Origin: Brachycybe producta
Lineage: Eukaryota; Arthropoda; Diplopoda; Playtdesmida; Andrognathidae
Direction of reading: 5' to 3'
DNA: 64,000 nucleotides
Assembly: GCA_036925085.1 (NCBI GenBank)
Contig: JAUPFP010000011.1
Coordinates: forward strand, 992,001-1,056,000
The notes beneath the pieces are model-generated. The model worked only from the letters and a program-made list of their open reading frames with translations. It did no database searches and had not been told where the DNA came from. The position numbers were made by a program, and so were the translations under genes. Shown here one piece after another: positions 1 through 64,000 of this stretch. Position 1 is the stretch's first letter. Each line of letters starts with the position of its first letter.

Positions 1-1012
1 ATACATGTATTTAAAATACTATTTTAAATACTTCATTTGTATTTAGTGTTTGTAATTAAAATACATCCATCAAATAATGTATTTGTATTTTGAAATTACT
101 TTTTATTTATAGTATTTTAGTATTTTAATTACTACAAAACACTATTTTACTTTGACAAAGTTAAGTTGGATTGCTTTCATCACATTGAAGAAAAACGAAT
201 GTTAGACATCCAAGTATTGAACCGGTTTCCAGAGCATCAAGCCTTCCTTCACGAAGTTGAATGACAGGCAATTAGAAATCGGTATACACAGAACTTGGCT
301 CCGCCCTTTTTATTATGACCAGCAACTTTTAATTGGTTGGTTATGTAGTCTGACATCACATGCTTCGCCCTTTTCAACATCGAACCACACAACAAACCAA
401 TTAGAAGTTGCCGGTCATCATAAAAAGGGCAGAGCCAACTTCTGTTTGTCCCGATTTCTAATTGCCTGTAGTTGAATGCAATTAACTCAAATGCAGCTTT
501 GACAGCAATTCTAATAAGCAAAAAATTAAAAATGCAAGTTGATAATTTACTTTGTCCTTGTAGCATTAGATGGCGCTACTAGCCCTCCTCCTATTAAAAA
601 TGTACTGACACTCTTCAATGCTGACTCACCTTCCTTTCTCACTGGCAAACTTTTAATCACGTCATCGCTATTTCTACACGTGATCTCTTCACTTATATAA
701 TGTTCTGGGTAAGTTTGTCACGTGCTGATAATAGGTTGTTGGAGGTTGGCGCCATCTATGTAGCATTTACACAATTATTTTTCTATGGAGCCCTCTTAAG
801 TTAAAAACAAATTTGAACAGTTAGTACTCGTCAAGACAAATACATTGAAGTAAATATTTTAGTATTTTAAATACTTTTTTAAAGTATTTTGTATTTTCTA
901 TTTTAAATAAAAGTAGAAATTTGTATTTTGTATTTTAATTTAAATACATTTTCATGAAACTATTTTGTATTTTATTTAAAATACTTTTTAAAAGTATTTT
1001 CCCCAACACGGC
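1..1012. mobile_element. hAT-like nonautonomous element, right part (interrupted)
   Basis: Very AT-rich blocks built of TATTTTAAATAC and GTATTTTGTATTTT words occur at 1-135 and 845-1000. The right edge reads GTATTTTCCCCAACAC, which resembles the known hAT end CAGTGTTGGGGAAAATAC in reverse. The left end lies outside the window and a Mutator-like MITE sits inside at 264-469. The assignment rests on end similarity only. Confidence 0.35.
264..469. mobile_element. Mutator-like MITE, copy 1 (206 bp, 9-bp TSD)
   Basis: The inverted ends are ACAGGCAATTAGAA and its complement TTCTAATTGCCTGT. The flanks carry a perfect 9-bp direct repeat AGTTGAATG at 255-263 and 470-478. The interior is largely palindromic, with CTCCGCCCTTTT near one end and AAAAAGGGCAGAG near the other. 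A 9-bp duplication and long inverted ends fit Mutator-like (MULE) elements. The frames that cross it are not genes. Confidence 0.75.
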
Positions 1013-1074
1013 TGGCAACACTGCAAGCGAAAAACAGCTTTAGCATTCTGTTTAGTATACTATTGTGTAGCATG

Positions 1075-1345
1075 GCTGGCCCTTGACATGGCTGTTCACC
1101 ATTTTATAGAATGCCTGGAGGACGTCCAGCCGTTGTTGCCGAACTTTGATTGTCTCTTTGTTGGGTAGCTGGTCCCCGACCAGCCGGTTGAGTCCGGGTC
1201 GTGCGATGCTCCACACTCTCTGAGCTCGGGCTCTGTGACCTGCCAGGTGATCCAGGTCTACTTGTTGACCTGGATGCGCAGCCCTTGGTCATGCCTCTGC
1301 TCCTAATCAGAGTTGGACTCCCTGGCATTGTAGATCTGTGTTCGG
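1075..1345 (-). other. GC-rich island with an Arg/Ser/Pro-rich open frame
   Basis: This block is much richer in G+C than its surroundings. It holds a 74-codon minus-strand frame at 1104-1328, rich in Arg, Ser, Pro and Thr, that begins MPGSPTLIRSRG. No family is recognised. It may be a fragment of a mobile-element ORF or a short host exon, and I see no convincing splice sites. Confidence 0.3.
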
Positions 1346-2100
1346 TTTCGTGTAGACAGGACTCCTAGTTACCACAATTTAAAGATACAGTGATGACTCT
1401 ACACCTCAAGGAGGTGTCCTCGCGAACAAAGAAAAAAACTTCCCTCTTTGCGAATTAACTGGTTTATTTTATAAGCAATTATGATACATTGCAAACGAAA
1501 TAAAATACTACAAGAAAAGGTTCTAAGTCCAAAAAGCTATTTTGGCTCAGAGTTTTCTGCTCTCAAACGACGAGAAAAACATTCTGGTCCTGCAAATTTT
1601 TGCTTACTGTCCTCCTGAGGACAGTTATTACTTTGGCCCTTGGAAAGGGTCACTCGTGACCAGGGGCTGCCCATAGGTCGTGCTGACCAATGGTGATATC
1701 TGGCCCCAAAATATTTCCTTTTTTGGAACTCATTTTTCCGAAATATAAAAATGATTCTGTAAAAATTATCTGGGCCTGTCCAGTGTCACTGGACATGAGG
1801 AAAAGCAATTTTCCTTTCTTAATTGTTTCCATATATGTCGGTGGAACTCTTTCATTTCTTGGACACTTTTTATGGGCCACCTTTCTGTCTAAGAAAAGGT
1901 GGTTGTCAAACCTAAGAAGACCGAGTAGCGGCATTCCCTACACATGTGTATATGTATATGTGTATGCTGACACATGTGAAGAGGGTGTCACAATTGAGCC
2001 TGATGAGCGGGTTTTACATGCATGTCTATTGGCCAAAGTAAAAACTGGAGCAAAGCTATGGCCAACTACCAGTTTCACAAAAGAAGAATGAATATTATTC
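1346..2100. other. Unassigned sequence with opposing open frames
   Basis: A 94-codon minus frame (1650-1934) and a 133-codon plus frame (1690-2091) overlap. The minus frame contains RNERVPPTYMETIKKGKLLF, faintly like the C-terminal part of piggyBac-type transposases (basic residues, then KKGE/KKGK, then a beta-strand). This is too weak to call and I treat the stretch as unassigned, possibly old transposon DNA. Confidence 0.2.
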
Positions 2101-2109
2101 TTATCTAAT

Positions 2110-2147
2110 AATATTCACGTGAGTTATAGTGAGGTTCTTGTATGTGT

Positions 2148-2219
<72 letters not shown>

Positions 2220-2240
2220 TCACTATAACTCACGTTACAC
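2110..2240. repeat. (TA)n microsatellite inside an inverted repeat
   Basis: About 65 bp of alternating TA is framed by GTGAGTTATAGTGAGG on the left (near 2115) and CCTCACTATAACTCAC on the right (near 2218), exact complements. The structure can extrude as a cruciform. The right arm is also the outer end of the Tc1-derived foldback that follows. Confidence 0.8.
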
Positions 2241-3575
2241 TTGATTGATTCGCCTGAAATTTTTAACATAAAGAGAGCTTCTTATAGTATAAATTTTATG
2301 CTAGGCAGAAAATTTTTTTTTTAAAAAGGTAAAAATAAAAAAAAATTAAAACTGGAAAGTAGCCATTCCATAATTATAGACGCACTAATAAACTTTTCAC
2401 TTTTATTAGTTATTGTGACAAAATAACATGCTGAACACAACAGTAACATTAAAATTAATAAAGTATACAACTATCCTGATGTTTTATAACTGAAAACATT
2501 TTTTTCAACATACTCTAAACAATATTTTTATTTTACTCTGCCCGAAGCAGCTAAAATGACATTTTTCAGCTCTATGAGTGTATTATAATCATGGCAATGA
2601 GGGAACATCTGCGGGTCAGTTGAAATTGGTTATATTCTGGTTTTGTAACCATTTTTTTGTTAGGTTACTGGAGTGAACTGGTGCATTTTCCTTGTGGGAA
2701 TACTAAGCTAATGCTAGGGAATTGACGTTTTTATGGCAGTGCATATCCTCCCAATATTGTCTGATAATTTATGATATTTGTTTTGGTTGAAATAAATCCT
2801 AAGTTATGCATTTCAAAAACTAAGCTGCTCATTCCAAAGACACTAAATGTTTCCTAAATCATTAAGTTGACCCATTGACAAAATTTTGATTAGAAAAATA
2901 TTACGGTTTTTTCCTCACATCCTTCCAATATGAAGAAAAATGTCAAAATCATTAAGATCGAATTTTTTTCCCCTTGCAATGAGTAGCTTTGCCTTCATTT
3001 CAACCAAAAAATAATATTTATTATCAGACAACGTTATGAGAGTGTTTACGAACCAACTAAAGTGAATTCCCTAGTGTTAGCTTAGTATTCGAGCAAGAAA
3101 ATGCACCCGTTTATTCCAGTAACCTAAAGAATGAATGGTTACGAAACCAAAATATCACCGCTCTCAAATGGCCAGCGTGTCCTCCGGACTTAAATCCTAC
3201 AGAGAACTTTTAGGACATCATTGTACTTAATAATTAAGCAGATTGCCGTGATTATACTATAGCAGTAGAGCTGAAAAGTGCTCTTTTAGCTGCTTCGGGG
3301 CAGAATTTTTGTAAATTTTCTTATAAATATTGTTTAAAGTATGTAGAAGTCAATGTTTTAATTTATAAAACATCAGAGCAGTCTTATACTTTATTAATTT
3401 TATTTTTACTGTTGTGTTCAGTATGTTATTTTGCCACAAAAATTAAAGTGAATAGTTCATTAGTTCATTTATAATTATGAAACGGCCATTTTCTAGTTTT
3501 CAATTTTCTAAATTTTTACCTTTTTAAGAAAATAATTTCTGCCTAGCAGAACGTTTATAATATAGAATATCAAAG
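2217..3575. mobile_element. Tc1-derived foldback element, copy 1 (decayed)
   Basis: Two long arms face each other: about 2217-2830, and its reverse complement at about 2985-3570. The arms share words such as GATTCGCCTGAAATTT, GACGCACTAAT and GAAGCAGCTAAAATG. Read on the plus strand, the right arm encodes the C-terminal part of a Tc1/mariner transposase, including WLRNQNI and WPACPPDLNPTENF, part of the DD34E catalytic region. A TAG stands where the family has Trp after ENF, so the arm is dead. The right tip has decayed into a GA-rich tract. Confidence 0.7.
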
Positions 3576-3664
3576 AGAGAGAGAGAGTGAGAGTGTTGGC
3601 TCTTAGCAAATTATGATATTAGATAATTTATTAAAATACACTTGTTGATTGTTTCTTTAAATGT

Positions 3665-3670
3665 TTTATT
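3665..3670 (-). terminator. Poly(A) signal of gene 1
   Basis: AATAAA on the minus strand, about 100 nt downstream of the gene 1 stop codon. Confidence 0.5.
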
Positions 3671-3772
3671 GTCATGCCAGATAGCCTTTTGTTAATATAA
3701 TTTGTCTCATTTAAAAGTAAATTGATTTCAACTTAATTTTGGTGATTTGTGTACATTTGAAAATTGGCCTAT

Positions 3773-4222
3773 TTAGAGTCGCACACCAGCAAGACTTAAT
3801 GGCATATTTAAACTTGTTTTTATCGGACATAAAATAGGTTTTAAGAAATCTTGAAAACGGTGAGTCTTTTGTCCATTGCAGTTTATTAGGAAGGACAGAA
3901 TACCTCCAGGTTTCTGTTTTATACCTATTACATTTTCTACGGGGCCTAGAAGTTTCTTTACAATCCCACCCACATTTAACAAGACATTTTTTGGTTTATA
4001 ATCATTTTTATCATCCTCCTTATGACCATCATCATTATCACCCTCACATTCCTCCTCCTCCTCATCATCATCATCATCCTCACATTTCTCCTCATCCTTA
4101 TCGTTGTCAGGATGATGATGGACAATGCTACGTCTGTGTATGTCTTTTAGGTCTATCTCATCTGCTACGAATCTCTTTTCGTGTTCAGGAAGGGTTTCTT
4201 CACTTTTAACCAAAGCCGAAAC
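3773..4222 (-). CDS. Secreted prepropeptide family, gene 1, exon 2 (acidic plus amphipathic tail)
   Basis: Second and last coding exon, 149 codons plus stop. It joins in phase 0 to exon 1 at 5503-5559, giving a 168-residue precursor. The acceptor is CGTAG before GTTTCGGCT, and exon 2 begins VSALVKSEE, so VSA completes a signal-peptidase site. A charged spacer follows, ending in IHRR-S at precursor residues 47-51. Next come a His cluster (HHH), a strongly acidic run of Asp/Glu with two Cys (about residues 57-91), and a hydrophobic or amphipathic tail with NVLLNVGGIVKKLLGP and SFLINCNG. A poly(A) signal lies 102 nt past the stop. The acidic tract could bind cations and the tail could associate with membrane, but function is unknown. 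Shared leader and intron with genes 2-7 make this a real gene rather than a chance frame. Confidence 0.75.
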   Translation of the reverse strand, partial: VSALVKSEETLPEHEKRFVADEIDLKDIHRRSIVHHHPDNDKDEEKCEDDDDDEEEEECEGDNDDGHKEDDKNDYKPKNVLLNVGGIVKKLLGPVENVIGIKQKPGGILSFLINCNGQKTHRFQDFLKPILCPIKTSLNMPLSLAGVRL

Positions 4223-4801
4223 CTACGAAAAAATATTAAGTTTGAAATGTGATTTTAGTTTTAGATGTTAAAATTGTAATACTATTTTCAACAATCTAAT
4301 CCATTATTCAAAAGTGTTGCTTTATATAAAGCTAAGCTCAAATTAGGGTTAAGCTTAGCATTATTTAATGCATTTTTTCAATATGAGGGTTCAAAAGGAA
4401 AATATGTTTAGCCGCTTACAGACCGAAATTTGATATTCGCGAACCACTCGGGAACTCTTTTAGAGCTGCTCGTGAGCATAATGTCTGCACTAAAAAAATT
4501 AGCGTGTTCGCGTTCACATGGTGAACCACTCTCAAGATTTTCTTTGTTAGTTCCTCAAGAGTTCGTGTTCTTAAATTTGTTTGTATTAAATTTGCACAAA
4601 TTGTTTGTAATAACTGGCGAGACAAGCTCGCTCACGTCTAAACTAGGTTCTCTGTTCGGCAGATGTTTAAGAACCAACCCTTTGATGTACCGTCTCAAAA
4701 GCAAACTTTGTACCGGTTTGCAAATGGCTCTAAAACTGTTCGCGAGCTCTCGTCTAAACCGGGTTCTGTTTTTGTTTGTTGCATGGAGTGAAACCAGTCT
4801 A

Positions 4802-5333
4802 AAGGCCTGGTTACACTATATTACTAGTCACTGCAAAATATACATGTATAACTAGTTTTGTTTCTATCATTATGTGTAACATACCTTGTGACCCTTCTCT
4901 GACCAGGATGTGACTGGATGGTGACCTCAAAGTTTTGAGTAGACCTCCATCCTACGTTTGATACTAGTTAGTAGTGATTAGCCAATCAGGAATCAGGTAG
5001 AAGAGACAACAAATTTGCAAAGAAATTAAAAGGAAACATGGCAAATCTTTTGAGTGCTGAAAACGATGGGATCTTAATCGATTTTTATAAAGGTATGTTT
5101 TTGTTTAATTATGTTAGTTTCTATTTAAAATAAATACACACAAACGCATACTTGCATGGCGCCATCTTGAATTTCTGTGCCTATTAATGATTGTCTAGTC
5201 TTCTGTGATATATCCCAAAGAGTAGTCACTAATGTAACATGCAAGTCTTCAATAGGTTTAAGACTAGTCACTCACCAAGCTAGTCATGCATGACTATTTT
5301 GCAGTGACAAGTAATATAGTGTAACCAGGCCTT
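4802..5333. mobile_element. TIR transposon derivative in gene 1 intron (TA TSD)
   Basis: The ends are AAGGCCTGGTTACACTATAT and its complement, with further matching sequence (TAGTCACTGCAAAATA against TATTTTGCAGTGAC). Both flanks are TA. Inside, at 5038, an ATG opens MANLLSAENDGILIDFYK and runs into a GTATGT splice donor. This resembles the first exon of a MADF/Myb-like protein of the kind carried by PIF/Harbinger-type elements, so it may be an internally deleted derivative. The family is inferred, but the inverted ends are plain. Confidence 0.65.
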
Positions 5334-5502
5334 TATGTAGGCTGGGCATGCATTTTAGTCGTTTAAATTATGGTAGCCTTTCGAATAAAATAATCTTAGC
5401 TCTTAAATCCTTAATTATGAACTGCCTTAACTTTAAAAACAAAGTTATCCAGTCCGCAGTTATGCCCCTGTTAGAATCCTAAAAGATAGTTTACAGTTTT
5501 AC

Positions 5503-5559
5503 CTGACTGCTGCAAATGACCACCAACATAACTAATAATAGTTTCACAATTGTATTCAT
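5503..5559 (-). CDS. Gene 1 exon 1: signal-peptide exon
   Basis: Nineteen codons, MNTIVKLLLVMLVVICSSQ, followed directly by the donor GTAAAACTG. The next member of the same exon type (genes 2, 3 and 4) is also exactly 19 codons. The intron to exon 2 is 1280 nt and carries a TIR transposon derivative. The ATG chosen is the first in frame and lies 91 nt below a TATA box. Confidence 0.8.
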
Positions 5560-5650
5560 TTTGTGGATTCAACTTTTATTCAATTTTCAAACGTTCTGAA
5601 GCATAGGACCTGTACTGTTGTTAATGCCTTTTTCATTTTACTTGAGCGGT

Positions 5651-5657
5651 TTTATAC
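5651..5657 (-). promoter_or_regulatory. TATA box of gene 1
   Basis: Minus-strand GTATAAA within AGTATAAAACCGC, 91 nt upstream of the gene 1 ATG. The same GTATAAAA core occurs at nearly the same distance in genes 2 and 3. Confidence 0.55.
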
Positions 5658-5916
5658 TATAATATATAAAGAAGTTTTTATATTCATATTTTATTTAAAT
5701 TAGATATTATTTCTTGATATCTGCAATTTAAATGATTTATCAACTTGTCTAGTAAACACATTCTCAAATGTACTTATTGTATAAAACACATTCATATTAT
5801 AGTCTTCCTGTTAGTTTTGTTGAAATTATATTTGCTTAGTGTGTAAAACCTGGATATTTTTTTTTCTTGCCAGACCACTAGTATATAATATTTATTTATG
5901 TCTGGCATATATAATA

Positions 5917-7514
5917 CAGTGCGTTTCATATATATAGACGCACCCCAAAAATGTGTTATATCTTGAGTCAAACTTGATGGATTCGCCTGAAATTTTCACC
6001 ATAAATAGATCATCTTTTATTACAAACTATCTGTTAAATAGAATTTTTTTTCTTAAAAAGGTAAAAATTAAAAAAATTAAAAACTGGAAAATGGCCGTTT
6101 CAGAATTATAGACGCACTAATGAACTTTTCACTTTAATTAAGTATTGTTACAAAATAACATTCGGAACCCAACAGTAACATTAAAATTTATAAGGTATAT
6201 GACTGTCCTGATGTTTTAGAACTTAAAACATTGTTTTCTACATACTTTAAACTAGATTTATAAACACAAATACAGAAATTCTGTCCCGAAGCAGCTAAAA
6301 TGGCACTTTTCAACCTTTATATTGCAGCATATTCATGGCAATATGCTTAATAATCACGTAGGATGATGTCCCAAAAGTTTTCTACAAGATTTAAGTCCGG
6401 GGGACACGCCGGCCATTTGAGAGTGGTGATATTTTGGTTCCGTAACCATTCCTTCATTAGGTTATTGGAGGAAACTGGGGAATTTTCTTGCTGGAATACT
6501 AAGCTAATGCTATGAAATTGATGTTTTATGGCAGTACATACTCTCGTAACAATGTCTGAAAATCGCTGATATTTGTTTTGGTTGAAATAAAGGCAAAATT
6601 CCTCATTCCAAAGGTGCTAAACACTTCGCATATTGTCAGGCTTCCACCACCATTGGAAAAAATTCATCCAAGATGATTCTGATGGTTTTTATTATTTTCT
6701 TCATATTAGAAGGAGGTGAGGAGAAAACCACAATATTTTTCTAAACAAAATTTTGGCAGTGGGGGAGCCTAATAATATGGGGAAGATTTAGTGCCTTTGG
6801 TACGAGCAGCTTAGTTTTTGAAAAGCAGGCTCAGCCTTTATTTTAACCAAAAGAAATATCAGCGATTATCAGACATTGTTACAAGAGTATGTACTGCCAT
6901 GAAACATCAATTCCATAGCATTAGCTTAGTATTCCATCAAGAAAATGCCCCAATTTCCTCCAATAACCTAATGAAGGAATGGTTACGGAACCAAAATATC
7001 GCAACCCTCGAATGGCTGGCGTGTCCCCCGGACTTAAATCTTGTAGAAAACTTTTAGGACATCATTGTACGTGATTATTAAGTAGATTGCCGTGATTATA
7101 CTACAATATCAAAGCTGAAAAGTGCCATTTTAGCTGCTTCGTGATAATAATAATTCTGTAAATATGTTACAAAATCTAGTTTAAAGTATGTAGAAAACAA
7201 TGTTTTAACTTCTAAAACATCAGGACAGTCATATACCTTATAAATTTTAATGTTACTATTGTGTTCTGAATGTTATTTTGTCACAATACTTAATTAAAAT
7301 GAAAAGTTCATTAGTGCGTCTATAATTATGAAACGGCCATTTTCCAGTTTTTAATTTTTTTAATTTTTACCTTTTTAAGAAAAAAAATTCTCTTTAACAG
7401 AAAGTTTGTAATAAAAGATGATCTGTTTATGGTGAAAATTTCAGGCGAATCCATTAAGTTTAACTCGAGATATAACCCATTTTTGAGGTGCGTCTATATA
7501 TATGAAACGCACTG
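5917..7514. mobile_element. Tc1-derived foldback element, copy 2 (1.6 kb, TA TSD)
   Basis: The ends are CAGTGCGTTTCATATATATA and its complement, flanked by TA on both sides. The two arms, each roughly 700 bp, are inverted copies of the 3' half of a Tc1-like element. The right arm reads on the plus strand into a transposase C-terminus (WLRNQNIATLEWLACPPDLN, ENF). The left arm encodes the same region on the minus strand. In the left arm the codon after ENF is TGG (Trp, as in the family). In the right arm it is TAG, the same stop as in the copy at 2217-3575. Confidence 0.8.
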
Positions 7515-7635
7515 TAGTGGTCTGGCAGCATCTACGCACAAGCACAGCCACTGACAAATGGACAGGACCTCACTATAGTGAGGTCAGTGCACACGACCGA
7601 CAGTCTGTCAGATGTCTGGGCCAACAAAACGCAAG

Positions 7636-7703
7636 AGACGACAGACAGTCGGTGATGAACTACATTGTATACAATGTAGTTCGTCACCGACTGTCTGTCG
7701 TCT
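7636..7703. repeat. 68-bp near-perfect palindrome
   Basis: Two 34-bp arms (7636-7669 and 7670-7703) are reverse complements with one mismatch and no loop, centred on GTATAC. It contains ACAGACAGTCGGTGA twice in opposite directions. It is probably the core of a palindromic MITE lying between 7515 and 7720, where related CGACAGTCTGTC words occur. Confidence 0.8.
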
Positions 7704-7720
7704 GTGCAGGCCCTTAACCT

Positions 7721-8088
7721 AACCAATATGTTATATCGACAATCGAATTATCCACCTAGTTTAAGTGGAACAGTGGAACTGTATATATCTCCTTATGTAT
7801 CTGCTAAATTCCATTGGTTTTTGTTGGTCAAAATGCGTCCTGAAGGTTTTTTTTGACAAGTGGTCAGTCAATGGTGAAACCATTTCATTTCTAACACAAA
7901 GGTCCTATTGTTCTAGGTTTTCTGAAAAAGGGACCGTGTGACTTATGGTCACTGACCTTTTTCTTATTGCAAAGTTGTTTTTGGTGGTGGTATAAATATA
8001 AGTGGCAGTCAGCTGCTAGGTTGATTCAATGGTTATGGTGGTGGACAATCATTGTTAAAAATGTGCTGTTTAAGTTTTACAATAATTT
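7721..8088. other. Spacer, nothing recognised
   Basis: AT-rich single-copy-looking sequence with only short chance frames. Confidence 0.5.
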
Positions 8089-8568
8089 AAGGCACACTTG
8101 GCATTCATGCACATTCACACACATACATTCCCCCTCATCCTATAAAGCAGGTTGCATTCACACTTTTCATTCAAGCAAATTCAATTAGGGTGTAAACCAT
8201 GATGTAAAACCAGTTTGTAGTGTTGATTAACAATAGGTCAATGACTGGGTCACTTATTAAACAACTCAATTGAAGTCAGTTCAAGTTATTTTTGTGCAGA
8301 AAATGTCAGATACAGCATCTACAGTGCATGAATTACATTCACACCTATAAAGCAGTGTCACTCAGTCTCATGCAAAAGGGGGAAAGAACTCTGGAAGTTG
8401 CATCTTGGAATTTGCTTGAAGCTGTATGAGGGTGAATGAAGGAAAGGTGTGATATAGGTTCATTCATTTCTTTACTAATTCTATGAAAACCTATTAAAAG
8501 AACTTTTTAAATGAATGTGAGTGAATGTGCATGAATGTGCGTGAATGTCAAGTGTGGCTGAGCCTTTA
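8089..8568. mobile_element. TIR MITE with ATGCACATTCAC ends
   Basis: The left end TTAAGGCACACTTGGCATTC with ATGCACATTCACAC is mirrored on the right by GTGAATGTGCATGAATGTGC and TCAAGTGTGGCTGAGCCTTTA. The element is about 480 bp without a coding frame. Confidence 0.6.
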
Positions 8569-8838
8569 ATGTGTATCCGAGTAATATTTTGTGCATCCAT
8601 GAATTAAAACTATTAACAGTTTTTTTTTCATAGGTTAAAATTTGGGTGGGAAGCCTTGATAGGAGCCACCGATACTTAATTACACAGAACAATACTTATT
8701 ACATAATGATAGGTTTTGATTGAAATTTTAGTAGACGAAACGGCATTACAACTAAGTGACAAAGACACAGCCTAAATGATTTATCCAAGTATTTTTTTTT
8801 TCAAAGTAGGGGAAAAACTATGAAATCTTGAACCTATA

Positions 8839-9236
8839 AAGGTCGGGACACACATGCCCGGGACGAGTCTTGGGGAAAGTCATGGCGGGAGGTTGGCCGT
8901 GTGATGACCGTCACCCGGTGGAGAAATTGCACCATTAAATGCTATGCGTCTGTTCTTACAACAGCGTGGCATCACAGGATCGTGCTCTGGGGCTGCCAGG
9001 GGAGCCTGGATGGATATTGTCATGTTTACTTTTTCTCTGTGATGGCCCACTCTCGGCGTGCAGCTGTATATCTTCAACATTAAAATAACATCATACCACA
9101 GCAAGATATTGAAGCAGAATAAAATCTCATCTAGTGTTTTCTTGGACAAGTGTGGTTTCCAGATTACAGGACCAAGACAGAGCCGGAACTTCGCCGTCTT
9201 TCCGACCCTGTCTCGACCCGGTCATGTGTGTTCCAA
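8839..9236. mobile_element. TIR MITE with GGTCGGGACACACATG ends
   Basis: The left end reads AAGGTCGGGACACACATGCC then CGGGACGAG. The right end is an approximate complement (CTCGACCCGGTCATGTGTGTTCC). The block is richer in GC than its flanks. Frames in it are short and unrecognised. Confidence 0.5.
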
Positions 9237-9566
9237 CATTATACTCATCATTTTAGATTTCCATTCAAATCGTTTACAATATAAGGAGGACGTGATCGCA
9301 AAATACTAACTATAAACTTAACATAAGATTTTATTTAAACTGGATTCTATTTGAATCACATATCAAATAGTCGTGTTTGTTATACCATATGGTGCAGACT
9401 GAGAAAGTCACCAACTTTTGAAACAACCACAGTTCTGGTTCTATTAATGTTTGGTTGCTGAATGTTTACACAGCCATACAGTATACACGGTATAGATCTA
9501 TTCAGCGAATAACTATGTAGTCATGTAGCACGTGCATGCTGGAGTGTTTACACTGTTAGCTCTACT

Positions 9567-9570
<4 letters not shown>

Positions 9571-9614
<44 letters not shown>
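9571..9614. repeat. (TA)n microsatellite
   Basis: About 44 bp of alternating TA immediately left of a hAT insertion. Confidence 0.9.
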
Positions 9615-9615
<1 letters not shown>

Positions 9616-9627
9616 TTCTCTCTAACA

Positions 9628-10139
9628 TAGAGATTGAGATTTCGGTTTAGCTGAAACAGAAAAAAAGCGGTTATTCGACTAAAACCCGAAACCGCAAAAC
9701 CGTAAAACCGTCACCGAAAACCACGCTTTTCGGTTTTATCAAAAATAAAATCAAAATCAATCATTATCACTAAAACAGGAATCTACAATATTTGCAATAA
9801 ATGTGCCAAAAAACGAAGAACCTTGGTCGTCTTTACGTAGCACTTTCTACCATAAAACTAACATCAACATAATGCATGCCAAAAGCACATTTTTGTTGAG
9901 TAGGAATTTTTGTACACGATTCACGATTATCTAATAAATCAGTAAAGGCTCTTGTTTTCCTAAAAGGTTATTAACTACAAAAATTATAACTACTTAAAAA
10001 ATAATAAAAATTGTGTTAATATTGTTTTATTTTATCAAAAATTTTTAAATTTAAAGAAAAAAATACAAAACCGGTTTTTGAAATGAAATCCGAAAAACCA
10101 TGGCGACTTTTTTAAAAGTCGCGGTTTCCCCAAACTCTA
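9628..10139. mobile_element. hAT nonautonomous element (512 bp, 8-bp TSD)
   Basis: The ends are TAGAGATTGAGATTTCGGTTT and the approximate complement AACCGCGACTT…CTCTA. The flanks are CTCTAACA (9620-9627) and CTCAAACA (10140-10147), an 8-bp target duplication with one difference, typical of hAT. No transposase frame remains. Confidence 0.7.
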
Positions 10140-10293
10140 CTCAAACATTATATATATATATATATTAAGCCAGGTAATTAACGCTGTACAATTTATATAA
10201 ATTTAAATGAATAAATGAACCGCTTTTTTTTTCTCTCAAGGTCAACTATATGTTGCACAGTCCCCATCCAAGAACCCCATGATGTTAAATTGG

Positions 10294-10720
10294 TTGGGGT
10301 TCACTACAGCTACCAAGACTCACAAGCGCTACTAGGGGGAGAACCGCTACTTGAGTCACTACAGCTACCAAAAAATAGGGGGACAAAATATAGACCTTTT
10401 TTATCACTTTTTCGTCACTACAGCTAAAAAATAACCCTTTCTCCCTAACCTAACCGAAACTTACCTAATGAAACCTTAACGAACTTTAAATAACCGAACC
10501 ATAACGATCCTAACCAAAAAGTACCGATACTAACCGAACCTAACCGAACCTAACCGAACCTAACCGAACCTAACTGAACCGAATGTAATCTAAACTAAAC
10601 GTATTGATAAATAAAAATCCTCGATTTTTTGGTAGCTGTAGTGACCCTTTTGATGAAAAAAAGGTCTATATATTTTTTTTGGTAGCTGTAGTGACCCAGT
10701 TAGCTGTAGTGAGCCAGTCC
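10294..10720. mobile_element. CACTACAGCTACC MITE with telomere-like (CCTAACCGAA)n core, copy 1
   Basis: It is bounded by inverted copies of CACTACAGCTACC, present several times at each side. The core is a decanucleotide array (CCTAACCGAA). The flanks are ATGTTAAATTGG (10282-10293) and ATATTAAATTGG (10721-10732), a 12-bp direct repeat with one difference. The uninterrupted sequence is found in sister Helitron-like copies, confirming the insertion. Confidence 0.75.
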
Positions 10721-10950
10721 ATATTAAATTGGAGAGGGGAAAAGGTTGGACAGTGTAGAAGGGGGAGAGAGAGAGAGAGAAACGTGGAGGTGAAAAAAGT
10801 GGGAGGGGGTGATTGAAATTGAAATGAAAGGAGTAAAAAAGGAACAAACGAAGTGCACAGCACACAACAGAGAAAATGAAAAACTCATTTTCTCTTTCAA
10901 ATATAAAAAGGGGAGGATATAATAGTAGCAAAATTAAACTACAGTTTATC

Positions 10951-11087
10951 ACAGGCAATTGTGCCCAGCATTAGAATTTCTTTTGCTCAGCCCTTTTATG
11001 AACGTCATCAATTTCTAATTGGTTTGTTACTAGACGTCATAAAAGGGTGGAGGAAAAGAAATTCTAATGCTGGGCACAATTGCCTGT
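10951..11087. mobile_element. Nested Mutator-like MITE (ACAGGCAATTGTGCCCAGC ends)
   Basis: Inverted ends ACAGGCAATTGTGCCCAGCA and complement, 137 bp, inside Helitron-like copy 1. The same insertion recurs at the same internal site in copies 3 and 5. Confidence 0.7.
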
Positions 11088-11127
11088 GAATTTTGCTCCC
11101 ATCATTTATGACGGGATACCCCACTAG

Positions 11128-11939
11128 TGTATAAAATGTTTGTCTCATAACAAATGCCAGGTATCCGATAATGCGACTATCAAGTAGACTACATGTAGGT
11201 GATGTTTACGGTGCATCATTTACATGTATATAAGAAAAGAAACATTTTTAATGTACGGTTTGGAGCTATTCCTTTTTTGTAATCACTATAACGATTTATT
11301 TAATTTTTGGCTTTGTACAAGTTTAGGTGACAATTTTTGCAATGTTTTTTGAAGCCCAATATTTTTGTATTTTAATTTCTGATCTTATTCATGGGCGCCC
11401 ACAGCTTTTGGCAAAGGGGGCGCTTGCCCCTATATTTTCAAAAGCCAAATTTCTTATTTTAATATATAATTTTTATATTATGAAAGAAAATAAAGTACGT
11501 TTTATCCACCATTGTACATCATATTTTTCCAATGGGCTACTTAGTTTGATGGCTGATTTCTTCTATTGAGTGCCGATTTTAGACATGAAACTTGATTAAT
11601 GTTTGAAAAATGGCATAAGAAAAATAAGAAATAGTTTTTTTAATAATAGAAAATCAAAAAAAAAAGTAAAATGACTTAAGTTTTGTAAAAAAAAAGGAAG
11701 GGGGAAAGTATGGGAAAAACGCAATTTTTTTATGTTAGTGTGAAATAACACAATAAATTGATTTTTATTCCATTAAACAATGAAAATAGAACTAAGTAAA
11801 ACTTGTTGTGGACTTAAAGGCATTTTCGAAGCTCTATATACTCCTTAGGTCGAGCAAATAATTGTTCATGGCCAGTTTTTTTCCAGGTCCCGCCAGTGAA
11901 AAATGGTGTTATTTAGGTGTACTATTTGAGCCTCGTTTC
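11128..11939. other. AT-rich spacer with a hAT-like end fragment
   Basis: Near 11390 the words GGGCGCCCACAGCTTTTGGC and GGGGGCGCTTGCCCC resemble the end of another hAT element, but no partner end or target duplication is seen. Nothing else is recognised. Confidence 0.35.
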
Positions 11940-12374
11940 CAGGCCCGGACTGGGCCACAGGGAAATGGGGAATTTCCTGGTGCGTCCCCCCCTGTGCGCT
12001 CCCCCATCAAAATACATGTACAAGCGATTGAATTTTTTTTAAATTTTGCAACTCATGGCACGACAATTACTTGGATTAGGTAATAAATGATTTTGGCAGA
12101 AGAAATGTTTTCCAAATATTAAAATGAGCGCCCCTAATTGTAAATTTCAGGTAAAAACAACAAATTTGCAATTATTTTCTATGAAATTTTGGATTTTAAT
12201 ATTCAAATCCTCGAATGCAGTGGGCAAATACACCCTTTTTGATACACCCACTCAGAACCCTATATCACCCTACACAGCAGTGACATGTATGTTTTACAAA
12301 TGTTTATGCTGGCGCCCCCCCCCCCCCCCCCCAGGTTTTTTCTGGTAGTAGTTTAGAAGCCCAGTCCTGGCCTG
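11940..12374. mobile_element. hAT MITE (435 bp, perfect 8-bp TSD)
   Basis: Left end CAGGCCCGGACTGGGCC, right end complement of CAGGCCAGGACTGGGC. Perfect 8-bp direct repeats CTCGTTTC lie at 11932-11939 and 12375-12382. The interior holds a run of 18 C near 12315. Confidence 0.85.
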
Positions 12375-13823
12375 CTCGTTTCTGCCCAATGTTGTTATAT
12401 TCCTACATAGATTTCATCACTTGCCGCCCATAAAACAATTTTGTGGGCTCCCCGAACCTTGCTAAATAATTATTCACCCTCTTAGAACAACTTGGGAAAA
12501 TAAAACAGTCAGGAAATGGAACGTCCAAAAAAATGGGACTTTGGGTAGATTGTATTTTTGGAACAAAAAAGATTTTTGAATTATCTGTTTTGTCTTAAAA
12601 GAAAACTTAAATATATGAAATAAACTTATTTTTAAGACCAGACCGATATTTACTTTATACTTCTAGAAATTTATGTTGAAACCTCGTTCTGGTTAACCAT
12701 GGATCATGTTACGGATGTTGTCTATACGCACAAAACAGGAACTCTTGATTACCTGATTCGCCAAATATGTGTTAAATTGATAATACTCTACATACTTTAG
12801 TTTGTTCGAATTTATTTAAAAAGGCTATAGACACAGTTGTATATCCAAGACACTCCAGAGTTTGACGTGCCATGAGAGTTACAAAGTTGGTCAAAACGTC
12901 ACAAATTTACCCAAATAGACTACCTGAAGAATATATTAAGGCATACGCACATTTTTTTTAACGCTAAAAGGTGGCTAACAAAATTTGGACCTTTTTAAGG
13001 CCAGTGGTCTCTACGCTGGGTCAGACAAATTAGGATAATTCAAAATTGTATAAAATAAAAAAACTTTTAAATATTGCAAAAAACCATTCAAGAAGAGATT
13101 TTAATTTTAATTTTCGTTAAAAATCTAATTTAAATGTACTAAACGCAACTAGAATCGTGACCATGATTTTGGACACACCAAATTTCACATGCAGCATGTT
13201 CATGCTGGAATGTCTAGGATGTTAGCATCGCTTTTATGGCATCCTTGTCTAAGCTCTAAAATGCCATCACTTTGAACACATTCTTTACTAACTGAGAATT
13301 TTATTTTACCTTAACTTGCTTGGCTTAACTTGCCTTAGGAAAATCTAACAATAAATTGTTAGATTTTCCTAACCACACTGCCATTTTCAGGTCTGTTTAC
13401 ACTTATTGCTGTGTAATAGCCAAATGGTAACAGTGAATTGCAGCTGACCTCAACGTGCCCCATTAACAGAACACATTAGGGCCTACATTTTTAACACGGG
13501 TACACACTTTTACAATTTGCTTTAAATGGCACATGAATTTCATGAAACTTAGACTTTTTTTCCACTTTTTGTTTCAAAACATTCATTTTTTATGGAAGTT
13601 TCAGGGTTAACTAAGATATTGCAGGTAATTAACATTATCGAAATGTGAACTTACTTTTATCGCAGTTATCTACATTGTAATTTGCAACAAACTTTGAAAT
13701 GTTTCATTACATTGGTTCGTGACATTTGACAGAGAATTGTATATTATAGTGACACATTGTGTTTAGTTCTGACCATGACAATATAATTATGAAATACATT
13801 GCAATAATAGGAATTAATAACTG
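12375..13823. other. AT-rich intergenic spacer with one hairpin
   Basis: No gene is seen. A perfect 16-bp stem (TTAGGAAAATCTAACA, loop ATAAAT, then its complement) lies at 13336-13373. Confidence 0.5.
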
Positions 13824-13834
13824 TTTATTTTATT
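13824..13834 (-). terminator. Poly(A) signals of gene 2
   Basis: Two overlapping AATAAA on the minus strand, about 185 nt past the gene 2 stop. Confidence 0.45.
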
Positions 13835-14014
13835 CAACCTTCATTTTGCATTGAATTATGTAAATGTTTTTACATCTTTAAAATGTTACTTATATTTGTT
13901 TTTATGAAACACTTCGATGGTTCAGGTTTTTTTTTAATTATTTTCATTATACGAGTATAAACATTTTCACAAAAATAAATCTTAATATTAAAATAAGAAT
14001 GCTTTTTAACTATA

Positions 14015-14887
14015 TTAGCCAAAATGAAAAATGTTATGAAAAAAGCCCTTTTTGTGGTGTTTATTATGTTTGGTGTGTTTGCCATGGCCGTCTTTATCTT
14101 TGTTACCATCGCCTCCATTACTCTTAACATCGACTTTCTCTCCGGCATCACCTTTTTTATCACTTTCTGCCTCTCCGGCATCATATTTTTCAGCGTCTCT
14201 CCCTTTTTCAGCCTCTTTTTCTTTTTCAGCCTCTTTTCCTTTATCAGCATCAACACCCTCTCCGGAATGGTCTCCTTCTCCTGCATCGCCACCAGCATTG
14301 CCTTCCTCGCCTGCATTTGCTTCCCCGCCTGTAACGCCTCCTCCGCCAGCATCGCCTTCCCCGCCAGCATCGCCTCCTCCGCCAGCATCGCCTCCTCCGC
14401 CAGCAACGCCTCCTCCGCCAGCAACGCCTCCTCCGCCAGCATCGCCTTCTCCGCCAGCATCGCCTCCTCCGCCAGCATCGCTTCCTCCGCCAGCATCGCC
14501 TCCTCCGCCAGCATCGCCTCCTCCGCCAGCATCGCCTCCACCGCCAGCATCGCCTTCTCCGCCAGCATCGCCTTCTCCGCCAGCATCGCCTCCTCCACCT
14601 GCATCGCCTTCTCCGCCTGCATCGCCTCTCTCGCCAGCATCACCTTCCTCGCCCGGATCGCCTGGTTCGCCGGATTCGGGTATATCGTGAGCTTCTCCAC
14701 CTGCATCGCCTTCCTCGCCCGCGTCACCTCCTCCACCTGCATTGCCTGATTCGGGTGCTACGGGTGTCTCGGCTTCTCCGCCTGCATCGCCTTCTTCACC
14801 AGCCTCTTGACGTTTATAAAGTGTCTTGATTGGTCTCCATTGATTTTCACGTTTTTCATTCTTTTCTATGCTTTCGGCTTTAAGGAC
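14015..14887 (-). CDS. Secreted prepropeptide family, gene 2, exon 2 (Gly-Asp-Ala repeats, Lys/His tail)
   Basis: Last exon, 290 codons plus stop, joined in phase 0 to exon 1 at 17267-17323 for a 309-residue precursor. The acceptor is TGTGTAG before GTCCTTAAAGCC, and exon 2 begins VLKAESIEKNEKRENQW. The signal should be cut after VLKA. A 22-residue basic/acidic spacer ends in LYKR-Q. Then comes a long array of six-residue units, consensus G-G-[GE]-G-D-A (18-nt period), from roughly exon residue 27 to 185. It is followed by a Lys/Glu/Asp-rich region and a C-terminus rich in Lys and His (KHTKHNKHHKKGFFHNIF). The frame stays open across 873 nt although it has no ATG near its start, which supports the splice model. 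Overlapping open frames on both strands are by-products of the 18-nt repeat. An extracellular hydrated or cation-binding matrix protein is a reasonable guess only. Confidence 0.78.
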   Translation of the reverse strand, partial: VLKAESIEKNEKRENQWRPIKTLYKRQEAGEEGDAGGEAETPVAPESGNAGGGGDAGEEGDAGGEAHDIPESGEPGDPGEEGDAGERGDAGGEGDAGGGGDAGGEGDAGGEGDAGGGGDAGGGGDAGGGGDAGGGSDAGGGGDAGGEGDAGGGGVAGGGGVAGGGGDAGGGGDAGGEGDAGGGGVTGGEANAGEEGNAGGDAGEGDHSGEGVDADKGKEAEKEKEAEKGRDAEKYDAGEAESDKKGDAGEKVDVKSNGGDGNKDKDGHGKHTKHNKHHKKGFFHNIFHFG

Positions 14888-15734
14888 CTACACAGGAATA
14901 TAAAGTGATTTTAGATGTAATTAAATATTTAGGTGCGACATTAAGGTCAGTGGCAGTGGGTGATTCTTTTATAATTATGAGATAATTTCACATTATTTCC
15001 CAAATTAGTCCGTATTTTGCAAATATTCGTATGTATGCTAGCAATATAAAATATTGTTCCATGTTTTTTAGACAAATTTCTACAAATAAATTTTGGTATT
15101 TGTTAGAGGTTAGTATTTTTGTTGCTGTGAAATAGAACAAAGGGGCTACAATGTTACTGCATAAGAAAAAGGGCTGGCAAAACTCTGTATGGGTGTTGGG
15201 ATTCCAAAATCATTCTGGGCAATATTTCACCTAAAAAGATTGAGCTACATGCATTTTGGTGGTGTTGTTTTTTTTTGCATCATTTATTTATTAAATAAAT
15301 TGCACATAAACACGAACATAAAAAAATCAATCCAAGTAGTAAATTAGTCATGATTACATTTCGATCAAAATTTGAATATAGAATATATATTCAAATTTTG
15401 TAAAATAGTATTAACTATTACCTGTACAGTTATCAATTTTGATGTACAAAATAAATCATGAATACTAACCACAAAAGAATTTAAAACTGTGCAAAGGCAT
15501 AAAGTAAGTAAACTAACGCGCATTTCTTTTAAATCTTAAAAAAATGTACGGTTGCTACGCTCGCATTTTAAGGAGCTGAGATTTTGTATTTTTTTTTTTT
15601 TTTTTGCTTTCCTTAGGCTTGGTTTTTACTTTCTAGTTAAGCTGTGAAGCAGAATGCGAAGCTTCAAAAATGACGTCCCAGCTTCGAAAGAATACGAAGC
15701 TAACTTTGAAATTGTTATACTTTTCAAAGCTTAG

Positions 15735-16815
15735 CAATTCAAAGCACATAAAGGTACACTTGCACTAAAACCATTTTCCATAAAAGGCTCTTTGAAATTA
15801 AAACTATTTGGCCTAAAGGTACATTTGCCCTAAAAGATGGTCTTAAAAACACTTGTCCTTAAACCGATTGTCCTAAAAGTACATTTGCTCTAAAAATACT
15901 TGACCTAAAGTTACATTTCCTGTAAAAGAATGTTTGAAACTAAAACCGTTAGCCGTAAAAGAATGTTTGAAACTAAAACCATTTGCCGTAAAAAAATGTT
16001 TGAAACTAAAACCATTTGCCGTAAAAGAATGTGTGAAACTAAAACCATTTGATCTAAAGATAAATTTGCCCTAAAACCATTTGCTCTAAAAGTAAATTTG
16101 CCCTAAAACCATTTGCTCTAAAGGTACATTTGCAATAAACCATTTGCCTTAAAGAGAAATTTGTTCTAAAATGATTTGCCCTAAAAATGTTTGAAACTAA
16201 AACCATTTGCCCTAAAACCATTTGCCCTAAAAGGATGTTTGAAACTAAAACCATTTACTCTAAACGGACATTTGCCCTAAAACCGTTTGCCCTAAAGGTA
16301 CATTTGCCCTAAACCATTTGCCCTAAAAGAATGTTTGAAACTAAAAGCATTTGTAATATTTAAAGGACATTTGACCAAAAACCATTTGCCCTAAAATATG
16401 TTTGAAACAAACCATTTGTTCTCTAGGGACATTTGCCCTAAAGGGACATTTGCCCTAAAAACACTTGTCCTAAAAGGTCTTTGAAACTGAAACCATTTGC
16501 TCTAGTGCTACATTTGGCCTAAATCCATTTGCCCTAAAAGGATGTTTGAAATTAAAACTATTTGTTCTAAAGGGACATTTGTCCAAAAAGGATGTTTGAA
16601 ACAAACTATTTGCCTAAAAGGATGTTTGAAACTAAAATCATTTGCCGTAAAGGGATATTTACCCGAAAACGATTTGCCATAAAAGGCTGTTTGAAATTAA
16701 AACTATTTGGCCTAAAGGTACATTTGCCCTAAAAAATGGTTTGAAACTAAAACCATTTGCCCTAAAAGGATGTTTGAAACTAAAACAATGTGCCGTAAAG
16801 GTACATTCACCCTAA
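15735..16815. repeat. Degenerate tandem array of TTTGCCCTAAA units
   Basis: About 1.1 kb of words such as ACCATTTGCCCTAAA, GGTACATTTGCCC and GGATGTTTGAAACTAAA in varied order, a higher-order degenerate repeat. It lies wholly in the intron of gene 2. Short pieces of the same family occur at 37785-37965 and 45385-45510. Confidence 0.85.
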
Positions 16816-17051
<236 letters not shown>

Positions 17052-17266
17052 ATTTTATATATACAATAAAGGTTATAAAATAACGTACGCTAAGTACGTT
17101 AAGTACGCTAAGTGTCGGGGAGCTCATTTTTAGAAGCTTCAAAGATTGCAAGTCTTATAGCAAAGTTTGGAGTATAAACCTAGCCTTAGAGCTTGATAAA
17201 TAACTCCCCACCGCTACTTATTTTCCCAGTTCACCCAAACTGTATATTATTACTATTTATATGTAC

Positions 17267-17323
17267 CTGACTACAGAAGACAATCATCAGCAGCACTGAA
17301 GCAAATTTGAACATTATACCCAT
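17267..17323 (-). CDS. Gene 2 exon 1: signal-peptide exon
   Basis: Nineteen codons, MGIMFKFASVLLMIVFCSQ, then donor GTACATA. It is close to gene 3 exon 1 over KxASVLLxxVxCSQ. The intron is 2379 nt and carries the TTTGCCCTAAA array and a TA tract. Confidence 0.8.
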
Positions 17324-17430
17324 GTTGATATTCTTTAAACTCTGTATTTTTGTTCAGTAGAAATTCGTCACAAGTTACTCTTTCTAAAGTCGACTGGAGT
17401 ACTATTTTTTTAAAAATTAATGTTTTGCGT

Positions 17431-17464
17431 TTTATACAGCAATTTTAATGACAATATTTTGGCC
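17431..17464 (-). promoter_or_regulatory. TATA box and upstream motif of gene 2
   Basis: On the minus strand the sequence reads GGCCAAAATATTGTCATT, then AAAATTGCT, then GTATAAAACGC. TATA is 107 nt above the ATG. Gene 3 has the same motif order and spacing. Confidence 0.65.
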
Positions 17465-17857
17465 TTATGTCTATGTAATATATTTTATTAAAAAATACTA
17501 TTTGTTTTATCTTCAGTCTCGACATCATATTTATGAAAGTGAACTACAAATATGTACACATGTTCATAATCTGCGTTTTGAGTCATGTACATGTGTGTCA
17601 AGATATTGTTTACTTTAAAAAAAAACAGTTGCTAGACAGGACGAATTATGTACTTGAGTCTATGATGCATTGACAAAAAATACAATCATGTACAGTAATT
17701 ATTCGGAACAGCCCTATACGATACTTTAATTTAACGCAATTATCTTTGTCAAAATGTAGCAATGTTTCAAGTTTTCATTGATAATTCAATAAAAGTTTTA
17801 TTGTCTGGGCTTCTGGGAGCTATCATGGATGGCTAACATATCAAATGGTGTCTACCC

Positions 17858-17891
<34 letters not shown>

Positions 17892-18381
17892 TAAGTTTTG
17901 CATGCAATAAATGTGTTAAACTGTAATATTTCCATGGTCTTTGAAATAATGTCTTATATGAAGCTTCCATGAAAGTTTATTAATAAATTCAAATTGTAAA
18001 AGAGTGAAAAGTACTGCCCAAAACTATGCATTTTCAATCCAAAAATGTAGTGGCCAATACATTAGTAATAGACTACCATTTCAATGTAAAAATGTAATGC
18101 CCAAAACTCTGCCTATTCAATGTAAAAATGGTTTGCCAAAATATTAATTATTTAAAATGTTTTTTTATTAATTTTTGAATTTGAAAAATGTTCCACGGTT
18201 CTTTACATAGGAAATTTTTTAAGAAACTTTTACTTTATTTTTGACAGTTTTTAAATTTTTATTCAGAACAGTTTTTAAAATTCATTTGCAATAATCAGAA
18301 CTTAAATGAAAGCTAAAAAAGGTTCTACATTTTGCCCCACAACAAGTTCCACAGGGAAAGTGTTGACTATATCTAAGAAGT
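17465..18381. other. AT-rich intergenic sequence with a degenerate repeat
   Basis: Contains a short TA tract (17861-17888). From about 17995 there are imperfect repeats of TGTAAAAATGTAATGCCCAAAA, which resume at 18665-18770 on the far side of a Mutator-like MITE. Confidence 0.5.
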
Positions 18382-18586
18382 ACAAGCAATTAGAAATCGG
18401 GACGAACTTCCGTTGGCTCCGCCCTTTTAAAGACGAACGCAACTTCTAATTGGTTGGTTAGGTAGTCTGACGTCACATGCTCCGCCCTTTTCAACGTCGA
18501 ACCACACAACAAACCAATTAGAAGTTGCTGGCCGTCATAAAAAGGGCGGAGCCAACTGAAGTTCGTCCCAACTTCTAATTGCCTGT
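18382..18586. mobile_element. Mutator-like MITE, copy 2 (205 bp, 9-bp TSD)
   Basis: Same family as 264-469. The ends are ACAAGCAATTAGAAATCGGG and TTCTAATTGCCTGT. Perfect 9-bp direct repeats CTAAGAAGT lie at 18373-18381 and 18587-18595. It splits an older degenerate repeat. Confidence 0.85.
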
Positions 18587-19182
18587 CTAAGAAGTACCCA
18601 CACCCCTCACATGCAATCGAGTTAACCAACACCAAACGTGTTAGTCTACAGAACCCTCTTAATCTAATGTAGTGCCCAAAATAATACCTTTTCAATGTAA
18701 AAATGTAATGCCCAAAAATATGCATTTTCATTGCATGTTTTTTTTGGCAATACATTACATTGTTTTGAACGTTAAGTTTTGTTCCCATAGGAAATACTTT
18801 ATTTTCGGCGTTCTTTTGAGTGCTTTTTATTGTGTTCAATTCTTTCTTTATATAGTTTTTATTATATTCACATATCTTTACATAGTTTTTATTTTGTTAT
18901 AGTGCTTATTATGTATTTATACATTACATACATTATTACTATTAAAGAACATTGTTTTGTGTATCATTTAACATTTCTTTTGAGTTATTTATTGTTACAT
19001 TTAGAATTGTGTTATAACAATTATAAAAAGGTCTGAAGATGTAGAATGTTGTCTTCTATTATGAGGAAATTTAACGTCCTGTAATTCTGCTTGCTGAATT
19101 GCTTTCACCATTTAAATATTATTTTTGTCATGATTTTTAAATTTTGAACTAATAAAGAAAGTCTTTTTAACTGTTTGTTGGC

Positions 19183-19188
19183 TTTATT
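19183..19188 (-). terminator. Poly(A) signal of gene 3
   Basis: Minus-strand AATAAA, 2 nt after the TGA stop, so the 3' UTR would be very short. Confidence 0.6.
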
Positions 19189-19190
19189 TG

Positions 19191-19670
19191 TCATTCCTCT
19201 TCTTCCTCTTCGTCGCCGGCCTCCTCGTCGCCGGCCTCCTCGTCGCCGGCCTCCTCGTCGCCGGCCTCCTCGTCGCCGGCCTCCTCGTCGCCGGCCTCCT
19301 CGTCGCCTGCCTCCTCGTCGCCTGCCTCCTCGTCGCCTGCCTCCTCGTCGCCTGCCTCCTCGTCGCCTGCCTCCTCGTCGCCTGCCTCCTCGTCGCCTGC
19401 CTCCTCGTCGCCTGCCTCCTCGTCGCCTGCCTGCTCGTCGCCTGCCTGCTCGTCGCCTGCCTGCTCGTCGCCTGCCTGCTCGTCGCCTGCCTGCTCGTCG
19501 CCTGCCTGCTCGTCGCCTGCCTGCTCGTCGCCTGCCTGTTCGTCGCCTTCCTGCTCGTTGTCGCTTCGTCTAACAAGTGGCCTCATTGAAAGTGTTTCAT
19601 CTTTAAGTTCTTCAAGTGACTGTATAGTTTCAGGACTGTACGACATTTTGTAATTTTCCACTTCAAGAAA
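19191..19670 (-). CDS. Secreted prepropeptide family, gene 3, exon 2 (Gly-Asp-Glu-Glu/Gln-Ala repeats)
   Basis: Last exon, 159 codons plus stop, joined in phase 0 to exon 1 at 21646-21702 for a 178-residue precursor. The acceptor is TTCTATAG before TTTCTTGAAGTG, and exon 2 begins FLEVENYKMSYSPETIQ, a variant of the usual V-L-x-A-E-N. A spacer of about 31 residues ends in LVRR-S. The rest is about 22 copies of a five-residue unit, first G-D-E-Q-A (8), then G-D-E-E-A (about 14), ending in EEEEEE. Unit length is 15 nt and neighbouring units are identical at the DNA level, so the array has expanded or been homogenised recently. The product would be extremely acidic. A poly(A) signal starts 2 nt past the stop. 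Frames on the opposite strand (Arg-Pro or Leu-Val-Ala repeats) are artefacts. Confidence 0.78.
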   Translation of the reverse strand, partial: FLEVENYKMSYSPETIQSLEELKDETLSMRPLVRRSDNEQEGDEQAGDEQAGDEQAGDEQAGDEQAGDEQAGDEQAGDEQAGDEEAGDEEAGDEEAGDEEAGDEEAGDEEAGDEEAGDEEAGDEEAGDEEAGDEEAGDEEAGDEEAGDEEAGDEEEEEE

Positions 19671-19963
19671 CTATAGAAGAGTGAAATTATAAAACAATTT
19701 TAACAAAGGTGAACTCTAGAAGGAGGACTGCTCCTGCACGTCCTAAACAATTTCATGAAGCTGAGCATCGCCACTTGGTCGGTGGGGCGGATCGGCGCGG
19801 TGCAGTGTCAACTTCAAGAAGTCCCAGATTTTTTCCAGCACAGCGCTGCTCCACTCTACAACCCTAATTGATGGGCACCGTTCTACCACCCTAATGGACG
19901 TGGCTTCGTTCATTTCCATGCATTTTGGTTTGGGCCATTCTTTTCTAATAGTTTGTATATATA

Positions 19964-20160
19964 TAATATCACAGGTCTGTGTGTGTGTGTGGAGTAACAC
20001 TGTACAAAAACCTTGAAGCATGTCGGAATTTATATAAATTTAAATAAATGAAGAAATGAACAGCTTTTTTTCTCAAGGTCAACTATATGTTGCACCCTTC
20101 TCATCCAAGATTCCCATGATATTAAATTGGAGAGGGGAAAAGGTTGGAAAGTGTAGAGGG

Positions 20161-20198
<38 letters not shown>

Positions 20199-20334
20199 AA
20201 AACGTGGGGAGGGAAAAAGTGGGAGGGGGTGACTGAAATTGAAATGAAAGGAGTAAAAAAGGAACAAATGACGCGCATGCGCACAATTGCCTGTGAATTT
20301 TGCTCACGACATTTATGATGGGTTACCCCATTAG
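19964..20334. mobile_element. Helitron-like nonautonomous element, copy 2 (gene 3 intron)
   Basis: Shares with other copies CGGAATTTATATAAATTTAAA, AAGGTCAACTATATGTTGCA, the GA-rich tract and the terminal hairpin ATTTATGATGGGTTACCCCA followed by TTAG. Most of the nested Mutator-like MITE is missing, only its right tip remains. Confidence 0.6.
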
Positions 20335-21645
20335 TTATTTTAATATTTAATACTTTTCAATTATAAGACCGATCAATTTAACTCAGCAAAAAAAAAAAAA
20401 GAAACTATCAATTGCTTCGAAGTGACTCCCATAGACTATTAACACTCATAAAAGAACGACCATAAAAATGCATCAGTTCTGGTTCTTAATTTAATTTAAG
20501 AGGAGATGCAGATGTCGCATACATGATGGGCACTAAGGGCCAGGCATACTCAATGTAAAAGTAACAAACAAAAAATTGTTGCTTACTATTAGTAATTTTT
20601 ATAAAGTTAAAAAGATTTTTTTGATTTTCAAAAATTAGAAGGGTGGGGGGGGGGGGGGGGGGTTCTAGATTTCCCCAGGACCCAAATTAAGAAAAAACTA
20701 GAAGAGCAGCTCTCAGTCACTCTTAAGAAAATATTCATGTTGATATCCATCAAAATAAACCTTTTATAGACAAAAGTTTAAAAATGTCGTCTGCTTAAAA
20801 GCTTATCGACATTAAAATACCCTTAAATAATTTATTTGCCCTTCTAGTTTCTAAAACACTTTCAAGTTTCTCCTTATTTTGCATCTGAAAGACAGAATAA
20901 TCAAGAATTTGACAGGCATTAAACGCTTTAAAACCACATAATGCACATTTTTATAGCCATAGTTTAATCTTTGTATGTAAACTTTTTAGAGAGGCTGTTC
21001 AGCGCCGCCATATGAGAATAACGACAATGTAATAATGATGGGCACATTACTGTGGGCACATTGTGTTTTACTTCACTATTTTTCTCAAATAGACAGCACT
21101 TATTTTATTAGGAAGCCATCCGGTTGTGTTGCTTAGCCCATAAATAGGGGTTGGTTTTGTTAAAATTTGGGAACAACATGCCACAGGAACGTGTCACGTG
21201 ACTTTGAGCAACATTCATAGTGAAACATGACATTCTAGGGTAAAAACTGCTGAGTTACCTTGGATCTCCACTGTCTTTTAGCAGCTCCTATGGCTTATGC
21301 TCCATCCACCCCTATTCTCCACCCTCGCACTTACCCTCCACCCCTATTAAGGTTGTGAGCATGCTCATTATAGTCATTCGAAATGGAATGACCAAAGTTC
21401 AAATTTAAAGTATTTCTTCATTCCTCTAGTTTTTAACAAATTTCCTAAAGTTGCTTAAAGTATATCGTGCTTATTATGTAATCAACAGTGCCAAACATAT
21501 GAATTATTGTTGTGTTAAAAGTTAATTTAGCTCTACAATGGAGTGCATTAAAGTATATTGTGCTTTATTAACTAATCTAAAGTTCTAAATCAATGAATTA
21601 TTCTTGTGTTCGTATAGTTTGGTGAAAAATTGTATTAATTTGTAC
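20335..21645. other. Rest of gene 3 intron
   Basis: AT-rich. A run of about 20 G lies near 20643-20663. No gene is seen. Confidence 0.5.
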
Positions 21646-21702
21646 CTGACTGCAGACGACAACCAAAAGGAGAACAGAAGCTAATTTCATTGTTGCTTTC
21701 AT
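21646..21702 (-). CDS. Gene 3 exon 1: signal-peptide exon
   Basis: Nineteen codons, MKATMKLASVLLLVVVCSQ, then donor GTACAAA. Lys near the start, an 11-residue hydrophobic core and Cys-Ser-Gln before the donor match genes 1, 2 and 4. The intron is 1975 nt. Confidence 0.82.
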
Positions 21703-21805
21703 CTTGTTTTTTGTTTTTCAAATTGATGTTCTCTTCAATTAGAAGGTAAGCTTTTTTTTTGAATGACTTCTTGATGTTGTGGTCGTTTACAACTTTTTGT
21801 TCTTC

Positions 21806-21840
21806 TTTTATACTAAATTTTGAATGACATTATTTTGACC
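21806..21840 (-). promoter_or_regulatory. TATA box and upstream motif of gene 3
   Basis: Minus strand: GGTCAAAATAATGTCATT, then CAAAATTTA, then GTATAAAAGAA. The TATA box is 103 nt above the ATG. This is nearly the same module as in gene 2. Confidence 0.65.
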
Positions 21841-22064
21841 TTACAACTTTTATAATTATATTTATTGCTACATATTGACTAATGTTTCATTATTTATATT
21901 TAGAAAACTTAAACTAAACAAATATATAAACATATACACATGCCTCATGTTGGATAACTCTATGATGAGCATACCTGAATTAGGCGTTTGGGTTTTTCTG
22001 TAATGTACTGGAATTGTGTTTGGAAATTACTTCGGTCACTGTATCAGTAGAACGAATATTGTTG

Positions 22065-22370
22065 CCAAGGGTGCCCAACACGCCCCCAAAGCTTATGAAT
22101 ATTTTACCCCCATCACCAAAAACGCCTATGGCGGCTTCACCCCTAAAGCCTATGAAGACTTCCTCCCCAACAACCTATGGAGCCTTTACGACCTCAAAAA
22201 AATATAGCAGCTTCACCCGGGTACCCCACCAAAACCTATGGAACCTTTACGCCTCCAAAAGAAACTATGGTGACTTCACCCCCAAAACGTACAGAGAGTT
22301 CACTCCCAAACCACCTATGGGCGCCTTTAGCCCCACAAAAAAGCCAATGGAAACTTCAAAACCCTCAGAC
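22065..22370. repeat. Degenerate minisatellite (CCCCCAAAACCTATGGAGCCTT-like)
   Basis: About twelve imperfect units of roughly 24-27 bp, read as Thr-Pro-Lys-x-Tyr-Gly-x-Phe in shifting frames. The frame changes make a coding role unlikely. Confidence 0.6.
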
Positions 22371-23219
22371 CAACAGTATTCCAAATTGTAAATGTAGGGG
22401 AACATGCTGAAATCTGTTTTATAACAACTTTTAAAATAAACTTTTCATCATACTGTAGTTTAAAAATAAATGAATTTCACATTATTTTTACATAAATGTT
22501 TTGTGAATGAGTTTCATTTGTCCCCAAGAAGTATATTTGGCATCAAATGTAGTACTTAGGAAGTTAGGATATTATTATATGGTAGTAAAAAGAAGTTCTA
22601 TCATTTTGTTACAATATGGAATAAACTAATTTTAATTTTTATTTGTTTGAATAAGGTTTTTAAAGTATGATTTACAAATAGATATTAATCAGGGCTCACC
22701 CAGAGGATTGTTTCAAAGGAGGGCCAAGTGACAAATGCTAAATAAAAATGAATATATTGGACATAAAATAGCCTTGAATACACACATACACTTGGTCATT
22801 CATCAATAAGCATCTTGTCATAACTTGGTTTTAATATGGTAAATATTAGGGTTCTCTTGAAATAACAATTTTCTTGTGTGAATGTGTGACTGGTATTTTT
22901 TCAAAATTAGGGTGGATTATGATACAAAAGGATGATTTCAGCATTAATTTTCTTGAAAAAAGGTTATTGGAGTTGGGTCCTAAGCCAACTGCTATGTAGA
23001 TTGTGTAATGGTGGGATTCTTCTATCACTTCTGCAAACGGCGTCTGCATCCCGGCGGCCTGTGACCAGACTGGTTTCAATAGTTTTTTTTATCTGAGCAG
23101 CTAGGTAGCTAGTGGTCAATGAAAAAGACAAAATGAAATAATAAACACAAAAATACATAGAGATATACAGGGAGGTTAAAATAATCATTTCATTGTTATT
23201 CATTTTTTTAATTTTCCCT
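22371..23219. other. Intergenic sequence, nothing firm
   Basis: Includes CAGGGCTCACCCAGAGG near 22691, like a hAT end without partner. ACCAGACTGGTTTC near 23063 reappears inverted near 25680. Confidence 0.35.
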
Positions 23220-25110
23220 TTCAGCCTGTCCATGCAACCAACAAGCTAAGTCCAATGACTTAACATTAACATAAAAGCCAGCAGATGATGAAGAGTCTGC
23301 TACATATTGTGGAAGTGAATTCCAAATAGGAATAACCCTATTAAAAAAGCAGTTTTGTTTACAGTTAATACGAGCAGCAGGTGACATGATACACTTCGAG
23401 TGGGACCTAGTGATTGTAGGAAAAATTTTTAAAAAGAACTCCCACTCAGAGGGAAAAATACATATTTAGCCAATATTTTGTATAACAAGACTAAGTCAGT
23501 ATGAAGATGTCTGAGTTCAAGAGTGTGCATTCCAAGGAAATGTAATCGTTGTTTATATAACATATTAGACAAGCCCTTCAAACATTTAGTAAATCTACTC
23601 TGATCTGCCACTATTGCATCAATATCTTGTATGAGATATGGGGACCACATTGAAGAGGCATAACTCAGGATTGGGATTACAAACCCATTAAAGGCCATAA
23701 CTAACACTGTGATTGGACTAGTGGGCAATTCTTTAAATAATATGCCTACTCTTTGATGGTCTTTGGAACACATTACGTTACAATGTGATGAGACATTTAG
23801 CTCATTATTAAATAAGACACCCAGATCTCTGGCTTCTGGAACCAATTTAATGGCACTGCCCATACAGGATAGACTTGATGCCAGCTCCTTGGTTTTAAAG
23901 TCCAGCACCATACAATGTACACTTGTCAATTGATGGAGACTAGTCTGATATGGTAGATAGGGTTCCTTGCAGTTTCACAGGACAACTGGATACACATTTA
24001 ACATGATTGGCATAAAGCCAAGTCTTACAGAGATTGTTTTGTGTTATATCATTAATAAATATACCAAATAGGATTGGTCCCAATACGCTACCTTGGATTA
24101 CCCCACTACCAACTGAGCTAACATGCGAGAGGGTTGATCCACTTGGACTGACTGGAGGCAGTTAGTCAGGAAAGCCTGTATACATCCATAGACAGGGTTT
24201 GCTATACTATATCTAGCAAGCTTGGCTATCAGATGACCATGATCAACCTTGTCAAATGCTGATGTTCCAGACTTCTTTTTATCTATGCAGTGCACAATTT
24301 CCACTAGACAGTCAACAAGTATCGTTGAAGAACGAGTGGGAAGGAACCCTTATTAGTTTGAGGCAAGCAGGTTTATTGATTTCATGTGATTTAATAAATA
24401 TCCCCCAATTAATGTTTTCTATTAGCTTACATATAATACTTGTGAGCGATATCGGAGTATAATTCTTCGGCATTGTACGATCTCCTTTTTAAAGACAGGG
24501 CGTACTATGGCCAATTTCCAGTCGGAAGGTAAACTTCCAGATAGTAAAGATAACTTAAATAAATCACAAATTGGACTGGCAAGCTCTGCAGCACAATGCC
24601 TTAGCACCCTAGCAGAAATTCTATCAGGCCTAGGAGTAAAATTTGGACGTATACTATTAAGCATTTCATAAATTGTGTGCAGATTGAAAGAAGAGAGTGC
24701 TCCAAGATCGGTATAAACTGGTATAGTAAAGTCGTTTGGTATACAATTATTTTGTGAGTATGAGTTAGCAAATTCAAGGTTTAAAAACTCAGCCTATTCT
24801 GCTTCTGAAGAACTAACTACCCCACTTTCTGAAACCAGGTTGGGAATTTTTGCATGATGGCAAAGATGTCTGCACACAAACTTAAAAAGGTGGTAATATC
24901 ATGAATACTAACTGCACCAATTTCAAGTCTGGCAGCATTATCTCTAACTACTTGACAATAGTAAGAGGCAGATTGCTTATATAGAGTGAGAGCTATAGGG
25001 TCATTGGTTCGCTTCCAGTTCTTCCAACACTTCAGTTTATGGTCAAATGCCTTATGGGTACTGCATGGAACATAGGACACTCGTCTAGTAGAAACCATTG
25101 GGGCATATTT
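23220..25110 (-). mobile_element. LINE remnant, CR1/L2-like reverse transcriptase
   Basis: Minus-strand pieces in order. At 24422-24664 is the fingers region (TPRPDRISARVLRHCA, PSDWKLAIVRPVFKK). At 24098-24304 is the palm region with SAFDKVDHGHLIAKL. At 23429-23929 is the C-terminal part with LGVLFNNELN, YASSMWSPYL and a typical tail. The pieces lie in different frames, so the copy is dead. No RNase H domain is seen. Family level is inferred from motif style. Confidence 0.75.
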
Positions 25111-25114
25111 ATTT

Positions 25115-25720
25115 ACTGCATTGAGAACAATAGACTTGAAATTCTACCCAGACTGTTTCTATACTGCACGGAGAGCAGTGGTAAAAGAAGCTTTCTGCTT
25201 CTTTGTGCTTGTTGTAGTTGTTTTGTTGGTGTGTTTACGTGTCAGAAAATGCAAATTGACCCACGACTGATGATACTAACATCAGCCTCGTTCCTTGGTC
25301 ACAAAACCTGTAGGTTTGCCACCCATAGGATTCTTCCGATGCTTTGCAAACAGCGTCTATGATTGCATCTGCAATCTTTTGCATTCATAGCCATATTCGT
25401 GTCCCACCGTGATTCCTCTGGTGCGTCTTGCGACCAAGGATGGTGCTAGTATCATCAGTCATGGGGCAACTTGCTTTTTCCGGCACAGAGATACACCAAC
25501 AAAACAACTAGATCTATAACAAACAAAAAAAACTCGACAGAAAGACCCTTTTACCACTACGTTTGTGTCTGTACTGCTCTCAGAACAGTAGAGATGCAAA
25601 TACACAGTAAAGACGCTGGCCGCACACTGGTTGCCAGTCACAATCGCATCAAAGGAACTGTTCAGATAAAGGACTATTAAAACCAGTCCGGTCGCAGGCC
25701 GCCAGGACGCTGGAAGAATT
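25115..25720. repeat. Imperfect foldback next to the LINE
   Basis: Words at 25160-25310 (GCACGGAGAGCAGTGG, TTGTTTTGTTGGTGTGT, TGATGATACTAACATCAG) reappear as complements at 25440-25600 (CTAGTATCATCAGTCATGG, ACACCAACAAAACAACTAG, CTGTACTGCTCTCAGAACAG). The centre is near 25370. It is an old foldback or two opposed copies of one repeat. Confidence 0.5.
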
Positions 25721-26294
25721 CCACCTTTAAGCTTTTTCCACGAACAGACTCATATTTCTGGTCATTTGTACCTAGGTTATTCGACAATAAAATTTACTTC
25801 CAGAAAATGTTATGCATGTGGAACTTTAAGAGGTTGAAGATTCATAGGGATTCAATTCGGACAAGGCATATTTACAAATGTCATCTTTCAAATTCATTTT
25901 ACATTTGCACGGGAAAAATTGTTATAGTAGGTACTGAGGTGATATGCTGACAGTGTAATTTTAGGCTGCTTTCGGACTAACGGTCCCTCTGCCACAGGTT
26001 CATTGGTCTGCTTGCCGAGTAGTTACTTAAATTTAATTTCTTTTTACTTGGTAATATAATCAAGGGAGAAAATACTCTGAAATTTATGGGGTTCTCAATC
26101 TTCTTACAATGCGTCAATTTAGTGGCACCAGAACACATTGCAACTGTTATTTGGTTTATATTTTTGGGTTTTGACAATGTATTTCGCATGCTGGAATTGG
26201 ACTTTTGTCCCTGTGTAATCGGCCTTCTTGGCTGTTTGCAGAGTAATTTTTCAAATTCAAATTCAGATAGAATGAACTAGTTTATATGGGCACC

Positions 26295-27240
26295 TAACCA
26301 TGCTAGACATTAGTCATAATAGTCGTATGCTCGCCCAATTTTATAATAGTCATATGCTGCGACTATTATGACGAGGGCAATGAGGTTCATGCATTTAAAA
26401 GCAAAAAAATATGCATGAATTCATGCAACAAAAAACAACTAAATATGCCATTAAATATGTACTATGAACAAATCTTATTCAAAATTTCACCCATGAAAAT
26501 TGAAGAAAAATGTTTTATTAGAACTTACATATTGCAATGGCAAACTAGCAACATTTTTTAATTTTCAAATTCAAAACTTCATCGATTTTTGGTCAAAAAA
26601 CTTTAATATTTAGAAAAATTTCTCTGCATCAAAGGATGTACAAGGAGCATAAGTGGTGCAGAGTATCATTTATATCAAGATCATCGTTAATTTCATTTAT
26701 AAGCTGAACCTGATTCTATGTTTCCCTTATAAAAAGCATGTGAAACTCGCGCCCCACAGCGAGTATCTTTGTGGCCCAGCCAATATAACAGTATGTAACA
26801 AAAGTTTTAATGAGAATTTCATACTTTACTTTTCGAAATAAACCTACGTTTCTATAAAAATTGAAGTTTTTTTTTTTGCGGCCCACTTATTCCTAGGCTT
26901 TTTTTTATTCGGCACGTGTTAGCCTTTGAGTTTGACATGCTTGCCTTATACACAATTTTCAGGAAGTCAGAAAAGTTCTGATACCTATTTTTTTATAAAA
27001 AAAAATTGCAAAAATTACAATTTATAAACTTTTTTTTGCCAATTTTGGCAAATGTGCATGCTTTGAAAAAAAATGACAAAATATGGAAAAACATGCATTA
27101 TAATATTCTTATATTTAGCTTCAGCATTATATGAACCATGTTCCTATCTCATTTAGCATGAATTCTGAGCCAGAATACTAAACATGCATTTGCATGAACC
27201 TTCTTGCCCTTATTATGACTAATAGATCTATTTAGCATGG
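26295..27240. mobile_element. TIR element with CCATGCTA…TTAGTCATAATA ends
   Basis: The left end includes CCATGCTAGACATTAGTCATAA and GAGGGCAATGAGGTTCATGC. The right end is the approximate complement (GCATGAACCTTCTTGCCC, TTATTATGACTAATAG, TAGCATGG). The element is about 950 bp with no recognised frame. Confidence 0.5.
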
Positions 27241-27804
27241 GAAGGCATGTTGAGCAGAAAAGCCTCAAATATACAACAAAGTAAATTTACCATTTTCTAT
27301 TATATAGGGCAGTAGAACTAACACTTTTATTTTCTTTTAAAAAACCGGTATATAAGTTATATAATAAAATAAGAAATTTCGCTATTGAAAAAGGAGGGGA
27401 GTAAATGCCCCTCGTGCCAATAGCTGCGGGCGTCCATGGCTGCGTGTATTCTGAAAGTACTGTTAACTTCGTAGTTCATTTTTTGAATATTGCCTCACTC
27501 TTTCCAACAAACACAAGTTTTTTTTGTTCCAAACGTTTCATTTAGTCATGACGTGTAAAATGAACTAGATCGATGTCAAAATGTTGTTTTATTTATTATT
27601 AAAAAACAGTTACTGTTTGCGTTTTTCAAAAACTTTAGTTGCATAGAAGTTCACATCACTTATATAAATATCTATTTTTTGTTGGAGTAATATTTACTTT
27701 ATAGAAGTGTGTTAACTATTACAACAGTTGCACTTGTAGAATGCATGCAACCATTTATGAGTCAATTACGGTTCGACTACATTAGTAGCAGACCTTATGG
27801 AGAC

Positions 27805-27880
27805 CTGGAAAGTCAGGGAAAATCAGCCAAAAAGTCAGGGAAAATCAGCCAAAAAGTCAGAGAAAATCAGCCAAAATGTG
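27805..27880. repeat. Short tandem repeat, 23-bp unit
   Basis: Three copies of GTCAGGGAAAATCAGCCAAA with small variations. Confidence 0.75.
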
Positions 27881-28872
27881 GGAAATTTTATTGACTCTGT
27901 AGTATAGTTTATTGACAGTGTAGCGCCCTTGTTACGGGACTCAAACTTAGGTTCTCTTAGTTTGGGACGGGTACAACCTTAAGCTTGGAGGGCGTATGTT
28001 GCATTAGCCTTATTCCAACACGGTGCTGCGGATCGTTTTCGTTGAAGATCGATAAGAAGATAATGGCAATAAACAGGCGAGACGAATGCAGGTTGACAAA
28101 ATACTTTTCTTAATGTAATTCAACTCTTTGATTACATTAGACAGATGAGAGTTACCCATACAGAATCATGGCGTTGTTTAGCCACCGGACCATTAATGTG
28201 AATGTTTCGAAATAGAAAATTGGCCCCGCAATCAAGACACGGACCTTTATACGAAGTGTAGTAATTTTTAAACGTTATTACATAACATACTGTATAATGC
28301 ACAGCAGCCATTTTTCAACAAAAAGTAACAAATTTATTGAGAAAATTTTTTTAGGATGGGAGAGATTTACTTCATTGCTTAGTCCACTCGAATGCGTACT
28401 TCAATAGTAAATTCAGCCAATGTAAGAACTATTGTTCTTGTTGGCATTTCGCGATTAACTGCAAAATATTATAGTGTGGATAAATTTGTAAAATTAAAAA
28501 AACGGGACACAAAATAGAATTTCAAAAGTAAACATACATTATATCTTAAACTTTTTAAAGTGTAAACGCATGTCAAACAGTTGATTATTCTGTCTTCCAG
28601 GTGCAAAATGAAGAGACACTTGTATGTGTTTTAAAAACTAGAATGGTGGATCAATCAAGTAATGGCATTTTCATGTTTATAGCTTTCAAAATAAGCTTTT
28701 TACTTGAATTTGAACCAGACGATATTGTTTAATTTTTGGTCTATAAAAATTTATTTTTTAAAGATATATATATATCATCATGAAAGTGCCCTTAACACTT
28801 TCTCGTCTCTTTTTAATTTTGACCCTGAAAGACATAATCACACTTCGAAAACAAGTTGTTTCTAAAACATCT
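27881..28872. other. AT-rich spacer
   Basis: No gene or clear repeat is seen. Confidence 0.4.
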
Positions 28873-29345
28873 TAAAGAGACCATTACTTCTAGAAATTTC
28901 TTGTCAAAATAATGTCAAGAATTATTCAACGATTACCAAAACGATTTTTAAAATTTAAAATACGTCATTAATATAATTTAAAAAATTAAAAAATCATTTG
29001 ACTTCGTGTAAATAAACTTTATCAGATAGATGTGCAACCAAACAACAGACATTGGCAACAAAACCCCCCAAAGTAGACTCCTGTACTCGAGTTCTGATGT
29101 GTTGCGATCACCTCACATTACTTTCATTTGAATGTACCATGATTTAATATTTGAATTATTCCACATTTAAGGTTGTATTGGGTTGAATATGAATATGGAA
29201 TACATGTATTTGATTAAAGAATTCTAGAAATGTGAGGACCTTTGCCACAAAAATGGGGGGGGGAGAGAGACTTTCGTTTTTGGTTTTTGGTCGTCGTTTG
29301 GTGACTCAGGAAAAGTGACTTCATTTTTAAGTTTTTTTTAAGTAA
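28873..29345. mobile_element. AAAGAGACCATTA MITE, copy 1 (partial)
   Basis: Closely parallels 40939-41400: TAAAGAGACCATTAC, TCAAGAATTATTC, GATAGATG, AACAACAGACATTGGCAACA, ATTCCACAT and GGTTGTATTG in the same order. The right end has decayed. Confidence 0.65.
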
Positions 29346-30640
29346 TATTTTACAAATACAGTTTATTTGTTGTTCGTAGAACTTTCTTTTGTTGCTATAG
29401 TAAACACGTCCTATTTAAATACAGTGGCATATTGATTGTTTTAATACGTGCATGAAAAAGTGTAAATATTGTTGGATGTCTGCCTCATTGTAGTCTATTT
29501 GAGTCATGTAATAATGCATTGAAGGCTATAAAAAGTAGGATATTTTGTAAATTTATCTTGCGATGCATGCAACATGCGTTCACTAGAGACCAAATGATTA
29601 TACAGTATATCAATAGAAGGTATATTTTTTGTCCTAAACTAGAGGTGTGGTTAAATTAGTGCATGCATGTATTATTATCAGACCTGGGCTTAGATCTTAT
29701 ACACACCAAACGGAATTAGCCTTATTTTAAACCTAATATTAAGGCTTTCAAAGTTGAATAATTAGGTTTTTTTTTATTAATTTCTGCAGAATAGTAGACA
29801 GTAACTGCTAAGATATTTTCATGGATTCGATACTACACTACACCTCAATAATTTGTCTGGATGATGAGTTTCTTTCTTAAAGATGTGTTCATTTCTAGAT
29901 TAAATATTCACTGCTTATTAATAAATTAACACCATTTAATATTAACAATTAAAATGTCACTTAGATATAATCTTTCCTAAATGGTTGACAACAGCATGCC
30001 CGAATTGAGTTGAGTTTAATTCAAATTGAATTGAATTTTGTTTCATCAAATTATTCAGCGGCTTTCAGATGGGTGATTTGTGTTATTTTTGCCATGCTTT
30101 TCTAATTGTAGTCTATGCATACATTGCAGGAGGCCTCCTCCTATCACCATTTTTTTGTAAGTTCTTACTCCTTGAAATTGAAAATGAGTAGTTTATCAAA
30201 ATAATATTTGTTTATAAATGGGCAGCGTTGACGTTAATTTACATGTCACATTTTAGGAAATTCTGTATAACACTAATCTCATTGATTAAAACGCAAACAT
30301 ATTTTTTCTCATGTATAGAAGAATGTTGTGTTTATTGTTGCACTCAATGGCACTGTAAACAATTTGTCCAAAATTATTTTACCACAATTTAAAGATCGGT
30401 TAATTATGTGGTATTCTGAGTGATATACTTTTTTGTTGCAATAAAAATTGTTTATAATAACCACATACAAAATTTTACCTTCTGTTCAAGTGATATACCA
30501 CCATGTTAGGTATAAACCGAGACAGATAAAACCTGGATCAGCATTAAAATAAACATTCAAACACTTTCCTATACTATAAAATGTAATAGGTTTATAATAT
30601 AATGTGAATAGTTTTATTTGATGCGCTGTATTTCTAGATT
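29346..30640. other. AT-rich spacer downstream of gene 4
   Basis: No gene is seen. Confidence 0.4.
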
Positions 30641-30646
30641 TTTATT
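30641..30646 (-). terminator. Poly(A) signal of gene 4
   Basis: Minus-strand AATAAA about 130 nt after the gene 4 stop. A second one lies at 30613-30618. Confidence 0.4.
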
Positions 30647-30777
30647 ACAATTTTAGTACAAAAATGTTCTTAGAATATGACTGACAAATATTTATGATTG
30701 TACATCTATTTATTGTGCAGTTACGTTTTTCAATACATTATTAGTCGATTTAAAAAAAACAATAACCGGTATGCTAT

Positions 30778-31023
30778 TTATAGGTTTAATCCGCCTAAAA
30801 GTCCACCTAACAGTTTATCTAAGATGTCGATCAAATTGCCACCTCCGCCTCCTCCGAATAATGAATTCAATACTCCTTTTAAAAGGGCTGCAACAGCATT
30901 CAGTATTTCTTCTACTTTACTTGGAAGATTTGAAAATAGATTTCCACGTACGTCCAAATTCTCTTTTGTTTGCCATGCGTGGTCATCTTCACCAAATGTT
31001 TTTCCACTTTCGGCAAAAAGAAC
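30778..31023 (-). CDS. Secreted prepropeptide family, gene 4, exon 2 (amphipathic, Gly-rich peptide)
   Basis: Last exon, 81 codons plus stop, joined in phase 0 to exon 1 at 31807-31863 for a 100-residue precursor. The acceptor is CTGAATAG before GTTCTTTTTGCC. Exon 2 starts VLFAESGKTFGEDDHAW, with the likely signal cut after VLFA (residue 23). A 22-residue acidic spacer ends in LDVR-G (residue 45). The remaining 55 residues contain PSKVEEILNAVAALLKGVL, which forms a plausible amphipathic helix, then SLFGGGGGG, then LIDILDKLLGGLLGGLNL. The pattern acidic spacer, single Arg, amphipathic Gly-rich peptide is like many host-defence or membrane-active peptide precursors. That is analogy, not homology. 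Confidence 0.78.
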   Translation of the reverse strand, partial: VLFAESGKTFGEDDHAWQTKENLDVRGNLFSNLPSKVEEILNAVAALLKGVLNSLFGGGGGGNLIDILDKLLGGLLGGLNL

Positions 31024-31357
31024 CTATTCAGTGGTTAAAATTTAAATCAAGAGTTAGTCATTAATTGATTATTGATTGTCAGATCTGTTTTTAATAATCA
31101 CAACTTCAGTAAATATGAAATGCACTAAATATAAAAGTCAGTTATACTACTGGCCAGAGTATACAACACATTTTGCAGTCAGTAGACCTACGTTTTGTCA
31201 TCAGACAAAAATGACACAATCCTAATTTTTTGTGGTAATCCTACTGATGTCACCAGATTTTTTTAAAGACGACGAAAGTATAAAATTCATTAGTGTACTA
31301 CACAATGTGCGCTTATTTTGTATTATGTGATTAATATTATGATCTATTATTAATTAT

Positions 31358-31765
31358 TAGAGGTGGGACGAATCCTAAATTTTCTCGAATCCGAATCCGA
31401 ATCCTAAAAGGTTCTCGAATCTCTCATATAAAAATACTATATTATTCATTAAGAAGATACAAATAAATGAAATTATATTAAATTATTAATAATTAAGAAT
31501 AAAAAATAAGTGTGGCACTCAGGGTCGCCACAAGGTGATGATATTGGTGATCCGGGTACCACCGAAATTGCAACAATCGCCGTTTTATTGTTAGTGAACG
31601 TTTCTATTGGACGTCTAATTTTACCAATGTTTTTAACAGTTTTTTTTAAGATTATGATTCGAAAGATTCAAAAGACAAAAAAAAAGCTTTAAGATTATTA
31701 AGTTTTCGAATCTCGAATATTTTTCGAAATTCGCGTGATTCGAGGATTCAAATGGCCCATCCCTA
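31358..31765. mobile_element. hAT MITE in gene 4 intron (408 bp, perfect 8-bp TSD)
   Basis: Left end TAGAGGTGGGACGAATCC. The right end, on the other strand, reads TAGGGATGGGCCATTTGAATC. Both flanks are TTAATTAT (31350-31357 and 31766-31773). The interior repeats TCGAATCC words. Confidence 0.85.
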
Positions 31766-31806
31766 TTAATTATGATCTTATTATGAAACGGTGCAATATG
31801 TTTTAC

Positions 31807-31863
31807 CTGACTGCAAATGACCACCAAAAACAGAAGAGCAGCAGCTTTCACCATGTTGTTCAT
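31807..31863 (-). CDS. Gene 4 exon 1: signal-peptide exon
   Basis: Nineteen codons, MNNMVKAAALLFLVVICSQ, then donor GTAAAACAT. The intron is 783 nt. About half of it is a hAT insertion. Confidence 0.82.
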
Positions 31864-31954
31864 TGTTAATTTTTAAAATAAAGTAAATGACTAGTTGACC
31901 ACATGTGGGGGTACCTGTTTTAATTAATGTGTTTTTGTCCAGCTGCTTTCGCTT

Positions 31955-31963
31955 CTTTATATA
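31955..31963 (-). promoter_or_regulatory. TATA box of gene 4
   Basis: Minus-strand TATATAAAG within GGTATATAAAGAAGC, 91 nt above the ATG, the same distance as in gene 1. Confidence 0.6.
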
Positions 31964-32699
31964 CCAATCAAAGTGAGATTAAACTTTATTAAAAAAAATC
32001 ATAACGTTGACATAGCTTCTTTTTTTTACTATGTGACTTGTATTAATTGAACAAGTGGTGAACAAAAAAAAAACATTCACCAAACTACTGTTGTGGTAGT
32101 TTACATAAACATACTGGTGAGCTTCCTATTGTTGTTCAGGAAACAATTTTTGGCATGACCTCTGGCTATTTCTGGTGAAACAAACAATTATTTAGCTGAT
32201 TACTTAATAAAGTTGTAAGCAATGTATAACATACTGTATTTGTTGTATACAACTGTTGGCTGGTTACCATTTTCGAAGCGTTTTATTGCAAGTTTCAGCT
32301 GTGTATATTTGCAACACGATAAAACAGCAAATTCTAGTTTGAATATTTTAATACAGGACTATTGTTCTTTGTATTATAATTTGAATAAAACTGTACCCCC
32401 ATCCCCAACTGTGCCTAATTAAATGTAATAATTTATAATAAAAAATGTCGCAACTGCTACTGCACAGTGATTATCGTATTAATAAATAGCATGCATGTTT
32501 AATTATTGACTCAAACTACTTTTGGCAGTAAATGTGCATAACAGTATGTTTAGCCACATAGAATTTTTTTTAGGAATTTGTTTGACAAATTTTCTGGGAA
32601 GAGGAATGCCTTCCAAACTGTTAAAGTTTTTTTAAAATTTGTGTTGAGTATTATATTTCTGTTTCTTTTGATGCTTTTGTTTACAGTAAATTTCCTGCA
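31964..32699. other. AT-rich spacer
   Basis: Nothing recognised beyond the gene 4 promoter. Confidence 0.4.
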
Positions 32700-34530
32700 A
32701 TAATATACGTATTGATGGAAACATTCTTCGAGCATGTTAAACCAAATCTCAACGGAGGAGATATCTTGCAAGCCTTTGCTGAAAATGTGATATTAATTAT
32801 CACAGGAAGATCAGTTAAAGCTATTGAAGGAAAGATAGGGCCAGTATTGGAAAAATGCCTTGAATGGGCTGAGAGATCTAAGTTGCAATTTTCAGTATTA
32901 AAGACAAATGCGATTTTTTTCCAGCCACAAATATCATAAGACATCCTAAGGTTGTTTTAATGGGAGTGAAATAAAACTAGGGGATAATATCAAATACCTA
33001 GGCCTATACATAGATGAGAAATTTCAGTGGTTGAGCCACATCAAAAGAATACAATAAAAGAGAATGCGGATGACAATAAGACTGTTTTATATATGCGGTA
33101 GTGAGTGGGGGTGAAACTGGCTACCCTAAAGCAAATATATATCAGATGCATAGAGCCAATGATACTTTATGGATCTGAGATATGGGGGATGAAGTCAAAG
33201 GATACAAGAATTAGATCCTGATTAGATGCTATACAAAGGCCCTTCTTGAGAGCAATGAGTAAAGCATATAAAACAATGTCAAACAAAGCCCTCCAGGTTA
33301 TTACAAGCTGCCCCCATTGTGGCTTAAAGCTGAAATAAATTATAACAATATAATGAAAGCTAAGTATTGGGAAAGTCTTGACACTCTATTGCCCATACAG
33401 ATGAGGGAGCATCCAAGCCTTAGTCTTACCCACGTAATAGAGGAATGGTCTCCTAGGTTTTATCGATGGGTCAAAAATAAAGGGGAGGCTAGGTGCAGCA
33501 CTTATACTAGTGGAAGGCGATGAAAAGGTTAAGGACTGGAGAGCCCGCCTTCCAGATGAAAGCACTGTCTTTCAAGCAGTGGTAATGGCTCTCTATATGG
33601 TAGCGACCTACATACTCTTTTAAAAAAGTTCAGGGCAAATAATATCTATTGTATCAGACTCTCAGACAGTGCTGGAAGTCATATCTATAGGGGACAAGAA
33701 ATATGCTAATGCCTATAATGCAAACAGAAAGATTAGTCAAATCATGGGAAGAGGACAATGTATCCTTAATGTGAGTAAAAAGCACATGCAGGCTTCCGCT
33801 GGAACGAAGAAGTGGATAGTCTAGCAAAACAAGCGACTCAGAACAAAACAATAGTCCAACTAAAAACACCCCTAGTATGGATAAGCCGACAAATGAAACA
33901 TCTTGAGACTGTCCATTGGCAGCAAGACTGGGACTTGACCGAGAAAGGTAGAGAAACATATAAATGGCTGCCAAAGTCGACCCTAAGGGGCGACTTGTAT
34001 CGGGTAAGATTACCCAGGTTATAACTGGCCATGAGGATTTCTTCCGATATAGGGCCCATTTCAACCTTAACCGCAATGGTGAGGGCAGTAGCAGAATGTG
34101 TCCTTGTGGGTTAGAAGAAGACACTATTGACCACTTACTATGGAGATGTACATATGGATATATCATAGAAGAAAGAGATAGGCTCAGCAGAGCCATTGGA
34201 GATCATAATCAGCCATGGCCTTGCGAAGTACGTAAACTTATGAGTAAGAATCTGCTCGGAGCATTTAGAAGCTTCTGTAAGAAAATCCTCAGCACTCAAG
34301 AGTAACTATAATTTTTTACTGTCGAAAAAGCGTTGACCGATCCCTGTCGGTTAGCACCCGGCAGAGTGATGGGCAACCCCGGGCCCAGTTCTGACCTGCC
34401 GTGGGCATAACTGGGGTGACCGTGGTCAAAAGTGACTACGGTAGCCATACGTTGAGAACGGGTAAAAAAGTTACGCCCCGTGGGCATAAACCCTCGACAA
34501 AATTATGACTTGATTAAGCAAGTAACGAAA
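32700..34530 (+). mobile_element. LINE remnant with RNase H (R1/I-like), 5' truncated
   Basis: Plus-strand frames hold the second half of a reverse transcriptase (LQAFAENVILIITGRS at 32769, where the family has FADD), then an RNase H-like segment near 33650-33840 and a C-terminal zinc-knuckle-like motif MCPCGLEEDTIDHLLWRC near 34100. From 34310 a GC-rich 3' UTR follows (GGGCAACCCCGGGCCCAG, GTTACGCCCCGTGGGC), ending AAATTATGACTTG. Several frame breaks make it dead. The UTR recurs alone at 45582. Confidence 0.75.
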
Positions 34531-34693
34531 ATGTCATACACTTAGTGGGTTTTTTTGAGCGAGGCTTTTTCCCACAAACATGGTCTTCTTAGAGGTCCAC
34601 AACTGGGCGGGTCCAGGCTGACTAGCTGTCCGGCACCTTGGTGCGACAAGTGAGAAAGTGGGTGAACAAAGTGCCCTAATACCCTTTGGGGTG
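34531..34693. other. Short GC-richer spacer
   Basis: Between the LINE tail and a TA-rich tract. Nothing recognised. Confidence 0.35.
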
Positions 34694-34913
34694 GGTGTGA
34701 TGTAGAATCATATATATATATCATATATTATATATATGTTATATATGTATATATATTTTATATGTATATATATATGTATATGTATATATACATATACATA
34801 TATGTATATATATATGTATATGTATATATATGTATATATATATATGTATATGTATATGTATATATATATGTACATGTATATATATATATATATGTACATG
34901 TATATCTGTATAT
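34694..34913. repeat. TA/TATG-rich microsatellite
   Basis: About 220 bp of (TA)n interrupted by TGTA words. Tyr/Ile/Met/His frames across it are artefacts. Confidence 0.9.
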
Positions 34914-35611
34914 TGTGAGCTTTTGACATCAACCCATTTTTTATTACCAACCTTTAGATGACATTTTCCACATTTTGTTTCTTCTCTGAACAGTATGACA
35001 CCTGCACAGAGAAGATCCGAGCTGTAGAGAGAGCTGGATGGAGACAAATTGTAGTCACTCTTCTGCATGGGGGTGAAATCGATGCAGGAGAGTGGCGGCC
35101 ATCTCTCTCTCTTCCGGTTGATGCTGATGTACATCTTCTCCATCGGTACACCGACAAGAGAAGATGTTGTAGCTGCTGAGAATCGTATAGCTCCTGCCCT
35201 ATGAAGCCTCCGGCCTCTGAAGAGAAGTTAGTTACATAGAGACAAAAGGACAACGCTGTTTCTTATTACAACACTTTTATTCATCACTTGTAAGAAACAC
35301 AGAATACAAGGATGAATATTAATGATACTAACGGTGAATCCTCATGCCCATGATTCGGAATTTATCTCGTAATACAGGCAAAGGAAAGAACTGAGGAACA
35401 AAGAGGAACACGGTCCTTTTATACCTTGGACCTGTGTACACCTGTGAGGTGTAACCAGGTCCAAGTGACCATGGTCCTTTATGTATCAGTCCTCCGCTTG
35501 GGCATGAGTCAGAAAGGTGAGTCAGAGGGGAGGGAGGGACGGTTGAGAGTTGTTTACCCCCCCCCCCCCGGGCTATGGTTTTGGCGGGATCACGATTTAC
35601 AGGGTGTTACA
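34914..35611 (-). mobile_element. Solo LTR-like fossil, copy 1 (698 bp)
   Basis: Read on the minus strand it starts TGTAACACCC and ends GCTCACA, the TG…CA form of LTRs. It contains a TATA-like element (TATAAAAGGACC) upstream of an AATAAAAGTGTT poly(A)-like signal, in LTR order. The flanks are ATAT on both sides, compatible with a 4-bp duplication though the site is TA-rich. No internal gag/pol region is attached, so it is a solo copy. The family is not determined. Confidence 0.6.
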
Positions 35612-35696
35612 ATATATATATATGTATATATATATATGTATGTATATGTGTATATATATGTATATATATATAATTATATATATATATACATAATTT

Positions 35697-35754
<58 letters not shown>

Positions 35755-35762
35755 AAATTACC
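35612..35762. repeat. TA-rich microsatellite inside an inverted repeat
   Basis: A 55-bp TA tract (35700-35754) is framed by TAATTTACAATATA and TATATTGTAAATTA. This is the second case in the window of a TA tract at the centre of an inverted repeat. Confidence 0.75.
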
Positions 35763-36372
35763 TGAGATGCGTTTGTAAATGAACTCCAGTCATTGGTAAT
35801 CACTAATCAGATTTTGTATTAGGAAGAGTGTTACAAATAAAATAGTTACTATTCTGAATATTACTGGTTTTAGAAGCTAATAATCTCTAAAAATGTTTCT
35901 ATCATTGCAGCCATTAACTTGCAATACTATGATGGGAACTTAGCATTAACATAATTTGCTTATTTAGTAAAATCCTTATCTGAGGTGGACCGAATTCCAA
36001 ATTAAAATATGCAGTCGTCCAACATTCAATTCTGAAATAACTAGCCCGTCCGCCTCATGTAGGATCTCATAAGGTGGACCAGTTTTTTTTCAGAATTGTA
36101 TTTTAGGTGGGTTTTATCATTTTTATGTGGTATTCATTTAAACAGGGTATACTGAATACCATATTACGTGCTAGTCCAAATACAGTAGGCATATGTGTTT
36201 AACAAGAAAAAAATTAACAACAAAGTCCGGTAGTGTGTTAAGTTAATACTGTATGCGTACAATTAGTTATTATGCTGATGGCACACGAGCTAAAACCTAA
36301 AGCAAACCACACAGCATATCGCATGGTTACCGTCTACATATTGAGAAAAACGAATAAAGAGATTTCCCCAAT
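35763..36372. other. AT-rich spacer
   Basis: Nothing recognised. Confidence 0.4.
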
Positions 36373-36380
36373 TGTAAAGT

Positions 36381-36514
36381 CAGGGCCGGTTTTAGAGTAT
36401 GCGAGGCCGGAGGCAGCAAGCAATGACCGGGGCCAGCAAGGGCTGCGAGGCTCCTGAAAGCACGGGGCCTAAGGCGGTTGCCACGCTCGTCTTGCCCTAA
36501 CGCCGGCAGTCCTG
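36381..36514. mobile_element. hAT MITE (134 bp, perfect 8-bp TSD)
   Basis: Left end CAGGGCCGG. The right end is the complement of CAGGACTGCCGGC. Perfect 8-bp direct repeats TGTAAAGT lie at 36373-36380 and 36515-36522. The interior is GC-rich against AT-rich flanks. Confidence 0.8.
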
Positions 36515-36522
36515 TGTAAAGT

Positions 36523-37784
36523 GATCTAAGGCGCTTTTCTAAATGACAGTCTATTGAGATTTTTTTATGCAAAATAAGCTGCCTTGTTTTGAGCGGCGAT
36601 CACATTGGCACGCTCGCATTGGGAATTTTCCATGCAAGACACATTGAAAGAAATGAATCAAATAATTCTATGAATCTTTCATAATTTCTAGCAAAATACG
36701 AAGATAAGTGTTTTCTGCAACCCAATATTTTAAGGAACCACTGCAAGTCTTGCATATTAGTTTCACAATGTGACTCCGATAAACAATGTAACTAAACGTA
36801 ATCAATTCATTTCAGTATTGTAACTAATGCCATTTATACTATATTTTTCATTTGTGAGGAGCTTTTTTTTTTTCAAAACTCAAGAATGACTAGTTACTCA
36901 AATTGTTCAGAAAACGGAAAAACCTGAATCTTTTTTGCATGCAAAATAGGTTAAAAATCTGAATTCTGAAAATCTGAAAACTATTTACAAAAACTATTAA
37001 AATAGGTTTGGTCAAAATAGGAACTAACTGAGTTTTGAATTAAAAAAAAGCGGCAAGTCTTAGAAGTTTCGATATAAAATGGTTTAAAGGAATATCGACA
37101 CTATATCGCAACAAGAGATATGACCTCACTTTATTTAGTCTAAATAAATCTTCTTGGCATGTGAGAATGCATATACGTCAGAAGTGGAACCTGGGTAGGA
37201 GGGCATATACATCGATACTAAGTATAGTCCCGTATAATCTGTTCTAATCATAGATAATAAGCAAAAACATCATAAAGATATGACTGCCACAAATCAATAA
37301 TCTTTTCTGTATTGAGGTCTTTTGTATTGATCTATGGCTGTGTCATGTGATATTGATCAGCCATATGTAAATATATCTAGGCGAAAAATGCATTATTCAA
37401 AAAAAGGGGTCAAACACGAGTTAATGCTAGGGTAAAAATTGTAAACAAAATAAGTTCCACAGTTGAATAAATTTACTCAGATGTCGTTCTATAAAGTATG
37501 TTATTAATCAGTGGTTGGGAAGTATCAAACCTACCATTTTGTTAAGTATAGCTTAAAATTTGCATAACACACTTCAGAGTGTCAGAGGTGCAATACACTT
37601 TAAAACAAACAATAACAACATTATTACTTCTCGTCATTTACAAATAGTGCCTACATTCACTTTTCATGAAGCTAAAATTGAGAATAAGATAACTGTCAAA
37701 CGAAACTATGTTACGTGAAATTGTTTCATTTAAAATTGGTACTTAAATTTTTTTAATTAAACAAAACATTCCATGGGGAAATGG
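36523..37784. other. AT-rich spacer
   Basis: No gene or clear repeat is seen. Confidence 0.4.
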
Positions 37785-37965
37785 GCAATTGTCCCTTTTG
37801 GGCAAATGGTTTTAGGGCAAACATCCCATTAAGGCAAGTGGATTTAGGGCAATCATCTCTTTAGGGTAATTAGTATTAGGGGAATGGCTTTAATGGATGT
37901 GTCATTAGGACAAGTGTCTTTAGGGCGAATTTCTATATCTCTTGAAAAACACGTCTCATTGGCAC
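37785..37965. repeat. TTTAGGGCAAA repeat, dispersed fragment 1
   Basis: Words GGGCAAATGGTTTTAGGGC, GGCAAGTGGATTTAGGGC and GGACAAGTGTCTTTAGGGC match, on the opposite strand, the array in the gene 2 intron. Confidence 0.7.
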
Positions 37966-39512
37966 TGTAGTTAGCTGAGTTGATGAAAAAGAATTTTGCG
38001 TGAAATCGTGAAGATACATCAAAGCGCAAAATGCAATATAGGTCTATAGTATTGTTCATTAAGTGATCGCTTTGTATAAATTTGCAAAAGATCCTTTTAT
38101 TTTAAAATAATGTTTAAAATCTTGCATTTTTAACTCCATGTTAAATCCAATAGGCCCAAAAACCCTCCGACTTTATACCGGGACAAAAACTATTTTTTAT
38201 TCCAAAAACAATCGCAATGCCTACAGTACATTCAAAGAAATTTTTAATTAAACACTTTTATCACGAAAATATCGTTCTAATATTGCATTACAAACAATTT
38301 AATGTTTTTGTGTTTTTTCCCTTTTGTTTCCCTTACACCAAAGTAAAAACAGATTGCAAAAACAGAAAACATTGTCAAGTGCAATGCAGCTAATAGTCTG
38401 TTGAATTTAGCTAAAAAAAATTACACAAGGTATCTTAAATACCCTGTACTGCAAATGTAAATGTTTAGCAAAGTAGGCTTAGAAGTTTATACCTTGTACA
38501 CACATGAGTTAAATGAATTCAAATTAAATGTGTTTAGGTGAATTATACGCAATCCAGTTAAGGACATGGACCAAATAAAAATTGACTTTATTATTAATAT
38601 TTTAAAATTGAAATACTCAATCAATATTTTGTCAATAGTTTATATATCATATTTCAGTATTAACTCAATATTTTCAGATTATTAACTCAATATTTTCAGA
38701 TTATCAACTCAATATTATCAGATTATTAACTGAATAAATTGAATTCGATATATTGTTTGTTTGTCCTTCACAGGCCTTTGTAGAACACGTTTATTATTTA
38801 AATGCATTTAAATTATCAGGTGTGTACTAGGTATTAGCATGTTAGCATAGTTCTGGAACACCTACTATGAAAGTTCTGAAACATTAAAACTAGTTTTCCC
38901 ACAGATGGCACTCAACTACAACTGTCACAACAACTGTCCACAGTAACTATAAAGTACATTACCTAAATTAGAGAATGAGTCACTTTGATAAAAGCCTTTA
39001 CCTTTTAGTTTATCAACCAGATGGCACCACTATCTCTTTTAGAAACCGTCCAGAAGGTCACCCACAGTTGAGGTACGGAATAGGCTCCACACAATAATTC
39101 TGTGGTAGAAGGTAGGGTAATTCACTGGTCACAGACTTTAAACCTATTTAAATTTTCTTGGGGTGTTACTCCCACTAGGTTGTCACAACATAAACAATGA
39201 TCATTATATCATATTCGTCCTCTATGGAGATTGCCAATTTTGTGTTAAAGATTTTGAGACCAACTAGCATTTTGAATTCGTGTTAGTTTGCATGTAGGAA
39301 GAGGTTTTTGTGCGACTTTGGCTGAAAAACAGACGCACTCTGAAATGTTAGACAATAAATGGACAGTTTGATTTAAATGGTATGCCCACTATATAGCGTG
39401 TTAATTCTTTTAAACATGACACAGCAAATTTTAAACAAATAATTGAGAAACAAATAGAAAGAAAAGAACTTGACGATTAAATCAGTATATATTATGATAT
39501 ATATATATATAT
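37966..39512. other. AT-rich spacer with a small tandem repeat
   Basis: At 38655-38735 about four copies of a 22-bp unit (TTAACTCAATATTTTCAGAT) occur. Nothing else is seen. Confidence 0.45.
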
Positions 39513-40075
39513 ATTAAGTCAGGTCTGTGTATGTATGTATGTGTGTGTTTAACGCTGTACAAAGCTTGAAGCACGTCGGAATTTATATAAATTTAAATGA
39601 ATAAATGAACCGCTTTTTTTCTCAAGGTCAGCTATATGTTGCACACTCCCCATCCAAGAACCCCGTTGATATTAAATTGTAGAGGGGAAAAGGTTTGAAA
39701 GTGTAGAGGGAGAGGGAGAGAAACGGGGAGGGGGAAAAAGTGGGCGGGGGTGACTGAAATTTAAATGAAAGGAGTATAACAAGGAAAAAAAAACGACGCA
39801 CATGCGCACGCCAGAGAAAATGAAAATCTCATTTTCTCTTTCAAATATAAAAAGGGGAGGGGATAATAGTAGCAAAATGAAACTAGAATTTATAACAGGC
39901 AACTGTGCCCAGCATTAGAATTTCTTTTGCGCCGCCTTTTTATGAACGTCATCAATTTCTAATTGATTTGTTACTTGGTCTGACGTCATAAAAGGGCGGA
40001 GGAAAAGAAATTCTAATGTTGGGCACAATTGCCTGTGAATTTTGCTCCCGTCATTTATGACGGGTTAACCCGTCT
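39513..40075. mobile_element. Helitron-like nonautonomous element, copy 3
   Basis: Starts ATTAAGTCAGGTCTGTG and ends with CCCGTCATTTATGACGGG then TTAACCC. It includes the nested Mutator-like MITE at 39895-40036. The terminal CTAG is displaced into the palindrome that follows. Confidence 0.65.
39895..40036. mobile_element. Nested Mutator-like MITE in Helitron-like copy 3
   Basis: ACAGGCAACTGTGCCCAGC to complement, 142 bp. The left flank GAATTTATA and right flank GAATTTTGC are a decayed 9-bp duplication. Copies without the insert read AGAATTTTG straight through. Confidence 0.65.
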
Positions 40076-40084
40076 ACTTACTTC

Positions 40085-40188
40085 TAATTTTTCAAATTGT
40101 TTTATTTCACCTTTTATTATCTTACTAGTGGGGTAATTACCCCACTAGTAAGATAATAAAAGGTGAAATAAAACAATTTGAAAAATTA
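40085..40188. repeat. 104-bp perfect palindrome with Helitron-like ends at its centre
   Basis: Two 52-bp arms without loop, centred on GGGGTAATTACCCC. The centre is two facing copies of the element terminus TTACCCCACTAGT, each continuing into the same flank AAGATAATAAAAGGTG. Confidence 0.85.
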
Positions 40189-40938
40189 ATTAGAAATAAC
40201 TATTTATATATGAATCACAACTTTCTATCGATCTTGGCATTTTTTGTTAACATGTTATTAGAAACTGAATTCAAAACGTTTAATTTCGTCCAATTGTAAT
40301 TATTTTAGCATATATAAACGAATATTGAATTTAACACCACAGAACGACAGGGAATAATGAGATCTAAATTGTTGTAATCTACAAAACTTGCAAAGTTATA
40401 CCCAATAATTATTAGTGACATTCGGTAACACCTATATACACATTAGTATCTAAAATGAGCTTAGTTAATATAAAGATTTTATTCAGTATGCAGTTTGATT
40501 CTATGTATTTTGTGGATGGGAAACAAAAGTAAAATGTGCTAATCATAACAGTTTACAAAAATTTATAGTGCACGCCTCAACCTGAAGAAAACAAAGCAAC
40601 AACCACATCAGGAGTAATTGACCCACAAAGAAAAGATTAATTACTTGTGTTGTCAGATATTTCAATGCACCATTCCTGATTCACTAAAACTGAATAACTT
40701 GCATTAATATTTTGAACTGTTTGTGTAATAAATTAATTATTCACAAAGTGTTAATTATGTGGATGAGCATTAAATCATTTAGTGGAATAAATTGTCTCAT
40801 GCTTATTTTTATAGTCATTTGCTATTAACCCTAAATGAAAATGTGAATCCCGTTTGTGACCTTTGATTTATTTAGTAGTCCACTTGGTAGAAAAAGAGCG
40901 GTAGGGTATAACAGAAATTTGAACAAGCTCATTACCCT
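40189..40938. other. AT-rich spacer
   Basis: Nothing recognised. Confidence 0.4.
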
Positions 40939-41497
40939 TAAAGAGACCATTACCTCCAGAAATCTCTTGTCAAAATATTGTCAAGAATTATTCGACGATT
41001 ACCAACACGATTTTTAAAATTTAGTTATTATTATAATTTAAAAAAAACTAAAAATTAGTCGACTTCATGTGAATGAACTTTACCAGATAGATGCGCCACC
41101 AAACAACAGACATTGGCAACAAAAACCCCAAAAGTCTACTCCTGTACTCTAATTCTGATGTGTTGTCACCAGTTCACATTACTTTCATTTCAAAGAACTA
41201 TGAATTTAATATTTGAACTATTCCACATGAAAGGTTGTATTGAGTTGAATATGAATAGGGAATACCTATATTTCGTTAAAGGATTCTGGAAATGTGTGGT
41301 GACAATCTTTGCCACAAAATTGGAGGAAGACTTTCGTTTTTTGAAATTTAAAATGGCGTCGGTTGGTGACTCACTTCATTTTTAATTTGTTTATGGTTTT
41401 ATTGACTTATTTTAAAATTTAAAAATCGTTTTGACAATTGTTTGGTAAGTCTTGACAATATTTTGAAAATAAATTTCTGAAGCTAATGGTCTCTTTA
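40939..41497. mobile_element. AAAGAGACCATTA MITE, copy 2 (full length)
   Basis: Inverted ends TAAAGAGACCATTACCTCC and complement GGTCTCTTTA, with the ends matching for about 45 bp (TTGTCAAAATATTGTCAAG against its complement). 559 bp with no transposase. Confidence 0.75.
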
Positions 41498-41745
41498 ATC
41501 ATAAAACCAGACAAGTCTATAAATTATTTTTTTTCATTAATATATAATCTGTTCAAGTTAATTTATTAATTGAATAACAAATAAGCTTACATAATACAAG
41601 TCAACTTCATTCCATAGCTAAAATATTGCAAATAAAAAAAAACTGTGCCCATGCTAAAATTGGAACCCAGGACTCTAATATTGTCAATTAGCGATGGATT
41701 ATTTGACAACATTTAAGCTGTTTTTTTAATTTTGTATTTTATATA

Positions 41746-41941
41746 TATTAAGCTTTGTCTGTCTGTGTATAACGCAGTACAAACAAGGACAACAACGTTT
41801 AAGCACGTTTGAATTTATTTAAATTTAAGTGAACCGGTTTTTTTTCTCTCATGGTCAACTTTATGTTGCACTATCCCGATCCAAGAACCCAAATTAAACT
41901 AGAATTTTGCTCCCATCATTTATGACGGGTTACCACACTAG
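41746..41941. mobile_element. Helitron-like nonautonomous element, copy 4 (short form)
   Basis: ATTAAGCTTTGTCTGTCTGT to ATGACGGGTTACCACACTAG, about 196 bp. It lacks the GA-rich tract and the nested MITE. It shows the uninterrupted site AAACTAGAATTTTGCTCCC. Confidence 0.65.
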
Positions 41942-41944
41942 TAA

Positions 41945-42502
41945 TATTAAGCCAAGTCTGTGTGTGTGTTTAACGCTGAGACCTTGAAGCACATCGGAAT
42001 TTATATAAATTTAAATGAATAAATGAACCGCTTTTTTTCTCAAGGTCAACTATATGTTGCACACTCCCCATCCAAGAACCCCATGATATTAAATTGGAGA
42101 GGAGAAAAGGTTGGAAAGTGTAGAAGGGGGAGAGAAAGAGAGAGAGAGAAACGTGGAGGGTAAAAAAGGGGGAGGGGGAAACTGAAATTGAAATGAAAGG
42201 AGTAAAAAAAAGGAACAAACGACGTGAATGCGCACACCAGAGAAAACGAAAAACTCATTTTCTCTTTCAAATATTAAAAGGTGAGGGGATAATAGTAACA
42301 AAATTAAACTACAGTTTATCACTGGCAATTGTGCCCAGCATTAGAATTTCTTTTGCTCAGCCCTTTTATGAACGTCATCAATTTCTAATTGGTTTGTTAC
42401 TTTGTCTGACGTCATAAAAGGACGGAGGAAAAGAAAATCTAATGCTGGGCACAATTGTCTGTGAATTTTGTTCCCGTCATTTATGACGGGTTACCCCACT
42501 AG
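41945..42502. mobile_element. Helitron-like nonautonomous element, copy 5, in tandem with copy 4
   Basis: Begins 3 nt after the CTAG of copy 4 in the same orientation and ends TTACCCCACTAG. It has the GA-rich tract and the nested Mutator-like MITE (42321-42462). Its end is 22 nt from the stop codon of gene 5 on the other strand. Confidence 0.7.
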
Positions 42503-42523
42503 TTATTTAATATTTTATAAAAA

Positions 42524-42727
42524 TTATGGTGGCGAAATAAGCAAACCGTTACCAACATGCTCCAGATTTGTCTGTTTTTTCGTTGTTGTTGTTGTCGGTG
42601 GTATTGACGAAAAGAAATTAAACAATAATTTTAGAATATTTCCACTTTCTCCAAGTCTAGAGGTAATGCTGCCATGATTATAAAGATCCTTGATGGGGAG
42701 CCTTTCTTCATTTTCTGCAAAAACCAC
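42524..42727 (-). CDS. Secreted prepropeptide family, gene 5, exon 2
   Basis: Last exon, 67 codons plus stop, joined in phase 0 to exon 1 at 43596-43643 for an 83-residue precursor. The acceptor is TTTCATAG before GTGGTTTTTGCA. Exon 2 starts VVFAENEERLPIKDLYNHG, so the signal should be cut after VVFA. The basic site of its relatives is replaced by LYNHG, with a possible later site SR. Then comes a short amphipathic segment (SGNILKLLFNFFSSIPP), a Thr run, KKQ and a weakly hydrophobic end. Helitron-like copy 5 lies directly past the stop. No AATAAA is visible in the 22 nt between, so the transcript end may lie in the transposon, or the C-terminus may have been changed by that insertion. Confidence 0.68.
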   Translation of the reverse strand: MVFAENEERLPIKDLYNHGSITSRLGESGNILKLLFNFFSSIPPTTTTTKKQTNLEHVGNGLLISPP

Positions 42728-43002
42728 CTATGAAACGGGAAATATAGGCATTTAATTTATTATTGTGTCATTAGATTTTAAAAATAATTTTTGTTAATTT
42801 TGTTTATTCAACTCAGCCAGAGGTGTGCACATTGCAACGCCAGGGATGTCCAGAAACACCTTAGGGTGCAGCCACACCTAACAAACGGATGCGAACGAAC
42901 ACGAAAAACTAGAGCAAGCAAACAGCAACTTACGGCAGCATAACGCGTACATGCACAAAGGAATGCATACAATCAATCAAGATTTAGACTAATTCTCATA
43001 TC

Positions 43003-43250
43003 GCACCTCGGCTGGAATTGTGGCACAACTTAAAAAAAAAAACACTTTTTGGAAAAATGAGTTTAAGTTAAGAGAAGATTCATGGCTCACTTTGCTGAGC
43101 TTTTTAAGTGCAAATACCGTTTTGACTATTCACAATATCCATTTATTTGGCTCCCCTGCAATAGCTTGAGATAGAAAAAAATGCAACATTAAACTCATTT
43201 TCCCAAAAAAAGTGTTTGTTGCAGTTGTGCCACTCTTCCTGCCGAGATGC
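43003..43250. repeat. Foldback (250 bp) in gene 5 intron
   Basis: GCACCTCGGCTGGAATTGTG with GGCACAACTT and AAATGAGTTTAA on the left is mirrored on the right (TTAAACTCATTTTCCC, AGTTGTGCCACTC, CTGCCGAGATGC). Probably a MITE. Confidence 0.65.
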
Positions 43251-43595
43251 AATATATTCATTTATATTCCACGCAATGGTCAGTTCAGGGCCTGCCTGCG
43301 CAAGGGTTTAATGCTCCCTAAGCGTATTTTAAAACTTCCACTCCAGTTGTATTCTGTAGGTCTACCATCCGTCATCCTATCTATCCCTCACCCTGCCTAC
43401 CAAAAAGCTTACCTAGTCCCGCGTAGCTATCGAGCTGCCAGAGGGTGTGACTTATCCCCCAGCGTTCAAACATGTCACGAACCACAAGTGGTGCCAGAAA
43501 TACTGTATAGGTGCGAAACACGAATGTAGCTGACATGAAAGATTTTCGTGCAATAAAATGAAATATGCATTATCATTGAGTAAATTGTTTCATAC

Positions 43596-43643
43596 TTGGT
43601 TGCAAACGACCACCAGCAGCAATATATAACGAAATTTCGCCAT
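43596..43643 (-). CDS. Gene 5 exon 1: signal-peptide exon
   Basis: Sixteen codons, MAKFRYILLLVVVCNQ, then donor GTATGAAAC. It is three codons shorter at the N-terminus than the other members, with the same LLLVVVC core. The intron is 868 nt. No TATA box is clear at the expected distance. TTTATATAAA at 43971-43980 is about 330 nt away. Confidence 0.75.
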
Positions 43644-45384
43644 TATCTTCTTCAGCGTGCCTTTTTTTCTAGTTTAATCCACTGTTTTAAAGAAATTGTG
43701 CTTTTGAGTAAAGACCCTGTGGTTTAATTTAAAAGAAGCATCACAAATTACTTCAAAGGTGTTTTTATGCTTCACCACCATCGTTGATTGGTCTATTTGG
43801 TTTTGACAATGTTTATTTTGATGCACCAAATGACAAACTGAATACTGCTTAATGCCAGTTACAGATGATACATGCGTTTGCCACATATTTTTACATTGAA
43901 ACAAACCTTTTCATAACTTTCCGAAGGTCGTATCCGTAATGAGTTAATGCTAGTGCTAAACAAATCAACTTTTATATAAAACTTCCAAATATTAAGTGTT
44001 GATAGAAAGGTGTATGCATACAGGTAGCTCGACTCCATGTTTGAAAAAAACAACCACATGTGACGAATGGGAAATTGACAGTGTGTGGCGAGTTTCATTT
44101 CCTAATATTTCAGATGCAACTATAAAATTTAACGAAATATTTCGTTCTTGTTGTTATTTCATTATGTGAAAGGCAGAATTGAGACGTGTATTCGCTACAG
44201 TAATTCTGGTAAAATTACTGCGGCTTGTAGCAATAAATTTTCTAGTTTTTTTTTTTTATAAATTTAAACAACCTGTTATGGCCGTTATGTGCGTGGCAGG
44301 TGTAAGCAATCTCGCCAATATCTGTGGATGCCCTTGACATACACGAAAATGTAGGGAGTTGTGTTGTAAATTATATAATCCATAAAGCTTTGGATATCAT
44401 AAGGCTTTGCATTGCTGCAAGTTCAGCGAGTGCAAAAAATCTCTCGTAAAAATTTTTTTCTTATAAATTATGTCAAGCGATGCATGCCATAAAAACAGCA
44501 TTTGTTAACATCACGTAGAACAGCGGCTCACTCACTTTAATATGGTGTTAGAATCTAGTTTGTAGTGTCTACATTAAATTCTTTTACAGCAGGCCTACAT
44601 CAGTTTGAGAAGAGCAAATTGTGTGAACCTGACTTAACTAATAACCCCTTTAAACTAAAACTACCCCCTTCCCAGTAATTAGCAAATTAGTTTGGACAGT
44701 TTCTACTGCATATTAAAACAAGAGTTGTGACTTTTTTAAAAGAAGGCAAGTGCACACTCGTTTGTCAGTAACTGGTCGCCCATGCCCCCCCTTAATATTA
44801 TTATGAAACTGACATCGTTATCATTCTAGTTAATTGTAAAATTGTGATACTAAAGTAGATGCTCACAGTTAAACAATAGTCAAAAGAGTTCCCTTAAGTT
44901 ATGAATAGTTTGAGTTAGATTCATGATTAAAATGCTTTAACAAAAGTAACTGAAAAGCAATTTAAAGTAATTGTATTTTTTAAATAAAAAGATAATTACA
45001 ATTACACAAACTTTTAATTTAGGGAAGTGCGAATTATTTTAAGAATTAAAATTAATTAGTCATTTGTTTCAACACTAACTAATTCCTATTCAAGGCGGAA
45101 CTGTATACAAAAGGTACAAGGTGAAAATCTGTTACAAATTCACGTATTGTTTGAAGCTGGCATTATTTCACCGTGTACATTGCCAACACTTGCTGGCTAA
45201 CATTATCTGGAAATCAGCATCAGTTGTGTCTGCCAACTTTTGTAGGCGGTGTAAGCCAACTGACTATTTATTAATGTTAGAAACGACTGAAAGTGCCAAA
45301 ATGTGTCGGCATTTTTCATGCCAGAATTGATGGCTTGCAAATATGTTTACGGTGTAACCGGGGCTTAAGTTACACTGTGTGTAC
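43644..45384. other. AT-rich spacer upstream of gene 5
   Basis: Only short unconvincing frames. Confidence 0.4.
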
Positions 45385-45510
45385 TGAATGTCCCATTAGG
45401 GGAAGTGGTTTAAGGGCAAATGTGTTTTATAGCAAATGTCCCTTCAGGTCAAATGGTTTTAGGGCAAACATGTCTTTAGGGCAATTAGCATTGGGGCAAC
45501 TGTTGTTCTA
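45385..45510. repeat. TTTAGGGCAAA repeat, dispersed fragment 2
   Basis: Words GGGGAAGTGGTTTAAGGGC, TCAAATGGTTTTAGGGC and GTCTTTAGGGCAATTAGC. Same family as 15735-16815. Confidence 0.65.
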
Positions 45511-45581
45511 ACTTGAATATAATTCTTTGCATATTGTGTTACCCATAGGCTCATAGGGAGTAACTTTGCAGTGCAATTTTA

Positions 45582-45783
45582 CTGTCGAAAAAGCGTCTAC
45601 CGATCCCGATCCCGGTCGGTTAGGATCCGGCAGAGTGGTGGGCAACCCCGGGCCCACTTTTGACCTACCGTGGACTCAACTGGGACGACCGTGGTCAAAA
45701 GTGACTACGGGAGCCATATGTTGAGAACGGTAAAAAGAGTTACGCCTCGGGGGAGTAAACCCCCGACAAAATTATGACTTAGT
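45582..45783 (+). mobile_element. 3' UTR fragment of the R1/I-like LINE
   Basis: Matches the tail at about 34314-34512 throughout: CTGTCGAAAAAGCG, GGGCAACCCCGGGCCCA, GGTCAAAAGTGACTACGG, AAATTATGACTT. A short 5'-truncated LINE copy. Confidence 0.75.
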
Positions 45784-46293
45784 TTCTTTCCTATACGAGA
45801 AAGCTCGCACGAATGTATATGGGACAGAGATTGCCTCTTACATGTCTTGCGTAAATAGAAAGATTGTTAGATATGAACGTAACATCACACTACTTGATAA
45901 CTCGATGGATAACAGAATGTGCAGAAAATATGGTTAATGTCGTTGATACCGTAAGTTTCTTGTTACGCGGCGTTCACTTACCTGAATAGAAAACGTAGTT
46001 AGGCCTACACAATTAGCTTTTTAAAGCATTGAAAAAATTCCAGAATCGGAAATACGACAACCATATTTTTATTACCAAATTTTTATTTTATCAAAACCAA
46101 AATAAAATTAGAAATGCTGAACTATGAGGTGACTATAATAAGGTAAATGTAAAGTGCTACTACCTTTTGCAATAACATTTAATAATATAACAATTTATTT
46201 TGTTTTTTTATGTTACTGGTCACTTAAAAAAATTGTCAAAAAGTATAATAACTTTTTACTTATAATGTTGCCAAAGGTTCGAAAGTCATCCGT
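45784..46293. other. AT-rich spacer downstream of gene 6
   Basis: Nothing recognised. Confidence 0.4.
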
Positions 46294-46299
46294 TTTATT
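46294..46299 (-). terminator. Poly(A) signal overlapping gene 6 stop
   Basis: Minus-strand AATAAA shares bases with the TAA stop, much as in gene 3, where the signal starts 2 nt after the stop. Confidence 0.5.
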
Positions 46300-47005
46300 A
46301 TCCAACTGGAATCAGTGCTAGCAAACTTGGTATAGCAGCTGTTATGGTCGATATGACAGTTGGTGCAATGCCGGTAATAAACGATATCACTGTTGGAATG
46401 ATGCCTCCCAAGGCAGTTAAAAATGGTCCTATGCCTGCCAAAGCAGTTGTAATAGTTGTTCCTATGCCTGCCAAAGATGGTATGTTTGTCAAAGCAGCTG
46501 TAATGGTTGGTACTATGCCTGTCACAGCAGCTGTAATAGCTGTTCCTATGCCTTCCAAAGATGGTATGTTTGCCAAAGCTGTTGTAATAGCTGTTCCGAA
46601 ATATGTTAAAGCTGTTGGAATACTTCCTAAAGCTCCCAAGATTTCTGGAAAACTACCTGCCACAAGCTGTGCAATACCTTGCACTGCTGCTATGATAACT
46701 GGCACAATTTGCGCGATGGCTGTTGTAGCAGCTGTTGGGATAGCTCCTGAACTTGTTGTAAGAGCTTGGTTGATAGGTTGAGAGGACAATTTCGGAACTA
46801 CGTTAATGGATGCAATTAGAATGCTTGAACCTGATTGTAGAAGTGGTTGAACTATGGAACTAATATTTGGCATTGTAGAAATACTAGTCATTGTAGAATT
46901 ATTTGTGGTTGTACTGCGTGCATGAAGCTTTTTGGCTTGTGCTCCTGGTAATAAATTTTCAAGTTGATGACGATGAGTCTTTCTTTCATTGTCAGCAACG
47001 AGAAC
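46298..47005 (-). CDS. Secreted prepropeptide family, gene 6, exon 2 (large hydrophobic domain)
   Basis: Exon of 235 codons plus stop with acceptor TTATTCTTTAG before GTTCTCGTTGCT. It begins VLVADNERKTHRHQLENL, matching the family exon-2 start. A 26-residue charged spacer ends in LHAR-S at exon residue 30. The remaining 205 residues are almost free of charge and rich in Ile, Thr, Ala, Gly, Ser and Pro. An internal duplication is seen (NIPSLEGIGTAITAAVTGIV and NIPSLAGIGTTITTALAGIG, 36 residues apart). AATAAA overlaps the stop codon. I could not find exon 1: nothing between 47 and 63 kb resembles the signal exon. It may have diverged, be far away, or be lost. The hydrophobic repeats could form beta-rich fibres or insert in membranes, but no family is recognised. 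Confidence 0.68.
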   Translation of the reverse strand, partial: VLVADNERKTHRHQLENLLPGAQAKKLHARSTTTNNSTMTSISTMPNISSIVQPLLQSGSSILIASINVVPKLSSQPINQALTTSSGAIPTAATTAIAQIVPVIIAAVQGIAQLVAGSFPEILGALGSIPTALTYFGTAITTALANIPSLEGIGTAITAAVTGIVPTITAALTNIPSLAGIGTTITTALAGIGPFLTALGGIIPTVISFITGIAPTVISTITAAIPSLLALIPVG

Positions 47006-47737
47006 CTAAAGAATAATAATTTTCACTTCTTACTTATGTGTTTTACGTTTTGTTTTGCACACGTATTCGGGGGGGGGGAGGGGTTTGTAGTATTAAAAAG
47101 GTAATAGGACTGCAAAATGTAAAAGTTAGCTCATATAACCATGCATTAGTCACAGAATCAAACTAAACAAATATGCAGCACGTGTAGAAGACAACTATTG
47201 TTACATGTATGCTTAATGATTTGCTTGTTTTTAAAACGACTGTGTTTATTTATTTAATGATTGGTTTTCATGTGAGCGAATGTCATTTCCTGTTTGGCTC
47301 ACGCCACGATGGAAATGTTTTGGGTTTTTTTTTCCAACGGCGGAGTATACTGTAGAGGTATGGAAATTCATATGACCACCCATTCATTTAAAGATGCTAA
47401 TTATCATAAACATACAAAACAATGAAATCCACCCTTAATGTAGGCTTTGTGCTAACACTGTGGTGAAAGTTAATACCAAAAAAAAAACGACAATAATTAT
47501 TAACACTGGTGAAATCACACTTTAAAACCTAAAATACAGAGTGTCACAAAACATTGTATCACCCCCTTTGGTTGTTAATTTAACTGCCATGTTTATTTCT
47601 GTACATTTCATTTTATAATTAGAAGAAAATGTTATAATAAAGATTCGATATAAGAGCATTAGGCCTACATGTTTTATGTGCATTATCTCGAGTGTTCAAA
47701 ATTTCATCCATTGTTGTCAAGGCATTGCTGACATGAT
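47006..47737. other. Probable start of the gene 6 intron
   Basis: AT-rich. A short G run lies near 47070. No signal exon is seen. Confidence 0.4.
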
Positions 47738-47912
47738 CGGTAAGAAACTGATCGCCAAACATCAATTTACGTAGCTATTTTATTTGTGCGACAATTCTCT
47801 TCTATTTCTTGCAATAGACTCTTAATCGAATAAATGAGATGAAATAAAATAGAATTGTCGAACAATTAAAAGAGCTACGTTAATTGATGTTTGGAGATCA
47901 GTTTCTTACCGT
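47738..47912. repeat. Palindromic MITE (175 bp)
   Basis: CGGTAAGAAACTGATCGCCA and AAACATCAATTTACGTAGCT on the left have their complements on the right (AGCTACGTTAATTGATGTTT, GATCAGTTTCTTACCG). Confidence 0.7.
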
Positions 47913-48057
47913 TGTTGGCATGGGCCCACGTTATCCAGTCTGCTTGTCTGAAACTGGTAACTGCATCAAATAAATATAATAAATTGCCTATAAGACATCA
48001 CTTTTGGCAAACCTTGTATATATTTACAATAAAAACTAAGCAAATAGATGTAAAATG

Positions 48058-49327
48058 CAGGGCCGAATCAGCCTACATGGGGTTTATGGGCTAATATATA
48101 TGGGGCCCCTCCATAAATGACGTAAACCTTAATCTTATTGCGTAAAAACATACATTTTGGAGTACGATTATCAAATACACATTATGCCATCATTTACCAC
48201 TGATAATTTAGTTAAAGATGTTGAAGTGTCCTGACCACTGAATAAATATTCAGTACTCCTATATGAAATTAACAATTAATCAGTTAGCACTGAAACTAGT
48301 TTATTATACTAATGTAAATTTTATAACCCATTATGCAGCATTTGAGAATTTAATTATAATGTTCGTTGACGAGATTTTTCATGTACAAAATTGTCAATCA
48401 ATGCTGTGACATCAAGAGCATGGAACAAATTGGATTATACGCTCGTCATTGCTATATCATCCAGCCGATCTTGACACATTGTGGCCCTCAGGTTATTTTT
48501 GACACGTGACAATAAAGAAAATGTAAAGAAGGTCTGTTACTTTACCCTAGTTAGATCTATCTTAGAATATTGTTCCCCGATTTGGAACCCATTTAGAAAT
48601 AATCTAAAACAAGAAATAGAAATGGTGCAGCATAGGGCTGCAAGATTTGTAAAGGGACGGTATGCGTATACTGACAGTGTATCATCCATGCTCCAAGAGC
48701 TAGAATGGGAATCATTAGCAGGCCGAAGAAATGAGCAAAGCCTCGCTCTTCTGGGACGTTTGCTGTATTGTGATAACATTACCCTGCTTAATGGTTTACT
48801 AACTAGAAATCCTCGTAAAGGTAGATTTGGGCATTCAAAAACTTTCAAAGAATTAATGGCTAGGACTGATGCATATTTTTGGTCTTTTCTTCCTAATGTT
48901 ATTAGACTATGGAATTCTCTTCCTGTGAATAGTTCTTTGTTAGGACGATTTCAATTTCATGATGATGTCTTATTTTTAAATAATGACAATCAGTCGTGAT
49001 TGGGAGCAATCCCTCCCTGCCACATGGCTTTCGAGCTGATTGCAGGTGTATTTAATTGAATTGAATTGAATGTTGAAAATGATCGTTCAATCACTTTCAC
49101 AATTAATAATTCCAATAGTTTAGTTAACAGTATTGTTTTTTTTCTGTTATTTTTACATCATTAGGAGTTAGACAACTGTGGCGATAATGTGCGCCTTTGA
49201 TCATTTGCAAAAATCTTCGATTTACATTAATTACAGTCGTTACAAAAACACCACAATATAGTGGGTCCTTCAAAATTCGGATGCCCTTGGCTGCAGCCTT
49301 TTTAGCCCAATGGCTAATCCGGCCCTG
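48058..49327. mobile_element. hAT element (1270 bp, perfect 8-bp TSD) carrying a LINE insertion
   Basis: Left end CAGGGCCGAATCAGCC. The right end is the complement of CAGGGCCGGATTAGCCA. Perfect 8-bp direct repeats GTAAAATG lie at 48050-48057 and 49328-49335. The interior from about 48475 to 49075 is a LINE fragment. The rest has no transposase frame. Confidence 0.85.
48475..49075 (+). mobile_element. LINE 3' fragment inside the hAT element
   Basis: A 172-codon open frame with the typical post-palm region of CR1/RTE/Jockey-type reverse transcriptases (LVRSILEYCSPIWNP, VQHRAARFVKG, ARTDAYFWSFLPNVIRLWNS), then a short tail ending in repeated ATTGA. Severely 5' truncated but with an intact frame, so it is fairly young. 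Confidence 0.8.
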
Positions 49328-49643
49328 GTAAAATGTAATAATAATGTTTAAGGCAATAAAGAATTAACGTTTTAACTGATAGTGAATGCAATAAATGAAG
49401 AAAACATAACGCAGACACAGTTCTAAATATTACACAAAGTATACACTGACAAAGAAAGACAAAAACGACTATACAGTGTACGTGCAGGTAAAAAAAGACT
49501 ATAAATCTTCTTCTAGACTCTTGTATACAGACTCTGAGTCTGTATACATGAGTCTGTAATGTAGTCTTAATAACAAAAACTTTATTTTTGGAGTCTATAA
49601 ATAAAATTTTTATTGTGAACGTCATGTTGCAGACTCATGAGTG

Positions 49644-52600
49644 TGCCAAAAAGCAGCCAGGCTGGCACCCAGGTTGTTTCTAAAGAAATGTTCCCAAATA
49701 AGACACATGTTAGTATGAATGTCATTTTCCCAGCTGAGAAATAGGATGATATGTCACCCATCTCTCAACTAATGTTCACATTATTGATGAAGGACATCTA
49801 CAGTAGTGTTGTCTGCACTGCATGTTGCAACTAGTATTTCACTGTATGCACTCCTATAGTGTTGTCTGCACTGAATGTTGCAACTAGTATTTCACTCTAT
49901 GCACTCCTATAGTGTTGTCTGCACTGAATGTTGCAACTAGTATTTCACTCTATGCACTCCTATAGTGTTGTCTGCACTGAATGTTGCAACTAGTATTTCA
50001 CTGTATGCACTCCTATAGTGTTGTCTGCACTGAATGTTGCAACTAGTATTTCACTGTATGCACTCCTATAGTGTTGTCTGTACTGAATGTTGCAACTAGT
50101 ATTTCACTGTATGCACTCCTATAGTGTTGTCTGCACTGAATGTTGCAACTAGTATTTCACTGTATGCACTCCTATAGTGTTGTCTGCACTGAATGTTGCA
50201 ACTAGTATTTCACTGTATGCACTCCTATAGTGTTGTCTGCACTGAATGTTGCAACTAGTATTTCACTGTTTGCACTCCTATAGTGTTGTCTACACTGAAT
50301 GTTGCAACTAGTATTTCACTGTATGCACTCCTATAGTGTTGTCTGCACTGAATGTTGCAACTAGTATTTCACTGTATGCACTCCTATAGTGTTGTCTGCA
50401 CTGAATGTTGCAACTAGTATTACACTGTATGCACTCCTATAGTGTTGTCTGCACTGAATGTTGCAACTAGTATTTCACTGTATGCACTCCTATAGTGTTG
50501 TCTGCACTGAATGTTGCAACTAGTATTTTACTGTATGCACTCCTAGTCCAAGTCTGTACTACTTGCAGATGTGCTCCTGGGTTTCCTTCTGTACTGCATA
50601 GCAAAAAACGATTGCTGCTGCAAATGATCAAAATGATGGTAACAGGTCTACCTTTAAAAGTTCTTGAACAGACACTTTCCACAGCACATTTTGGTCCCGG
50701 CCAGACTTATTGACTGCCATCAAAAGATGATTGCATGCAGTCACTTTCTCCAGAAGCAAGCAACGATACAAGATGTGATCAACATTGTCAGATTCATTTC
50801 CCTCACATGGACACTGGCCATTCGTATTTGTGAGCCAAAAGTATTAAGTAGCAATTAAAAGGGCCCTGGTATGTCAGCAGCTGTACCAGACGTCCTGAGA
50901 AAATGGCTCCAGCCAGAGTCACACTGGGGAGCCAACCATAAAGCTGGTGACCAGTGCTCACTGCATCCCACATTGACTGCCACATGCACACTTCCTCAGC
51001 CTGAACATCAATGTGCAATCTAAACCAAGGAATACTATGGTCAGTTATCTCCTGTGCTGATGTCCACTGCCGAGCAAGTGTATCTGCCCATTCATTCCAG
51101 GTATAGCCAGCATGTGCCTTAATCCAAGCCAAGCGAATATGCCGACCATATCGGAAAAAATGGCACAGTGCGGCATTTGTTTCGTATGAATCATGATATG
51201 AACAGTCCCCATTTGACACCACTGTGAGTGCCGAAAGTGAAACAGAAAAGATCATTGCCCTCGAACTCCGGGTGTAAGTACATCACCCACTTGAACTGCC
51301 CTTTGAATGGCAACTAACTCAGCCTGAAACACAGAGCACATGCCTGGAAGCCGGCACCCCCATGTTCATATCTCCTTGTTCTGTTTCACCACCACACAGG
51401 CTGATCCCACCTGTTCATTGAGTTTGGAACCATCAGTATAGACACAGATAGTTGCTGCCCCTACTAGGCCTGGAGTCCATTTCTCCATGGGAAACTCAAG
51501 CCTTTTTCCTGGCTGTGTAGCATCCTGGATATCAACAGGTAGGTACAATGATGTTGCTGCTTCTCAACATATCCAGAGTTTGTGGTGGCCAAATGCTAGT
51601 GTAGGCACAGGTGAGCAGCCTAAAAGAATTTGAAGTGCTCTAGTTGGGGCTGTATGGAAGGCTCTGGTGATAGCCAATAAGAATGGTCTTTAGGCAGTGT
51701 CTAAATAGTGCACTTTCAAATGTTTAGTAGCATTTTCCCCCAAACTTCTGCCCCATATAGGAGCATTGGCTTCACAGCACCATTGTAATTGGCATGCAGC
51801 ACAGCTGGGCTCATGCCTCATGTCCAGAAACAGCAATAGTTTGGCAGAAATGCATCCAATTTTGCCTTGAAGGTATCACACTTGAGGAACCCATATAAAT
51901 TGTGGATCCACTAGAACTTCTAGGTAGTAAATTGTGTCTGCTGCCGATATCCTCACCTCCCCAACAAGAAGAGAAGGACCTAGCTGAATGCTTCACCATG
52001 GATAGAAGAGTACAGTTGTCTTCTCTACAGCATATTCCAGCTTCATTCCCAATGCCCACAAACAGCATTGCACCCAAAAGGCATAAAACTTTCTCTCCAA
52101 AGACTGCACAGAGGGTCCATACAACAATGCCAATGTATCATCTGCAAAGGCTTGTACATGGTCATTGGGAGTGAGATATGGCCTGATCTGTGCAAACCAA
52201 GACTCCATCAGCACCAACCATAACACAGGGCCCATACATGATCCCTGAAGGCATCCCATAGTTACTGCATGCTCCACTGTTCCATAGTGCACATAGCAAT
52301 CAGACAGGAAAGAAGACACAAGATCATACAAATTTCTTGGGCATTGGGCATTCCGGAGGCCCTGGAGTATAGCCGGATGCCCTGTGCAGTTGAAAGCATT
52401 CTTGATATTGAGGGCAACTGCCAGAACATGATTTTGTTGCTGCCATGATTGTCAGGTGTGCTGAACGTACTTATGTATGGCCAGAAATGCCTGCTGACCC
52501 CCATGGAATCTAAATTGTTCCTCAGAAAACAGTTTCTTTGTCTCCATGAAAAAACCCAGTCGATGGGCAACCAGCTTATCGAGCACCTTTCCCAACACCG

Positions 52601-53088
52601 TAAAAAGACAAATTGGTCGAACACGGTCACTACCTAATTTAGGTAGCCATACAACTCGGGCATGCTTCCAAATGAGTGGAAAAATGCCCTGATGGAGACA
52701 TTCATTTAAGAGAAGTGGCCATTCTTTACCAGCTGCCTTCACCACATGGGAAAGACCTGCTGGAGGGAAGCCATCAATCCCAGGAGCTTTGCCTGTTGCA
52801 AAGCTCTTCACAACTTCCTGGAGTTCGAAAATGGTGAAGGGGAGATCTAAAGTTGAGGTACATTCTGTTCTTGCTTGTGCCTGCATTTCCTGTTGCAAAG
52901 GGGTATCCTTGCTAAGATCATCCAGAGGGAAGTAGTCCTGGAGAAGAGCTTTAGCTGTTTTCTTGTTGTCATGGGTTCATGTGCCATCTGGGCGTTTCAT
53001 TAATTTAAGAACCATTGGTGGCTTTCGTGTCCCAGAGAGAGTTTTGTAGGGGACCCCAAATGGATCAGTTGATGATACCCGTGACTTC
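49644..53088 (-). mobile_element. LINE with RNase H (R1/I-like), 3.4 kb, 24-bp TSD
   Basis: Minus-strand parts in order. Around 52452-52898 is RT fingers (FATGKAPGIDGFPPAGL). At 51993-52331 is palm (MGCLQGSCMGPVLW and VQAFADDTLALLYG, the catalytic FADD). At 51366-51548 is RNase H start (VYTDGSKLNEQVGSA), and at 50803-51255 RNase H end (WIKAHAGYTWNEWADTLARQ). Several frame changes break it. It is flanked by a 24-bp direct repeat with one mismatch (49620-49643 and 53089-53112, core TCATGTTGCAG and CTCATGAGTG). Its 3' side contains a 53-bp minisatellite. Confidence 0.8.
49802..50548. repeat. 53-bp minisatellite in the LINE tail, about 14 units
   Basis: Unit begins CTATAGTGTTGTCTGCACTG and ends CACTGTATGCACTC. 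Units are nearly identical, with single-base differences. It lies between the RNase H end and the LINE 3' boundary. Confidence 0.9.
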
Positions 53089-53323
53089 CGTCATGTTGCA
53101 GTCTCATGAGTGGGAGTGGAAATGTAGCAATATATTGTATTTAGTTATTTGTACCACAGTTGTCCAAGAAATTGCTTTAAACTTCTTAATAAACAATTTC
53201 TTGAAATTTTGTGCAACATTAAATGCACTTTGCTGTACAAAATAATAAACTATTTTAAACTATAGGAATACATATAAAAACTGAAAAAACTATTCACATC
53301 TGCAAAAAAAGAAACTATATATT

Positions 53324-53930
53324 TGTGAGCTTTTGACATCGACTCTATATTTTTACCAACTTGAAGATGTTGTTTTCTATAGCCCAATCTCCTCTGCATC
53401 ATGCAGTGGCCGCACGGAGAAGATTCAAGCTACAGAAAGAGTTGGTTGGAGATCGATTGCAATCATCCTCCTGCATGGGGTGAAATCTGTGCAGAAGGAT
53501 GGTGGCCATCTTTCTTGGTCGACACTGATATGCATCTTCCTTTGTTGTTTACCCAAATGAAGATGCTGTAGCTGCTCCAGGATCTGTATGGCTCCTTTCC
53601 TTATGGTGTCTCCAGCCTCTGTAGAGAAGTGTTAGTTTCCAGACATAAAGACAATGCAATTTCTCATTGTAACACTTTTATTCATCCTTGCTCAGAAACA
53701 TCAAGAGTTCAAGAATGAATATGTTTATCAGAGGTGCGTCCTCGGGCCCAAGATGTGATACGGATAAAGATCTACGTAGTACAACAAGTTTGAGCAAAAT
53801 AAGAACGACAAACAAAGAGGAACATGGTTCTTTTATACCTTGGACCTGTGTACACCTACAAGGTGTAACCAGGTCCAAGTGACCATGGTTTTAAGTGTAT
53901 CAATCCGCCACTACTTATTCTTAAGCTGAT
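53324..53930 (-). mobile_element. Solo LTR-like fossil, copy 2 (incomplete)
   Basis: Shares the outer end GCTCACA (minus strand), the AATAAAAGTGTTAC signal, the TATAAAAG word and the GGTCCAAGTGACCATGG region with copies 1 and 3. The other outer end is not seen. Confidence 0.55.
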
Positions 53931-54349
53931 GCTACACATAGCAATAGTCAAGCAACAATACTGGTTGTAGCAATAGTAGTTTCCCATTTGGTGCAAGCAA
54001 CACCTATAATACATGTTGTAACTCATGAAACTTACATGAAAGCAACAACCATTGAAACAAAGTAGTTGTCAGCAAAAGACTAGATATTTTGTTTCGTCTT
54101 TCTCTTTTTCATAAGTTGAAAATTTGAATTAGTCATGTGATTATTCAAGCGGTTTTTATTGGCTATTGGCTGAAATGGTTGCGCAAAAATATGAAACAAT
54201 AGAGTAACACGGCTATGTTGCTTTTAAGTTGCTGAATTGTTGCTACGTGTAGCATCGGCTTTATGAACATAGATTTTTTTCTTTTCTCCACTTTTTTTAA
54301 TGGGAGTTCGAGTATATGAACTTTTGATTATAGGAACTAGAGACTGAAA
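53931..54349. other. Spacer
   Basis: Contains palindromic words (AGCAACAATAC, GTTGCTACGTGTAGCA) that hint at a worn MITE. Nothing firm. Confidence 0.35.
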
Positions 54350-55078
54350 GTAGCAAATTTTTTTGGTCCCATCCGATTCCATCCAACTAGGGCTTCATCC
54401 CGTCCCAACCCATTCCATCCCATGATCCCACAGATTCCATCAGTCCCACGAGTCCTATCAGTCCCATCGATCCCATCAGTCCAATGAATCCCATCAGTCC
54501 CACATGTCTTATCAGTCACACCTGAACCATCTATTTTTGTTTAGTCCCATAATATCCCATGGGATAGAATGGGGAGGTTTATAATGACTAGTATTGTTTA
54601 CTAGTGTAGATCTATATTATGTTGGGGGTGACTGTAACTTTAAGCAGACTACATTGGCTCTTCTCTCTATCACCAGTCTCATGGGCCCACCAGTTCCATT
54701 AGTTCTTATCCAAATACTCTCATGGGTTCCACCCATCCCATTCAGTCCCATAGATCCCACGAGTCCCATGGATCCCACGAGTCCCATGAATCCCATCAGT
54801 CCCATGGATCCCATCAGTCCCATGGATCCCATCAGTCCCATGGATCCCACAAGCACCATGGATACCATCAGTCCCATGGATTCCATCAGTCCCATGGATT
54901 CCATCAGTCCCATAGATCCCATCAGTTGCATGGATCCCATCAGTCCCACAAGTTCCACAGGCCCCATCAGTCCCACCAATCCCATCAGCCTCACAGTTCC
55001 CACAGGTCCCAACAGATCTACCAGTCCCATCTATTTTTGTTTACTCCCATCCCATCCCATGGGATGGAATTTCCTCCT
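54350..55078. repeat. Degenerate minisatellite of ATCCCATCAGTCCCATGG units, two blocks
   Basis: Two arrays (54360-54575 and 54650-55078) of about 10-20 bp units. Each ends in the same tail (CTATTTTTGTTTA, then CCCATGGGAT). Open frames in several frames are by-products of unit length. Confidence 0.85.
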
Positions 55079-55800
55079 TAATGGGAGCCCATTTTGGTCT
55101 CTAATAGGAACTATGCGTGTCCGACATTTAGTTTTGATAATCAACGTTCTACTGTAATATTTGAAACAGGTTATGTTTGATAGTGCATAATGCGATTAAT
55201 GACAATTTCAGCAAACGGAACTTTGATGCTGTTTAAATAAATATGTCATTCATCGATTTCCAACAAACAATATGGGTTTTGTGCTATCCTAAATTGGATA
55301 CAGCAACTTTATTTCTTTTTACAACTACTGTAAAAGCTGGTGAAGGTACCACTCTGAAGATAAAACATTTTCTACCTGAAGATAAAATATTTTTTCATGT
55401 AATGCTTGCCTAAACCTAGAAAGTTAAATACATTGAAATATTGAATGCTATTAAGCATAGCCTTATTAAGGACAAACCAACAATATATCAAATTTCATTT
55501 ATTCAGTTAATATTGTATCTATATATGGTGTTAATATTTAAATACTAGTGGGGTACTTCCAAGGTTTGTAGAGTATGTAAGGTGTGCTCATATCACGAAG
55601 CTCCGCCCAAGTCCATATTGAAACGTCACTGGTGACGACACTTTTTCTATTTATGTTTTGCCATGTTTCACACGGTGAAAAAACAATGGTTTAGCTTGCG
55701 GTAAATATCTTGTTTTTTCTATAGATTTTTTTATGGTATTAATACTTTTTATTGAATTTTTGTTACAACTAGACAAATTCTTTTCTACGTTTTTGTTGAC
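55079..55800. other. AT-rich spacer
   Basis: ACTAGTGGGGTAC near 55545 looks like an isolated Helitron-like 3' tip in reverse. No gene is seen. Confidence 0.4.
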
Positions 55801-57060
55801 CCCCCTTAAACCCATGTTCATCCCCCTTAAACACATGTTCATCCCCCTTAAACCCATGTTCATCCCCCTTAAACCCATGTTCATCCCCCTTAAACCCATG
55901 TTCATTCCTTTTAAACCCATGTTCATCCCTCTTAAACCCATGTTCATCCCCCTTAAATCCATGTTCATCCCCCTTAAATCCATGTTCATCCCCCTTAAAT
56001 CCATGTTCATCCCCCTTAAATCCATGTTCATCCCCCTTAAACCCATGTTCATCCCCCTTAAACCCATGTTCATCCCCCTTAAACCCATGTTCATCCCCCT
56101 TAAACCCATGTTCATCCCCCTTAAACCCATGTTCATTCCTTTTAAACCCATGTTCATCCCTCTTAAACCCATGTTCATCCCTCTTAAACCCATGTTCATC
56201 CCCCTTAAATCCATGTTCATCCCCCTTAAATCCATGTTCATCCCCCTTAAATCCATGTTCATCCCCCTTAAATCCATGTTCATCCCCCTTAAACCCATGT
56301 TCATCCCCCTTAAACCCATGTTCATCCCCCTTAAACCCATGTTCATCCCCCTTAAACCCATGTTCATCTCCCTTAAACCCATGTTCATCCCCCTTAAACC
56401 CATGTTCATCCCCCTTAAACCCATGCTCATCCCCCTTAAACCCATGTTCATCTCCCTTAAACCCATGCTCATCCCCCTTAAACCCATGTTCATCTCCCTT
56501 AAACCCATGTTCATTTCCCTTAAACCCATGTTCATCCCCCTTAAACCCATGTTCATCTCCCTTAAACCCATGTTCATCTCCCTTAAACCCATGTTCATCT
56601 CCCTTAAACCCATGTTCATCTCCCTTAAACCCATGTTAATCTCCCTTAAACCCATGTTCATCCCCCTTAATCCCATGTTCATCCCCCTTAAACCCATGTT
56701 CATCCCCCTTAAACCCATGTTCATCCCCCTTAAACCCATGTTCATCCCCCTTAAACCCATGTTCATCCCCCTTAAACCCATGTTCATCCCCCTTAAACCC
56801 ATGTTCATCCCCCTTAAACCCATGTTCATCCCCCTTAAACCCATGTTCATCCCCCTTAAACCCATGTTTGTCCCCCTTAAACCCATGTTTGTCCCCCTTA
56901 AACCCATGTTTGTCCCCCTTAAACCCATGTTCATCCCCCTTAAACCCATGTTCATCCCCCTTAAACCCATGTTCATCCCCCTTAAACCCATGTTCATCCC
57001 CCTTAAACCCATGCTCGTCCCCCTTAAACCCATGCTCGTCCCCCTTAAACCCATGTTCAT
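55801..57060. repeat. 21-bp minisatellite, about 60 units
   Basis: Unit CCCTTAAACCCATGTTCATCC, highly regular, with blocks of shared variants (for example TTAAATCC, GTTTGTCC, ATCTCCC) that show multi-unit duplications. Because 21 is a multiple of three and the unit lacks stops, long frames appear on both strands. None looks like a gene. Confidence 0.95.
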
Positions 57061-57235
57061 CTGCCATTGTGATCTGCATTGTGATCGTTCAGCTTTGTGG
57101 CATTTCTATACCAATTTTCATGGTGATCGGTTGAACGGTATAGAAGTTGATATACTGCAGCGCCATCTGGTGGTGACTTACAACAAAGGGGACAGCATAA
57201 AAACCTTCTCCATGAAAAAGTACATATAAATGCTA
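57061..57235. repeat. Conserved flank of minisatellite, including 90-bp block copy 2
   Basis: 57137-57226 repeats the block at 16816-16905 with few changes, including GCGCCATCTGGTGG at 57160-57173. Confidence 0.75.
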
Positions 57236-58045
57236 ATTTTCATATTAATTGGTCAAAAGGTGTAGGAGCTTAGCGAGTACATACATGTTTGTGCCATTTA
57301 AAAAAAGCAGATTCTATCTGGGGGAAAAACGTCCGTCACACAATGATCACTCCATGTATAAAATTGATGTCCACCCTTCTAGTTTGTTAAAAAATACTAG
57401 TCTTATTTTTAAACATCTGTAAACATCTATGGTGTGACAAATTTGACACCACCCGTGCCTGTTCACCTGATGCACAATGGTGTGTGAGGCTGTACATTCC
57501 AAGAACCCTTTTTGTCCTATTATTTATTTATATAATAGAAATCACCTTGTTTTTACATTTTTTTTGTATCAATCAAGTAAGCATGTTTTTGTTTGAACAA
57601 GTATTTCATCAACATCAATCTGCTATGAACAATGTACACAAAATGGAATCAATTCTGTCATTGTTTTGTAATGGTCATTTCCTAATAAAAAAATAGTATG
57701 CTTGACTATCCTTGACTTTTGTATCTTCAGGGTCAACAATTAAAACGAAATAGTCTTGTAAAATTTTGAATAATTACATAGTGCAATCAAAAAGTCCAAC
57801 GCCTGGCTAAAAAAAATAACTCGCTAACACAAGACCTTATTCAATGGGACATCCATTTAAAGTAGTCTATCACATCATACATCAAAGCCAGTGCCGTTTC
57901 AACTTTCGAAAATGTTCCTGAAAGCTCTTTTGTGGAACCCATGTTGAGAATGGTTGTTGTTTTTGCTTTAATTTCAACTTAACTTAAGAATTCCATTTTT
58001 TTATAAAAACAAAAAACTGGGAAACTTATTAAAATAAGTGTGCAT
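57236..58045. other. AT-rich spacer
   Basis: A short minus-strand frame near 57850-57950 (MGSTKELSGTFSKVETALAL) is not recognised. Confidence 0.3.
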
Positions 58046-58749
58046 TGTGAGCTTTTGACGTCGACTCTATTTTTCTGACCAACTTGTAGATGTTGTTTTC
58101 TGTAACTCGTGCTTCTCTGCATCGCACGGTGCCTGCACGGAGAAGATTCGAGCTACAGAAAGAGTTGGATGGCGATGGATTGCGATCATCCTCCTGCATG
58201 GGGTGAAATCTGTGCAGAAGGATGGTGCCATCCTATTCTCCATCAATGCTGATATACATCTCCTCCTGTTGATAGTTACCCGCAGTAGAAGATGTTGTAG
58301 CTGCATCAGGAGCTGTATGCGCTCTTTACCTTATGGTGTCTCCGGCCTCTGTAGAGAAGTTATTAGTTTCGGAACATAAAGACAACGTAGTTTCTTATTG
58401 TAAAACTTTTAATCATCTTCGTAAGGAAACATGAAGATTACAATGACGAATGTTGTATATCAAAGGTGCGTCCTCATGCCCATGATATGGTACGGAAATA
58501 TTCAACGTAATACAACAAGTTAGAGCAAAGACAAGGACGAGGACCAAAGAGGAACATGGTCCTTTTATACTTTGGACCTGTGTACACCTATGAGGTGTAA
58601 CCAGGTCCAAGTGACCATGGGCCTAAGTGTATCACTCCACGCTAGGGTATGAGTCAGAGGTGTGAGTCAGACAGGGGAAGGGGACGAGCAAGAGTTGTTT
58701 ACCTCCCAAGCCATGGTTTTGGCGGGATCACAAGTTCCCGGGTGTTACA
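58046..58749 (-). mobile_element. Solo LTR-like fossil, copy 3 (704 bp)
   Basis: On the minus strand it runs from TGTAACACCC to GCTCACA with a TATAAAAG word in the same place as in copy 1. GCAT lies immediately outside both ends (58042-58045 and 58750-58753), a 4-bp target duplication. Confidence 0.65.
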
Positions 58750-59124
58750 GCATCATAGCACTAAGGTCATAATTATACTTTATTTTAATTTAACTTCCAG
58801 TTTCAAAACTGTTATTGACTGACTGTGGTCTATTTAACAGGTGGTGTATTAGTCTAAATAGGTCCTTCAAAATATCATTACATAACACTATCAACATTCT
58901 AAATAAACTGTTTGGTGACCTCAATTCATATAAATGATTCTAGGTTGTTTACAACTTTTGACAACCTAATTAACCTCATAATAATACATATGAAACTTAA
59001 ATTTTTTCCAAGAACAGGCATGGTTTTGCTCTATCATTTATCATTAATAAATATTTAATCATAGAGAACGAAAAATAATAAACAGTACCGGTATGCCAGA
59101 TGGATCATAAAATGTGTCTATCTG
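58750..59124. other. AT-rich spacer
   Basis: Nothing recognised. Confidence 0.4.
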
Positions 59125-59432
59125 TAATGGGTCTTCCTAAAACGCAGAAAACGCAGAAATTGAAGAAACTGCAGAAACGAATTTAAAACAACCCAAATTA
59201 ATGGAAAATTGCAGAAAATGCAGAAACATATTTAAAACAACCCAAATTAATGGGAAATTGCAGAAAATGCAAAAACTGCAGAAACGTATTTAAAACAACC
59301 CAAATTAATGTGAAATTGCAGAAACTCGTTAATTTGGGTCATGTTAAATACGTTTCTGCAATTTCACATTGATTTGGGTCCTTTTATGTGAGTTTCTGCA
59401 GTTTCTGCAATTTCTGTGTTTTAGGGTTTTCC
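59125..59432. repeat. Tandem plus inverted repeat of GCAGAAACGTATTTAAAACA units
   Basis: Three direct units of about 64 bp (AACAACCCAAATTAATG, AAATTGCAGAAA) are followed by an inverted partial copy (GTTAAATACGTTTCTGCAAT, GTTTCTGCAGTTTCTGCAAT). Outer ends CCTAAAACGCAGAAA and TTTCTGTGTTTTAGG are complementary. Confidence 0.75.
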
Positions 59433-59629
59433 ATCTGAAATTAGTACCTGAAAGTTTTAAACAATTATGTTTGTGTGACTGGATGGCCAAGAAATCACAA
59501 CTGTTTATAGCTCTTTTAACCATTTTACAAAACAGTTACACAATACATCACCAAAAAAATCCACAAAAATCTTCACTGTAGTTTCCGCTTCACATACGCA
59601 ATATGGGTCATAAACACAAGTTTTGTTGG

Positions 59630-60284
59630 TTGGGGGTCACTACAGCTACCAAGGCTCACAAGCGCTACTAGGGGGAGAACCGCTACTTGGGTCACTACAG
59701 CTACCAAAAAATAGGGGGACAAAATATAGACCTTTTTTATCACTTTCTCGTCACTACAGCTAAAAAAATAACCCTTTCTCCATAACCTAACCGAACCTTA
59801 CCTAATGAAACATTACCGAACCATACCTAACCGAACCTTAACGATCCTAACCAAAAAGTACCGATACTAAAAGATCCTACCAAACCTAACCGATCCTAAC
59901 CTAACCGATCCTAACCAAACCTAACCGATCCTAACCAAACCTAACCGATCCTAACCAAACCTAACCGATCCTAACCAAACCTAACCGAACCTAACCGATC
60001 CTAACCGAACCAAACCGAACCTTACCGATCCTAACCAAACCTAACCAAACCTTACTGAACATAAGGAAACCTAATCGAACATAATGAAACCTAACTGAAC
60101 CGAATGTCATCTAATCTAAACTAAACGTATTGATAAATAAAAAGGCCTATATTTTTTGGTAGCTGTAGTGACCCTTGGTAGCTGTAGTGACCCTTTTGAT
60201 GAAATAAAGGTCTATATATTTTTTTTGGTAGCTGTAGTGACCCTGGTAGCTGTAGTGAGCCTAGTAGCTGTAGTGAGCCAGTCC
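59630..60284. mobile_element. CACTACAGCTACC MITE with telomere-like core, copy 2 (655 bp)
   Basis: Same ends as 10294-10720. The core array is longer and mixes CCTAACCGAA, CCTAACCGAT and CCTAACCAAA. The flanks GTTTTGTTGG and GTTTTGTTTT are a probable worn target duplication. Confidence 0.75.
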
Positions 60285-60797
60285 CGTTTTGTTTTTAGGT
60301 TCAACTTCTAACTATCAAACTATATACCATATTCACATATTTAATTTGTTTCCACTCTAAATTAATATTTTGTAACATGAGGGCTAAAATTGACCTTAGG
60401 GTTATCAAATTACTACACACGAATCAAGGGCCTGCTAAAGAATAACAACATCCAAATATGCATTTATACTTTACAAAGTGACACAAAACAAAAATTTCAA
60501 AATGATTGCTATGGTGACACATTTGTATTTTGTTTATACTACACACTATGCTTCTAATGTACGAGCATATTTTCATACTAGAAAAATTAGTGAATAAGAA
60601 ACTAGTATTTAGTCCGATTCCTAGCCAAAATAAAACATGAACATTATGAATGGGTGACCAACACGGGATTTATTTGAGGCAATATGGCCTCTATAATTAT
60701 GTAGTCATTTTTGAATTTTGCCTGAAACTCGCCCCTCTCCTCCCCCCTTCCGCATCTTTATGTTATTTGTGATTTCTCCAAACGAAACATACTTAAG
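60285..60797. other. AT-rich spacer
   Basis: Nothing recognised. Confidence 0.4.
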
Positions 60798-61226
60798 GCG
60801 CATTCACACTAGCCTGGTTTACCAGCTGCTGGTTCCTGTTTGCTGGTTGTAGCCTGCTAGCAGCATAGTGTGAACTGCTACCAGCAGCTGCTTTCTTCAG
60901 CAAGCTAGTGATTTTAACAGTGGCTTGTGAAGTTGAACATGTCCAACTTTAGCAGCTACCAGCTGGTCATGTGACCCCCTTCCTGCTGCTACCAGTGTGC
61001 TACCAGTCAATGTCGCTGGTAGTGGCACTAGTGGGTAGTTGAAACTCCACTGCTTGGGTTGGTTGTTGTTAGAGTTTGTGTTTTTGCAAAATGGTGATTG
61101 GATGACTTGTGCTAATTATACCAGCAGTGACTGGACAAGTGTGAACCCAAAGCAGCTGCTGCTTGCTGTTGCTGCTAATAGTCACAGGCAACCAGCAGCT
61201 TGTAAACCAGCCTGGTGTGAATGCGC
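60798..61226. mobile_element. TIR MITE with GCGCATTCACAC ends
   Basis: GCGCATTCACACTAGCCTGG and TTTACCAGCTGCTGGTT at the left have their complements at the right (AACCAGCAGCTTGTAAACCA, GCCTGGTGTGAATGCGC). The interior is full of CAGCAGCTG words. 429 bp with no transposase. Confidence 0.75.
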
Positions 61227-62888
61227 ATTTGCTGTGCCACGAGCAAAAAAGTTTGGAAACCATTGAACCATTTTGCCTGCATAGGCCTAGTATTTCAAAG
61301 AAACTGACTTTAGATCTATATACAGTACAGGACTTGTAAATAACAAATATTTTTCTTTTGTTTTGCATCTGATAAATATGCAGTGGGGCATGATTAACTT
61401 CATAAATAACCTGTTCTATCAATAGTAGTCATTATAAAGTGATTTCTTTATCAAAACAAATATTACACATATAAGTGTGTGTTGAACACACATCGCACCA
61501 AGGAAGTTTACGCAGATAACTGCTTTGTACTTACTGTATATATAAAAAAAAAAGTTTGCTCCACGGTGGCAAAACCTATTAACATCATGATTACAATGCT
61601 AAAAATTTCTTTCATTATGCTGATTGTTGTGATAAGTTAACATGTATGAAATAATAAACTTTTTATTGGTGTTAAAAGTGAAGTAATATTCTAATAAATT
61701 GAAACGATTGGTGCCAGAACAATCCTGGTGCGGTTTTTTTATAAATGCCATAAACTTCGTCCTCAATCTACTGTTGTACAGAGAGTTGACCTAGTTTTGC
61801 ACAGCTGATTTCTCTTTTGACATTAAAAGGATACAAACATCCTTATTTAGGTCGCACCTCGCTGGAGCCTGGGACTCTTCTTCCCAGTTTTACATCTAAA
61901 AACAAAAATATTTATCTGATAAGCAGTAACATGGAGTCTATGGTGTCGCATTTTTTTTGTATTTATGTCTTAATATTAAGACGAATCATACCTAATATTT
62001 TGAAGACCACTGGTCAATCAGTTGATTGTTCCAGAGTTAGACTAGTTCTGAACTGATTACGAAGTTTTTATTTCTTTTTCAGGATTATTTTTGAACTCAT
62101 GATTTTTCCACTTATAAACTCTGATCCAGGTAGCTGGTACGAAGGAAACCAACACAATCTAACAGAGGCTTTTAATTTGGCAAAAGCCTGTTGTGTAGCA
62201 GACAGCTAAAAGATTCCTGGAAAGCAGTGTATTTGACTGCTTATTGCTTTTTAAATTACTTTTCAAAAAATAACTTTGTGCAAAAAAGAGAAAACCGAAC
62301 ACATCATGTTAAACGGCTATACAAGCTTTTGCAGCATAGTTACCTCACTCATGCAATAGCATCTTGGGCGTTTTTAAAAGAATTTGTTTTCTTTTAGATA
62401 AAATGACACAATCCTACATTTGTGTCAACCCTTCTGACGTCACAAGCATCCTACGATGAAGTGGACATACGTCTCAATCTAAAAAAAAATTGCAAACCAA
62501 AACGTGTTCCTTATTGCCCTAATCCCCCATAATTGTCAATAATATTAACAACACAATACAACATTTGTCCTAAGCCACGGCAGGAAAACATTGCATGTGG
62601 CTGCTAACTTCAGCATAGATCTGCTTATGTAAGTAGGCTTGCTACTAGCTGCATGAATACTTCCAAGTTAGGAATTTATTGTACTAATCAATACAGTACA
62701 TTACATTTTGATTTTTTTGGTTCTTGGGTTTATTCTACAGTGTACTTCGCCACATTTTTTTGTCTTCAAAGTTAAACGTTTATAAAAAATCAATTTGTGC
62801 ATTTATTAATGCTTATAAAAACATTACTTTTAAAAGAAACAAGCACCAGTGAAGAGTTCTATCACACACACACGCCATGAGACTACAC
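61227..62888. other. AT-rich spacer
   Basis: Only short frames, none recognised. If gene 6 had a distant first exon it could lie here, but I found none. Confidence 0.4.
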
Positions 62889-63117
62889 GCTTTGTCTGTG
62901 TATAACGCTGTACAAACAAGGACAAAAACGTTTAAGCTCGTCGGAATTTATTTAAATTTAAATGAACCGGTTTTTTCTCATGGTCAACTTTAGGTTGAGC
63001 TCTCCCCATCCAAGAACCCAAACAATATTAAGGTGCTTCTACTGTAGTTAAATAATTTTAGTAGCAAAATTAAATTAGAATTTTGTTCCCGTCATTTATG
63101 ATGGGTTACCCCACAAG
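62889..63117. mobile_element. Helitron-like nonautonomous element, copy 6 (short form)
   Basis: CTTTGTCTGTGTATAACGCT to CCCGTCATTTATGATGGG then TTACCCCACAAG. The site AAATTAGAATTTTGTTCCC is uninterrupted by the Mutator-like MITE. Confidence 0.6.
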
Positions 63118-63350
63118 TAGTAGTATATAGTACATAAAAGTTTTTCCATGCAGGTTTTATCAAGCTCTGTAACCACTAAAACAAAAATACGTTTTTTTTT
63201 TGCAATCAAAGGAGTCTGGTCAGAGGCAGAGTTAACCTATATATTACAAATGTATTTTAATTCTAGAAGTGATGTAATAAAAAAAAAAACAAAAAAAAAA
63301 ACAATTTTTTTTGTCTTACTATTTTCTCTCCTCTCAATTTTAATAGCTTA

Positions 63351-63542
63351 TTAGCCGGGCGGGCTCGCCACACCCAAGACAAATTGTGCAATTGAAAAAC
63401 CAATTTGTATAATGGGGCTAAGTAATCCTTGTATAAAGCTTAAAATACTGGATGCGCTGCGGACGAAAAGGTCCTTAGCATGTAACTGTTGTTCATTTTC
63501 AGGTTGAGGATGCATTTCGTCATTATTTTCAGCAAGAAGGAC
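63351..63542 (-). CDS. Secreted prepropeptide family, gene 7, exon 2 (hydrophobic peptide)
   Basis: Exon of 63 codons plus stop, acceptor TTTGGTAG before GTCCTTCTTGCT. It starts VLLAENNDEMHPQPENEQ, then the spacer ends in DLFVR-S at exon residue 28, a 24-residue spacer after VLLA. The last 35 residues are hydrophobic with almost no charge (ASSILSFIQGLLSPIIQIGF then SIAQFVLGVASPPG). Exon 1 should lie to the right of the window: nothing like it occurs in 63543-64000. Of all members its layout is closest to gene 4. Confidence 0.7.
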   Translation of the reverse strand, partial: VLLAENNDEMHPQPENEQQLHAKDLFVRSASSILSFIQGLLSPIIQIGFSIAQFVLGVASPPG

Positions 63543-63651
63543 CTACCAAATGATGAAAAATAAAGCATTTTAAAATTTCATTTAGAAAATTATCATCTGA
63601 CATCAATAATAATGTCATTAAAAAGTAATTTTATACAACTCATGATTCATC

Positions 63652-63729
63652 TACACTGTGAACGGAAAAAAACGAAACTCTTCATATGTTCTAGTATTTA
63701 TAGAGGTTCGTTTTTTTCCGTTCAGTGTA
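63652..63729. mobile_element. Tiny TIR MITE (78 bp) in gene 7 intron
   Basis: TACACTGTGAACGGAAAAAA and its complement TTTTTTTCCGTTCAGTGTA, with GAAACTCT against AGAGGTTCG inside. Confidence 0.7.
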
Positions 63730-64000
63730 TAACATGGGTAGCCTGAGTATTTTAGTTCCTAATATAAGTTATCCAATTTTATAAAGCGTTGATAATTATT
63801 ATATTTAAAACTGTCATAAAGTTCTAATTACAATAACCCTGATTTCTTAACACTTAACTGCCTAGTTTCTTTGTCTGATTATTGGTGGAATTCTCTAGAG
63901 CGACCGCGACTGGAGTCTTTCACGACCATAGTCGCGTTTGCGCCCCACGGCCGTCATTCCGAGCTGGTCGTTGTTGTGCGATTCGCGATCCTCAGTTGTG
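63730..64000. other. Right edge, GC rising after 63900
   Basis: The last 100 bp are clearly GC-richer (GACCGCGACTGG, CCATAGTCGCG form a short inverted repeat) and may be the start of another repeat. No gene is seen. Confidence 0.35.

Follow-up and report, generated by a model that had tools for sequence, protein, structure and literature searches.

The window, as we call the whole 64,000-nucleotide stretch of Brachycybe producta DNA analysed here, carries seven members of one tandem superfamily, numbering at least 21 genes and no fewer than 22 leaders, which on balance probably encodes membrane-active host-defence or defensive-secretion peptides, and its features point to an undescribed defence-peptide family. 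A region of 254 kb holds 20 leaders and 21 second exons, on the minus strand throughout, and two further leaders lie beyond it at C11:1279560 and C11:1310133, so that the array reaches 1.310 Mb; a second exon partnering the leader at 1310133 was not found in the stretch searched, which contains a run of N. The initial annotation had described a cluster of seven genes, and these are real, but its size was too low, as the array holds at least 21 genes including gene 9, whose second exon ends at a stop after 23 codons and which was left out of every mature-part count (n = 20). Two weakly supported second exons, those of gene 17 (profile E 5.1) and gene 20 (rule-based detection), are still counted. 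The profile search recovered all 20 leaders in the 254 kb, including four from outside the set used to build the profile (E 1.9e-10 to 4.8e-6).

The family is concentrated at this one locus. A strict leader pattern matched 12 times in the 295 Mb genome (reversed control, one match), with ten matches on the same contig and strand within ~0.3 Mb, and the two off-cluster matches proved on inspection not to be leaders. Similarly, a loosened leader pattern placed 17 of its 21 genome-wide matches (reversed control, none) inside the array stretch, over ~0.3 Mb and on a single strand, and all nine matches of a second-exon pattern allowing up to two mismatches fell inside it, the reversed control giving two across the same 295 Mb.

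The seven genes of the window (Table 1) share one plan. Every second exon is preceded by AG at the predicted base, six of the seven begin with VSA, VLKA, VLFA, VVFA, VLVA or VLLA and gene 3 has the variant FLEV, all as first described. Likewise, signal-peptide exons that open with ATG end at positions 5503, 17267, 21646, 31807 and 43596, and GTA follows each of them. The five leader exons end in Cys-[Ser/Asn]-Gln, with gene 1 the exception (Cys-Ser-Ser-Gln), and the proposed leader consensus K-x4-LL-x-V-V-x-C-[SN]-Q fits them only loosely: gene 1 has an extra Ser, gene 2 reads I-V and gene 4 reads L-F. At their predicted splice sites the five introns are all phase 0 and 783–2379 bases long. 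The array supports the view of putative two-exon secreted prepropeptide genes in which a common leader precedes strongly diversified cargo. A poly-A signal lies ~100 bases downstream of the second exon of gene 1. The Gly-Asp-Ala array of gene 2 is built of an 18-base repeat unit (14292-14663), and the (GDEQA/GDEEA)n tract of gene 3 of a 15-base unit (19205-19558). No leader for gene 6 was found between 47006 and 63400, where three candidate exons at the hydrophobicity threshold were not family-like.

Table 1 Features of the seven genes in the window (window coordinates, except where prefixed C11)
Feature	Position	Strand	Remarks
Gene 1 leader exon, coding part MNTIVKLLLVMLVVICSSQ	5503..5559	minus	donor CAG/GTA
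Gene 1 TATAAA	5651..5656	minus	97 bases upstream of ATG
Gene 1 second exon, 149 aa	3773..4222	minus	spacer, acidic Asp/Glu tract, amphipathic VGGIVKKLLGP, Cys-containing tail
Gene 2 leader exon, coding part MGIMFKFASVLLMIVFCSQ	17267..17323	minus	
Gene 2 TATAAA	17431..17436	minus	
Gene 2 second exon, 290 aa	14015..14887	minus	LYKR site, Gly-Asp-Ala array, basic tail
Gene 3 leader exon, coding part MKATMKLASVLLLVVVCSQ	21646..21702	minus	
Gene 3 TATAAA	21807..21812	minus	
Gene 3 second exon, 159 aa	19191..19670	minus	variant start FLEV, LVRR site, (GDEQA/GDEEA)n
Gene 4 leader exon, coding part MNNMVKAAALLFLVVICSQ	31807..31863	minus	
Gene 4 TATAAA	31956..31961	minus	
Gene 4 second exon, 81 aa	30778..31023	minus	LDVR/G site, helix-GGGGGG-helix, end LLGGLLGGLNL
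Gene 5 leader exon, coding part MAKFRYILLLVVVCNQ	43596..43643	minus	
Gene 5 second exon, 67 aa	42524..42727	minus	
Gene 6 second exon, 235 aa, hydrophobic	46298..47005	minus	internal 84-base duplication
Gene 7 second exon, 63 aa	63351..63542	minus	
Gene 7 leader	C11:1059194-1059256	minus	just past window edge

Across the array, 17 of 20 promoters have TATAAA in the interval 50–150 bases upstream of the ATG, against a background of 11% (gene 5 lacks the strict motif there), and a forkhead-type TAAACAA lies 60–300 bases upstream in 14 of 20 genes. NF-kB-like sites were found in none of the 20 promoters, which says little on immune induction because the background of 4–5% per orientation predicts fewer than one by chance. 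A hydrophobic-x-x-Arg site stands ahead of the mature part in 17 of 20 precursors, the fourth residue before the assumed cut being Leu in 13, Ile in two, Phe in one and Met in one, and the cut itself, over all 20, falling at Lys-Arg in eight, Arg-Arg in one and a single Arg in 11. The promoter motif, the cut sites and the helix motif described below were all picked after inspection of the sequences, and for gene 5 a cut at ITSR was assumed in the helix-motif, cut-site and plasticin counts, its whole second exon being used for net charge.

The mature parts are less unrelated than they appeared. An amphipathic stretch ending in Gly/Ser occurs in 12 of 20, against a maximum of four in 2000 shuffles, so the claim that these proteins share no sequence beyond leader and spacer is not supported; because this motif recurs in 12 of 20 and the processing site in 17 of 20, the acidic and glycine tracts seem to have been added to a shared layout rather than to be unrelated cargo. 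Genes 2, 3 and 17 are without the amphipathic helix and resemble matrix or low-complexity proteins, glycine makes up 36–46% of the mature parts of genes 2, 13, 14, 17, 19, 20 and 21, and genes 20 and 21 have Tyr-rich stretches. Fifteen of the 20 have no Cys and the remaining five have 2–4. Net charge is positive only in genes 11 (+3), 14 (+1) and 18 (+1), most mature parts being neutral or acidic, which is not the positive charge of cationic antimicrobial peptides. After the assumed cut the products of genes 7, 8, 10, 11, 12, 13, 15 and 16 would be 23–45 residues long. A single-sequence fold model of gene 4 gave three helices at low confidence (pLDDT 67), and that of gene 6 was weak (pLDDT 53), neither being firm enough for a fold search.

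Diversification is centred on the cargo. Among the ten pairs formed by genes 12–16, leaders are 93–100% and 3' UTRs 72–95% identical, whilst mature parts are 41–53% identical in nine pairs and 81% in one, the pair 15/16. These are the youngest duplicates and the only pair in which selection was measurable: in their mature part dN is 0.295 and dS 0.030 (dN/dS ~9.7), all but one of the 25 changes are nonsynonymous (one-sided binomial p 0.006), and change is denser in the 132 mature bases (25) than in aligned non-coding DNA (91 over 3245 bases; odds ratio 8.1, p 6e-13). Leader and spacer of the same pair have a dN/dS of 0.5, and the nonsynonymous and silent counts of the mature part against leader plus spacer showed no significant contrast (Fisher p 0.21). 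Diversifying selection on the mature part of pair 15/16 is thereby supported, as in defence or venom peptides.

From this plan we infer the following route to the peptides. A typical gene would have a TATA promoter and a leader exon encoding the signal peptide as far as Cys-Ser-Gln. After a phase-0 intron, its second exon would supply the end of the signal peptide (V-x-x-A), a short spacer with charged residues, the hydrophobic-x-x-Arg site and the mature part. Signal peptidase would act just behind the conserved Ala and a convertase just behind the Arg, and the core mature form may be a short, mostly cysteine-free, Gly/Leu-rich amphipathic helix, to which certain genes would have gained acidic, Gly-Asp-Ala or poly-Gly tracts. 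The released peptides would target the membranes of microbes or attackers in a gland secretion, on the cuticle, in the gut or in the haemolymph, and conflict with these may have driven their diversification.

Plasticins belong with the dermaseptins, a group of frog peptides with a layout close to that of the array. Frog-skin precursors combine a conserved signal peptide with a terminal Cys, a short spacer, a basic processing site and a variable mature peptide (PMC7693824, in excerpt), and the millipede precursors have the same order of signal peptide, spacer, basic site and variable mature part. Gly-Leu-rich mature parts with poly-Gly runs are also common to the millipede genes and to plasticin-L1 and leptoglycin, whose letters we took from the same excerpt. 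Genes 4 and 19 aligned to plasticin-L1 above 1000 of 1000 of their own shuffles, i.e. beyond composition, and six of 20 mature parts reached p<0.05 with plasticin-L1 and six of 20 with leptoglycin, uncorrected for 40 tests. This supports Gly-Leu-rich amphipathic mature peptides for part of the family, which may work like the frog peptides, with no kinship implied. The array differs from the dermaseptin type in its arthropod host, in having no homologue in a word-based search, in a spacer whose net charge runs from −4 to +5 (Lys-Arg in 8/20) instead of a consistently acidic one ending in Lys-Arg, and in some cargo that is far longer and low-complexity.

Other systems share parts of the plan. 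Conotoxin genes have an intron between signal peptide and mature part, with point mutations concentrated in the mature-peptide exon, and genes of the A superfamily consist of two exons around a single intron (PMC3862624, in excerpt); the millipede genes resemble them in this split and, in pair 15/16 only, in amino-acid change centred on the mature part, but they lack a Cys framework (15/20 without Cys) and a venom apparatus is not expected in a millipede. Mussel myticalins are linear, lineage-restricted, tandem-clustered, hyperdiverse defence peptides (PMC12294457, in excerpt) and so resemble the array in being linear, clustered and hyperdiverse, yet in that excerpt their mature parts are consistently cationic and precede an anionic C-terminal extension, whereas the millipede ones are mostly neutral or acidic and follow a spacer. 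Pseudoscorpion checacins are also linear peptides secreted by an arthropod and encoded by a small set of genes, but they are cationic, belong to a venom and are cleaved at a LEAP motif (PMC8778599, in excerpt), which occurs in none of the 21 millipede second exons. When 12 of the 21 precursors were aligned and used as query, the word-based protein search gave no relative at E<=0.01 among 7996 scored candidates, although low-complexity words may have displaced relatives, and with the gene 12 leader and spacer it gave no candidate with three words in common; a Pfam scan of five of the 21 products returned weak RXT2_N, DUF7554 and DUF2606 matches, all below cut-off. A small sample of titles on the secretions and silk of millipedes and on antimicrobial peptides of myriapods names no such family, which speaks only weakly for its absence.

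Several other roles would fit parts of these data. The initial annotation saw a pattern of venom, host-defence, mucus or matrix peptides; a strict venom role is unlikely, because COX1 places the animal among the millipedes, and millipedes have ozadene glands and not venomous forcipules (PMC7523956, in excerpt). Venom of a pseudoscorpion or centipede, which the cargo had suggested, was rejected, as mitochondrial tRNA sizes and gene order disagreed with those described for a pseudoscorpion (PMC3325882) and for Strigamia (PMC4368715) and COX1 indicated a millipede. Hemocyanin exons gave an equivocal placement, one having a Limulus-type hemocyanin and the other an AGAP004976 phenoloxidase as its best PDB match. 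A structural secretion is an unlikely but substantial alternative: Gly-rich, acidic and hydrophobic members would together make up a sticky or fibrous material, used as defensive glue, as silk in millipedes with spinnerets, or as the lining of moulting chambers or eggs. The seven glycine-rich mature parts, the (GDEQA)n of gene 3 and the Tyr-rich genes 20 and 21 favour it, as does the forkhead-type element. Silk and salivary gland genes are under forkhead control, and spinnerets occur in some millipedes. Sticky substances are also among ozadene secretions (PMC7523956, in excerpt), but excess amino-acid change on a 44-residue mature part would be unusual for a structural polymer, and eight products are merely 23–45 residues long. 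Both uses might instead be served by one leader superfamily, which would supply both halves of a defensive secretion, namely fast-evolving, mostly uncharged Gly-Leu membrane peptides convergent with plasticin and leptoglycin and the acidic and poly-Gly proteins by which these are held or carried as a gel or glue, all derived from an ancestral helix peptide by repeat tracts inserted after the processing site, a combination that we regard as quite doubtful.

Conserved leaders on fast-evolving tandem secreted peptides are typical of accessory-gland proteins as well, so seminal or egg-coat peptides diversifying through sexual conflict could look alike; we consider this improbable, as defence better fits the Gly/Leu helices and the likeness to frog skin peptides. 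Least probable is that most of the array consists of dead or non-coding duplicates, with open frames that are low-complexity by chance: the early stop of gene 9 and the missing leader of gene 6 would suit it, but reading frame and donor are kept in 20 leaders, TATAAA is present in 17 of 20, the second exon is open for at least 48 codons in 20 of 21 genes, and one mature part is under codon-level selection.

The small molecules named for millipede chemical defence include alkaloids, quinones, phenols and cyanogens (PMC7523956, in excerpt), and if the defence reading is true, a dedicated, fast-evolving peptide arsenal would be a new layer over a defence known chiefly for such compounds. The array would also show how a helix peptide acquires acidic, Gly-Asp-Ala and poly-Gly tracts inside one family, and frog-like Gly-Leu peptides may have arisen in a second animal lineage. 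Gene prediction may easily overlook such arrays, because exon 1 has fewer than 70 coding bases and low complexity is frequent in exon 2.

All the exons placed in the window by the initial annotation, seven second and five leader exons, were recovered at the same positions; the second exons follow AG acceptors and the leaders end at GTA donors. Across the 295.3 Mb assembly the leader-end pattern matched 12 times, 10 of these on the minus strand of contig JAUPFP010000011.1 (C11); on inspection, neither of the two matches off the cluster is a leader. When the patterns were loosened, 17 of 21 leader matches (reversed control 0) and all nine second-exon matches (reversed control 2) in the genome fell within C11:1.009-1.310 Mb. 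The window occupies C11:992001-1056000. Profile searches covered 254 kb of C11, from the window start to 1.246 Mb, interrupted by one gap of 2500 N (joined-sequence coordinates 233001-235500), and gave 20 minus-strand leaders, 16 used in building the profile and four new (E 1.9e-10 to 4.8e-6). The second exons came from the pattern (13), the initial annotation (two others), the profile (five, E 3e-8, 0.019, 0.023, 0.026 and 5.1, the last being weak) and a rule (one), for a total of 21 genes in 254 kb, numbered from low to high coordinate. Gene 6 was searched for a leader and none was found, and the second exon of gene 9 meets a stop after 23 codons; leader and promoter counts leave out the former and mature-part counts the latter. 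The array continues past 254 kb, with two more leaders at C11 1279560 and 1310133. The sole plus-strand match to the leader profile below E 1 in the 254 kb (window 61581-61633, E 4e-4) is possibly an inverted leader remnant; it falls in the stretch where gene 6 stands without a leader.

The predicted array genes carry a leader exon with 45-69 coding bases, a phase 0 intron of 570-7616 bases and a second exon extending up to the stop codon. Residue 4 of the second exon is Ala in 16/20, which judging from sequence likely marks the signal-peptidase site, and a predicted processing site ending in Arg lies 14-39 residues into the exon; with these cut sites picked by eye, the residue four before the cut is Leu, Ile, Phe or Met in 17/20. 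Of the 20 genes, 17 have TATAAA placed 50-150 bases before the ATG, against a background of 11%. TAAACAA, a forkhead-type core, occurs 60-300 bases upstream in 14/20 (background 8.5%), a motif picked post hoc among paralogues that are not independent, and in 10/16 without the near-identical genes 13-16; kB-like sites were found in 0/20 promoters (background 4-5%). All 21 genes have a poly-A signal within 500 bases past the stop, a weak test because the DNA is AT-rich.

The mature parts had been described as unrelated, a view that the whole array bears out only in part: an amphipathic Gly/Ser-ended stretch is present in 12/20 (mean 0.67 and maximum 4 over 2000 shuffles) and LLG[GP] in 10/20 (shuffle mean 2.3, maximum 7), both patterns having been composed post hoc on sequences already seen. 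Genes 2, 3 and 17 contain repeats without an amphipathic helix. When aligned to plasticin-L1, a Gly-Leu-rich frog peptide, genes 4 and 19 beat all 1000 of their own shuffles; genes 1, 8, 10 and 15 gave p 0.003-0.044, and leptoglycin, another such peptide, gave p<0.05 in six genes (40 tests, uncorrected). Net charge is positive in 3/20, so the majority are not cationic. A single-sequence model of the gene 4 second exon has three helices (pLDDT 67); that of gene 6 is unreliable (pLDDT 53).

Pairwise comparison of genes 12-16 (ten pairs) gave identities of 93-100% for the leader, 72-95% for the 3' UTR and 41-53% for the mature part, apart from one pair that reaches 81% in the mature part. A codon-shuffle check covered five pairs, with mature identity above the shuffle mean by 0.06-0.11 in 10/11, 12/13, 13/14 and 14/15 and by 0.36 in 15/16. 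Selection was measured on pair 15/16 only, whose mature parts align without gaps and differ by 25 changes, 24 of them nonsynonymous (dN 0.295, dS 0.030, binomial p 0.006). In the leader plus spacer two changes are nonsynonymous and one is silent, and the contrast between these counts and those of the mature part is not significant (p 0.21); mismatches number 25/132 in the mature part vs 91/3245 in aligned non-coding sequence (odds ratio 8.1, p 6e-13). Similarity spans ~400 bases before the ATG to ~2.3 kb after the stop (3 kb of flank compared per side) and the introns measure 1284 and 3714 bases; given this limited span and the unequal introns, genes 15 and 16 look less like two alleles than like copies of a unit that was duplicated. 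Had gene conversion acted on the flanks only, the mature part would be old and should have gathered many silent changes, of which there is one.

Word-based protein searches with the 12/21-precursor alignment and with the gene 12 leader plus spacer returned no homologues, and a Pfam scan of five products gave nothing above family cut-off. The layout resembles that of frog-skin precursors (PMC7693824), conotoxin genes (PMC3862624) and myticalins (PMC12294457), and the array is filed as a putative new family of a recognised type with unusual cargo. A proteomic study of the ozadene gland of another millipede reports 119 proteins with antimicrobial properties (PMC7523956).

The mitochondrial contig is 15,359 bases long, and its COX1 reads TGA as Trp with no other stop (invertebrate code). 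Its best twelve COX1 matches are nine millipedes, two scutigeromorph centipedes and one dobsonfly, led by Antrokoreana gracilipes (Julida) and Abacion (Callipodida) with a top identity of 85%; this places the animal at class level, among the millipedes. COX1-like copies on the large nuclear contigs C1 (12697416-12698753) and C17 (3332011-4029047), of which one is almost complete and has one internal TAA, are read either as mitochondrial DNA copied into the nucleus or as joins made in assembly, and their presence there indicates that the mitochondrial contig belongs with the nuclear assembly. In the mitochondrial order of contig C442 (all but 1033 bases read), the cox1 strand also carries nad4L, nad4 and nad5, and nad1, between trnP and trnI, is the sole protein gene seen on the opposite strand. 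An ND1 translocation is on record for Brachycybe (PMC3712015).

Other sequence features of the window
Feature	Position in window	Strand	Copies	Matches	Remark
21-base tandem array	55794-57061		~60	96%	open in several frames
53-base tandem array	49804-50545		14	98%	
Retrotransposon remnants	50803-52976	minus			weak RVT_1 and RNase H matches, under Pfam cut-offs

Neither the leader profile nor the second-exon profile matched the 21-base array at E<1. A genome search with the hemocyanin middle domain matched a single locus, in three pieces, at 42720-43950 of contig C245.
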